DNA from: Styela clava
Taxonomy: Eukaryota > Chordata > Ascidiacea > Stolidobranchia > Styelidae
Length of the DNA: 64,000 nucleotides
Assembly (NCBI RefSeq): GCF_964204865.1
Contig: NC_135252.1
Location: 14,343,383-14,407,382, forward strand
Direction of reading: 5' to 3'
Under the pieces are notes generated by a model. The model made no database searches. It saw only the letters and a list, made by a program, of their open reading frames with translations, and was not told the origin of the DNA. The position numbers and the translations under genes were made by a program. The number at the start of each line of letters is the position of its first letter. Positions within the stretch are counted from its first letter, which is position 1. Positions 1 to 64,000 of this stretch are shown here, one piece after another.

Positions 1-623
1 GTTGATGTAACCCTTTAAATATACAAATTTGGCGGCACGATTGCATAATTTAAGAAGATTTTCTAACAATTTCCCATATTGTTTATTGTATTCACTATTT
101 AGTATATTTTGATGTTGATATTGACGAGCTGCGGAAATTCAATAATTTATATCAAACTACTTTTAACAGCAACAAATGTATGACAGACATTAAGGAATTG
201 GTCACATATATGACCACAAATAATAAACGATCCAAATGGCCACTGTACAGCCAGCAAACTTATAGGGTGTTTGGCAAAATAGTTTTTTTTACCGCCCGAA
301 TTTTCTTTGCGTTCAATGAACCATTTGTAATCAAAGTGAGTTTCTCAATACCATATACACGGGCATTTTTCAATATTGAGTAAGACGTGTTCATATTAGT
401 AGACGTATACGGAATTATAATACACAGATTCAGGTGAGTTGTTACTTTCTATCTGGAGGTATAAACCTGTTGTATATTTTGTCTGGCGTGTATTATATAT
501 AGAACCCGGTATGAAATGTTTTGTTTGATTATAATTTTTGTATTGATTGCCCTATATCAAATTCACGATTAAATTTCGTGATTTACTAATTTAGATTCGG
601 CAAGGTACCTGAAAACGTTTACA
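1..623. other. Upstream non-coding stretch
   Basis: No supported coding exon. A perfect donor-like site (cag/gtgagt around 433) and an acceptor-like site ending at 594 could bound a 5' UTR intron of the gene that starts at 624; this is inference only. Confidence 0.3.
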
Positions 624-1449
624 ATGATTGTTGGCACTTGGCAGATATTTCTCCTCATGCTTCTTATTGTTGTAAACAAAACCCAATCCATCTCGATGAA
701 ATGCCCCAACTGCAACTTTTATGTTTTTATCATCACTGATGATTCCACTGGTACTGGAATTCAACGGGGAGCAAGGAATGAGAACGAAGCCATTAGAATA
801 CAGCAAACCGCTAAATCTGTAGAATTACATGGTGAGCTTACTGCAAAATGACTATTTTATTGCTTAAATTTCAATATTCTTTAGTCGAGTGAATTATTTC
901 AACAAATTATGAAGAATTAAACAAAAGTTATATTTTCGACCCACAACGGCAAACTCGATAGAACATACAATTTGAACCTAATTTACCTTTTATAACATAT
1001 ATATATATATAATAAATATGTTTCTAGTTATTACAGGCAAAGAGGCATGCAGTTCATACCCTAAATTAGCTTGTGGAAAAAATTCCAAATGCGATCCAGT
1101 AGAAGACGAAGTTCCGTATTATAAATGTTCATGTATAGAGGGAAATTACAAAGAAGTACGAGAAACTGAAAGATTTACTTGCTCAGGTACATACTCATAT
1201 GCACTCAATATTTTATAACATGTGATTATATAATATTAGAATGGGAAAAATTAAAAAATAACGTATTGAATGTTTTGGGTATTAAAAAAAAAATTCCACC
1301 CTTGCTCCCATTTTCATATCAAATATTTTTCACTTTACAAAAGTCTCCACTAATAGCATATTTTCTTAGTTTATAGCCTTCATTTTTATGAAGCTCGTGG
1401 TAAATAGTCCATTTTTTATTTCATTTCAGAAATTGATCGGGATCTGTAA
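624..1449 (+). CDS. Small secreted EGF-like protein (3 exons)
   Basis: Exons 624-831, 1037-1186 and 1430-1449 (stop TAA) join in phase 1 throughout to about 125 aa. Residues 1-22 form a signal peptide ending NKTQS. Residues ~25-69 carry a motif with CPxC near its start and GIQRG in its middle; I do not recognise it as a named domain, but the next gene repeats it. Residues ~70-120 are one six-Cys EGF-like domain (CSSY..ACG..C..YKCSC..F.C). The last exon adds only six residues. The protein looks like a short paralogue of the 3356-8304 gene, lacking its Ser/Thr-rich and hydrophobic tail. The start ATG is the first in frame before the hydrophobic stretch. The short last exon is the least certain part. 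Confidence 0.62.
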
Positions 1450-3355
1450 TCGTTGTACGAGGAAGAACATTTGGGGAATTATACATAGCCATGGAAGATT
1501 AATAACAACAACCTAAAAATATAAAACTGCAATGCTATTATTTATTTAGTGAATGCACTCATATTGATTTAATGCATTTCTTGTAATGAATTGTTTTCAT
1601 AAAAACTTATATCCGATTGCTTGTGCTTAAAAATGCTATTGCGCGGTATGGTAGTTGATTAAAATCCAACATATCAAGCATATCACATTTTATACTTTAC
1701 CTAGGATCGTTTTAAAACTAATTTAACAATATAAAGAATATTCATTGGGAGTTTAAATGTTCGCAACATTTTAGAAGATACGGGATGACGTTTTCAAACA
1801 TTTTCTAATGTGGTGATTAACGTCCTAAATTAAGAATAAAAATTGAAACTCAAACATTGTAATTTTGAGCATAAAATATGAATAACAAAGTAAAATTTCG
1901 ACATTTGTATACATGGAAAAATATCTAATATTGTAATTTTTAAACTGCAAAAGCTTCTAGTTGTTGGTGTACAATTGTGTTTAATTCAACATCTGATTTG
2001 CAACGTTATGTGTTAGGGCAACAAAGAGAATTGAACAAAAAATTAAACTCTGATGTATTATGATATTCAGGAAATATTTCTGTGTGAACCAGATAATTTT
2101 CATTCACAACATAAATCAGATTTCGAAACAGCAAATAAAATCCTATTATGCTTCAATTGCAATTTTATTTATTTACTTTAATTTATTGTCATTGTACATC
2201 ACAACAAGAACAAAATTCGGGCATTTGACACGATCATATTACAATGAAGTGATCTGGTCTAACATTTTTATTGTTGAATTGGATTTTACATTCAAGAAAG
2301 ACGTAAATTTTAACAACTTCAATTTGATCGCCTTTATTTAGTCAGGCATTCATGAAAAAGATAAAGGTTTAACCTAGGTAGCATAGTTTTTATACCTGAG
2401 ATTAATTTAGCTGAAAGACTAATTTATTGATCATCAGTTATTATTTTGAAATGTTAGTAAAAATAAATAGGACAAAAAGATTTCATGATACCATAATAAA
2501 TTACACCTAGTTGACAATAATCTAGACTAAATACGATATATATATATATATATATAGTAACCACACAACGTAACTCGGTTCGTGATTACGAAAAGATTTT
2601 ATTACCAAATCATGGCCCAACCCCGGATAGGAAGGTTAGGCTTTTTTACGCCTGATCGCAAATGTTAAAATATAAACACACCTAGGCACTCCAACGTTGA
2701 TCAAAACCAATTTGTGGGTATTGGCAAAAACGAAATGACATATTCGAAAAAGCAAAAAGTGGAAACAGAAAGCTTTCATGGAAATGTTGTGATAAAATGT
2801 TTATTTGATAGTAGTCTTTTCTTTGTAAATAAAGGATTAGTTTTGAAGTATAAGGACTTTTAATTTCTCTAAATTACATATCAATATGTTACAAATCATA
2901 AACAATGCAATGTTGTGCAGTATAGGAAGATCAGTATTCACAACAATGCCATTTATATCTTGAATATTATTTCTTTTGAGCTCGATTATTAATAGGTTAG
3001 CGCAGTTAGTTATTCTGTTTGTATAATGTTTTCATATTCAACATTCTATAATAACACCTTATAGCTAATTCATAAAATAAGGGAAATATATAGATAAAAA
3101 CGATCCTTTGATGGGTTAGTGGTGAAGAACTTGAGACATTTAAATGCCATTTTCGTTAGCTGTTTTGATATTATGTTCAATGAATAAACCCTTCTCACAA
3201 GGTCCTGTATACTGTTTATTGTTGTCTTCGTGTTTCTCCCGATACGACACTGGTCTTTGGTGCGATGAAACTTTTTGCAATCATTTTTTTTTTTACAAAA
3301 ACAGCTATATCTGCAGGCAGTAAGATTATTTACTTTTGTGCTTCATTAGATTGAT
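1450..3355. other. Intergenic stretch between the two paralogues
   Basis: AT-rich. No cysteine-rich exon or other supported coding signal seen on either strand. It holds an (AT)n run at 2536-2556. The ATG at 3265 opens a short hydrophobic frame, but it does not join well to the downstream exons. Confidence 0.4.
2536..2556. repeat. (AT)n microsatellite
   Basis: About ten uninterrupted AT dinucleotides. Confidence 0.85.
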
Positions 3356-6300
3356 ATGTTTCAAATTACAATACAATTATTGACGGATCTCGTCATTTTA
3401 GCTTTGATATCTCGAGGACAATGTGCTTCAGTAACATGTCCTGATTGCGAGTATTATATATTAATGTTAACTGCCGATAATGAAGGTGAGTGGCTTATTT
3501 GACTTTTGTTATCACAAAAAAACTGACACATGCGTTTGGCGATATTATAATCAACCTAATGAAATGAATAATAACATTTTGTTGCAGGTATTCAACGTGG
3601 TACAAATACCTCAGAATCAGTAATAAATATGTGGAACTTGTTTGAAACGTTCAATTCTAAAAGTGAGTTGAATATAATTTAGTTGATACTTCAACCCCTT
3701 TTCCTAAATATTATAGCCTCACATTTTCGATGCTGCTCAGACGTCAAAAACATAAACTCCAAAAGGATCCAAATCATGACATAGATGAAAAAATGTGAGT
3801 TCCTGTCCAGAGATGGAAAACCCGTGACCAGCGAGTGACAAAGTGACCCATCATCTTTTTTGTGACCCACCAAGTCACTAACTAATAAAAGAAACCTACC
3901 AACATTTCAAAGTTAAAAACTGATAATAAATTAGTATAGGCAATAATTCAATCCAACAATAAGTGAATTACTATAGTATATCAGTATATTACATTGTTAA
4001 AACTTTTGTATTGTTATTTTTTTGCAAAACTTTTTACAGCGGTTATCCTTCGAAAATGCAAAAAACAAAGGAGGCCACAGCATATTTTGGGGAGTAGGGA
4101 AGAACTAGATGCTACTTTTCAGTTTATGTTTTTCTTACACACAATCCCGTTTAGTAAACAAAGCTTATTACACTTAATTCACGACTACAGGATTCTTAAA
4201 TAATAATGGAGCTGGATGATAGTGAATTCAATACGGTCGAAAAATATAATTCTTTCAAAGTGTAATACCCTTCCATACAATTTTCAACCATAATGTTTTT
4301 TAGTGATTCATACATGCGAAGCCGTGTTTTCGCTCATGAATTTCGTAAAATATTTTACCAGCCCACTGTTCTGATGTAAATACTGCATGAGTTAATATTC
4401 AAATACACAATATCAAGCAAGAATTGTAAGACTATCAGAAAAATGCAACAGCATGACCCATATTTATGACCCACAATTTTCTTTTCTATATCGAAAATAT
4501 AGTTTTTAACCCATTTATTAAAAAACTTCCACCAATATTGCCGTGGTTAACCGCGTCTAGGGCACCATTCTGTTTTTTAATATGACCGTGAAACAATAAA
4601 GATGTGTCAGCTACAATAAAGAAAACTTCTTTGTCGAAGTTGCTATCCTTTTGCATTTTTCAATAAAAGTGTAACATTGATTTGAAATGCACAGACTACA
4701 GTGATGAATTTTAACCTACTCAGGGCATGGTGACCCCCCCCCAACAAAAAAAACTTAACTTATACAATATGTTCCAAATAAGCTGGTTTCCGCTTTTTGT
4801 GTCACTCTATACCAGCGTTTCACAAACTTCTTAGGCCACAGAACACTTACGATTTTTATCTCGTCTCGCGGAACACCAACAAATGAAAGGATAAAATTGA
4901 TAAAGAACACTCGGAAGACGCCAGTGGAACACTAGTGTTTCACGGAACACAGTTTGGGAAACGCTGCTCTATAGTATACTTTCTTATAAAAATCACTAGT
5001 ATTTTGGTATAGGCTAGCTACTCCATTCAATCCAAGAATGTTTCATAAATTAAAAAACGATTAAATTGAAGTGTGAATCCCAAATTTGTGCTAGTTTAGC
5101 CACACCAAATTGCTTGATACGAGACAGTTGAAAATTTGATTATTAAAAAGATGTTCTATTCAGTGACAACGGGAAACGAAGCTTGTACTTCGTATCAAGA
5201 TAAAGCATGTGGGTCAACCTCAGCAATCTGTTCTCCAGGATCAGATGGTGCTGTTTATTTTCATTGCCAATGTGTCCCTGGATTTACGGAAACACGAGAA
5301 ACCCAAATATATTATTGTACAGGTTGCAAAATTTTGATTTATCTCTGTATATTTTTACTTTTATTGGGCTTAATCTTGAACGATTCCTTTAATATATTTT
5401 TGAATTTACTGCCATCTCGTGGCTTTTAGAAAAATGCTTCACTCGAACTTATACTGATGATTATCAAATATCTTCCCTTGTAATATTTTAAGGTCTTGAT
5501 ATCATACTTTTCATATGATTGAAAAACGTTACATAGCTGTTTTGAGGTTATAAACGTGAACTGAACGTAATACGTCTTACAGAAAAAAACATTTAAAAAA
5601 AGTTGAAAAAAATTGCAGCAAAATTACTTACAGAGTCTTCGACAATAGATACTGCAATGTCTTCATCAGTTCCAACAACAACAACTATTGCTCAATATGA
5701 GAGAAACGCAACAATGACAACACTTAACTCAGGTCTGACATGTCATTCTTGCACGTGTACAACTAAATGCAGACTTTTATTCCTGGGAACGACCAAATCA
5801 ATAAATTGAAATTCAAGATGAAAAAATTGCTTACAAAACATTACTACTATGTATGATTGTATAAAGGACATATCCTGCCTGAGCCGTGCAATTTTTTATT
5901 CACAAAATTAAGCGAAATTGTAATTCATTCCTGTTTTTCGTATGTCAAGTATTGTGGTCTAGTCTAGACTTCAAATGATTCAATAAGATAACATGTAAAG
6001 AGTATTTGTTTCATAATTGTCTTCTTATTGGAATTACCAACATTTTCAACAACTCTATACAGCAGGCATTAGTCAAGAGTATAATGTGATCTATTATTTG
6101 TTCATATTCGATATAAAAGTTTTAACCGCAGTTTTTCCATCCCGTCCACAGACACATTATGAGGGTGATGCGTTAATCTGGCACTGAACATAAAATTGTA
6201 AAACCTGGTAATTTTAAACACTGCAAGATCATCACACAACTAACGATATCATTTATTCAGATTTTCTCACCACAACTACAACAGAGGGGTCGACTTCACC

Positions 6301-8304
6301 TACCAGATTGTCAACAATGACTATTTCCGCAGAACTGATATCCAATAGTAGTTTTACAAGTAACTTAAATTTGCAAATGTTACATTTATATTACTATCAT
6401 AATTATATTCAATTTATATATAATCCTCATACGCATTTACACGTCGGGCATCAATCACTTCACGGGTTAACAAAGACTGAATCCCAATTCAGTCATATTT
6501 TTTCATAATCTTTAGTCAGAATTGTTTTTAAATTCCCATATTTATCCTTCTAATTAGTTATTGAGCTTTCTCAATTTCAAGTACTAGTCTGATTCCGAAC
6601 GATAGCTATATAGATTATTGCCAAATTGCACCTTTGATCCTAGAAGGATTGCTAGAAGATGTTCATCTTTTTATAATCTCATCGGATCTATTCAGTGATA
6701 ATTATAGTGATTTTGAATTCACTTTGAAGTGGAAAAATTGAATTTTATCAGCTGAGGCAGCAACAAATAAAGCCTCACCGGCCGATAACATAGATTTACA
6801 TGCTACTTCGAGTTCAATTACGACTTCCACAACAACATCATCAGCAACAACAACTTCAAGTAGGTTTCCACTCCTTGATATATTTTTGGGGGATTAAGTC
6901 GTAACATAATCTGAAAATTATCAAAAATGGCTTCCATCCCTGCAAGAAATATATGCTACGGAAGCAATTATTGAAAAAGAAATACAATCATAAATATTCA
7001 ATATTTTGCTACATGAATTTCGTTTCATACTTACTACTTTGGTATTCTAGAGCAGGGCTACCCAACTATTTTACCGAAGATCTGCATTGAAAACTTCAAA
7101 ATTATTTGGGTCCGGCGTTTCCAGAAATTATATTTCGGCATCCGTAAACGCGCACTTCCTCGACCGGCTAATGATTATCAGCTAATCAAGATTGTTTATT
7201 ATGGTGTTATAGTTCTTTTCATATATATTCAAAACAATAAAAGTCATTTTATAATATGAAAATTAAAAGTGGGGCTAATGATCCAAAATAAAGAATTAGG
7301 TGCGGTCCGAATCAAATACTTAAAAGGTCCGGATTCGGACCATGGTCCGTCAGTTTAGTAGCCCTGTTCTAGAGTAGTATTATTATCTTAATTAAATTTT
7401 TATCTAAGTAGTCCGAATGAATTCACAGGTATCATACCAGGACAGAGTTCACATACCAGCAATAACATGGCATTGAATTCAACTTCGATCTCCACCGCGA
7501 CCTCCACAACAACACCACCAACAACTGCAACTTCGAGTAGGTTTTAGATTCATGATATAGTTGTTAATTAAATTATTCTGCTACCTTTGGAGAAAAGCTG
7601 ACTTAAAAAGAAAGACATCTCACAAAATGAAAGGATTTTTGTAAATATCTGCGTGATTTTGATACCATATCGTTTTGGTACTTATATATACTTTTTATTT
7701 CGTTTTATACATATATATATATATGGCCACCTACGACCATACGCTATAAAAGGTACTCCCGTAGTATGTGAACCACGATGGCGAGCACCGGAACGTAGTA
7801 TGTGTACCAGGTTAGGGTTAGGCCATAAGTTTATTCCATTTTTCCTTATTTTAGTTCTATTACAAGTTCGAGGACCAGCCAAGTGACTCCCGTAGTATTT
7901 GTACCTGAAATTATGGCCCAATTAATTATTATAATAAATTATTTGGTTCATATACTACGGGAGCACCCTATAATACATATATATATGCCCACCTATGACC
8001 ATACGAGATAAAATCTGCTACCAACGTACCAATGCCACATAAATAGTCTATTCTTGGTAATTATAGGGCAAACGTGAATTGGATAAACAAGTTTAACCTC
8101 CATCTGAACCCAACGGCATATATGCATTTAATAAATTGTAGCCCTGGTTATCAGTGCAAATAAACATACGAGGTTGATCTATGTGCTTTTGATATTTTAC
8201 AAATATATTTAAACATTTCAGCATCAAAGAGCGGAGCAGAGAAGTGCGTCACAGGAACCAAAATGCTTTTAATAAGTCTTGTTTTTTATCGATTTTTGGT
8301 GTAA
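3356..8304 (+). CDS. Secreted/GPI-like EGF and mucin-like protein (8 exons)
   Basis: Exons 3356-3485, 3588-3662, 5164-5322, 5619-5732, 6261-6359, 6752-6859, 7429-7536 and 8222-8304 (stop TAA); every junction is phase 1 and the sum is 876 nt (291 aa). Residues 1-25 look like a signal peptide. The next ~43 residues repeat the CPxC...GIQRG motif of the upstream paralogue. Exon 3 (residues ~69-121) is a six-Cys EGF-like domain. Exons 4-7 (about residues 122-264) are dominated by Thr and Ser, as in O-glycosylated stalks. The last exon has a small-residue linker, a Cys and a C-terminus of about 13 hydrophobic residues, as in a GPI-anchor signal or a short membrane segment. AATAAA signals follow at 8322-8335. 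It probably acts at the cell surface or in secreted matrix; the ligand is unknown. Confidence 0.68.
4813..4966. mobile_element. hAT-type MITE, 154 bp
   Basis: The ends are inverted: CAGCGTTTCACAAACTT at the left, and the complement of AGTTTGGGAAACGCTG at the right. It is flanked by CTCTATAC (4805-4812) and CTCTATAG (4967-4974), an 8-bp target-site duplication with one mismatch. It lies in the large intron before the EGF exon of the mucin-like gene and has no coding capacity. Confidence 0.8.
7053..7366. mobile_element. hAT-type MITE, 314 bp
   Basis: Inverted termini (CAGGGCTAC at the left, GTAGCCCTG at the right) and a perfect 8-bp target-site duplication TTCTAGAG at 7045-7052 and 7367-7374. 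It sits in an intron of the mucin-like gene and encodes nothing. Confidence 0.88.
7752..7967. mobile_element. Fold-back MITE (family 1, copy 1)
   Basis: Terminal inverted repeats of about 23 bp: GGTACTCCCGTAGTATGTG at the left and its near-perfect complement at 7945-7967. Flanks CTATAAAA and CTATAATA suggest an 8-bp target duplication with one mismatch. An internal segment includes GGTTAGGGTTAGG. The element is further flanked by a ~34-bp direct repeat (7718-7751 and ~7978-8014). It lies in the last intron of the mucin-like gene. Relatives are at 35634-35731 and about 42537-42650. Confidence 0.75.
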
Positions 8305-8321
8305 TCATTTATCATAATTCA

Positions 8322-8335
8322 AATAAATAAATAAA
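8322..8335 (+). promoter_or_regulatory. Poly(A) signals of the mucin-like gene
   Basis: Overlapping AATAAA motifs, 18-31 nt after the stop codon at 8302-8304. Confidence 0.7.
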
Positions 8336-10575
8336 TTTGTTGATAAAGGTTGCCGTCAATTTGGGCGATATTTGTTTGGAAAGCATAAGATAAAATTATT
8401 TAGAACAGCGTGCGATTTCCAAAAAATGCAATTCGAGCGTAAATTAACTGTATTGAAAATGAGGAAAGCATTTACTATATTATACAAATACAAATATAAA
8501 CGGTATACCTGAAACAGTGCAAGTTCGAAAATACCGCGACAAAACGGCATTCTTTAACAGAAACCAGACCATGTTCGAGAAGGCATGAGAAACGACGTTA
8601 TCCCTTTTCGTTCTACACAACTCAAAACGAATGTGGTTGTCGATACAAACTTTAACAAATCGAAGAAAAAGATAGTGTGGAAAAACTAAAAATGCGTATA
8701 ATTTTACTGTTTTTATTCACACCGTCACTTTTTAAATTAAAACAGATCAAATTATAATAGAGTATCAAATATAATAGTATCAGTATTGGCTCTTGCGCTA
8801 ATAAATGCTATCTTTTTTAAATAAATCGTTTTTTTTTTTTTGGTGACTTGATTGGATTTTCCAGTAATAAAAAATCTTTGAAGAATGTTTGCCTCCAAGT
8901 CAGCGATTTTTTGACGACTCAACTTACGGAATGTACAGTAAAACCGTTTTAGAATAACACAACGTTAGGGTTAGGAACTATATTCAAAATAACTTTAAGA
9001 TCTAGATTAAAAAAGCCAAGAATCCCGTGATCCCGGGATCGCAACACTAAAAGAGAATTATTCATAAAATAAATTAATAGTTATTTTGTACTTTGAACTC
9101 ATCATTGAACATACGTGTTTCAATGAATCTGAATCGATAATTTGAGCTGAGAATTCAAAATTGTTGTTGCACCAAATACTTATATTTTACACAAATACTC
9201 AAATTCTACTTCATGAGATGTTAATTTCTGCATTACATTTCACTATTCTTTACATTTGTAATAAAGTTAAAAAAACAAACGATGCACACTGATGATAACA
9301 GGATATCTTGTTTTGTATTTTTGAACTCCGCTTGAGGCAAATTCTGACATGAGACGTTACGGGCGACACATGCGTCATTCAATTTAATGAATTTCGTATG
9401 CGCTTCCATTTATTATATTGTTTCAAATAAAAAACAATTCAAAAAACATGAACATTACCCAAAATTGGATATAAAATAATAGAAGGCGTTGAAATACATT
9501 TTCAATGCGAGTAGATTTTAGCATTGAAGAAAATTTGTTTCAACAAAATTTTTATTCGAAAATCTGCATTATTGAAAAAAAAAAAATTGGGCAAAGAAAT
9601 GACTACATGTCGTTTGCATGTGGGAAGCGTCAATTTGCTATTTGGCATTAAGGAATGGCATTTCAAAATGAGGCATTACTAGACATCAAAACTACAACTT
9701 ATGAACTGATTTGTTTGCTATTTTTTTTATCTTGTTGTTATTGTTGTCATAGAAAATCGTTCATATTAAATAGTTGTTTTTAAAATAGAACTCCTATATG
9801 TTATTTTAGTTCAGTCATTTATTTTATTTGGTATAAAAAAATTTTGGTGCACTAAATTAAACAGAAATTATTTACTTGAAATGAGGAAGTACCTATGCGA
9901 TACTCTGCTACATAGCCTATAATTTGACTGTTAATTTATACTTCCACGAGGAAAGTAATAAAATCTCGTAACGCTGTCTAGTACGTTTTGTATTTTGTTT
10001 TGAAGCATTTTGAAATAAAAATTAATATAATGCTAATGTTATTGAGATACTCACCAAAACATATATACCTATCTTTCAATTCTAACTTCGTTTTGTATTT
10101 TACTCAATAAAACTTACTATTCATCTACATTAATTAATAACTTTTTATATCTATAGATTGCGTACTATGTACTTTATTTTAAGCATATGGCAAATATTCA
10201 CAAACATGACGTTATGCTATTTTATGGTTCACATTCAAAATAATTTAAACTGGTTCTAAGGAACAGGTAATGTCACTATGGGTTGTTTGCGTTTCTACGT
10301 GCTCAGATGCTTTTAAAATAAACTAAATTAATTCTAAATTAGGTGCTGATTTAGATAAAATACAATAAAAAGTTACCTTCAGGGCATAACTTCGCACTAT
10401 ATTATCTGATTAAAAAGAATAAATCGTGAAGACCGTACCGGGGTATTTATGGCACTTGTGGCATTGCATAAACATTGAAAATCTTTCTGTGTGTCAGTCA
10501 GGCAGAATGAATGGTGATGTTCTCATGAATAAAAATGATTATTTTCAAATTTTTTTTTAGTTTAAAATTTACAAC
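8336..10575. other. Intergenic stretch
   Basis: AT-rich. No exon with supported splice sites, RNA gene or clear transposon ends seen on either strand. A GTTAGGGTTAGG motif near 8965 resembles the interior of the fold-back elements but lacks recognisable ends. Confidence 0.4.
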
Positions 10576-13500
10576 ATGTTATACGCTATAAAAATATTGT
10601 TTATACTTGGAGTATGTTTCTCTGTTTCGTGTTTGGCAAAGCCGGGTGAGTCATTTTAATATTATATATGTTAAAGGGCTCTCTAACGATGAAATTTTGA
10701 GAAAGAATATCATATAACGAGAAATTTACTTTAAATGTATATTCGATGGAGCGAGTCAAATGAGTTTTTTCATTTTTGACAATATACACTATTTGAAGAA
10801 AATATCTTTTATGTATACGGCTGTGGTTTTTAGTTGGGATTCCGCCAGTCCAGTTCAGGGGGTTCCACAATTTTCATATAAATCTGCAAGTTTCATTCAA
10901 AAATTCGAGTCTATATTATTATTAATATTAATACGTTAATACGTTTATTAAGTTTATAACCAAATACCTATTGGGCTTACCCTATTTTAAGCTTGCTATA
11001 CTTTAACGATAATTTTGTTTTGTCAGTATAAGGTTTGATTTCATGTATGTATTCGTGGTTAAAAATATCAGACAATAAAAGACAATTAAAGTGTGGAGCA
11101 GGGGTTTCTCAAGTCTCTGGAATGTTTCAAAAAGATTGAAAGCCATCGGTATACGGAATAGAAAACCGCAAATATTTATTTCCACTTACTTCGCATAAAA
11201 ATAAAAGTTTTGTTGCTCACTTCATATAGAGTAATAAATCAAATTGTTTTTCACCGAGAATGAAAACAATGCATTTTCATAGACTAGTAATAAAACTCAT
11301 TTCATTTAAGGAAAAGGAAAGAGTAAAGGAAAGGGAAAGCATTGTCTCTACAATCCATGTCCGCGAGGCAAAATATGCCACATAAACGGAAAATGCATCG
11401 GTTCGTATTGTTTGTGTTATAGTTTAGTTTGAATTCACAGGTTTAGAAACAAGCGAGACTTGTGATTTGTACAAATAAATTGACCTACATAACAAATGGA
11501 AGTAAATATCACTACAGATATATGTAATATATTCATTTAGTAAGTCTCATACATGGCACTTCTTAGTAAATTGTATACGATATTCTATAAAGCGATTGGG
11601 AACTTAGGATTTTGCTAAGACAATTAAAGCTAAGACACTTTCGGAAATTAGAGATTCTTTAACTGCTTTTTTAATTTGAGGTTTTAAAACCTGTTATTTT
11701 TTTTATAAAGCGGGATAACGGTATAGTTGTATATTAAATTTTACTTGATTTTTTTATAAATCGTTCCATATTCTGCAGGTAAACCTTTTCCTTTGCCGCA
11801 TCCTTGCGCAAACAAATACTGCCCACCTAAAAAAGTTTGCAAACTTGGGAAATGCGTTTGCAAAACAGGTGTGGAAATCGCTGGAAAATGCTTGCGTGAG
11901 TATTTTACAACTTAATTTTTAATGTGTTAATTTTACCTATTATAATTTCGAAAAAGATTTTTAAATTCAATCAAGACTGTATGGGCTGGATACCGAATTG
12001 AGATAATGTACATTGAAAAATTATATATACTGAAATTATTATGCGCTAAAATAATGTTTAAGCTGTTTTGATCGCGTTATTACTCATTTTAAGCCCATTT
12101 CTGATTAAAAAATCAAAAAATATCAATTTGTGTAGGGCAGCTATTAAGCTGGACTGATTAATCCTAAAATGCCCTTGGGCGACATGCGTGCATTCACGTG
12201 TTTGTTGTTGCATTATAAATGTCAAACCCAAGATATGAGTGAAAAAAAATAGATTTAGATTTAACAGCATACGTCATTAAAATCTTGATGATATTTACTC
12301 GTATAGGTCATACTACGAAATCATTTTTTTTAATCAAAGCTCGCTTATCATTAACATCTAACTATTATAACTAACTATTTATAACGTAAAATTTTGTCAC
12401 GACTGGAAGGATTAAGAATTCGCACTGGCTTTAGCTTCCAAACTTTGTCGTTACCTAATCTACGAGACTGTCTAATATAGGAAAATGTAGAACAAAAAGT
12501 CGTGTGAGAGTTAATCTCGTTTACACGATCCGATTTCCTAAAATAGGTGAGTTAAAATTCTGTTTAAAACAGGGAAATCGAAAATTAACGCACTTTATAG
12601 AGCCGTTCGTAAATATTGTAGTTAAAATTAACTAAAGGATCCATTATATTAAAAGTAAAAAGGAAAAAGTTGAACAATATTCTGTTTTGGCATAATTAGC
12701 AGTATAATAAGAAGAATAAAGTACTTTTAAGCAGAATGGCTAGCAAATAATCTGAATGCGGCAAACAATTAAAAAACCGAATCTGTACTGTTATCTGTTC
12801 TTTATTACAGAAATGCTTAAACTTCATACCCTGAAATTGTTTTGCACTGGTTTCATGATCACTTTGTTAGGTTTACTCTTAACAATCAAGCTTTATTGGC
12901 ATAACAACACTCATTGTTCGATATGATCAAATATTTGTGCCAACGATTAATATTAACATTTGTCTTGCCTGTCCATTTATTTTTATTCAATAGTTTTAAT
13001 TAAAGTCCATTTTTTGATGAACCCTTAAAATTGATTTTTAACGAACTAACAAACACAACCATTTTCAGTACTGCCAAGGTATTGCCCGTATGTTCCTTGT
13101 GGAAAAGGGAAAAAATGTTTCAATGGAAAGTGCATTGGTAAGTAGCGGTCATATCATGGCCCTTGTCATAGTTTCTAGGCATTACTGAAACTAGTTTTGA
13201 ATACTCCATGTTTTTGAAATATAAGTATTTGCTTAATTGAAAAAAATCTTTTTTGTTCTTGTGTCGGAGACTTGTATCTCTATAATCTTTACGAATTTTG
13301 TCTTTTCAAACATCTGAATTAAGACACGAACGAAACTCCTCCGTGTTTACCGTTTTCTATTAATAAATTTGGCCGTAAACAATATTGGTGTACAGTTGCA
13401 ACAACTAGAAACAATGATTCATCAAAAACACATCAGTATAGCAGACGAGGACACTTTTTCAAATGTACAGACATTTCATTGTAGGATATGCTTTTGAGCA

Positions 13501-16500
13501 AAATTGAAACGATATAAATTTAAAGTGTAATGCGAGAAAGCATATAAAATATTGAACTCTTGTCAGCTCTTTTGTTTTCAAAAGTACGAGTACACAAATT
13601 TTTCGCGAAAAAAATGTCCACTTTATTGAAAAAACTACAATTTATTACTGATTATTCTGTATATGCTGATTGCGAACCCAATTACAATATAACATTTAAC
13701 GTTTTGCCCAATGAAAGATCTATTCAATGGAAAACATGCAAGTTAAAGTGAAGTATATAAAAAGTCTGATGTCCTAGGCCTCTTTTCCAATAGCGGTGCG
13801 TTTTTATTCTACACGTGTTTCCTAATTGGTATTTTAATTTGTGTAGATAAATTATACGAAAAATCATCATTAATAAACTCACTAGCAAGTTAGCGTCAAA
13901 GCAAATTCTTTATAAGAATATTCAAACAGCATGCCGCAGGATTCTATATTTTTTATATCACCTCTATATATATTCATTAGTGTCCAAGTCTACTTTCATT
14001 TGTATCGAACAATTAATTGCTTACACTGTTAAGCAATTATAAAATGTATCTTATTTTAGCACTGAGTTTGCGGTGTCCGTTTATTCCCTGTGGAATTGGA
14101 AAAAGATGTTTGAATGGGAAATGCATACGTTAGTATGCATTATATATCTTTAATCTGTAATTATAAACTCCCTAGCAATTTATCGTCAAAGAAAATTCTT
14201 TATAAGAATATTCAAACAGCATGCCGCAAGATTTTATATTTTTTATATCACCTCTATGTATATTCATTAGTATCCAAGTCTACTTTCATTTGTATTGAAC
14301 AATTAATTGCTTACACTGTTAAGCAATTATAAAATGTATCTTATTTTAGCACTGAGTTTACGGTGTCCGTTTATTCCCTGTGGAATTGGAAAAAGATGTT
14401 CGAATGGGAAATGCATACGTTAGTATGCATAATATATCTTTCATTCGTAAATATATATTTGTAATCTTCCAAGGAAAATATTTTCTATTCCACCCAAATT
14501 TGACAATATTAGTTCATGGAAAAAGACAATATGATATTCGTTGAAGTGAGAAAAACTTATTCGCCCAATTACGAGATTTGTCGGAAGAAATCTTGCGTTC
14601 AATAACGTTTGCCAAACAGTTTGTTTGTTTTTGAATGGTATTTTATTGGACACGAAAAGGGAATATTGATAGTTTTTTTAAATTATTGTTGTTTTTGAAG
14701 TGATAGTTGTTTTGAAAAAAAAATTGATTTCCTTCTCAACCAATGTATCAATCGTATCAAGTTTTAGTTTGAGAGGAGATCGCTAAAAAGGCATTACGTT
14801 TATTTTTTAATGTCCCAAGTCCTGTGAAGCCTCTAAATTTCACAAACATTTCGCTGCTTTTTAAAAAAAATTTAAGTCTTAAACGCTTCCATCTTGCTTA
14901 CCTGTCCATATTTCAGCACACGGTGTTGTTATATTTCTTGAGACTTACCGTAAACCGTTACAAGTAGGTGATATTCGTGCTTGTTTATTTGAGCATTGCT
15001 CTTTTGTATTCAGATTCTGACTCGTGTTATATTCACGGATGCAACCCAGGCAAAGTTTGCAAAAACAATGTGTGCGTATGCAGAACTGGATATGACTACA
15101 ACGGAAGATGTTCTCGTGAGTGTATATCCCATAATAAAATCACATACTCCAATGTTGTCAAATACACCCAAATTGATTATTAAAATTGAAAAGTGACTAA
15201 TTCAATTCAAGTTACCAAAAATGCCCTTTTTCAATTTTCCTTAACTAAATTCTTAACTACTTAAGTAACTTTATTTACTTAATTCCATTGTATCAGATTT
15301 AAAGCACGATTCCAAATAAGTTACAATTGTCAGCTGTAAACCATATAGCACGATTTATTTCATATAGCTTTACCACATGTAACAACAAGATCTTTCATTG
15401 TATTTGCATCGAAACTTATGTTGCTTAGTAATTTTTGTGTAAGCGAGCTTATTGACGTATATATATATATATATATATATATTCCTCAAGCAGGCTTATG
15501 TTGTATGTCAGTAACCCAATTAAAGAAAATTGGAAATATCTGAACTATTCATGATATTTCTATAAAGTATTTTCAAATAAAATCCCCATATAATATTCTC
15601 ACTTAAGTCTTCAGAACCTCATCTTTATTCCAGGATGCCCAGCTCCGAAAATTCCCAAGCGATGCCCAACGAGTTGCCCGGCGACTTGTAAAAACCCAAA
15701 ACCTTCATATTGCACAAAAGAATGTGACCTCAGCAGAAAATGTGTATGTCCTCCCGGTTTGGTACAAATCAGCAAAACTAATGATAAATGCGTTCGACCA
15801 AGCAGTTGCAAAAGAAGTGAGTATAAGTAGTTTCGAAAAATTAATATTGGTTAATGTTTATAATGATATGATCTCAAATTAGTGGAAAATATTAGAAGCA
15901 TTCAAAATGTATCAGTATTCATTGCGAAAGGTTTTTTAGAAGATAATTGCATAATTCACTTAAATATTTTAAGATTGTGGCAACAAAATTTGCCCCGCCG
16001 GTTTCAAATGTCTTGCTGGATTATGTGCACGTCTTGTAGTTTCATTATGTCCATATAGCTGTCCGACAAATAAACACTGCGTTGGTGGACTTTGCGTATG
16101 CTTGCCTCCTTACTTCTCGTATAACGGACGGTGCATAAGTAAGTATTGTTTTGATTTTTGTTATGAGTTTTTTTGACTAGCGCAGCAGCAAACTAGCACA
16201 CAAAACTGGAAATAGATCGTATCCTTCCTTTCCTTGAATTTTGAAAGAAGTCTCATTAGTTGTTAGTTCCACAAAAGTAATATGAACCAGTCGCTATATT
16301 GTCGTTCATGTAGATTGTATAGATCCAAATATTATCACTGACAACGATTTATTTCATAACAACACAATTTGGTGTTATAGTACAATTATTGGAGAAAAAA
16401 AGTTCATGTTGAAACCAGATAGGCAAATAGTCAAAATATCTGCTCCTGAGAATATAATATAAATAAAATACATCAGAAAAAGACGGTCTATGTAACATAA

Positions 16501-19500
16501 TTTAGTTAAAATGAGGCGTAAATAGTTACTGTATTTTGTGTTTTGTGCAATTAAGTCATTTCGCATTGTTCTTAACAAATTTACTTTGTTCTCATCAGAA
16601 CCTTGTTGGAACAATCACTGTCCTCTGCACAGTTCTTGCTACAACGGAAAGTGTGTTTGTCACGCTGGATACATGAAACATGAAGGAAGATGTTATGGTA
16701 ATGAATGAAATTATCATTTATTTTTTATAGATAGTGGAAGAGTAAAGCAATTGTAAATTGATGATATTTAAACTTTCGTGGTTCCTAAGTTCATCGTTTT
16801 TGTTTTCGAAGAAATTCCCAGGACCAAGAAACTGTTTAATTTCACAACTGTACTCAATGATTCAATTTTTAAATTAAATTCAATTACCTCGTGATTTTTA
16901 TAAAACATGTATATCTAAATAATTTAATATTCTCACAATTAATAATATTCCGTTTCGCTTACAGCTATACCAACATGTGACAGAATCCATTGCCCATATG
17001 GATACTATTGCACAAAGGGAAAATGCATACGTATGTATAAGAATCATTTAAAAAAAGAACTTATCTCAAAATTTTGAAATTAATAACAAAATACTAGGTT
17101 TGACCAGGGCTAAGAACAAAGTTAAAACTATTTTTAATACATTATCTTGTTAACTGCTTGTATTAAACAACATATTTGTTTGTAAAAAACACTACATATC
17201 GTCACGCTAATAACCGAATTGCGTAAGTCATTTTTGACGATTTTGAGTTTTTTATAAAATAGGTATTTATGTAATGCTGCGCACCTGTCTGTTAACTCAG
17301 ATTTTATTTTAAGAATTCTAAAACCCATAAAAATGGAGATTTAGTATGACATGCACATTTGTGCAATTGTTTCGTCATAATGAATTATCATTGTTATCGC
17401 AGGACTATTGTGACGTCACAAAGGTAAAATAACCTCGGTGAAGTATTTTCGAATTTTTTCATCTTGGATTCTAGCTTAGCGCGTATTAATTTGAATTTAT
17501 ACTACAGTATAGGAAGACGTGCACTTGTGATATTCACTGTCCGAGTCCAATTCACCTTGGTTGGCTTTTATATTGGGTGCCATGTTTTTTTTTATTCTTT
17601 ATATTTAATCTTAGTCTTATTTCGGAGGGTGTGCAGAACGTGTTATAATGATGAAATATATATTTTTAAACATAAAAAGTAATGTAATTGAAACTGATTA
17701 GCTATTTTGGAGATTAGACATTGTAGATACTGAGAATTACATTTGTTTTTGGAATGTTTAGTTTCCAGGACTGGTTCATATAGTGAGGTTGACAAATTGC
17801 GTATGTCCCAAAGTCATAGACACATTTCTGCCTAAGTCACAGTGCGCCATTATGACGTCACCTAACTGCGTCATACAAATTAACTTAAATCCGGCCACGA
17901 TCAAAAAGTTCAACCATGGCAAATTATTGACTCTCAATGGCATAACAATATCATTAGGAAGTTTTTTACGTTTTTCTCAAAACTGCTAAAAATGACTTAC
18001 GCAATTCGGTTATTAGCGTGACGATATTTTTATTGTGAGAATTTGGTTACAACATCTTATTAATATTGGTAATACTGTAATATTATTTAACAGCAAGCTG
18101 TACAGCAGTCCACTGTCCACATGGGCATTCTTGCAAAAATGGAAAGTGCATACGTGAGTAAATTAATTATCAATTAGAACATTTGATGAGAAATGTATTT
18201 TCAGTTCATTTTTCATAATTTTTTTTAACTAATTCTACGTTTGCAAGCAAATGAAGTTGTTCAATTAATTTGTCAAATAATATAAGTGATTCTCCTAACC
18301 TACTGATATGGTTTCTATATTATTCAATCTGGCTAACTGTGACAAACAAAAAATTCACCGTGTTATGTCTACAATATGTTACATGATTGTGAAACATTTA
18401 TACTTTTACAGCGGTGAGTTGCGACACAATAAGCTGCCCACATGGACACATCTGTGAATATGGACATTGCAAACGTAAGTTTCTATTCCTATTGTTGTGT
18501 GTATATCCTGATGAGAAAACTTTAAATTAACCAATCCTAGTTTTAGTTATTAAATTCTACGTTTACTTGCAATTGAAGTTGTTCAGTTTATTTGACAAAT
18601 AATATGGGTGACTATGCCAAACTATTGGTAGGGTTTTATATTATTCTATTTGGACAGCCAAGACACACATAAAAATTCTCGTGTTGTGTCTACAAAAAGT
18701 TAAATGATTGTGAAACATTTATACTTTTCCAGCGGTAACTTGCGACACAATAAGCTGCCCACATGGACACATCTGTGAATATGGACAATGCAAACGTGAG
18801 TTTCGGTTCTTATCATTGCGTAACTTTTGATAAGAAAACTTAACCAAGTTAGATTAGACCAGGGCTCAGAACAAATTAAAACTATTTTCAGTACATTATT
18901 TTGATAACTGCTTGCATTGACAACATATTAGTATGTTGAAACACTGCATATTTTTATTGTGGGAATTTTCTTACTGCATCCTATTATCATTGTTGATACT
19001 ATAATATTATTTGACAGCAAGCTGCTCAGCAATTCACTGTTCATACGGGCATACTTGCAAAAATGGAAAGTGCATACGTGAGTAAATTAATCATCAATTA
19101 GAACATTTGATAAAAAATGTATTTTCAGTTGTAAACATTTTTTCTAATTTTGTTTATCTAATTTTACTTTTGCATGCAATTGAGGTTGTTCATTTTATTC
19201 GTCAAATAATATATATGAGTGATTATCCCAAACTACTGGTATGGTTTCTATATTATTCCACTTGGAGATCTATGGCAAACAAAAAGTTCACCGTGTTATG
19301 TCACAAAATGTTACATGATTGTGAAACATTTATACTTTTCCAGCGGTAACTTGCGACACAATAAGCTGTCCACATGGACACATCTGTGAATATGGACAAT
19401 GCAAACGTGAGTTTCGGTTCCTATCATTGCGTAACTCCTGATTAGAAAACTTTAAAAAAATTCAGTAGCACACGACAATCCGCCGTAATCGAGCTATAAT

Positions 19501-20584
19501 TTGCGCTTCAAAGCCACAAAACACTATTGGATAGCAAATTTATTTGTTGCTTTCATTCAATAAACAAACCTTGGTCAAATGCAGTTTAATAGTAATGGCG
19601 GCAAATAAAGAAATTTGATATTACAACAACAGAGGAATTCTTAACTTATAAATCAAGGATCGATTACCAGACACATTTGGAACATAATCTTGAGAAATTT
19701 TGCATTTTTATCTTTGTGGCGGAGAAAACTCTTACGAGGCAGCGGCCATTTAAAAAGGCATTAATGAATTTTAAAGTCATTTCTCATATTTTTTGTTATC
19801 TCAGATTGAGCAAAGTAATTTTAAATTATTTTGCGTGGTATTTCGACTGAAACGTTTTCACATCAATTTCTAGTTATTTCCGTTTACCAACAATTTTTAC
19901 CAAGTCTCGAATAAATCAATTTATCAGTTAGTGTTTGATTTGTTCAGGAATCTGTCCGAGCTTCAAGTTGTACACTGATTGCGCAACCAGTTGCCCGAAA
20001 ACTTGTGATAATCCTAATCCATCAATTTGTACGACTGTATGCCGACCAGGCGTACAGTGTGTTTGTCCTGATGATATGTATGAAAAGGGCGGTTCAACAG
20101 GAATTTGCGTTGCAAAGACCCAATGTAAAAGTAAGATTTTTGAAGATTTTAACATATATATAATTTTGACCTGGAATCAAAATCAATCATAATATAAAAA
20201 GAAAAATAGGTAATTTAGAAACCTATGGATGTTTCCCCGCGCATCGACATCCTTGTTAACTTCCGTAAAATTGGCTATCAGCAAGATGCAAAAAGTGACG
20301 TAACAATAGACGTTGTAGCAGCCGCTCAGATAATTTTGTCAGTCAGACAGATTTTTAGGCAACTCGCAAAACCATTCTTAAAAAACGCAACAAAATTTTG
20401 CAATCGTAAAGTATAGGAAGAATTTAACAGGGGTCAAAAGTCGTGGAAACATCTATTGTTTTGAATATGCAATTTTGTTTTTTCAGGATACTGTGGATGG
20501 AAATGGTGTCCCCCACACAGCATATGTGCTGGTGATCGTTGTATATGCACTGGTCAGGGACCACATTTTGGGTGTGAATATTGA
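10576..20584 (+). CDS. Secreted EGF-like/TIL repeat protein (18 exons)
   Basis: Exons: 10576-10645 (signal peptide, 23 codons), 11311-11400, 11779-11895, 13069-13137, 14060-14128, 14350-14418, 15014-15115, 15634-15816 (TIL), 15974-16138, 16599-16697, 16965-17030, 18094-18153, 18412-18474, 18733-18795, 19018-19077, 19344-19406, 19948-20130 (TIL) and 20487-20584 (stop TGA). All junctions are phase 1; the sum is 1689 nt, 562 aa. The 60-117-nt exons each code one small module, CxxxxCxxGxxCxxGxC, the longer ones adding CxCxxG...GxC as in EGF-like/EB modules. The TIL domains (about residues 196-256 and 470-530) have ten cysteines each and end in CVRPSSC and CVAKTQC. Exon 2 begins with a Gly/Lys-rich stretch. 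AATAAA lies at 20763-20768. TIL domains occur in serine-protease inhibitors and in mucin- or zonadhesin-type adhesion proteins; the role here is unknown. Confidence 0.75.
13868..14447 (+). repeat. 290-bp tandem duplication carrying one exon each
   Basis: Two copies, about 13868-14157 and 14158-14447, match nearly base for base. Each contains one 69-nt exon (14060-14128, 14350-14418) with its intron, acceptor and the unusual donor GTTAGT. The exons differ by a Leu/Ser change and a silent change. This is a recent unequal-crossover-type exon gain within the EGF/TIL gene. Confidence 0.9.
15458..15482. repeat. (TA)n microsatellite
   Basis: Uninterrupted TA run in an intron. Confidence 0.85.
17199..18024. 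mobile_element. TA-target DNA transposon / MITE, 826 bp
   Basis: Long terminal inverted repeats of about 49 bp, starting TCGTCACGCTAATAACCG at the left and ending CGGTTATTAGCGTGACGA at the right, flanked by TA (17197-17198) and TA (18025-18026). The related intron about 0.9 kb downstream has the same flanks joined with a single TA at 18949-18950, an empty-site equivalent. No transposase frame is seen, so it is probably a non-autonomous Tc1/mariner-like or pogo-like element. It lies within the intron 17031-18093. Confidence 0.9.
18094..19406 (+). repeat. Duplicated mini-module exon array
   Basis: Five consecutive 60-63-nt exons of the EGF/TIL gene are of two types: a PSC..HC.HGH.CKNGKC type (18094, 19018) and a PV.CDTISCPHGHIC type (18412, 18733, 19344). 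Introns are also similar (18180-18410 matches 19110-19340). The array grew by duplication of a two-exon unit plus an extra single exon. Confidence 0.8.
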
Positions 20585-20762
20585 TCAATTTGTGAAGCAA
20601 ACAATTTCAAGGATGATTGTGGCATACCCATTGACTATAACTACTTTAGTTATAGATTCTGTATTTTGTGTCCGATGCTTAATTCCTTATGAACTTCTTT
20701 TTGAAAGCTGATTAATTTTTTCTGTGTGATTTACAGTTTGAATTTGGATAAATGTACCACTA

Positions 20763-20768
20763 AATAAA
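20763..20768 (+). promoter_or_regulatory. Poly(A) signal
   Basis: AATAAA about 180 nt after the stop of the 18-exon EGF/TIL gene. Confidence 0.55.
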
Positions 20769-20784
20769 TTCTGAGAGCGCATGT

Positions 20785-21334
20785 GTTTCTAGTATTACAT
20801 GTATTCAAAGTCTGATAGTGTATTTTATTATGGTAGGCGATATGTATTTTCGACAACAACTCTACACCTGATGACGGTTTCGGCTATACCTTTGCTCGTG
20901 AGTGGCTTCTCTTCTAGTTATATATGCAAAAAAATTCTTGTAATTTAGTTTTAATAAGATATTTAAAATCTGTGTCTCGCTGTGAAAGACCCAGTTTTCA
21001 AACTAATTACATTGATGATAAACGAATTTCATCACAAGAAAGATTCTAATGGCATGAAAAAAAAGAATATGCTCTTATTTGAGTAACTGTGGAAAAAAGA
21101 GTTAATAACATTGTATCTCAAAAATCTCTCACTCTGGCATGTCAGAATGAAGTAGTTCTCAAAAAATATATCCTTCCTGTTTGCTTATTTTCAGTTGTCA
21201 ATAAAAAATACAATGTAGCTTAATATACCACGGCCTCTTAAAATTTTTTTAACACAACACACACCAGCATAAACTTAGTTACCAATTACATTATTGCAAC
21301 AATATACCAAACAGCACATAAAATAGCAATCACT
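20785..21334. other. Intergenic stretch
   Basis: Lies between two convergent genes; presumably includes 3' UTR sequence. No other exon or element recognised. Confidence 0.4.
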
Positions 21335-21953
21335 TCAAAGTCGATGAAAACATCCTTCACAAGCGCACAGTTGTGGATCACAAGTACAATTCGTACAGCA
21401 GTCAGACCTGCTTGATGAGACTTTAGTGGAAGATAGAGAATGACAACCCTCAGATTTTGAGTTGCTAACTTTTGAACAACTGCATGACTTTGTAGCTGAA
21501 ACAAATACGAAGTAGTCACCATTGGATTTTTTTTTGTCAAAAAAAGTAACTAATTTTATGTGAATTATCATAACACAAAGGCCGAATAAAATTTGCAATT
21601 TTATGGAAATGAAAAAAAATCATGATATTCACAAGCTGACCCCTAATGTCTTTCAAGAGCCTACATTAATTGTTGGTTAACGCTACAAGTAAAATCTCAT
21701 CATCAATCTGCATGAGTGATACATGCGCGATATCTTCTTTCTCTTTCAATCCCACCGACGAAATATGAACATAATCCTATTCAGCTGAATGTTTTATAAA
21801 CTAAAAAGGCAAGAGATTACATCCAGTCATACTGAGAATTAAACACAACCATGCATTCATTACAGTTACACCAACTTACATACCTGCGCATTTGCAAACT
21901 TGGTATCTTTTTGTGCTTTCCTGTGGAATTTTTTTGTCCGACGAAGACTCCAT
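21335..21953 (-). CDS. Metallothionein-like protein (2 exons)
   Basis: Exon 1 is 21884-21953 (ATG at 21951-21953, donor GTATGT) and exon 2 is 21335-21495 (acceptor TTTCAG, stop TGA). Joined in phase 1 they give 76 aa. The first ~19 residues are Ser/Lys-rich with no cysteine. Twelve Cys follow in metal-thiolate spacing: CKC, CSC, a lone C, then CC..C.C, C.C..C near the C-terminus. There is no signal peptide, so it should be cytosolic. Metallothioneins bind Zn, Cu or Cd through such Cys-x-Cys clusters. Oddities are the Cys-free leader, the Ser-rich linker (~residues 31-50) between clusters, and two His in the C-terminal half. Twelve Cys is fewer than the 18-20 of many animal metallothioneins. 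I saw no perfect metal-response element upstream. Confidence 0.65.
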
Positions 21954-22550
21954 TGTTTGAAAATAATGTTGTAACTTCAACAAAAATATCTATGCCAGTC
22001 CTCTGTAACGTGAAGCGCTTTCACTTTGATATGCTGATTCAGATAGTTAAATAAAGTTTCAAGTGTTCCGATTGCCAATGTCTGTTTTGCAAACATGCTT
22101 GTATTAAGTTTGGCAACGCTTACAAAAATATGTCAAAGGTAAAACCTATGTTTGGTTTGATGTATTTTGTGTTTGTGCAAGCTATATTATCCTACATACG
22201 TGAATTAAAAAGGCCTGTGTTTTATACGATTCATGCCAGTTCTGAATGCGTAACGTTTATCTTCGTATCACATATATTTACTAGGTAAATATGCTTGATA
22301 AGTCTGTTGACTTTTTGTGTGCTCGACTCCTTTCAAAAGCTCACCCTGGTCACATCTAGTGAATTTAAGCCACGATGATACATGATTATGGGTCATTTTC
22401 GATCTACTATCCGATGCGAGTGATTTTTGCCTAGTACGATATTGGATCTTGATTGTGGTATTTTTCTCGTGTAGCATACCAATCCACTATATGCATAAAA
22501 AGTAATCTTAAATAAACAGAAACAATAAAACATCAGCATGTTGCTTATAA
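21954..22550. other. Presumed promoter region of the metallothionein-like gene
   Basis: No exon recognised. If the minus-strand gene is real its promoter lies here; no consensus metal-response element was found by eye. Confidence 0.3.
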
Positions 22551-23804
22551 CAGTGGTCGGCAACCTTTTTCAAGTGACGGACCGCTAATGCGTGACCAAA
22601 ATTGTGGCGGACCACATTTATACAAATGGACTAAGCCTATGCAATAAATTATACGCATTAGGAAATTTATGTTGACAATATACTTAAACGACTGTGATGC
22701 TATTTAATGCGATATCTGTATTTGTTTGATGGTCATTAACTGTTCCCATATTAGAGATATGGTCGACATTGACACACGTAACCTGTTTCTTACATCGAGC
22801 CAACTTCGATATTTCGTTTTTGAAGTTATCAATATTGAGAACCAGGCCTCATGTTAATAAGAAAGTTTCAGGAAAGTTAACAATGCCTGTATCATTTTGT
22901 TGGGGAGATCTTTTTCGGACTGATGAGAGACATTCTTTTACGGGCGTAGAGAAAACAATTGACCCAACTTTATTGCGACATACTGACATGACAATTGTTT
23001 ATGAAGCCAGACATGCTGCTTAATAGTGTTGTGCAGTGGTCGGCAAACTTCATGTACTTGCGGGCCAAATACACATATTTCCGGTAGCGCGCGGGCCGTA
23101 ATATTTACGCGGTCGAACAATCGTTACATTGTTTAAACCTCAAATTATGGCGCATTCGCATTGCTGTCCTTCTATTGCTGTGTTGAAAGCCCGTCCCAAG
23201 GAAATGTCTATGTGGCGTTTTATATATATTATGTTTTATATATATTATCCAACAATACATTGTTTTTATTTACTTAATATTATCAATGTGAAAGATGATG
23301 TTTTTATGGCAACTTGTCGTCCAAATGATGATCTGACAAGCGAGTACGAAATTTAATCTAAGTACGGTAAGCGTAATGCATTTTAGATAAAGCTGCTCGA
23401 GGCCATATGTTCTTGTGAACGTGCACATTACACGTTTTGAACTGTCGCACAGATGAGCTGTGGCGCAGTCCCGGGGTCCTCAGGGTCGAATTTTAGACGA
23501 CTCGTTTCGTAACGAGTTTAACATTGAAACCCTTAACAACTGCATGGCTGACAGGGCATATCGAGTAAACCGTTTTTGGAATGCGTAAGAGATGAAAATA
23601 TTTTTTTGTTCAAGCACTTTGGAATGCTCGACCCTCGTCGCCCCGGTTTACTGTTGGGTGCTGTTTTTTAAACGTAGGGTTTGTGGGTGAGATTGTAGAG
23701 GTTTTATTACGACCTTGTCCGTTTTTGTGTCACCTCTCTGCGGACCGGCAGTAACCTTTCTGCGGACCGGCGATGGGCCGCGGCCCGGTGGTTGCCGACC
23801 ACTG
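22551..23804. mobile_element. hAT transposon, 1254 bp, with a nested hAT end
   Basis: A perfect 15-bp terminal inverted repeat (CAGTGGTCGGCAACC at the left, its complement at 23790-23804) and a perfect 8-bp target duplication GCTTATAA at 22543-22550 and 23805-23812. A second left-type end, CAGTGGTCGGCAAAC, starts at 23034, and the GCGGACCGGC motif occurs twice just before the right end (about 23740-23770). This suggests one element inserted in or recombined with another. Short frames inside are not recognisable as an intact transposase, so the element is non-autonomous or decayed. Confidence 0.88.
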
Positions 23805-24169
23805 GCTTATAACATAAAGCCGGTAGACATGAGCGCATTGAATAAGGTATAAAAGAATATTTACGACAACACGTCGGTTGCAAAGATTTGTTGACTTTAA
23901 ACAGCTCATCACTCTTCAGCATCGTTTGATATACTTCTCGATAATTATTATTTATTGATGATTTCATATCAAAAATTAGGTTGGATGTTGTAAGACTTTG
24001 ACATTGATGCAATCTTTCGTCTCCCAACCTGATCCTTGTATTAGATTTCAGACTCTTTACAACGGAGAAAGTGCTTTCCTAAATGAAGTGCTCTCGAACA
24101 TCGATAACATACCGTTTTAAATTATATTCTTTTGGCACCGACATAACTTGCAGACATAGCCTAATATTT

Positions 24170-24363
24170 GGTGACCATACATTTGAACCCAGCACGTAAA
24201 TTTGAACCCATACATTTGCACCCGTATATCCGCAGATTTGATCTATATGAGGGTGCTAAAATCCATGGGTTAGGGTTAGTATGGGTTCAAATATCTGTAA
24301 AAAAAATTTTCATAGGTGCAATAGTATGCAGGTGCAATTGTCGTGGGTTCAAATGTAATGGAA
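24170..24363. mobile_element. Fold-back MITE, 194 bp, with 10-bp target duplication
   Basis: Inverted ends around ACATTTGAACCCA (left) and TGGGTTCAAATGT (right). The flanks CCTAATATTT at 24160-24169 and 24364-24373 are identical, a 9-10-bp target duplication as made by Mutator-like elements. The interior contains TTAGGGTTAG. Confidence 0.7.
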
Positions 24364-24714
24364 CCTAATATTTATTTGTCTACGTAACCTATTGGAATAT
24401 TGTTAACGAATATTCACGAAGGAAGAGATAGAATCAATTTGTGGAACTTTAATTCAAGAGTGTCATAATCGAGTAACTGACTTTTAAATCAGTTTAAGCT
24501 GGCCAAGCACACTATTCAATTACCCTACCGAAGTCACTTTTGTCCACTGACTGTCTCAGCTATCCATGTCCCTAATAAATTCAACGACGTTAGTGATGAG
24601 ACAATGTGTCAAAGGATTTTCCGGTTGTTTTTATGACGAAACAGTAACAAAATGCTATTTTATGGTTATCACCAGTTGTTGCGTATATCAGAAAATGTAA
24701 CGTGGGCCACTGTA

Positions 24715-24750
24715 AATGGCCCGCGGGCCTGGGTTTGGACCACCCTAGGA
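24715..24750. mobile_element. Possible hAT terminal fragment
   Basis: The stretch ending GGTTTGGACCACCCTAG resembles the right end of hAT elements, preceded by GGCCCGCGGGCC. No matching left end or target duplication was found. Confidence 0.35.
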
Positions 24751-24990
24751 TAGATAGTGAAGTGAAAATGTGAGGATTTTGATATCCATACCCATGAGTG
24801 CAATGTCTTATGAACAAACCTATGACATCCAAGTCGTAAAAAAACAAATGCTATATTTATTTACTAAAAAATATTCCTCAACGAAGTTATAATTACCACC
24901 AGGTTTCAAGTGTGGTGGTATGTATGTCTGTTGTCATGAAATAGGGCATTGAATATGAATTCTGTGGTATCAACCCATTCACAATAAGTG

Positions 24991-25406
24991 GAAAACGTGA
25001 AGATGAATGTCAGCAGATCTTTCTGAACTAATTGCAATTATTAATAAAAAAAGAAATATCATATCATGTTTAAATAAACCATAAATTAGCTGAACTTATT
25101 TGCTCAAATAAATAATTTCACAAATTGCAGTATACCAAGACCTTTTGTAAAGTTATGTCATCACATTGTATTTACAGCCGTATACCAACAAAAAAAACTG
25201 AAAACGTGAAGATGAATGTCAGCAGATCTTTCTGAACTAATTGCAATTATTAATAAAAAAAGAAATATCATATCATGTTTAAATAAACCATAAATTAGCT
25301 GAACTTATTTGCTCAAATAAATAATTTCACAAATTGCAGTATACCAAGACCTTTTGTAAAGTTATGTCATCACATTGTATTTACAGCCGTATACCAACAA
25401 AAAAGT
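24991..25406. repeat. Near-perfect 209-bp tandem duplication
   Basis: The segment starting GAAAACGTGAAGATG at 24991 restarts at 25200 and reads identically, as far as I can see, to about 25406. It is non-coding. Confidence 0.9.
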
Positions 25407-25904
25407 AAATAATAACTATGTATACCGTGATAATTTTTGTTAGAAATGCCGAGCAACAGGAAACATTTTATTTTGTGTTTCGTTATTTTTAGCGCTAATA
25501 AAGTTTAAATTTATAACAGATGACAAAATGATTTATTTTGTGTTGGGTTTATTTCTACAATCTCAAAACCGTATTGTAAAATTATTTTGAATAAATAATG
25601 TAAATTTTGCTTACTCATGGTGATTCCTCTATTTTGAAACCTGTCAGAGTGAAATGATTTGACCAATTATTTATTGAACAATAAAAAAATCCAAGTTTTT
25701 TTTTTCTTTAAAACATTAAATTTTTATCACCAGATCACGGAAATTGCAGTGATGAAAGAATAGAACAGTTTTTAGTGGTATGCTATAAAATAATTAGTAA
25801 TATTACTCAATTTGCCAGTGTATCGTTCAATTATTCAAGATAAATTCCTGATGATGAAAAATATGAATACCTTAGTCATATACAGAAATACAGATATATT
25901 GTGA

Positions 25905-26205
25905 GTCAAATTATTAGTCATTTATAAACGGTTTGGAAATCCTAATAAACGAGCGTGCGCTTGTGTGCTGATTTAAATCAACGCTTCCGTATTTGCGGAA
26001 AGTAGTTGTGTTCGTGATTTTAGGCATTAGACCAGCCTGGTAGCATTTGCAAAAAAAACTAAAATTTATTTGGATTTAACTTCTAAATACATTGTGACGT
26101 ACTTTATTAGTCATTTATAAACTGTTTGGAAATCCTAATAAACGAGCGTGCGCTTGTCTGATTTTAATCAACGCTTGCGTACTTGCGAAAAGTGGTTGCA
26201 TTATC
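25905..26205. repeat. Direct repeat of ~95 bp, 193-bp offset
   Basis: TTATTAGTCATTTATAAAC at 25911 and 26104 starts two diverged copies sharing AACGAGCGTGCGCTTGT and the following CAACGCTT. The repeat is non-coding and lies just upstream of the lectin gene. Confidence 0.8.
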
Positions 26206-26345
26206 AATTGCAAAAAATACCTACAATGTAATAGGTAATTATTCAGAACGTATAGAAGTATACAAGCGATAGTTTTAAGAGATATATCAGAGGTCTTTTC
26301 GAATTGCTTAGTATATTTGGTTTGGTATGATTGAATTTTTAAAAG

Positions 26346-28567
26346 ATGAAGAAGATGAAAGTATACGGCGTAATTATTTTTAGGATATGTGTGACATTTG
26401 CTGCTAAAGGTAAGTTGTTGATAAGTGTTTAAGCGTTATCTCTAGTGCTGGATCAATCTACAGAAATGGGAAGTAATATATAAAAATCGATGAAAAATTT
26501 TCTAATTTTTTTAATTTCAGCTTAATTGGTATTCTGTTAATTAACAACTCCAACAATATTCGAAATCGTGGGGTATGAAGACAAGTTACTTATTTTTTTT
26601 ACTACAGGTGACAAATGCTTTTCACCTGCTATTTGTCTAAAAAATGAACAAGTAACACCGAGCTGGATTCAAGTTCGTCCTATTGAACAATGCCACTGGT
26701 CTGTGTCCAAAGGTAAGAGCATGTAAAGAAACTTGCTAATAAATCAAAGCCTGTATATGTTATATAAGTACGTCGAGATATGGCTCTTTTTACCAACGTC
26801 GTACTTAGGATTACAGGTTATCAGGTAACAAGTTGTAAACGCGTTTCATTCTTTTTTATTCCAAACGCAATAGACTTATTAAATTATTATGAATTAATGA
26901 ACACGAAAAGAACCCTGGAATTTTTTTTTTTAATTTTACCTTCTGGTCTATATATCTTAGCATTGTTCTCTTGTTACTCCAGGAAATATTTCTCTTCAAA
27001 ATGAAAACAGTAGAATGAACAAAACTATTGAAGAATTACAATTAAGTAAGCAATAGATATTTTTTAAAAAAAAGAGATAAAATTCTGAGAATATTGAAAA
27101 TGATTATTTTGTAAGAACTGATTTGTTAAAGTAATCCAGATATTTGAATTTGTCACAAAGTTTTTTGTTTTCTATATTTAATATAAACATATATAAATAA
27201 TAAGCATTTATGTAAATAAACAAAAAAAAAACGTTCTATGAATATTATTTACGTAGAAACTATTCATTTTCAGCAATTCAGCTACATGAAACAAAAATGG
27301 AGAAAATGAAAGTGGAATTTGGAGAGATACTTGAGAAATTTAATGCATCCATGCTCTTGCTACAGAAATATCATTCAGGTTGGTAGAGAAAAATTGGAAA
27401 AGCACCTTATCATCATTTTCAATTATATAAATAATAAAATACTATTAAAATAATAATATTCACGTATAGTAGGGGTCTTAAACCACGGGAACCTTTTAGG
27501 TACGAAGCAGTAAACAAATAAGTACGAAATTATTGTTAACTTATATACATTTATATATATATATAAATTCATTTATTATTACCCAGAAACAACAATTAAC
27601 AAATTGTTGATTTATTGATTATCTTTTGAAAAGCTATTGTAGGTACGGTGTTGGGTAAAATTTCAATACAGCTCAAGCAGTGCGTCTTTAAAAAGTGTCC
27701 ACGTTGTCATTTTTCTGCGTTGTTAATATATTTTCAATATTGCATCTTACCCTTAAGAAATTCTTGTTTTTGTTTGCCTTTCCTAACCTTCTCTATTTCC
27801 AAATAATGTTATATAGACAAATCCGGAATGTTAGTCTGTGATATCGATATTCTTCTTACTCTTCAGACATGTTGTAGTGTAGTGTTTGATATAAACCAGA
27901 ACAGGTTGCAATATCAACGTTTGAAATTATATTACCTGAAATTCGGGTCTTATTTACTTTGATATTAGATCACGCGTAATCTTAATTTCCTCCATCGTAA
28001 ATCAATATCTTGCCAATAACGGTTAAACGAATTTTCAAAAAAACAATTCATTTTTTCAGATTGTGACGTTTACTACAGCGGAATGTGCTTCAAAATTCCT
28101 TTAAATAAACTGCCCACGAAAAAAAACTTCAACTTAACTCACGCTGTGGAATTTTGCAAAAAAATTGGATGGAAGCTCGCAAGCGTATATTCCGTTGATC
28201 ATTACAATTTGATTGCATCGTATGTTCGTACCAAGATATCGTCATCAATGTCTTGGACGATGATTTGGCTTGGAATGACTTGGGATTCCAATGTGCGTAA
28301 AATTAAGTAGCACGTTTCTTAACTTTTTGTTTCTACTGGTTAATATTATTATTAGTAAATATTGATTCAATTGCATTTTAGGCGGAAACTATGCATTTGT
28401 CAAACGGGGAATTGGCTCCAGAACTTCCATGGCGTGAAACTAATTCTTCCAAAAACATGGGATGGGATAAAATTGGGATGCTCGTCAAACTGGACGAAAA
28501 CGCTATACAAGGAATAGTGACCGTGCAATCGGATAACATGAGACACGGAGCATTGTGCGAGAAATGA
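26346..28567 (+). CDS. Secreted C-type-lectin-like protein (6 exons)
   Basis: Exons 26346-26409, 26608-26712, 26983-27045, 27274-27378, 28060-28292 (donor GTGCGT, phase 0) and 28382-28567 (stop TGA): 756 nt, 251 aa. Residues 1-21 are a signal peptide. Residues ~22-56 hold three cysteines in no recognised domain. Residues ~57-112 are rich in Glu, Lys, Leu and Asn and look like a coiled-coil neck. Residues ~113-251 are a C-type-lectin-like fold: CDVYYSGMCF start, AVEFCKK helix, WLGMTWD, and the final ALCEK. The usual second inner Cys pair, the WND motif and an EPN/QPD motif are missing, so classical Ca-dependent sugar binding is unlikely. The last junction was chosen as phase 0 because the other donor (GTAAAA) shifts frame into an early stop. 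Possible AATAAA at 29129-29134. Confidence 0.78.
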
Positions 28568-31500
28568 ATGAATTACAATGCTAGAATAGATGTTCAATTT
28601 TTTTTTGTGTATAAGAAACTTGATATAAAAATGTGACACTTACATTGTTATTGAATTGTTTATTAGCAAAAGTATATAGAATGGCAGGAATCAAAAATTT
28701 AAATAATTTTCGTTATTTTTGACTACAGGGAGCAGGATCATCCTTGTACAGTGATGAATTTTGAACACTATTTTTCGATAGAAGTTTTAGATTTCAATTT
28801 GATGGCGAGCGATAACGTGAACAAGTTTTTATTAACGACTAACTATTATGTATTATTTACTCTAAAAATGTCTAAATTTTACTTTTCTAGTGTACATTTA
28901 TTATATGATTCTAAGCTAAATTACTGGGAGTTAGAAATAGAGGGGTCAAAATTACATCAATTCTAAAACAGAGAAGTCCAGCACCTCGACGAGAAGATAT
29001 CTGTATTTTCCCCTTTCCTCTCAATACATTTGTGCTATTGCACAAATTGCATGACGGTCTTCAATCAACGATTTTAATCAATATTTGTATTCCAATATCT
29101 GTCTGTAAAATGAACAATCTGACAAGATAATAAAGATTTTTGAATTTATTTTATCTTCTATCTTTTTACGATTTACGTGTTATTATCATTTTTGGTGAAA
29201 TTACATTTTTCTCTGTAGACGCCATGATTTCATAATTATTTGTGGAAATAAATTTATTGTTCAAAAAGGCAACGTCAACAATTATGAGAATAAAATACAA
29301 ATCCGATAGAACAAATTTACAAACCTTATCAGGAAAATAAATAATTCATAGGGCCAGTTGCTTGTTTTATAAACTATTATGGCTATGGACAATTTTAGGT
29401 GTTTGTGAATGAGAACGATCGCTACACAAGGTAATTAAACCATTTTAAATATGAATGTCATGATCTGTTTCCACGAAATAGCAAGTAAGTTTTTTCAGGC
29501 AAAACAAGATACAATTGCAAATATGAAAAAACAGAATAATGGTCATTTTAAGTTATTACAATAAATTTTTAATATGATAGAGATGGGTACAAATATACTT
29601 GCTATTTTGTGTGAAGAGATTAAGCTATATACCTATTTATCTCTATACTACTAACTCGTTCGGGCATGCTTGAAGCAACTGGATCAGAAGTAGGAGGTAA
29701 GCAAAGTGAAAAGACTTACAGTTCAGTATAAACAAAACCTATTATCCTAGTAGTAGTCTCTACTTTTATGAAGTTTATTGACCAAATTACTAATATTTTC
29801 AACATCTGCATTTTAAGTAACATTCTCACAATTCTTGCTTGTAAATAAATGTCGAAAAACTAAGAATTGCAATTGCGTTACAATCTATTATGCACTTTTT
29901 GCGAACTTACCTCGAAGAAATTGTTGGAAAAGTCAAAGACAGATGACCTGGGCTTAGTAATTTGAGTAAAATCCGAGACTAGAATGATCTGTGTCCACGT
30001 CGAATGGTAGTTTTACGCATAATGAACCTGTAACAAACGTCTGAAAATCTGTGATTCAGACGAAGCTTCAACATGAAAATTATGGATTGCTGGCAACTAT
30101 TAAATTGTCAATGATTGTCACCAGGCATGAATAAAATTCTCTGATACGCTAAACATTTTGAAGCATGTTTGCAGAAATTCTTTTTTCATAAATACCTACT
30201 GGAATAAACTTTCACCTCATTTCCTGAAGTAAGTGCAAAAATCACAGTGGCATCACATTCGTGGCAAAAGAGAACTGCTTCACAATACGTACTTGTAACT
30301 GTTGTAATATCTACCCTATTTTTCTATTTTACTCACCCAGAACAACATGCCTGAGTCCTTGTTTATCTATGCGTTGCTTGGTGGTAGCGCATCACTTTGC
30401 AAGCAAAATGGAGGCTGCCATTTTTTTTTATTAGATTCGTGATGATATACTAACTGGTCGCTGTTACCATTGAGCACCATCTCATTTATTTTAAGGCAGA
30501 CTGTCTCAATGTCGATATGGGTGGGACCGCCACATGTTATTGCTCAAAGGTTACAAAACAATTGTGATTAGTTAAAAATTTAGAAAGTCTGTCAGTTACA
30601 CTGGAACTGTGTGAAGTCGACTATATATATAACATCTTGCTTTATATTGCTGAAAACTACAATCTTAAAATTTTGAAAATTTCAACGCATTTGGTAAGTA
30701 GTTAATGAGAAAAGCATTTGTTCGTAACAACAATAATGAGAATGAAAAAAAGAATTCTAACAACAACAACAACAACAGCATAATGACGACAAGAATCATG
30801 TGTGCATTTCGCGTCCAATAAAAGCAAACTAAATATTTGCAAGCAAATCAACTCAAAAGTGAAATTTGAATTTAGAAACTGTTTCGGAAATTCGTGTTAA
30901 AATAAATTATCTCATTATTTTATTAATACGAAATTCGAATGTAAAATCCATATAAAGTTTGTTTGCGTCAATTGCTTTTTTCACTGATCTAACAGGAGAC
31001 AAGGATAGCTTTAATTTCGTTTCGTGTTGTTCGATACAACTTTTATTTTTGGCAACTTTATTTTTTGATTTAGTGATAAGAATGCCAACAAGCAAGTTTT
31101 TCAAAGTATTTCAAGTTTGATAAATGTACAGTATATTAAGTAAAATCTATCCTACGGGCAAAATTAATCGTGATTATTATTACTCGGTAATCTACTATAT
31201 TAAACCGGGTCTTTTTATGAAAAATAGATTATATGGGCAATTTTTAATAGGCTCACGTTTTTGTTTACAGCAGTTTACATCGAAATTGTTCGTTAAGTTC
31301 TGCATGATGATTCACGGTGTAACATTTTGCAAATTTGAATGTGCAAGTATACGAAATAAAATGAGTTGATCATTGATACAGACACCCCTATATGTCCAAA
31401 TAATATGATTATTAATCAAGTTCACAGGCAAAATAGAGTAAAAGCATCACATTGGTTGCACTTCGGAAAATGAAAATAGAGGCAGGCAGTACATGCCGCG

Positions 31501-31600
31501 GCGATAAACAACTTTTCGAGAAAAAATGATGATAAACTTTTTAATTAAATTCTTTGCGGATTGCAGCTCATACTTGCACTGCTTGCGGGCAAAAAACATT
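28568..31600. other. 3' region of lectin gene and intergenic stretch
   Basis: AATAAA at 29129-29134 may end the lectin transcript. Beyond it no exon, RNA gene or element with clear ends was recognised; a short (CAA)n run lies near 30760-30777. Confidence 0.4.
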
Positions 31601-34600
31601 ATGGCTGCCTTAGTAAAATGTTTGATTGTTGTTACGCTAGTTTTTGCGCTTTTTGATGTGACATCGGGATTTAGTAAGTTATTTGACTTTATTAGATATA
31701 GAACATTTTACATACAGTAATATATTAATAGTCATATTTCGAATTTTCCCTGTCGTTGTGACTCAACTAAAATCACGATGCAAAATAAATTTGTCAAAAT
31801 ATTATAGATTCTAGCATCAATATTTTGCATTAAAACAACTGATTAAGACTGATTAATGCTACTATTGTTGCAATTCTGTTTTTTTCACGTTGACCGTGAA
31901 TAATGCGTTCAGGCAATATCACATTTGGGGGTACACCATTTTGTACTTTCTGGTCAGTTTTTTGTGAATAAATTTGATGAAACATTTTCCTAATATTATT
32001 ATATTATTCTGTTTAGCTTTCGGATGTTTTTTTGTGCGATGCAAAAATGGAAAAGTTTGTAAATCTGGAAAATGTGTTGGTATGTATACAAAACAGATGC
32101 ATGATACTTTTTAATTTATTTTCATAAAGATTTTCAGTTGGCTGGTACTTCACAAATGTTTTGTAGATTTCATTTTATTTTGTGCTTGACGCCATTGTGT
32201 GTAGAAGAATGATTTTATCATATCCGATTCAAAACCTGACAAGGTTTTGCATACGTGATCTGGGTTGAAGATGAGGTAGAAAATTTAACGTTATTCCCAA
32301 TAAGCTAACAATACTGTATGAAATATATCAAAATCTCTGTAGGATATGAACTCGTAAGTTTGAATTCAGACAAAGATCCGTGTTCGGCAAAACATTGTGG
32401 AACGGGCAAAATTTGCAGAAACGGGGAATGTGTGTGTAATAGAGGACAAGAAAAAAACGGAAAATGCGTTGGTAAGTATCATTCATTAACAGAACAGTTT
32501 GACTATGACTGATTTCAAACTTATTGAAAAACCAACTAATCGTTGTTCTATATTTTACGTTTTGATTTCCTTCTCATTGTGCCCATTGATTAACAGAATC
32601 GTTTTATGGTTTTCAACAACCTTGAACATAATATTCTTACGCAAAAAGAAATTTCCGGATTATACTTGGTAATGGTTAAAATGCTGTATTTATATTAAAT
32701 ATTATTTCAAGAAAAAGTTAAATCTGATTAACTTTTTTATTTTTTGTTGTTACCCTGTTTAATACAAAAAATTCTATTTTTAATTCTAATTTTTCTAATT
32801 CAATTTTCACGTTTCGATACAGAGGATGATGACAAATGCCCAGCAAAGCCGTGCAGTAGAGATAAGATTTGCAAACGTGGAAAGTGTGTATGTGAATCTG
32901 GGATTCAATTTGGAAGCAAATGCTACGGCGGTATTGATTTAATATCAATATAATAATAATAGCCAGTGCCACTCTCTTTTCTCTGGTCACATATATATGG
33001 ACTTAACTAATCAAAGCGTCGACTTGCATTTACTGACAAGTGCAGAATAATGCCTTTGTATGGTTATGTTAAATTTTCTTCATTCAATTGTTGACAGTTT
33101 CTTTGCTCAGACACAGTTTTGCTTTACTTCAAAGTGATTACGCGGCATCTTCCCTTAAGCACATTTAAAAAAAAACATATCCGAGACTTATTCTGGGTTT
33201 TAAATGAGAGTAAACCTTATGAATGAAACACATTATTATACATCTTGATATGTTGAGCCTTTATATGTTGCGTCAAACAAAATTTAAAGACGACGCAACT
33301 ATAACAAACAATACTTGTTGATAGTTTAAATATAATTGTGATCATATACCGCCCTCTTATTTAATATCGTAATTAATAAACTTTAAATTTTATATAATCA
33401 TTTCAAGTGCAATCTAGCATTAGCAATAAAAGCAAAGAAACCAATATATAAGACCTGAAGATACAAAAATTAATCAAGAAATTTTCCTAAAAATATTTAT
33501 TTTGTACATTAACTGTACGCACCTTGCTATTCTAAACATATACAAACTGACATTATCTTGGTTTATATTTCGATTTTCGGTGGTGCCAGGCTGTACTGTA
33601 CGGCTGTGGTGTAAAGTACAAATAAATTTATATATTAACAATTACCACGCCTGCATTCACTTCAAAAATTCATATTTGTAATATAAAACAAAAAGATATT
33701 TTTGAAAATGCGTTTTCTGTGTCAAGAAATAATTGCAGAGGATGAAATTATTGATTACATACTTTATTGATATATATACCTACATTATCTTATTGATTAC
33801 AAAAAGAAAAACAAAATGAATTTGACCCTTGAGTTGTTCATATCCCACTACCAATAGTATATATTTAGGCATAAACTTTAGTGCAAACAAGTATAGTTGT
33901 GATTACGGAAGGGTTTGTAAAAAGGGAAATTGCAGTTGTAGATCTGATATACTATGTTCAGCTGTGAATACTTGATAATACAGCTAGTTATAAATTTCAT
34001 TTTTATCAAGATATTAGATAAAATATGTAGTTTCATTGCCAATTAGCTATTTCCTGAGGCGTAAATCACCAACATAATTATGATAAATAATCTTCGGACC
34101 AAAGCAAAATATTATTAACAATTGACTATAACCTGGTTTGAACTGTGGTGTTCTAAACATACATTATAACTACTTGTTGTTTTTATAAAAAAAACATTCA
34201 TAAGCCCACACAGTCAGTTTGTATACAAAATATTCAAAACATCTGACGAATTTGGTAGACTTGAATTTTAAAATTATTTTAAAATGCGACCATATAATTA
34301 ATCGCAAGCACAGCAAATAAACAATCCAAGTTTTAGGTCCTAATTAATAGATACGAATAAGCAAATTTTTAAAAAAAGTTTAATATATGCATTATCAGTA
34401 TACACTCTGACAACATGAACGTATACAATCTGTCCTTATCTTTGTATAATTTTCGATTTCGGTCGTAAAAATAAATATTCATTTGTAATGTTCCCCACAC
34501 CTTACATCCGCTTGAGAAAATTTATGTTTATGATATATATCAACAAGGTTCTGCTCAGCCTTGTTGTTGTTGTAAATATTTTTGCTGCTGAATATTGGCA

Positions 34601-37600
34601 TATTTTAAAATCTTATATGTATTATTTTTTTTTTTTTTTTATATTTTCATCATGCGTTTTTCTCATGTTAAGAAATAATTAATATTACATTCATATGTTT
34701 TAAAACAATAAACTCATGGCTTACAAAAATACCAAACTAACAGAGCAACAACAGATAAGACTCAACCCTAGTCATAGAACACTATTAATCTTTTTTTAGG
34801 TGTAGACAAATGCAAAGGAGTTGATTGTGATCATGGAAGGGTTTGTAAAAATGGAAAATGCATTTGTAAGTACGGATATCATGAATTTGGCAGCAAGTGT
34901 GTAGGTAAGTTGGAAATTGTCATGAAAAAATATTTTTTAAGTGTATGCCCAAGATCCAGTACCATTTAAAAAATATATATATATTCAAATTCAATCTCAA
35001 ACTACTATAAGATTCATAGTATATATAAGTACTGCAAGGTGCAATATAAATTTTTCCTCCGGTTAATAAATTGGTATCGCAAAAAAAGAAAAAAGTTAAA
35101 CAAGATAAATCGACGTAAAATATAAGTTATTAATCATATAAATAATATTTTTAACCTCACGGATAAATAATCTTCAGAATATATCTATGTATTGTGTCTT
35201 ACATGAAAAGTACAAATTTTTATCACAATCTGTTTTTCATATGATCTTAGTATGTAAAGATCCGAAAAAGTTTGACGATTGTGCAACAAAATGTCCACCA
35301 ACTTGTGGCGATTTTCACCCCTACTGCATCAAATCTTGTGATTCAAGCAAATACTGCGTTTGTCCTCGTGGATACGTTGAACACGGTAATTCCTGTGTCA
35401 AGCCGGATCAATGTCCAGGATGTAAGTTTTTCCTTCGCGATATTACTGATCAAAAAATTCAAGTGTTGTTGCCACTTTCTTTCAAATGTGATTCAATATC
35501 TTGTTTTTAAGCAACCATTGAATTTTATTCACCTTATTTAAATTTTTTATTATGGTCAATCATACACATCAAGAAATCATACAACCCAATCGCTAACACG
35601 GCATAGTGACGATATTTGATATAAACGAAACTTGGACCTCCTGAAGTATGCGCACCAAGATGGCGCACAACCTGAACTCAGGTTGTGTACCAGATTAAGG
35701 TTCAGGTTGGTGCGCATACTTCAGGAGTACCCGAAACTTAACCATATCATCAGTTTTAATATAAATGATAAAATATAAGAGATAAGTGAAGAACAGTGAG
35801 AGATTAGTCACATAACAATTGTACGAGGGAAAATTATGGAATACCATAGAGCACACAAAAAGCACGATGCGATCTATGTGAAATAAATAAAAAATTGTAT
35901 TATTTGTTCATAACTATGAAAAAAATTGACAACAGGTAAACAAAAATTGAAACATATAAATATTAAAAATGTCAAAGGTATGCAAAATATGAAATACGTC
36001 AGCAATAAACTTGATATACAACTTGAATTTATTAAACTTCCAATTCGACAAACAATACATGCTTTGTAATTTAGATTGTCACGGAAAGATTTGCCCCCCG
36101 GGTTATAAATGCTATGGTTCCAAATGTGTCAAATCAGGTACGTACTTGAACGATTGCATACGAGTAAGATACATTTTTAATCAGAAATTGCGTATAGCCT
36201 AGATCCTAAAAGTTACAGAAGTTTATTTATGTTGCAGTGAATTGAGCGGGTTGCACCATGTTGGAAATGTTTTAAACCATTAACCTAGAACATTGATACA
36301 ATTGAATAACTTTATGGTAGAAAAAATCAACTAACAGATAGTGCTAATAAAGTATTTAAGTCATGACGTAAACCATTGGTATTTGGTTTCGAAAGAAATT
36401 CAGCTATAAGATGTTATGGATTCATGCTAAAACCTTAAAATAAATGTGAAAAGCTATCATACAGTCGCCACCTTATTACTACATTTTTAATTTAACTTAA
36501 TCAATTCATTTACTTTAACAATTTTTTGAAATGGTATATTTCCTTATTAACAGATCCATGTTACATGGTAAAATGCGAAAAGGGGAAAGTATGCAAATAT
36601 GGAAAATGTGTTTGTGCACATGGTTACGAGGACTTTCGGGGAAAGTGTGTTAGTGAGTATGATCGTTAATGTGCAATGTGAATTTTATAACCATACTAGT
36701 ACTTTTCTGAAAAGTCCCCAGTACATAGCCACAAGTAAGCACCTATACATTATGGTATTCTTATTCTAGAGTCAAATCATTTCACAATAAGGAAGTCTTT
36801 TGTCCAACATCTTCTGTTTATTGGCAATGCATTGTTTTAAACGTTCAGATGAAAATTGCAATAATATTGTACGATTAAACACAATAAATAATGTGGAAAA
36901 TACCCATCGATTTCATATTCAGAATGTCATCTACCGAAGGTATTCAACGACTGCGCAACAAACTGCCCAGCATCTTGCGAAAATTTGCATCCGTCGTGTA
37001 CAAAAGATTGTTCCCGTGACAGATATTGCGTATGCCCGAAGGGAAAGGTTTTGAAAACAAAAAGTGACAACAGCTATTGCGTATATCCGAAGGAATGTCC
37101 ACGTTGTTAGTAAAAAAATCTTTTTGTTTAATATTGAGCATGTTTTGTACGAACATTGTAAGAATTTTAATCCTAACATAGACATCAATTATTTTATATT
37201 AATTGACAAATTGCATTAGGAAATAGTATTAGATGTCGTCTGGATGGAAGTATAATCGAATGTATTGTGGGTAGTTATTCTCGTTTGCTCATATGTTTTC
37301 AACTTTTATACATTAGGTATCTGTAAATGTATAATCCCAAACTTTCATAATTTTCAGACTGCTATGGAATAATTTGTCCACACGGTTACAAATGCTACAA
37401 TCGAAAATGCGTTCTATTTTGGTTTCTTTATAGCTTTTATTTTTTGTCACTTTCTTCTAGTTTGTTAAGCTGAACAGATATCCTCACCAAGTAATAGGTA
37501 TTCAGTCAATATTCAGTAATGAGTCACGATTTTGAAACATAGAAATTGTTCCAATTTCCAGAACGTTACACGTTCCAGTCGTAGTCATTAACGGTTTTGA

Positions 37601-40600
37601 ACTTAAACTTTAATAACAGATGCTTGCTACAACATAGAATGTCCAAAGCACAGTTATTGTAAAGATGGAAAATGTATTTGTGATGAAAATTACGTCTGGA
37701 AAGGTGATAAGTGTGTTGGTAAGTAATCTGTAAATATAACGAGCAATATCATTTAAAACAAAATATTAGCATTCATGATGTTGTGAGCAATAGCATATTA
37801 ATTTCCGCGGAATGCTATTCTACTTACAATTATGTTTTATTTGTTATTCAAAAATGACACAAGTTGTGATTGAAAATATTTTTCACAGATCCATGCCAAT
37901 GGATAAAATGCGGATTTGGGAAAGAATGCAAATGGGGGAAATGTGTTTGCAAAAAAGGTTTCAACGAATTTCATGGAAAATGCGTTCGTAAGTGGCAGAT
38001 TAAAACTACTACTATTAATATTATGTAAACGTAATAACAGTGTTCAACATTAGTCAGGTATTTTTAATATTTATTTTTAGTAAAATCTGTCAGAATTATT
38101 ATATGTATTGTAATACGCGTTGTTGGTATAATATAAGGAATATAAAAAATTGACGAATCTCCCGGTTCCTATTTCGTATCTGTGAAAGCACTTATTATAC
38201 TTTGAAAAGATTACCTGAAAGTGAAACTAACAGCTTACTGTTTATGATATAAATATCATAGCTACAAGCAGCTGAAAACCGTATCCTACATACAATTATA
38301 ACAACGTGCTATTATCATTATGTTGTTAGTGGTATTATTTCTAGGCAAAATTAGCAACTCAAGCACGATTAAAACTGGTTGTCATTAAAAACATAATAGG
38401 ACAAGATACAAAACACGTTAACTGCGAACTAACTGATAAACAGCCACTTGGAATTATTTCTCATAAAAACAATTCACGGAGATCGCCGATAAACGTTACA
38501 TTATTGGTTGAACTTGATCACAAAGAACTTAATTGCTGCTTCCATTGTGCCACTTTTTTAACTTGCCGTCACAAATGGACTAGAATTTATTATAACAAAA
38601 TTTAGGATCATCCGAAATGTTTTTCAGAGTGTCTTCCACCAAAAGTATTCAAATCATGCGCAACGAGATGCCCGGCATCTTGTGAAAATCTATACCCGTT
38701 CTGCACCAAAGACTGTTCTCGTGATAGATATTGCGTTTGTCCCGATGGAACAGTTTTGAAAACTAAAGACGATAGTAGCAGTTGTATCAGCCCGGAAGAA
38801 TGCCCTCGTTGTGAGTACATTGTATACCATATTATAAATATATTATTTTAGTGATTCGTATATATCATTGAATCATATGTTCATACTTCTTCCAATTAAA
38901 TGCCTCGTAGTTACAACACTGTTGATTTTTTCTAGGCGGTAATTTTCGTATTGCAATAACGTATAGGGTTGTCTGTAATAATGTGATCGTTTATTACTCA
39001 ATAAAATTATTTTCTCATTTTTCAGTTCTATAGAATTCCAAATTGTTGCTAATGTTTAACCTTTGAAATATAATGTATTTACAGATTGCTATGGAAAGAT
39101 ATGTCCACATGATCACAAATGCTACGATAAGAAATGTGTTAAATCAGGTACATAAATTATACGAATCCACGACGAGAAAAAAAGGGTGATGTAACAATTT
39201 ACAACACCACGATGCGCACATCGCAATGCGTGCAACCGTGAATCTTCATCTGTTTTTTTTTACACTTTTTAGATCCATGTAAAAAGGTAGTATGTCCGGA
39301 TCACAGCAAATGTGAAAACGGAGAATGTGTATGTGATGAAGGATATCAATGGAAAGATCATAAATGCGTGGGTTAGTGTTTGTTTAATTGATGAAAATTA
39401 ATTTCTGTGATGAAATGCAGTATATACCGTCGTTGTTTGAGTGTCGCCTCAGATTATAAATCCCTACAGTGATGTCAATTCTGGTAAACACCAATGCTGT
39501 CATAATTTAAGCAGTGATTTCTGATCAATGAACAAAAATATTTATCATGTACAGAATATCTTTCGGACGTTTGGTATTCGTTCAAAGTAAACTCATAAAT
39601 TTGGAGATATTTAGTGACGCTAAATGTTCAACATAATTTCTGCTATAATTTTAAGCTCACGTTAATTCATTTTTTTACAAGCCATCTGCTTTCATCCGAA
39701 GATTTATGAAGACTGTCCAACAGCGTGTCCACCAACGTGTGATGATTTGAATCCTAGTTTCTGTACGGATAATTGTAGGCCTGGAGTAAATTGCATTTGT
39801 AAACATGGTTATGTAGAAAAAAGCAAAACAAACAACCGATGTGTTAGAAAAGAAAGCTGCCCAGGATGTAAGTTCTACGTCATTGATTACAAATGATGAA
39901 ACAACCATTTGGAAAAAACAAACAAAGCCTAGTTTTTTATGACAGAGCACTATTGAGTTGTATTTGACAGGATAACAAAAATAGTTAAATTGTTTTAATT
40001 CTTTTTCACACTTATGAAAAGTAGAGAAATTGACTTCTTTTATAGAAAATAATTAGATATTGCCCACATTGCATATTACATTTTTTTTTTATTTAAAAAC
40101 GTATTTATGATATAATTTGTGAATCTAATTCTACATAAATTGAAATGTGTTGAAAAAATATGTGGGTATATAATGTGAAATCCAAACTACCGATACGTGT
40201 ATTAAAACCTTTTTAATAAAAAGTACTCCATTACAGTTACAGTCATTTACAGTTTTTGTGTTTTACTTGAAATAAGAAAATATTTTTGTATATTTGTACA
40301 ATATATATTAAACTCTAATATGATACAAAACAGATTGCGATGGAAAAATATGTGCTCATGAATACAAATGCTACAAAGATAAATGTGTACCAGAGGGTGA
40401 GTTTGCTGTCCAACATAAATTATGCTCTTTTCCATATTTTTTAATTATAGCATAGTAATCTTAATAATCAAATGAGTATTGATCCCCAGAAAAACTGATT
40501 TATTTTTACATTTTATGTGTTATGCTGAATACAATTTCATTTATTTGTAAATGTTCGTTATTGTCACTCACTAACAAAATTATTTTCTAGATCCATGTAA

Positions 40601-43600
40601 AAATGTTGAATGTCCAGATTACAGTGAATGTAAAAATGGAAAATGTGTATGTGATAGAGGATATCAACGGAAACACGATAAATGCGTGGGTTAGTGTTTT
40701 TATGATCAGCGAAAACTAAAATTGAATCAAATTGTGTTGATGTTTGACTATCGGATTGAAGAGTGAAAATTATATTAGTTTACTATGATTTATGATTATT
40801 GTTAGTTCATCCTTTTCGAATTTGCCGCAATGATTATGAATTAGTTTCGCACTGCAAATTTTTTCTAGCAATTTGCTCTCATCCAAAACAATATGATGAA
40901 TGTCCAACAGCTTGTCCGCCAAGTTGTGACGGTTCGAATACAAGATTTTGTACCACCGTTTGTAGGCCAGGTGTAAATTGTGTTTGCAAGCCAGGATACG
41001 TTGAGAAAAGCAAAAAAGACAGTCGATGTACTAGGAAAGAAAATTGTCCAAGATGTAAGTAATCATTCGCCTTACATATCCACGTATTATATTTAATTTA
41101 CACTCTTTGATTGGTTTAATTATTCACTAATGTAAAGTATTATTGATGTGTGTAAGCAGTGTTTTGACCTGTACAATACAGAGTGGCTTTTGCTAAAATT
41201 TAATATCGTTTTCTATAACGCATTAAAAAATTGACTTTAATTCTGATTAGCATATTGTGTCAATAAAAATTAATGCAATATTTAATTCCTCGAAATCAAA
41301 TTACAGATTGTGATGGGAAAATTTGTGATTATGGATACAAATGCTACAAAAATAAATGTGTACCAGACGGTGAGTTACAAATAATGAGCAAACGATTGTA
41401 TACCATAACGGCGTAACAATTCTAATCTAATCAAACAAACTTCCAGTCAACATCGAAAATTTTAAATTATATATTTTTGATGACACAAACTTTGGTTAAA
41501 ATGCATGGAAATATTTACTCTCGAATATTGTGTCAATGTGGAATGAATTTATATGATGTTATATATATATATGAAGCTATATATTATGTTATATATATGT
41601 AATATATATATATGATTTTTACAATACATTGCATCAATCAATTAATCTAATCGTGTTGCCATAATTGCAACCTTTAAATTTCTGGGAGTAAAAAGCAAAG
41701 GCATTCGGCTCCATAATTAAATCCAAAATAGTCTTCATGATTTTCTTAATTTTTCATCATATCAACGTTACAAATTAAGACCATCTTGTTTATGTAAAGA
41801 AAAAGTTCTCTGAATGACCATTTATCAGATAACCATCAGTTCTTTAATGAACAACAAATAACATTCTAATTCGGTGATGGCAAACCGCTGAGCCGTGTTT
41901 TTTCAACGAGCGCTAGGTCACGAATTGCTGTAAAATTCAACTCTCTGTAGGATAAGTGCGCTTTAGGGTATAGCACTTCCCACTACGGCTCTAAGTACAG
42001 CATGTAACTGAAGTTGTGACCTGTTGTTTGGACCTCCAAATAAATGTCTTCAATTCATCAACAACTGACAGTACAAGAATACTATAACAATCATACCGAT
42101 GCCCACAAGCGCAGCACGCTACTGACCATACACTTGTGTCGAAAGAAACATTAATCTGTTCACAACTCAAGAGGTGTGTGCATTGAGAAGAAGCCATAAG
42201 ACGAAGGCTTAAATACAACTAGTTTTGATGTCGTTGTTACTGTTAGAGTACTGTCTTCGTTGTAGAGATAAATAGGCTGTTTTGACATGGTCTTAATCAA
42301 CTGCCGCTAGTATGCTACAATATGAATGAAACAACAATAAACAATCGAATTAAATCGATTCGTCAAAGTACAGTTATCTACAAAACCCCGCAGGCCAACA
42401 GATGAACAATCCCGACAAGATTCTAAGTATAAACTCACAAGAAGCTATGGGCCGCGGCCCCGTCAGGAAAAATTCAATTATCTTACCAAAATTTTCAATT
42501 TTTACAAAATTGTCAATATTCGAACCAAAAAATAAACTCCTGTAGGATGTGTACCAGGTTAGGGTTAGGGCAAAATTTTGTTCAGATTTTTTACATTATA
42601 GTTCTATTATGAGTTTGGGGACTGTTTGTGTTAGCCAAGTGAATAGTTTCTTTACACAACTTGATGGGCCGCGGCCCATAGCCTGATGGGCCGAGGCCCA
42701 ATTTGATGGGCCGTGGCCCCGGCCCATGGGCCGAAGAGGAGTCACCACTTCCACTCCAAAACTGTTCAGCCGTCTACAATCTACATCACGGGAAGAAAAG
42801 TTCAAGAAATCTAGGAAGGTCTCAAAGCGTCACCCACGGTAGAAAACGAAAGTGTACAATCATTTGCCAGTGCTTAAATTAAACATAGAAATCCGTGAAC
42901 CGTGTTAACCTGAAACTGAAACACAGGGTATAAATTAAAGTCGTAAAGTAGTTCCATAAAATGGGTATCTCCCTTATGCGCAGTGAGGGTGTAATGCAGA
43001 GGTTTGAAATAGGCAAAAGGAGTAATTAATCGAAAACGATTGGGAGTCACTAATCTGAATACTACTAATACCTGGATACTATCTAAATACTTTTTTCTGT
43101 ATTTCAGACCCATGTTATGGTATAAAATGTACTCCGAACAGTAAATGCAAATACGGCAAATGTGTTTGTTTTGATGGATATATTAAGAAAGGAGATCTGT
43201 GCATTGGTAAATATCATTCATATTATGCATTTTTGATATTTTATGTCATATAACATTGGTCAACGAAAAACACAATTTGTTTATACGCTCTCACATTATG
43301 TGCAATCAATAACAAAGTTAACTCACTTATGTGTACTTGACAGGAGATTAAGAATAACTCTACCCTTTGTGATACGTTTCATGCAAAGGTTGGAATGAAA
43401 ATTAACTTAAGTTTAAATGCAATTTTATCTACAGATGATCCATGTCATGTAATAGATTGTGAACCGGACCGGTATTGCAAGCTCGGAAAATGCGTTTGCA
43501 GATCAGGATTTATAGAACACAATGACAAATGCGTTAGTAAGTAACTTTTGTATTGTCGGGGACATTTTACATTTTAGTGATAACATGGTACATAGTTTCA

Positions 43601-46600
43601 AATTAGAAGAAACATTCGACGTCAATCATTTCTTCCCATTTATAAGTAACAATTATCAGACATAAAAAAAAACATAGTTTTATTGATTATTAGAAATTAT
43701 AATGTAAGTCTTAGGTTACGTATGATTATTATAGATTAATAAAAATTATAATGTAAGTCTTAGGTTACGTATGTTGGAAGAATGTTACGAAAATGCCGTT
43801 TCAAATACATTTTTATTTAGCACTATTTTTAAATCTGATTACTAATTCTAATTTGATTTAAAAACACTTTATTTGAGATGAAAAACGAACTGAACTACGT
43901 GTTGCATAAAAATCGATCAAGTTTCGAATAGAAAAAATCGTCTTTATATTGAATGTTATCAGTGAATTGTAGCCTATTAGCACAATATTACAAAACTATT
44001 ATCTAAAATTATGTGACATGTTTGTAACGAAGCATGATATTTAATTTGTTAAAATCAAAAGTGAAAAAATAAAATGGTCGGTATAATCGTTTGGTTTCAT
44101 TTTGTACGAATATGAGTAATTAGCGCAGACATGCGCTCGATTAGGCAATACAAAAGGTTGAATCAAAAATTTCAACATTAAAACTTTAGGATGCAACAAA
44201 CCGAAGGTTTTTGACAGCTGTGCAACAAGGTGTCCTGCATCCTGTGATGATCTGCGTCCTAGATTCTGCACTACCAAATGCGACTACAATAAATACTGTG
44301 TTTGTCCTGAAGGATATGTGCAGAAGAGCAGGAAAGATGATTATTGCGTCAAACGAGAGCATTGTCCGAGATGTAAGAATTTATTATTTTCATAATATCT
44401 TTGCTCCGTAGTAATCACGGCTTCAATTGTATGTTCTTGCGCTATCTAAGATCATATATAAATATCGAAAAAGTATAGGGTTTCTCTATTGGATTAAATT
44501 TAATCCTTATATATTCGGTTCCCACGGGCTTGTTGTCTTATTGACTTCCCGAATTATTCACATTATCATTCCCATTATAAACACGAGGACAGTCAACATC
44601 ACCAGAAATTCAGCATAACTTTTTTGATTCAGATTGCCACGGAAGAATTTGTGCGCGTGGTTACGAATGTATAGATGACGAGTGTTCAAGAACTGGTAAA
44701 TCCAAAAAAATTGTACTAGTACTAGCTACTACAAAAAGTACTAGCTAGACGCTAGACTTTAGACTCTAAAACATTATCTGGTATTTATTTATCTAAAATC
44801 CGGAGATATATATAGAGATACATGATGATCTTTAGCACAACGTCAATTTTATTGAATATTTTATTGCGGGATTGCGGTATTTGGCTATAGTGGGACTGGG
44901 TGTATAATATAAGGGATTAAGTAGCTTTGCATAAAAATCCTTACAATGCCCAACCTTCCGAGTAAATTTTCTACGCCATAGACTGCTTATAATAGAGTTC
45001 GTGTCTCTAGATAGATATAAGAGATGATAAAGTAAGCTAACGATCTGTGGAGAGGTAAGGATTAATAGCATTCGTGAAGTTTGAATAACACATGAGGCAT
45101 AAGGAAAATGGGTTAAATCAATAATTGCTACAAGTTTTTTTCTGCTTTCGCGTAATTCAGAGCTTCGTGAATATGATTTCATAATAAAGTACACAAACAA
45201 TGTGAGCAATTAGCTTGTTATTTTTGTGCAGCGATCCAAAATAAATCTGCTTCTTTAAATACGGGGAAACAATCATAAAAACTTGGTTATTTCATTTTCC
45301 TCACTCTTTTTTCATTTTACATTTATTTAAATTTCTTAATTGTACTTTTTTGATAAAGAAAGCCTTTAACTTTGATCTGACAAATTTTGTAATTCAATAG
45401 AACATAAATTACGTATATTGAGGGTGTTCAATGCACAATTGTCTTTCATTGAAATAATGTTAATATGTGAATTTTACAACAACAAAAAACATACTACTTC
45501 GTTCTGATTATGTATAGATTCATGCAAAAACAAGGATTGTCCATATCACAGCAAATGCGTAGACGGTAAATGCGTTTGCAAAGATGGATATTACTTGAGG
45601 AGAGGCAGATGTGTAGGTAATAATGCAAATATTTTTTATTTTTCTAACATACAATCTAAGCATTGTTTCGAGTCTTCATAATATCACTGTTTTCAAATAT
45701 TATATCATAATAGATACTGATAAAGTTATACTTTGATATCTATATTCCACGTATATACCGTCCGTTAACTCGGGAGGTGGCCTCACATTTTATCAACGAT
45801 GATTTATATATATTTTTTTTATATATCCAGAATTGGCGTTCTAAGTGAATATTTAATGTTATTTTATTTCGTCTTAGATCTATGTCGATTTAGAAAATGT
45901 CCTGATCACAGCGAATGTAAATATGGAGAATGTGAATGCGAACATGGGTATTACATGAAAAGAGGAAAATGCTACAACGATGGTACATCTATTTTCATAA
46001 TTAATGTTCAAGTTAGATCATCTCTATTTTGGCTTAGCTGGAGAACCGTTTCTTGCGCAGGCAGTATTCATTTCATCGACAATATTAAAGATGTTACAAA
46101 AATTATTGTTGGATAATATTATTTTCACATAAAACAATCAAACATCCAACAAAAACAACGATACAAATTTGAATATACTTCCAAGTAGAAGTGAATGCGA
46201 TCGCGGATAATAACCTCACGATGGGATCACGTTTGAAACATACACTCTATATCCTAGTGTAACTTTTCTATGCGTCGCAACCGCCGCTCGTTACTTTTGC
46301 AAATTATTTTTTTCCAACCTTAGCCGGGATGTTGATTATGTGCTTATAGATATGGCTACAATATGATTAGTTAGTAAGAGTTTATATATTTTAAGTATAC
46401 GTCTTATCGCGGACGTATGTTGTAAACAAAAGCAATAAGACACTTTTGCGCCGTACTCAACCATGATTCATGCTTGATCCGAGTGTTCGTAATTACGGTA
46501 AGCGTGTCATTTTTTTCGCATATTTTCCATTCCACTAAATGGTGAGTTTTATGTGTGTAAGTATTGAAATATACAAAGAATCTGTTATTACTTGGAAGAG

Positions 46601-47238
46601 AAATAATTTGCTAGCAAGAGTTCTCCGCACGTAAGCAAGCGAGCAATCATTCTCCGCACATAATAAACAAACAAAGATACTGTACGATCGCAACGGCTCG
46701 CAAAAACAAGCGCGCACATAATCTTGAATATATTGTGTTTCTTTACACTTCAAAGGTTAGTCTGGGCTTGTTTGGAAGGGACGTAATTCGTATTTCGAGA
46801 GTATTTGATGTCTCGTCCATCCCGCTTGTGCCTATCACAGCGCTATAAATTACAAATCTTTTTTTTTTAATTTCTTTTTAAATTTTATTCATATTCATCG
46901 CGACAGGGTAGATAAAAGGGCGCACGTATCTCGATCAACGGCTGGTATAAAGCGACACAAACAAGCTTTACAGCAAGATGCTAGTGAAGTTTCTCACACG
47001 TTTGAACAAAAAGTTATGACAATTTTAAGATGGGTCATACAAGAGGCTCATAAGCCGACGGGGGGGGGGATTAAGTTGCAATTGAGCAAATCTAATACTA
47101 TAATCGTTCATGTTTACAGAGAAAAAGTGCGGATGGTTTTCTGAATGTCCAGATAACTACTACTGCAAAAACAATTATTGCTATTGCAAAGATCCACACG
47201 GAAAAGGTTGCCAAGACATCATTATCATCGGAGATTAG
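31601..47238 (+). CDS. Large secreted TIL/EGF-like repeat protein (28 exons)
   Basis: Exons: 31601-31673 (signal peptide), 32017-32079, 32370-32471 (or from 32343), 32823-32930, [33869-33975 defective], 34800-34904, 35251-35421 (TIL), 36075-36137, 36554-36652, 36923-37105 (TIL), [37358-~37420 donor lost], 37620-37718, 37889-37987, 38628-38810 (TIL), 39085-39147, 39273-39371, 39682-39867 (TIL), 40334-40396, 40591-40689, 40869-41054 (TIL), 41307-41369, 43108-43206, 43435-43536, 44190-44372 (TIL), 44633-44695, 45518-45616, 45878-45982 and 47120-47238 (stop TAG). All junctions are phase 1; without the bracketed exons it gives 958 aa. The cassette TIL, 63-nt four-Cys exon, EGF-like exon(s) repeats six times. 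TIL domains carry ten Cys, at about residues 151-207, 262-322, 389-449, 504-565, 620-681 and 770-830. EGF-like exons read DPCxxxxC...C..GKCVC..G....G.KCV. Poly(A) AATAAA at 47640-47645. Extracellular; partner unknown. Confidence 0.78.
33869..33975 (+). pseudogene. Defective EGF-like exon with in-frame stop
   Basis: A good acceptor (TATTTAG) is followed in phase 1 by a sequence related to the functional exon 34800-34904 (shared SCDYGRVCKKGNC against DCDHGRVCKNGKC). The first cysteine is lost and the frame ends in TGA at 33973 with no donor. The surrounding ~0.9 kb also resembles the sequence around 34800, so this is a decayed tandem copy. If spliced in, it would truncate the protein after four or five exons. 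Confidence 0.7.
35634..35731. mobile_element. Fold-back MITE (family 1, copy 2), 98 bp
   Basis: Inverted ends (CTCCTGAAGTATGCGCACC and complement) with a perfect 8-bp target duplication CGAAACTT at 35626-35633 and 35732-35739. Left GGACCTCC and right (complement) GGTACTCC match the start of the 7752-7967 element. It is inside an intron of the 28-exon gene. Confidence 0.85.
37358..37473 (+). other. Four-Cys exon without its donor; possible alternative 3' end
   Basis: The first ~60 nt code YCYGIICPHGYKCYNRKCV, equivalent to the 63-nt exons of the other cassettes. Where those have a phase-1 donor after KxxG, this copy runs on with no good donor into about 18 mainly hydrophobic residues and a TGA at 37471-37473. 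Either it is skipped (neighbouring exons remain in frame), or it serves as an alternative last exon with a hydrophobic C-terminus. Confidence 0.5.
42537..42650. mobile_element. Fragment of fold-back family 1 (copy 3)
   Basis: Shares CTCC.GTAG.ATGTGTACC, the GGTTAGGGTTAGG core and the later AGTTCTATTA..AGTT segment with 7752-7967, but a complete inverted end pair is not evident. Confidence 0.55.
42663..42735. repeat. GC-rich palindromic mini-array
   Basis: Several spaced copies of GATGGGCCGCGGCCC-type palindromes (variants with GAGG, GTGG) in an otherwise AT-rich intron; a related motif is at about 42445-42465. Confidence 0.75.
43695..43775. repeat. Short tandem duplication
   Basis: AATTATAATGTAAGTCTTAG followed by GTTACGTATG occurs twice, about 49 nt apart, in an intron of the 28-exon gene. 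Confidence 0.75.
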
Positions 47239-50136
47239 TAACTACGAAGATCTTAAACATACAGCCCATGAAAAGTTTTCAGCATGCCTATTTTAAGATT
47301 AGATCTCACGCACGTGCTTGTTATTTTACGCGCTTGCTATTACAGCGGCCTCTTAAATCGAATTTAGTTTTCTAGGATTAGGGTTTAGTTTTGGTTTAGG
47401 TGATTTTTTTGCCAAGCAATTCATTAGCTACGATCTGTTAATTTCCGCTTAAAGATGATGATAGTCCTATTGTTTGAAGAACCATCAGCTGTTAATCTTG
47501 TATCAATTTTATATGTGGTCTCTGAACATTTTCTAACTTGAAAAATAATGGATACATTTGGATTTAGAGTGAAGATCTGGATTGGAACGCTATTCGAATA
47601 TTTCATTCATAAAATTGCATATTGAAGTTTTTCCATTTGAATAAAGATAAGAAATGGACATTTGTTCGAAATCTTGATTCGTTCAATTTTGCCATTTCTA
47701 CTGCAACCCGCTATTACTTAATTGGTTACTTTTCAAATATACAAAAATGGGAAAATTATTAATCGGTATTTAACCAATAATTTCGTTCATTTTAAATTGT
47801 ATATCTGATAAAATATCTTGCTGTGCGCTCAGCTTCGCTAATGGTGTAATAAAACAAAGAAATCAAAAAGTGCAATTTCAATTAAATTTGTTGGTGAATC
47901 TTATCGGCGATGACAGAAAGTTTATACAAATTTTGAGATGTGGGTCGCAAGTGAGTGATGCTCGTGCTACTACTTGTAACACTTCGCCCTTATTTTTGCA
48001 GTATATTATTGTTATTCCAAATCATATTGACCTTCTAAACTCGAGTTGAAGTTTGTCTATAGGAAAACTAAAAAGTGCTATATTGAGATGCGAAAATGGC
48101 GGTAAAAAAATGAAAAACTACCAGAATCTTTGAAGCAGTTCACAACTCACGCACGAAATATTTTTTTAACTGTTGTTACTTTTTTGACGGTTGAGTTACT
48201 TGAGCGTTTTACATCTCTATTTTATTCATTTTTTTATGATGAAACTGTCATGTCAAGGATAGCTAGAAACGTTACGGTCAGAGTGAAGATCAACTAGCTA
48301 GCAACCGCTGTTGCTAAGCAAAAAAACTTCAAAACTTCAACAGCTTGACTCTGATTAAGGTCTTTTTGATTGTTATGTAGAACACTATGTTATTTTTCTT
48401 TGGTACGTTGAACTGGCGGTTTAATAATAGAATACCCCGGTCTTGTCACGGAGGCACTGCGTATGTTAAGTCAGGTTCAACCAGTAAAAAACGATCGCCT
48501 ATAAATTACATAAATAAAAATAAGAAAACAGTTTTACTGGCGAAGTAAAGACGCTGGGAACCAAAGTTATCGAGCTGCGACACCCACGGATTTAACTTCT
48601 GATTGAAAGTTTAAAAATCTTGACTTTGAGGTCTTTCTCACTGCTGTTGTTGATGAGTATGGCTTTGACAAACTACCCAACCAGCATCGCACTACAAGGA
48701 TTAAAATAAAGAGCTATCAAACCACCATATGTTTTTTCCCATTAACTGGATGACTTGGAGGCAAAAGTGTTGCCCCAGACGAAATTAGTTTTTGGAATTT
48801 AGTGATCTAGTCGTACTGGTATCAATATTGTTGAATTGATAAAAAATACAAAATAAAGAAAAATTTAGTGCGCAATAAAATTATATTGACATTTCATTGG
48901 TAAACACCTGTAAAGATATTTATCGTAATATTATTCAAGGTTCATGGTCTGAAGTGCCATGTCGATTGTGATTGAATGCTGAAAATTAATCAGAACAAAT
49001 TTTTTCATCAAAATATAACTAAACAATCTTGACTTCCTGTGTGACGAAATAGTACAAGTCTAAGAATACCGTAATGCTAAAATATCGCACAACTGTACGG
49101 AAATCATAAGAGATTAACAGTTCAGAACCTATACACGTTATTCAATAAGTCATTTTGTAATATATAATAAAATTATTATTTTATTTTTCAAATTTGTTTG
49201 TCTCTCTCATTTTTTCTCTCTGTGGCAAACAACATTGCTAATGTCCTTGTCCAAGCTTTTCTCAAAGCCAAATATCATAAAATTGTCGAAGGGTTTGTCG
49301 TTGTTGTATTTAGCATGCTGTCAATGGTGTTTGCTTCCGAAGACAATTGTTCATCTGCGGCCTACAAAGACAAATTATTTCTTGTTTTGAAAGGAAGTGG
49401 ATTAAAATATGAGATTCTCAATGAGACAAGAGCGTAGTCAACCCAAAAAAAATTTTGTGCAAGGCCAAATTTTTTGAAAAGACAATTACTCGGTTCTTCG
49501 CTTTGAGCAAGGCAGTCACTATCATCTAACGACAGTTGTTCCAACCTTTTATGGCTCGTGGCGTCATGCCTGAGTCATTAACACTCATGACCCCTTTCCT
49601 AATAATTCCATTGGTATTTATAGTGTTATTTTGATTGGTAGTACAAGTCATAGTTACCCGAAAGTAAAAAAAAAAAAAAGAGAGCTACGCCCAAATATAT
49701 GGACACGTCTGTTCTCAGTACAGTACGGTTTACCGTACCGTCAGATCACAGTCTACAAATATATTCACACCAAGTAGTACAGTCGGACATAAAATGGCGT
49801 CCGATGTCCGCAGAACGTTCGGTGGCGTCATAGCAAACAAAAACAAATCTCACAGAGCTAACAGAAATATTTGAAATAAATAAAAGTAATAAATAGCCTT
49901 ATAGAGAAAAAATTTATCTGTAACCATTGAAAATTTCAGAGCAATTGGTCCAGTAATCAAAGAGAAAAGCGACTTTTTAGATTTTCCACTAGGTGTTCAA
50001 AAAGTGTCAAAGAACAAGAACAACAACATAATATTGAAACGATCGCTACGTCCACTACGTGACCAAACACGGTGATTACGGAAGACTACATTGAACTTGA
50101 CAAAAAATTTTTTTTTTTAATTTTGCAATCGTTATT
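47239..50136. other. Intergenic stretch
   Basis: After the poly(A) signal (47640-47645) no convincing exon was found. A plus-strand frame at 49198-49437 has a hydrophobic middle but no splice or homology support. A CCAACCTTTTATGGCTCGTGG stretch near 49550 resembles the hAT-type ends elsewhere in the window but has no partner. Confidence 0.35.
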
Positions 50137-50503
50137 TTAGCTAAACTGGGTCCCATTATTTAAAATTTGTGACCTAACAGCTCTTGTTCTAATTTCATAT
50201 AAAATAAGAGAATTATCACATTCATCTAAATTATAAATAAATAATGCTGCACTTACCAGACTAACGACTGTTACGAACACAATAATTGGTACAATGATTG
50301 TACACCAAACAGCCATAATTACTTGATTACGAAAGTCTGAAATATAGGCAGAAAAGCAATAAATACACAACTTTTTCTTTTATTATCTCTTCCATATTTC
50401 TTATCCTGGAAATCTTTTTCAAACTTAATCTTGTCAAATACAGTTACTTACTAGTAGATCTTTTGTACGGTTCTTCTTCATTATATTGAATTTCAACATC
50501 CAT
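50137..50503 (-). CDS. Small single-pass membrane protein (2 exons)
   Basis: Exon 1 is 50452-50503 (ATG at 50501-50503; donor GTAAGT) and exon 2 begins at 50336 after acceptor ATATTTCAG, joining in phase 1. Read to the stop at 50137 the protein is 83 aa. It has an acidic N-terminus (residues 1-17, EEE cluster), a basic-edged hydrophobic segment of about 25-30 residues (~23-50), and a C-terminal tail with one Cys. A perfect donor (CTG/GTAAGT) at 50257 in phase 0 offers an alternative in which exon 2 is only 80 nt and the gene continues leftward into exons I could not find. It could be the membrane-anchor part of a longer type II protein. No family recognised. Confidence 0.45.
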
Positions 50504-51710
50504 TCAATCTTGATTCAAATCTTGATTCAAATATTATTTATCTACAGAGAATATCTGTTGTAACAATTGCTCAATAAGTTACTCGAAACAAATATCAAAA
50601 TCAATTCAGTGAAACATAATTCAAACATTGTCACCGTTGGCCCTAAATCTAAACCCTTTAGGTATAACTCAACTTTGAGCATACTCCCGGTAAGTGCATA
50701 CTATATGCTGGTGAAGAAGATATGATTACAATTTTTGATCGTACAGTAATACTGATTTTCTATTTAATTAAATACATGGAGGTATTAATTTATATTGTCG
50801 TAATATGTGTTCTTAGTCACAGTGTTGTCATTAGACGCTACAAAATATCATGATCATCGGAAACAGATTGTATACTTTACAAAATATGTGCAAATACAAT
50901 ATCTTTATGTGAAATTGTGGTATGCAACTAAAGAAAATTTAACCGCCGAAGCCATGAAGCATTAGCCATTAACCGTATTACACACATATTTATTTTTTTC
51001 AACTTTAAATTATCATTATTGTCCCTTTTTTGCTATAAAGTAATAATAGTCATAAGTGCTTTTTAATTAATGTCGTATTGGAACTGATTTTTGCACGTTG
51101 CAGTAAAATGAAATCGTCTTTAGTCTGAGTGTGTTGGAAATGGCCAACGTATATCTGAGAAAACAGCTTCAGTGAGCTACCTAGTCGCTTTAGCACTTGC
51201 CTGTGAATTAATAGTTATGTAAGTAGAGCCAAAAATCTGAGTAATGAATAATCGCGATGAGAAAGAACATTGCTAACTACATTACAATATTTCAAATTAT
51301 GTCGTTAACAAACTGACTCCCGATTATTCAAACTGAAATTGTGCGATCAAACGTGAATAATGAAAACATGTGAAAAGCGATTATCAACCTGCTGTCTTTA
51401 TACACTCGACCGAGTAATATCTACTGAGTTATTGACATATTATTTAAAAATTCAAGGTGAAGGTTTATTTTAAAAATCAACAAATTTTGAATGATTTAAT
51501 TCCGCTTCATTCTCGTAGAATACTAACAACATTAATTTTGCATTTTGAAAACAATACACTCCCTATAGCATTTTGATCAAAATACATGAACATAGATTAT
51601 TGAAACAGTCTCAATGATGTTCTGCAACTTTTTTTATTAGTTTTTTTTTTCTCTGAATTAACTTTACAAAAGCACAAATTTCCCGACTGAATTCAATTAC
51701 GTACCCAACC
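50504..51710. other. Intergenic stretch
   Basis: AT-rich; no exon or element with clear ends recognised. Confidence 0.35.
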
Positions 51711-51712
51711 GT

Positions 51713-52915
51713 TCCCAATCTTTTTTGGTCGCGGAATATTTTCTCACCGGCGAAAATCTTTGTGGACTCAAGGTGCGTTTATTGCAACCGTACTCTGTGT
51801 GAAGAAGCAATAAAACCAAACACAACCGAATTATATTGAATTTTAAAATCGGAAATTCACCGCAATTGCGTATTCGTTAAAAGAGCCGACGTTTTAAGTG
51901 TATAACGACTTTTTCTGTCGCACAATATTCAATCCATGACAACGACGAGAATTTAGAATGTTTTTCTATTATAATTTAATTGTGTGCAAGATAACTCTCG
52001 GTTGCGTAGACTTACGACAAGATGAGAGCATTACTTCTTTAAAATGTCACTGCAATCTGCGAACATAATAATGTGAGAATTTATTGCCCAATTATATTTA
52101 GTTTTGATACATATATTTTGCAATCTCGCGAATTTGGTATTGCAAAAACAAAACAACAAAAAACTCGAAAAATAGAATGACAATCCGTGGAAACAAAAAT
52201 GCGTGCCCGGTTATATTTTTTTTTTCGTATTTTTGTGAATTCGACAAATCTGAGCTGTCCGTACAACACTTATGGGGTTCTAGGACTGTACGTACCAATG
52301 TGGCAATAACGCAAAGAATCCTAAGGAAAATGCCCTGGTACGTATACTGCGGTAGCACCCAAAATTTTGCGATTTGCAATTTCTAAAAAGCGTTTTTAAT
52401 CGGTCGCGGACTATCATAAAAGAGAACTTTTGGTGTTCTCCGTTTTATTTTTAGTATTTTGTATTGCCGCTTTTCAATTTTGAAATTTTGGGTTGCCACC
52501 ATTGACGCCTACCACCTACCACCTACCATCACCTCGTTGCCCAAACTCGCGAGAAACACCACTTAAGTATCTGTCGAAGGATGTATAGACTCGTGTTTTC
52601 GTCGGAATTCTGCAAGTGAGTTATGAAATCTAACCTGTTACCAAATTTTCGAATAGTAAATTGCTATTCTAATAGTTGAATATTCGAATATACGCCCAGC
52701 CTTACTCAGTAACCAGTAATTATTGACTCGATTATTATTGTGTAAATAAACTTGCTTTTTATGTTCTATGTGAATTCTAACGTAAATCGTAACTTGGCTA
52801 ATAGTTCAGTTTTGCAAAAACGTTCGCGGCCCGCAGTAAATTTCTGGCTCGTTGCAGACTCATTCAAACGCTCCGCAGACTAATTTGAGACCGCGGACTC
52901 GGGTTGGGAAACACT
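51713..52915. mobile_element. Possible degenerate hAT-like element
   Basis: The left side has CCAACCGTTCCCAATC followed by GGTCGCGGA. The right side, in complement, has TAGTGTTTCCCAACCC then GTCCGCGGTC. An internal CGGTCGCGGAC lies near 52400. Ends are diverged and no target duplication is evident, so boundaries are approximate. Confidence 0.4.
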
Positions 52916-53178
52916 AGGAAAAATTATAGTGGAATATTCCTCGTAGAAGTGATTCTTGGATATACCAGTGTCAACCAAATATTTTTTTAAATCATGTTTC
53001 CTATTTTTACTATGTTAATTAACTAAATTGTTCCTCGAAAATAAAAAGCACGAGACACATTTGAATGCTGAATATATTGTATTAGGAGAAATATGGTGAT
53101 TTAATTCTGTGATTTACCCACGATAATTAAAGCATATTCTTTCACAATAGTGTAACAAGTATTTGGACTTGTCAAGGT
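52916..53178. other. Spacer between hAT-like element and TIL/EGF gene 3' end
   Basis: No feature recognised. Confidence 0.3.
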
Positions 53179-53184
53179 TTTATT
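53179..53184 (-). promoter_or_regulatory. Poly(A) signal of minus-strand TIL/EGF gene
   Basis: TTTATT on the plus strand reads AATAAA on the minus strand, 1 nt past the stop codon, implying a very short 3' UTR. Confidence 0.5.
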
Positions 53185-53185
53185 A

Positions 53186-56100
53186 TTACGGACAATAAAT
53201 TCCAACGCACACACAATTTCCCGAAACGCATTTCCATCCTGGTTTACAACGAGGGCGACATTGTTCTGTAGAAAGAATGAAAATTAATATCAGTATTGGT
53301 TAGTCGATATTTCAAAAAGGGGATTATTTCGTTTCAGAAAATTGAGAAACAAGAGGAATATTAAGTAATCATTGCTAATTAAAGCAGGTCGTGAATTGCA
53401 CCAACTCGAGAGTACTTTATATTTGAGTTTGAATTTCATATTATTTTACCTACGGTGTGGTCGAGGGCAGTTTTGTAGCAAAGTACATCTAGTGTCATGT
53501 TGACTCACTTGGACGAATCCCTTTCTACACTCGCATTTTTTTATTCGGATCGCAGGGGGCACAAATCTCGGGATTTGGGTTTTGGCAAGTGCCCACACAA
53601 AACGAAGCACATGTGGTAGGTTTCTCACCATACCCACATTCTAATATTCAATTTATAAGCAAATTCCATTATATGAATATTTTCTATACGACGAGAAAAA
53701 TGAATAAAGCAAATTTATTTATTGGTTTGAACAGGCAAATGCTTTTCTAATAGTTTATTTGTTCATGTCAAAGGAGAAAGACAAAATGCAGTTTAAATGC
53801 ATAGAAAGTCATACCTCAATAAAATGAAGCAAGTAATTAGAGGATATAACTCAGAAATTTAGTGTTTTTACAGATATCAAGTATTAAAATAAATCTCATT
53901 TGAAATTATAACATGACAGGTATGCTCAATGTCTAAATTCATTTTCCCTTATGACTCATACAATACCGTAATTTTAAAATTGATGGAATTTAATTCAAAA
54001 TATAAAACCTATAAATGAAAAAGAAACATCTGTCACAGCAAACAAAATATAGATACTTATTCACAGGACATTCTAAAATGGTACAGGTCAAAACTCATTA
54101 ATCTGAACCAATGATGTTAGAAAGAATGAATCATCGTGGAATTTTTAACAATAAAAATGTCTGCTTAGGGTGTTGTTGTACTTTATATGTATGCAAAATA
54201 TGGTACTAAAACGAATGTTCAATTTAATTAATATTCTTTGCTAGAAAATATTCTAGAAACCTACTATTAGGACATTGGTATCTTTTCACGCATCCACCAT
54301 TGTGTTCCAGAAACCCATTAGGACAAACGCAGTACCTGTCCAAATTACATTCCTCTGTACAAACTTGCGGGAATGGTTTTTCACATGTCAATGGACAGTT
54401 CGAAGGACATGCTTTGAATATTTTACCGGGAGGACAAGCTGAAAATTAAAATTATCGAAGGTGATAATGATAACAGGTTATCATCGCTAAATGAAAAACT
54501 AATATAACGCAGCGACATCACGTATTCGTTTTGGAAAATTGTGTTAGAAACAATGAATTCTATACAAAAATAAGTTTCGAGTTAAATTCAGGAATCACGA
54601 TGGAATTAAACAGACAAGCATACTCGTAATTGACGGAGAAATATTAGTTTGATATTCCAGAGAAATATGCTGTTGGGTTATGACTGTTATTGACGATATT
54701 GAATTATATATAAAATATATAACGCAAAATTTACTTGTATTGGAAATGATTTGCCCACAGGGATATGCAACGTCACAGGAGTCGTGTTCTTATATATTAG
54801 CTTCGAAACTACAAATTAGCTTTATTTATTTATTTTTGTTTAGTTTATAAAATAAAGAGGCTTCTCTTCATTTCAACGGTACCTGCGGAATCATGTTTAC
54901 TTGGAATAACAAAAATATTATCAACTTGAATATGATTCAGAGTTATTTGATAAAACCTCAAATCGGGTTAAACGCAGGTTATAATTAAAAAGTTGTGATC
55001 TCAACAGTATGATTAAATCCTTGTTGTTACTAATTATAGAACTGAAACATTCCCGATATACTTCTACACTTATAAGGCATTCGGAAATATTCAATTTTTA
55101 TACTGTTGTTATACATAAAAGTGCTCATGAAGATTTAGATTAATCAAGCACATGCAAAAAGGTAACTAAGTGATTACTCACGTCTTTCCAAATCATTCGA
55201 GTTTTGGAAGGGGTAATGTTACGTATGGCCATAATGTGTTGATATATTTTCACTTGACAATGACTATTGAAAAAATAAATTGTAAAAGATTAATCATCCT
55301 TACTGACGCATCTTCCATTGTAAAAGTCTCCTCTTCTGCAAACGCATCTGCCATCTTCACATACTTGACCAGGCGCACATGATGATGAACACGTGGACAC
55401 TTGAAATAAAATTACTCTTTTACTCACTGACACATTTGTTTCCTCTATACCCTTTTTCACACACACATTTTGCATTTTTACAGATACTGTTAGGGGGACA
55501 ATATAATGGGCAGGTTTTATCTGAAAATCCAGAAGAAAAAAAAACCGAAAAACAATGATAAACGTATATATCTTTGATATATATTCATTTTTTGACCAAT
55601 CTCATGCTGTATTATTCAACTGAGTTCAATAATTTTTAAACTTAAATCAAAAAGCCTTTATCTTTTTTCATTTGACAAGTTAAGTCTAATTTCTAATTGT
55701 TTTACCTCAATTCTAACTTAGACCCCAAAACGACCCAAATATGTAGGTCTAATTTGCAATTCTGTTATGCCTGCTGAAAGTTTTTGTAAAACTGTTTTGG
55801 TATATCAGCGTTTTGATGTTATAATTATAACTAGAGAGATTGGTTTTCCTGGAGAGTATAAAAGTCACTTACATGACACGCAAACTCCATTTTTTCTGTA
55901 ATGTCCTGGTAGACATTCGCATATCCCATCTGGGCAATGTTCGTTCGGGGGACATCGTCTACGACATTGACACTTTCCGTCAATACAATCACTTCCAGGC
56001 GGACAATTTTTTTTACACACTAAAAAAATATGACATCAAGAAAAATTAAAATTATGTATTGATTGTGATTCAGAGTCATTCATATTCAATGAATAGTTTG

Positions 56101-59100
56101 CCGTTTGTCGTTGAATGATCAACGTTACCTCATAGTAATAATTCAGTTTTCACAGTCAATTTGAAACTCTCCATAGTGTGGCGTCATTAACTTTTATTCA
56201 TAGATATTTATGAGCATGAACCACAACTTTTATGACATTGTAGAAAATTGAATTGTTAACTGGTAAGTTTCAGGTTTATATTATTTTACTTACGTTGCGG
56301 TCGAGGGCAGTTTTGTAGCAAAGTACATCTAGTGTCATGTTGGCTAACTTGGACGAATCCCTTTCTACACTCGCATTTTCTATTCGGATCGCAGGTGGGG
56401 GCACAAATCTCGGGATTTGGGTTTTTGCAAGTGCCCACACAAAACGAAGCACATGCGGTAGGTTTCTCACCATACCCACATTCTGAAAATCATAATAGTC
56501 AATTCATAGGTAAATTCAATTATATGAATCTTTTCTATACGACGAAAAAAATGAATGAAGCATATGGATTTATTACTATTTATTAGTGTTTAATTTAACT
56601 AATATTTTTTGCTAGAAAATAAACTATAAACCTACTATTAGGACATTGGTCACTTTTCACGCATCCACCATTGTGTTCCAGAAACCCATCAGGACAAACA
56701 CAGTACCTGTCCAAATTACATTCCTTGGTACAAACTTGCGGGAATGGTTTTTCACATGTCAATGGACAGTTCGAAGGACATGCTTTGAATATTTTACCGG
56801 GAGGACAAGCTGAAAATTAAAATAATCGTGGGTGATAATGATAACAGATTATCATCGCTAAATGAGAAACTAATATAACACAGCGACATCACGTATTCGT
56901 TTTGGAAAATAGCGTTAGAAACAATGAATTCAATACAAAAATAAGTTTCGAGGTAAATTCACGAATCACGATGGAATCAAACAGACAAGAATACTCGTAA
57001 TTGACGGAGAAATATTAATTTGATATTCCAGAAAAATATATTGTTGGGTTATGACTGTTATTGACGATATTGAATTATATATAAAATATATAACGCAAAA
57101 TTTACTTGTATTGGAAATGATTTGCCCACAGGGATATGCAACGTCACAGGAGTCGTGTTCCTATATATTAGCTTCGAAACTACAAATTAGCTTTATTTAT
57201 TCATTTTTGTTTAGTTTTATAACATAAAGAGGCTTTTCTTCATTTCAACGGTACCTGCGGAATCATGTTTACTTGGAATACCAAAAATATTATCAACTTG
57301 AATATGATTCAGAGTTATTTGATAAAACCTCAAATCGGGTTAAACGCAGGTTATAATTAAAAAGTTGTGATCTCAACAGTATGATTAAATCATTGTTGTT
57401 ACTAATTATAGAACTGAAACATTCCCGATATACTTCTACACTTATCAGGTATTCGGAAATATTCAATTTTTATACTGTTGTTATACATAAAAGTGCTCAT
57501 GAAGATTTAGATTAATCAAGCACATGCAAAAAGGTAACTAAGTGATTACTCACGTCTTTCCAAATCATTTGAGTTTTGGAAGGGGTAATGTTACGTATGG
57601 CCATAATGTGTTGATATATTTTCACTTGACAATGACTATTGAAAAAATAAATTGTAAAAGATTAATTATCCTTACTGACGCATCTTCCATTGTAAAAGTC
57701 TCCTCTTCTGCAAACGCATCTGCCATCTTCACATACTTGACCAGGCGCACATGATGATGAACACGTGGACACTTGAAATAAAATTACTCTTTTACTCACT
57801 GACACATTTGTTTCCTCTATACCCTTTTTCACACACATTTTGCATTTTTACAGATACTGTTAGGGGGACTATATAATGGGCAGGTTTATCTGAAAATTCA
57901 GAAAAAAAAAACGAAAAACAATCATAAACGTATATATCTTTGATATATATTCATTTTTCGACCAATCTCATGCTGTATTATTCAACTGAATTCAATAATT
58001 TTTAAACTTGAATCAAAAAGCCTTTATCTTTTTTCATTTGACAAGTTAAGTCTAATTTCTAATTGTTTTACCTCAATTCTAACTTAGACCTCAAAACGAC
58101 CTAATTATGTAGGTCTAATATGCAACTCTGTTATGCCTGCTGAAAGTTTTTGTAACACTGTTTTGGTATATCAGCGTTTTGATGTTATAATTATAACTAG
58201 CAAGTTTGGTTTTCCTGGAGAGTATAAAAGCCACTTACATGACACGCAAACTCCCTTTTTTCTGTAATGTCCTGGTAGACATTCGCATATCCCATCTGGG
58301 CAATGTTCGTTCGGGGGACATCTTCTACGACATTGACACCTTCCGTCAATACAATCACTTCCAGGCGGACAATTTTTTTTACACACTGAAAAAAAATTTA
58401 ACATCAAGAAAAATTAAAATATGTATTGATTGTGATTCAGAGTCATTCATATTCAATGAATAGTTTGCCGTTTGTCGTTGAATGATCAACGTTACCTCAT
58501 AGTAATAATTCAGTTTTCACAGTCAATTTGAAACTTTCCATAGTGTGGCGTCATTAACTTCCATTCATAGTTATTTATGAGCCTGAACTACAACTTTTAT
58601 GACATTGCAGAAAATTGAATCGTTAACTGGTAAGTTTCAAGTTTATAATATTTTACTTACGTTGCGGCCGAGGGCAGTTTTGTAGCAAAGTACATCTAGT
58701 GTCATGTTGGCTAACTTGGACGAATCCCTTTCTACACTCGCATTTTCTATTCGGATCGCAGGTGGGGGCACAAATCTCGGGATTTGGGTTTTTGCAAGTG
58801 CCCACACAAAACGAAGCACATGCGGTAGGTTTCTCACCATACCCACATTCTGAAAATCATAATAGTCAATTCATAGGTAAATTCAATTATATGAATCTTT
58901 TCTATACGACGAAAAAAATGAATGAAGCATATGGATTTATTACTATTTATTAGTGTTTAATTTAACTAATATTTTTTGCTAGAAAATAAACTATAAACCT
59001 ACTATTAGGACATTGGTCACTTTTCACGCATCCACCATTGTGTTCCAGAAACCCATCAGGACAAACACAGTACCTGTCCAAATTACATTCCTTGGTACAA

Positions 59101-62100
59101 ACTTGCGGGAATGGTTTTTCACATGTCAATGGACAGTTCGAAGGACATGCTTTGAATATTTTACCGGGAGGACAAGCTGAAAATTAAAATAATCGTGGGT
59201 GATAATGATAACAGATTATCATCGCTAAATGAGAAACTAATATAACACAGCGACATCACGTATTCGTTTTGGAAAATAGTGTTAGAAACAATGAATTCAA
59301 TACAAAAATGGGTTTCGAGGTAAATTCACGAATCACGATGAATGACAAGCATACTCGTAATTGACGGAGAAATACTAGTTTGAAAATTTGATATTTTGAT
59401 ATTCCAGAGAAATATGTTGTTGGGTTATGACTTTTATTGACGATATTGTTGTGTATATTTTCAATGAAATATATAACGCAAAATTTACTTCTATTGGAAA
59501 TGATTTGCCCGCAGGGATAGGCAACGTCACAGGAGTCGTGTTCTTATATATTAGCTTCGAAACTACAAATTAGCTTTATTCATTCACTTTTGTTCAGTTT
59601 ATGACATATTGAGAGGTTTTTATTCATTTCAAAGATACCTGCGGAATCATGTTTACTTGGAATAACAAAAATATTATTAACTTAAATATGATTCAGAGTT
59701 ATTTGATAAAACCTCAAATCGGTTTAAACGCAAGTTATAATTAAAAAGTTGTGGTCTCCACAGTATGATTAAATCATGGTTGTTACTAATTATAGAACTG
59801 AAACATTCCCGATATACTTCTACACTTATCAGGTATTCGAAAATATTCAATTTTTATACTGTTATACATAAAAGTACGCATGAAGATTTAGATTAATCAA
59901 GCACATGCAAAAAGATAACTAAGTGATTACTCACGTCTTTCTAAATAATTTGAGTTTTGGAAGGGGTAATGTTACGTATGGCCATAATGTGTTGATATAT
60001 TTTCACTTGACAATGATTATTGAAAAAATAAATTGTAAAAGATTAATCATCCTTACTGACGCATCTTCCATTGTAAAAGTCTCCTCTTCTGCAAACGCAT
60101 CTGCCATCTTCACATACTTGACCAGTCGCACATGATGATGAACACGTGGACACTTGAAATAAAATTACTCTTTTACTCACTGACATATTTGTTTCCTCTA
60201 TACCCTTTTTCACACACACATTTTTCATTTTTACAGATACTGTTAGGGGGACAATATATTGGGCAGGTTTTATCTGAAAATCCAGAAAAAAAATGAAAAA
60301 CAATCATATATCGTTGATATAAATGCATTTTTCGACCAATCTCATGCTGTATTATTCAACTGAATTCAATAATTTTCAAACATGAGTCAAAAAGCCTTTA
60401 TCTTTATTTCATTTGACAAGTTAAGTCTAATTTCTAATTGTTTTACCTCAATTATAACTTAGAACCCAAAACGACCCAAATATGTAGGTCTAATATGCAA
60501 CTCTGTTATGCCTGCTGAAAGTTTTTTGTAACACTGTTTTGGTATATCAGCGTTTTGATGTTATAATTATAACTAGCAAGTTTGGTTTTCCTGGAGAGTA
60601 TAAAAGCCACTTACATGACACGCAAACTCCCTTTTTTCTGTAATGTCCTGGTAGACATTCGCATATCCCATCTGGGCAATGTTCGTTCGGGGGACATCGT
60701 CTACGACATTGACACCTTCCGTCAATACAATCACTTCCAGGCGGACAATTTTTTTTACACACTGAAAAAAATTTAACATCAAGAAAAATTAAAATATGTA
60801 TTGATTGTGATTCAGAGTCATTCATATTCAATGAATAGTTTGCCGTTTGTCGTTGAATGATCAACGTTACCTCATAGTGATAATTCAGTTTTCACAGTCA
60901 ATTTGAAACTTTCCATAGTGTCATTAACTTCCATTCATAGTTATTTATGAGCCTGAACCACAACTTTTATGACATTGCAGAAAATTGAATCGTTAACTGG
61001 TAAGTTTCAAGTTTATAATATTTTACTTACGTTGCGGCCGAGGGCAGTTTTGTAGCAAAGTACATCTAGTGTCATGTTGGCTAACTTGGACGAATCCCTT
61101 TCTACACTCGCATTTTCTATTCGGATCGCAGGCGGGGGCACAAATCTCGGGATTTGGGTTTTTGCAAGTGCCCACACAAAACGAAGCACATGCGGTAGGT
61201 TTCTCACCATACCCACATTCTGAAAATCATAATAGTCAATTTATAAGTAAATTCAATTATATGAATCTTTTCTATACGACGCTAAAAATGGATAAAGCAA
61301 ATGGATTTATTAGTTTGGACTGGAAAATGCTTTTCTAATAGCTCATTTGTTCATGTTAAATGAGATAGACAAATGCAGTTAAAATACATACTAAGCCATA
61401 CTTCAATAAAATTAAGCAAGTGATTAGAGGATATAACTAAGAAATTTAGTGTTTTTACAGATATCAAGTATCATAGAATTTTCACCAATAAAAATGTCTG
61501 CTTAGGGTGTTGTTGTACATTTTATGTATCCAAAATATGTATTAAAACGATTGTTTAATTTATTTAATATTCTTTGCTAGAACATAATCTATGAACCTAC
61601 TAGTAGGACATTGGTGTCGTTTCACGCATCCACCATTGTGTTCCAGCAGCCCATCAGGACACACACAATACCTGTCCAATTTACATTCCTTGGTACAAGC
61701 TTGCGGAAATGGTTTTTCACATGTCGGTGGACAGTTCGAACATGGTTTGAATATTTTACCGGGAGGACAAGCTGGAAATCAAAACATTCGTAGGTGATAA
61801 TGATAACAGATTATTATCGTTAAATGAGAAACTAATATAACGCAGCGACATCACGTATTCGTTTTGGAAAATTGTGTTAGAAACAATAAATTTCATAGAA
61901 AAAAAAGTTTCGAGGTAAATTCACGAATCACGATGGAATCAAACAGACAAGCATACTCGTAATTGACGGAGAAATATTAGTTTGAAAACTTGATATTTTG
62001 ATATTCCAGAGGAATATGTTGTTGGGTTATGACTTTTATTGACGATATTGATGTATATATTTTCAATGAAATATATAACGCGAAATTTACTTGTATTAGA

Positions 62101-63649
62101 AATGATTTGCCCGCAGGGATAGACAACGTCACAGAAGTCGTGTTCTTATATATATATTAGCAAAGATACCTGCGGAATCATGTTTACTTGAAATAACAAA
62201 AATATTATCAACTTAAATATGATTCAGAGGTATTTGATAAAACCTCAAATCGGGTTAAACGCAGGTTATAATTAAAAAGTTGCGATCTATACAGTAGGTT
62301 CAAATCATGGTTGTTACTAATTATAGAACTGAAACATTTCTGATATACTTCTACATTTATCAGGTATTCGAAAATATTCAATTTTTATACTGTTATACAT
62401 AAAAGTGCACATGGACATTTAGATTAATCGAGCACATGCAAAAAGGTAACTAAGTTATTACTCAAGTCTTTCCAAATCATTTGAGTTTTGGAAGGGGTAA
62501 TGTTACGTATGGCCATAATGTGTTGATATATTTTCACTTTACAATAACTATTGAAAAATTAAATTGTAAAATATTAATGATTCTTACTGACGCATCTTCC
62601 ATTGTAAAAGTCTCCTCTTCTGCAAACGCATCTACCATCTTTACATACTTGACCAGACGCACATGGTGATGAACACGTATTTGGATCTGTAAACGAACGG
62701 AAGTCAAGCAATTTTGCACTTGTTCACTTAAATCAAATAAAAGCAAATTCAGAATAACAATAAAACTATATACAGCAAAAATGAAACTCTTCGACTATAA
62801 CATTAATATCTCATAGACTTACCAACACATATTCCATCAATACATATCTGTCCTACAATGCATGTAACTGCTGCACATGAAGTACTTCTTCCTGTATATG
62901 GAGTGTTGTCTTGTTTATTCAAAAGTAATACTGTGCAACGGTTTTATCGCGTGCGGAAAGTGCATTTATATTATCAAAATTATCTTTAACAAAATTACAT
63001 ATTTTAACAAATTTCAAACATGAGCATTGTATATCTATATATGTTGGTTTTTCTGGTGATTACTGTATCCTAGCCTATAACATAACCTAAAGGATGTTTA
63101 CGCCTGAACTGCTATCTGGAGATTCTAATTATAATAGTACCCAAAACATGCTCTTTATGAGAATTCACTGAAAAGACATTCATTTGTTATTGTATAATGA
63201 AATTGTTTAAAATTCGAGAATATGCAATTGTATACGTACGGACGCATTCGCCAAACCGACAGTCTTCCGTATGTTTGCACGGGGGCCAGCATTCACCAGG
63301 TGGTATACCGATGGCTATAACTGAAAAAAGATTTTAAAAAGTAATAAATAAACATGATATTTTCTTTCTTTCGTATTTTTACGTTATTTTGAAATAAGAA
63401 ATCACTTAGTATGCAGATGTACCCTTATACGCGCTTGAACAGCACACACATAATTTATTACGTAAATTTTTTATCATTTCTATCATTTTTGACAAAGTAT
63501 ACAATTTTTAAATATATTGTTAACCAGTACTGTGAAAATTGCCTAACTTGACAGTTTTCCACACCTATACAGATATAACTTACGATCGATACATCTTCCG
63601 TCAACACATTGTTTATGAGGTGGACAACCAGTAACCTCACACGGGGGAA
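53186..63649 (-). CDS. TIL/EGF-like tandem-repeat secreted protein, 3' part (5' end outside window)
   Basis: Exons in transcription order: 63584-63649, 63240-63320, 62823-62891, 62588-62686, 61601-61771 (TIL), 61031-61219 (TIL), 60615-60761, 60181-60273, 60057-60152, 59003-59176 (TIL), 58661-58849 (TIL), 58239-58385, 57800-57889, 57676-57771, 56636-56809 (TIL), 56294-56482 (TIL), 55873-56019, 55428-55520, 55304-55399, 54265-54438 (TIL), [53454-53640 defective TIL] and 53186-53265 (terminal, stop TAA at 53186-53188). All internal junctions are phase 1. Two TIL types alternate: a 189-nt type (CGYGEKP..) and a 171-174-nt type (CPPGKIFK..). The 147-nt exon codes two fused mini-modules with 12 Cys. 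No signal peptide is visible because the first exon seen already starts mid-frame. It resembles the other two TIL/EGF genes but is on the opposite strand. The protein is extracellular if it has a signal peptide. Confidence 0.75.
53454..53640 (-). pseudogene. Defective terminal TIL exon
   Basis: Same exon type as 56294-56482, 58661-58849 and 61031-61219. It has a 3-nt deletion (loss of Thr before a Cys) and one extra A in an A run (7 against a 6-nt mixed stretch), which shifts the frame to a TAG soon after. The acceptor (ATATTAG) and donor (GTAGGT) are also weaker than in the other copies. Skipping it leaves the terminal exon in frame. Confidence 0.75.
54265..61219 (-). repeat. Three tandem ~2.37-kb multi-exon blocks
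   Basis: Each block holds, in transcription order, the 189-nt TIL, 147-nt, 93-nt, 96-nt and 174-nt TIL exons with all introns. TIL exon ends at 56294, 58661 and 61031 give periods of 2367 and 2370. Introns are as similar as exons (same order of motifs, scattered single substitutions). Partial related copies lie on both sides (61601-62686 and 53454-53640). Confidence 0.92.
55400..55427 (-). other. Apparent 28-nt intron (also at 57772-57799 and 60153-60180)
   Basis: Between the 93-nt and 96-nt exons the sequence GTGAGTAAAAGAGTAA is followed by a T-rich run ending TTTCAAG. Reading through gives an immediate TAA. Excising exactly 28 nt restores the phase-1 frame into the next EGF-like exon. The same length occurs in all three blocks. 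Confidence 0.6.
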
Positions 63650-64000
63650 CTGAAAAATAATTTTGGTAGAAAATTATTCTCAAAAAAACGCTGTTTATGC
63701 CTGAATATTTTAGTATATAGTAGACACAATATTCTCATCATATCAGCAAGCATAGCCAATGAAATGGTCGGAAGGTATTCAGACAAAATAAATTCATTTC
63801 AATTATATTGCGTTCTCAGATCTCAATTAACACCATTGTAATGTTTTTTATTACAATAATATTATGGGATGTATTTCAAAGCTATCACTGTTTTCTGACA
63901 TATTTTATTCTATGATCAGTAATGTTTTCACTGTTTCAAATAACGTGTTGTGAATATGAAAAAGATAATATATCAATACACTACTTGTCTCTTTAAATGA
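63650..64000. other. Edge of window, probably intron
   Basis: No exon recognised; probably an intron of the minus-strand TIL/EGF gene that continues beyond the window. Confidence 0.4.

Follow-up and report, generated by a model that had tools for sequence, protein, structure and literature searches.

We found that three neighbouring genes of Styela clava, A and B on the plus strand and C on the minus strand, are mosaics of TIL, 6-Cys and 4-Cys modules, and that their cluster grows by tandem duplication of multi-exon blocks. Within the window (the whole stretch of 64,000 nucleotides that was analysed), the gene models hold 18, 26 and 20 exons, respectively. These 64 exons comprise 2 leader-like, 15 intact TIL (2 in A, 6 in B and 7 in C) and 47 other cysteine-rich exons, a count that takes in three terminal exons. 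An earlier note on this DNA had proposed two plus-strand genes and one minus-strand gene with at least 15 TIL and about 45 other cysteine-rich exons, and our models bear out both the arrangement and the counts. Roughly a quarter of the modules in the encoded proteins are of the protease-inhibitor (TIL) type, and cysteine makes up 17-18% of the family proteins. Predicted S. clava proteins already in the databases correspond to gene A (P0011), gene B (P0001) and gene C (P0002). The features of gene A are:

10576..20584, plus strand: gene A, 18 exons, 562 aa; database name 'tenascin-like'
10576..10645, plus: exon 1, signal-peptide-like as judged by eye, phase-1 end; P0011 N-terminus identical
11311-11400, 13069-13137, 14060-14128, 14350-14418, 16965-17030, 18094-18153, 18412-18474, 18733-18795, 19018-19077, 19344-19406, plus: 4-Cys exons (exon model)
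11779-11895, 15014-15115, 16599-16697, plus: 6-Cys exons (exon model)
15974-16138, plus: double exon, 4-Cys and 6-Cys (exon model)
15634..15816, plus: TIL exon, presumed P1 Lys (open frame scores 33.4 bits against Pfam TIL)
19948..20130, plus: TIL exon, presumed P1 Thr (genome TIL search)
20487..20584, plus: terminal exon with stop; P0011 end matches
13862..14441, plus: tandem duplication of a 290-bp block with a 4-Cys exon, two copies, 94% (repeat D11)
18024..19432, plus: 4-Cys exons duplicated into an array (repeat families D9, D13)

The features of gene B are:

31601..47238, plus strand: gene B, 26 exons, 945 aa; database name 'cell death abnormality protein 1-like'
31601..31673, plus: candidate first exon, signal-peptide-like, phase-1 end (exon model)
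32017-32079, 32823-32891, 36075-36137, 39085-39147, 40334-40396, 41307-41369, 44633-44695, plus: 4-Cys exons (exon model); at 32823-32891, P0001 has a longer 6-Cys form, to about 32938
32370-32471, 34800-34904, 36554-36652, 37620-37718, 37889-37987, 39273-39371, 40591-40689, 43108-43206, 43435-43536, 45518-45616, 45878-45982, plus: 6-Cys exons (exon model)
35251..35421, plus: TIL exon, presumed P1 Lys (genome TIL search)
36923..37105, plus: TIL exon, presumed P1 Lys (Pfam 33.7 bits)
38628..38810, plus: TIL exon, presumed P1 Lys (Pfam 34 bits; PDB 1hx2, BSTI, E 1.4e-7)
39682..39867, plus: TIL exon, presumed P1 Asp (genome TIL search)
40869..41054, plus: TIL exon, presumed P1 Thr (exon model, genome TIL search)
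44190..44372, plus: TIL exon, presumed P1 Thr (genome TIL search)
37358..37459, plus: degenerate 4-Cys exon, donor side lost; outside the model and missing from P0001
47120..47238, plus: terminal exon with stop, Cys-rich (P0001 match)

Gene C runs off the right edge of the window:

53186..64000 and past the right window edge, minus strand: gene C, 20 of its exons inside the window; database name 'zonadhesin-like' (P0002)
about 64072-64150, just past the window edge, minus: leader exon (read in L009)
63584-63649, 63240-63314, 62823-62891, minus: 4-Cys exons (exon model)
62588-62686, 60181-60273 (one Cys lost), 60057-60152, 57676-57771, 55428-55520, 55304-55399, minus: 6-Cys exons
60615-60761, 58239-58385, 55873-56019, minus: double exons, 4-Cys and 6-Cys (exon model)
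61601..61771, minus: TILa exon, unit 1, presumed P1 Lys (genome TIL search)
61031..61219, minus: TILb exon, unit 1, presumed P1 Pro (Pfam 24.0 bits, cut-off 24.5)
59003..59176, minus: TILa exon, unit 2, presumed P1 Lys (genome TIL search)
58661..58849, minus: TILb exon, unit 2, presumed P1 Pro (ten cysteines kept)
56636..56809, minus: TILa exon, unit 3, presumed P1 Lys (genome TIL search)
56294..56482, minus: TILb exon, unit 3, presumed P1 Pro (ten cysteines kept)
54265..54438, minus: TILa exon, unit 4, presumed P1 Glu (genome TIL search)
53452..53641, approximate ends, minus: TILb relic, unit 4, frame-shifted (two overlapping matches)
53186..53265, minus: terminal exon with stop; P0002 end matches
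54216..62690, minus: four tandem multi-exon units (repeats D1-D8; spacing 2366-2602 bp)
57800..57892, approximate ends, minus: decayed copy of the second 6-Cys exon, with small deletions and a lost Cys (alignment)

All internal exons of genes A-C have lengths that are multiples of three, are phase 1-1 and carry GT and AG ends. The scan sought only phase 1-1 exons with such ends (on the plus strand alone in the gene A and B regions, on the minus strand alone in the gene C region); therefore, the independent checks are two, database junctions and scans in the other phases. The modelled junctions are also run through by the predicted S. clava proteins, as seen in the listed matches of >85% identity. 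By phase, scanning gave 64 TIL, 6-Cys or 4-Cys exons in phase 1, and 7 and 10 in phase 0 or 2, which may include phase-1 modules with shifted ends. Twenty dinucleotide shuffles together produced no TIL, no six-Cys and two four-Cys exons, versus 64 in the window. Candidate exons at 33869-33955 and 54028-54093 (poor splice scores) and at 37358-37459 (broken donor side) were omitted from the models. A possible C-type-lectin-like frame at 28020-28307 was dropped as a candidate, being without Pfam or PDB match, and Rfam gave no match at gathering scores.

The database proteins follow the models closely: alignment gave 499 identical, 17 different and 47 gap columns for gene A and P0011, 908, 21 and 31 for gene B and P0001, and 788, 3 and 91 for gene C and P0002. 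P0001 differs from gene B in its N-terminus, and P0002 and P0011 differ from genes C and A in their exon sets, with no frameshift: P0002 is without two 31-residue exons and P0011 without two 23-residue exons, the latter either skipped or not in P0011's source sequence. This agrees with the earlier proposal that the symmetric phase-1 exons act as cassettes, which can be added or removed while the frame is kept. P0001 starts with MLEATGSEVG, encoded at window position 29666, without an evident signal peptide; this start and the 31601..31673 exon are alternative candidates for the N-terminus of gene B. By eye, leader-like hydrophobic exons open genes A and B, that of gene C lies just beyond the window, and the three products are probably secreted.

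Ten cysteines are kept in all 15 TIL modules, and P0001, P0002, P0005 (a paralogue on contig C14) and P0011 scored 104, 102.2, 76.1 and 44.7 bits against Pfam TIL (cut-off 24.5). A genome-wide, intron-independent Pfam TIL search listed 12 of the 15 exons, all 12 above cut-off; the three TILb exons are not among the matches listed. When four single-TIL frames were scanned, three passed and TILb, at 24.0 bits, fell just below. The best-scoring solved structure for one typical TIL module was 1hx2, named BSTI, a toad trypsin inhibitor. Structure prediction with AlphaFold yielded two low-confidence models (mean pLDDT 58.3 for a TIL exon, 15 rows; 49.1 for P0011, 5 rows), neither of which supports the inhibitor reading set out below. 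The 6-Cys exons have cysteine spacing that fits EGF, in line with the TIL and EGF-like modules claimed earlier, while two single 6-Cys exons scanned against Pfam were both under cut-off. One double 4-Cys and 6-Cys exon reached 28.3 bits against Pfam EB and another 16.9 (cut-off 24.3). The 4-Cys exons look like 6-Cys exons shortened by an earlier donor.

We then considered the residue between Cys5 and Cys6, presumably P1 by its position in Ascaris-type inhibitors. It is Lys in 7 of the 15 modules, preceded by Thr in 6 of these 7, and otherwise Thr (3), Pro (3), Asp (1) or Glu (1); these four residues are unusual at P1 of strong inhibitors. By comparison, the TIL array P0003 (contig C17) has K, R, L, F, V or I at the presumed P1 of 12 of its 14 modules. 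The sequences suggest, at a little short of even chances, that genes A-C encode secreted rods presenting several TIL heads as canonical serine-protease inhibitors. The TIL modules would be carried by a string of short 6-Cys modules of EGF-like type and of 4-Cys half-modules that are truncated, giving a putative rod that shows several heads in blood, tunic or gamete surroundings. Heads with Lys at P1 may block trypsin-like enzymes, and those with Thr, Asp, Glu or Pro could be spacers or aimed at other targets. The protease inhibition suggested in the earlier note is plausible by P1 residue for 7 of the 15 modules.

The other 8 modules, lacking the usual P1 residue, count against it and favour the main rival: a structural matrix, tunic, mucus or adhesive protein that uses disulfide-stabilised modules as building blocks, any inhibition being vestigial. 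Matches also include clothes-moth and caddisfly 'zonadhesin-like' proteins, which are silk components. The flatworm adhesive protein ap1 likewise joins TIL with EGF modules, there inside a vWD-C8-TIL block (PMC8621496). However, P0001, P0002, P0005 and P0011 have no vWD, C8 or lectin domain (E up to 0.001), and we regard a structural role as a serious but doubtful contender.

The domain scan, run on database proteins P0001, P0002, P0005, P0011, P0015 and P0003 in place of our own gene models, shows that the automatic names zonadhesin, tenascin and CED-1 mislead for genes C, A and B. Zonadhesin has TIL modules, and tenascin and CED-1 have EGF-like modules; the MAM, vWD, FN3, fibrinogen and EMI domains of these proteins were not found in the S. 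clava proteins. We rejected zonadhesin identity since P0002 and P0005 are without vWD or MAM, tenascin since P0011 shows TIL only, with no FN3 repeats or fibrinogen domain, and CED-1 / MEGF10 since P0001 shows TIL only, with no EMI domain. P0005 matches teneurin-2 chains (E 1.3e-6) and scores 27.8 bits against EGF_TEN (cut-off 65). A further match of P0005, to a FIMAC domain of complement factor I, stayed below threshold at 25 bits (cut-off 27). A role in the egg coat or in sperm binding, on the pattern of the Halocynthia vitelline-coat protein HrVC70 with its EGF repeats, was another candidate: HrVC70 and HaVC80, ascidian too, have repeated EGF modules and a duplicated module (PMC9265791). 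The HrVC70 precursor, HrVC120, has a ZP domain, and the parts of that source available to us mention no TIL modules for HrVC70 (PMC9265791). ZP is missing from P0001, P0002, P0005 and P0011, so we rejected HrVC70-type identity and hold an egg-coat role to be very improbable.

The earlier note had the cluster growing by phase-1 exon shuffling; growth and phase-1 cassettes stand, but shuffling proper, which would bring in modules from other places, was overstated, the growth seen being tandem duplication of multi-exon blocks. Single exons decay within these blocks: among the gene C copies of the second 6-Cys exon, 60181-60273 is without its last Cys and 55428-55520 is intact; both are missing from P0002, while P0005 has the homologous exon. 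Growth stages stand together at one locus: young 2.4-kb multi-exon duplications, a frame-lost TIL exon, 6-Cys exons that decay and drop out, and 4-Cys exons that resemble shortened 6-Cys exons. Tunicates being the sister group of vertebrates, the locus would be a place to test how exon symmetry, copy number and protein function are related in such an animal.

The exons are under purifying selection, which counts in favour of the inhibitor reading. Nine exon pairs between gene C and the C14 paralogue gave pS 0.268, pN 0.103 and dN/dS 0.33. Between the second and third units of gene C, 6/696 exon and 77/1659 intron sites are changed (p = 5.6e-7); between the first and second, 29/693 and 95/1598 (p = 0.09, weak exon constraint). 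Exon change was below intron change in 6/6 unit pairs, significantly in 2 of the 3 pairs given Fisher tests. In a small number of individual exon pairs, each differing by one to three changes, dN exceeds dS; relaxed or positive selection over whole exons was rejected on the C14 ratio and the slower exons. The gene B repeat pairs compared were those of >60% amino-acid identity, several near saturation at synonymous sites. P1 was also rejected as a hypervariable site, its column ranking 9th of 58 by entropy; this lack of special diversification counts against the inhibitor reading.

These rates bear on the variable recognition proposed earlier; in the form considered here, alternative splicing and exon copy-number variation would give each animal a distinct protein set. 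In its favour, skipping a phase-1 exon keeps the frame, and P0011 bears the name isoform X8 and falls in a 90% cluster of 29 sequences. P0011 also arranges the 18024..19432 array otherwise, with three PVSC..HC modules versus one such exon in the window, and both 4-Cys exons of the 13862..14441 duplication are missing from it. However, assembly errors could lie in the P0011 array, and isoform names probably stem from automatic annotation. Leader aside, a count by eye gave 13 residue differences between gene B and P0001, and no presumed P1 is among them. Because exons change less than introns and dN/dS is low, variable recognition is disfavoured, and we consider it unlikely. An individually variable chordate repertoire of multi-headed secreted inhibitors or binders, built from in-frame exon cassettes, is likewise a slim prospect; in it, animals would vary in exon copy number as blocks are duplicated in tandem or lost, while splicing alternatives would pick differing head sets from each array.

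Genes A, B and C are members of a small Styela family with a paralogue on contig C14. The TIL/4-Cys/6-Cys mosaic recurred at this paralogue but was not found in 19 other TIL regions, the 20 stretches being sampled by choice from genome-search matches, with a mosaic scan that misses some modules. In the literature on ascidian TIL-domain/zonadhesin proteins we found no characterised gene with this layout, in agreement with the earlier note, which recognised no named gene of this kind. The literature on Styela clava and these proteins likewise yielded no functional study of genes A-C. The earlier note called the cluster the best candidate for an "undescribed system", but all three genes are already predicted in databases under automatic names. 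If the heads inhibit proteases, they form an uncharacterised inhibitor family in an invasive ascidian.

The cluster belongs with known modular proteins of the extracellular space, as a lineage-restricted variant of them. With TIL serine-protease inhibitors (Ascaris-type, PF01826) it shares the disulfide-rich module of ten cysteines and about 55-60 residues, but the Styela proteins mix many TILs with EGF-like and 4-Cys modules in long chains. Arthropod 'zonadhesin-like' arrays (ticks, spiders, moths, caddisflies) have tandem TILs and 26-29% identity to gene B or C; the three sequences inspected by eye (P0004, P0006, P0016) resemble TIL-type arrays and lack the 4-Cys/6-Cys mosaic as far as could be judged. 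P0015 (620 aa; a 2127-base contig, source 'lgn') intermixes TIL and 6-Cys EGF-like modules like gene C, with 32% identity over 55% of gene C, although some of its EGF modules are longer and its module order is different.

The exons of genes A and B (plus strand) and gene C (minus strand) were modeled by scanning for AG-exon-GT cassettes (phase 1-1, at least four cysteines) and correcting the result manually, which gave 18, 26 and 20 exons within the window, respectively. The scan itself returned 15 TIL exons (the ten-cysteine module, Pfam PF01826), 23 six-Cys exons (EGF-like) and 26 four-Cys exons (half-modules). The earlier note is right in its description of three cysteine-module genes and in its counts. 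The same scan on 20 dinucleotide shuffles found, in total, no TIL, no six-Cys and two four-Cys exons. The scan sum and the model total are both 64 by coincidence, as both leaders escape the scan and at least two candidates that it picks up are outside the models. The first exon of genes A and B is hydrophobic and leader-like and ends in phase 1, and the last exon of each of the three genes is a half-module with a stop. The leader exon of gene C was read on an adjoining stretch of the genome:

L009:155-233, about window 64072-64150, minus strand, leader exon of gene C (coordinates reckoned from stretch L009)

The earlier note had regarded the cluster as its best candidate for an undescribed system. 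In the literature searched we found no papers on genes A, B or C; in the databases all three already exist as predicted, misnamed S. clava proteins, and the protein matches assign the window to Styela clava. Gene A aligned end to end with P0011, "tenascin-like isoform X8" from a cluster of 29 sequences, which lacks the modules of exons 14060 and 14350. P0011 carries three PVSC..HC modules against one such exon at that place in the window; barring misassembly of one of them, P0011 and the window therefore derive from different exon arrays. Gene B was matched by P0001, which has the longer six-Cys form of the exon at 32823 and an N-terminus, encoded at 29666, that differs from our model, in which the candidate first exon starts at 31601. 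Gene C and P0002 share 788 identical residues with three differences; otherwise they differ only in the leader and in exons 60181 and 55428, omitted from P0002. A similar point about naming is made for an insect gene, whose "zonadhesin-like" name may mislead on function (PMC9210311).

All ten TIL cysteines are present in each of the 15 TIL modules, and the six-Cys exons show EGF-like cysteine spacing. P0005, the predicted protein of a gene C paralogue on contig C14 (11011535-11020288), aligned with teneurin-2 chains over their EGF region at E 1.3e-6; its match to Pfam EGF_TEN fell below the cut-off. Four-Cys exons end at about the point where six-Cys exons continue, and the donor used decides whether exon 32823 takes the four-Cys or the six-Cys form. 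We infer that four-Cys exons are shortened six-Cys exons.

Genes A, B and C are ordinary in principle, being phase-1 extracellular modules that multiply via duplication. Gene C contains four tandem units spaced ~2.4-2.6 kb apart, which are 91-99% identical where they are best preserved and 60-75% identical where they have diverged most. In gene B a trio of TIL, four-Cys and six-Cys exons recurs with variations, and in gene A single four-Cys exons are repeated together with intron sequence. Exon loss was also seen: one TIL copy is frame-shifted, and of the three copies of the second six-Cys exon, two show decay. The C14 paralogue has two copies of the double 4C+6C exon (L014:6849-6998 and 7470-7619), against one in P0005.

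Exons differ less than introns between gene C units 2 and 3 (6/696 exon versus 77/1659 intron sites, p = 5.6e-7) and, strongly, between units 3 and 4 (13/456 versus 148/1190, p = 1.3e-10); the difference is weaker and non-significant between units 1 and 2 (29/693 versus 95/1598, p = 0.09). The remaining three pairs point in the same direction, the significance tests covering three of six pairs. Nine exon pairs between gene C and the C14 gene gave pS 0.268, pN 0.103 and dN/dS 0.33. Among gene B repeats, pN was below pS in all six printed pairs, with synonymous distance near saturation in several. Counting against constraint, dN exceeded dS in some individual exon pairs that differ by one to three changes. 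On the whole, the exons are conserved for protein sequence.

We also ran the Pfam TIL profile on the genome (G000; 376.6 Mb, 379 contigs; window at C3:14343383-14407382), and it matched at least 99 places, with 150 of 192 candidates scored. Among 20 10-kb stretches that we picked from the other TIL places, only L014, holding the C14 gene, had the mosaic of TIL, four-Cys and six-Cys exons; L024 and L032 gave six-Cys pattern matches resembling longer, different domains. Genes A, B and C share this mosaic with the C14 gene and thus form a family of at least four genes. Five of nine matched proteins with sequence read combine TIL and EGF-like modules, namely four from S. clava and P0015. As the protein search finds only relatives with exact shared words and similar length, absence elsewhere is weak evidence. 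Other S. clava TIL clusters lie at C16:19673162-19804051, C17:7644219-7662610 (mainly TIL within the 20 kb read), C18:13427998-13462767 and C4:19546419-19589942; on C18, TIL exons in stretch L030 take turns with a different type of six-Cys exon.

We take P1, the presumed specificity residue, to lie between Cys5 and Cys6 of the TIL module. It would be Lys in seven of the 15 modules, Thr in three, Pro in three, and Asp and Glu in one each. Close copies of TILa, one of the TIL types in gene C units, carry Lys at this place in units 1-3; unit 4 has Glu and the C14 gene Leu, a suggestive change. As a whole the P1 column is not unusually variable, ranking 9 of 58. In canonical inhibitors P1 decides specificity, and TIL has five disulfides, as described in PMC5691223. 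Multi-headed protease inhibition is, tentatively, the most likely function, ahead of a structural role, which we consider a rather doubtful second.

Two related EGF-like exons of another gene (ACxSYxxxACGxxS...RETxxxxC) lie at 1037-1186 and ~5164-5330 on the plus strand; the one scanned matched Pfam weakly, and a similar exon occurs at L011 7407-7646 (minus strand). L011, left of the window, also carries an array of seven EGF-like exons, calcium-binding by eye (3261-6528, minus strand), of which the one scanned matched Pfam EGF_3 and EGF_CA. An open frame at 21338-21619 (minus strand) has a cysteine-dense, metallothionein-like stretch (KSCSCSK...CCTNCTCDPQLCACEGC), with no convincing match in Pfam. 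Between genes A and B, a frame at 28020-28307 (plus strand) looks by eye like a portion of a C-type lectin domain, with no match in Pfam or PDB, and a 209-bp sequence at 24980-25397 is present in two tandem copies of 98% identity.
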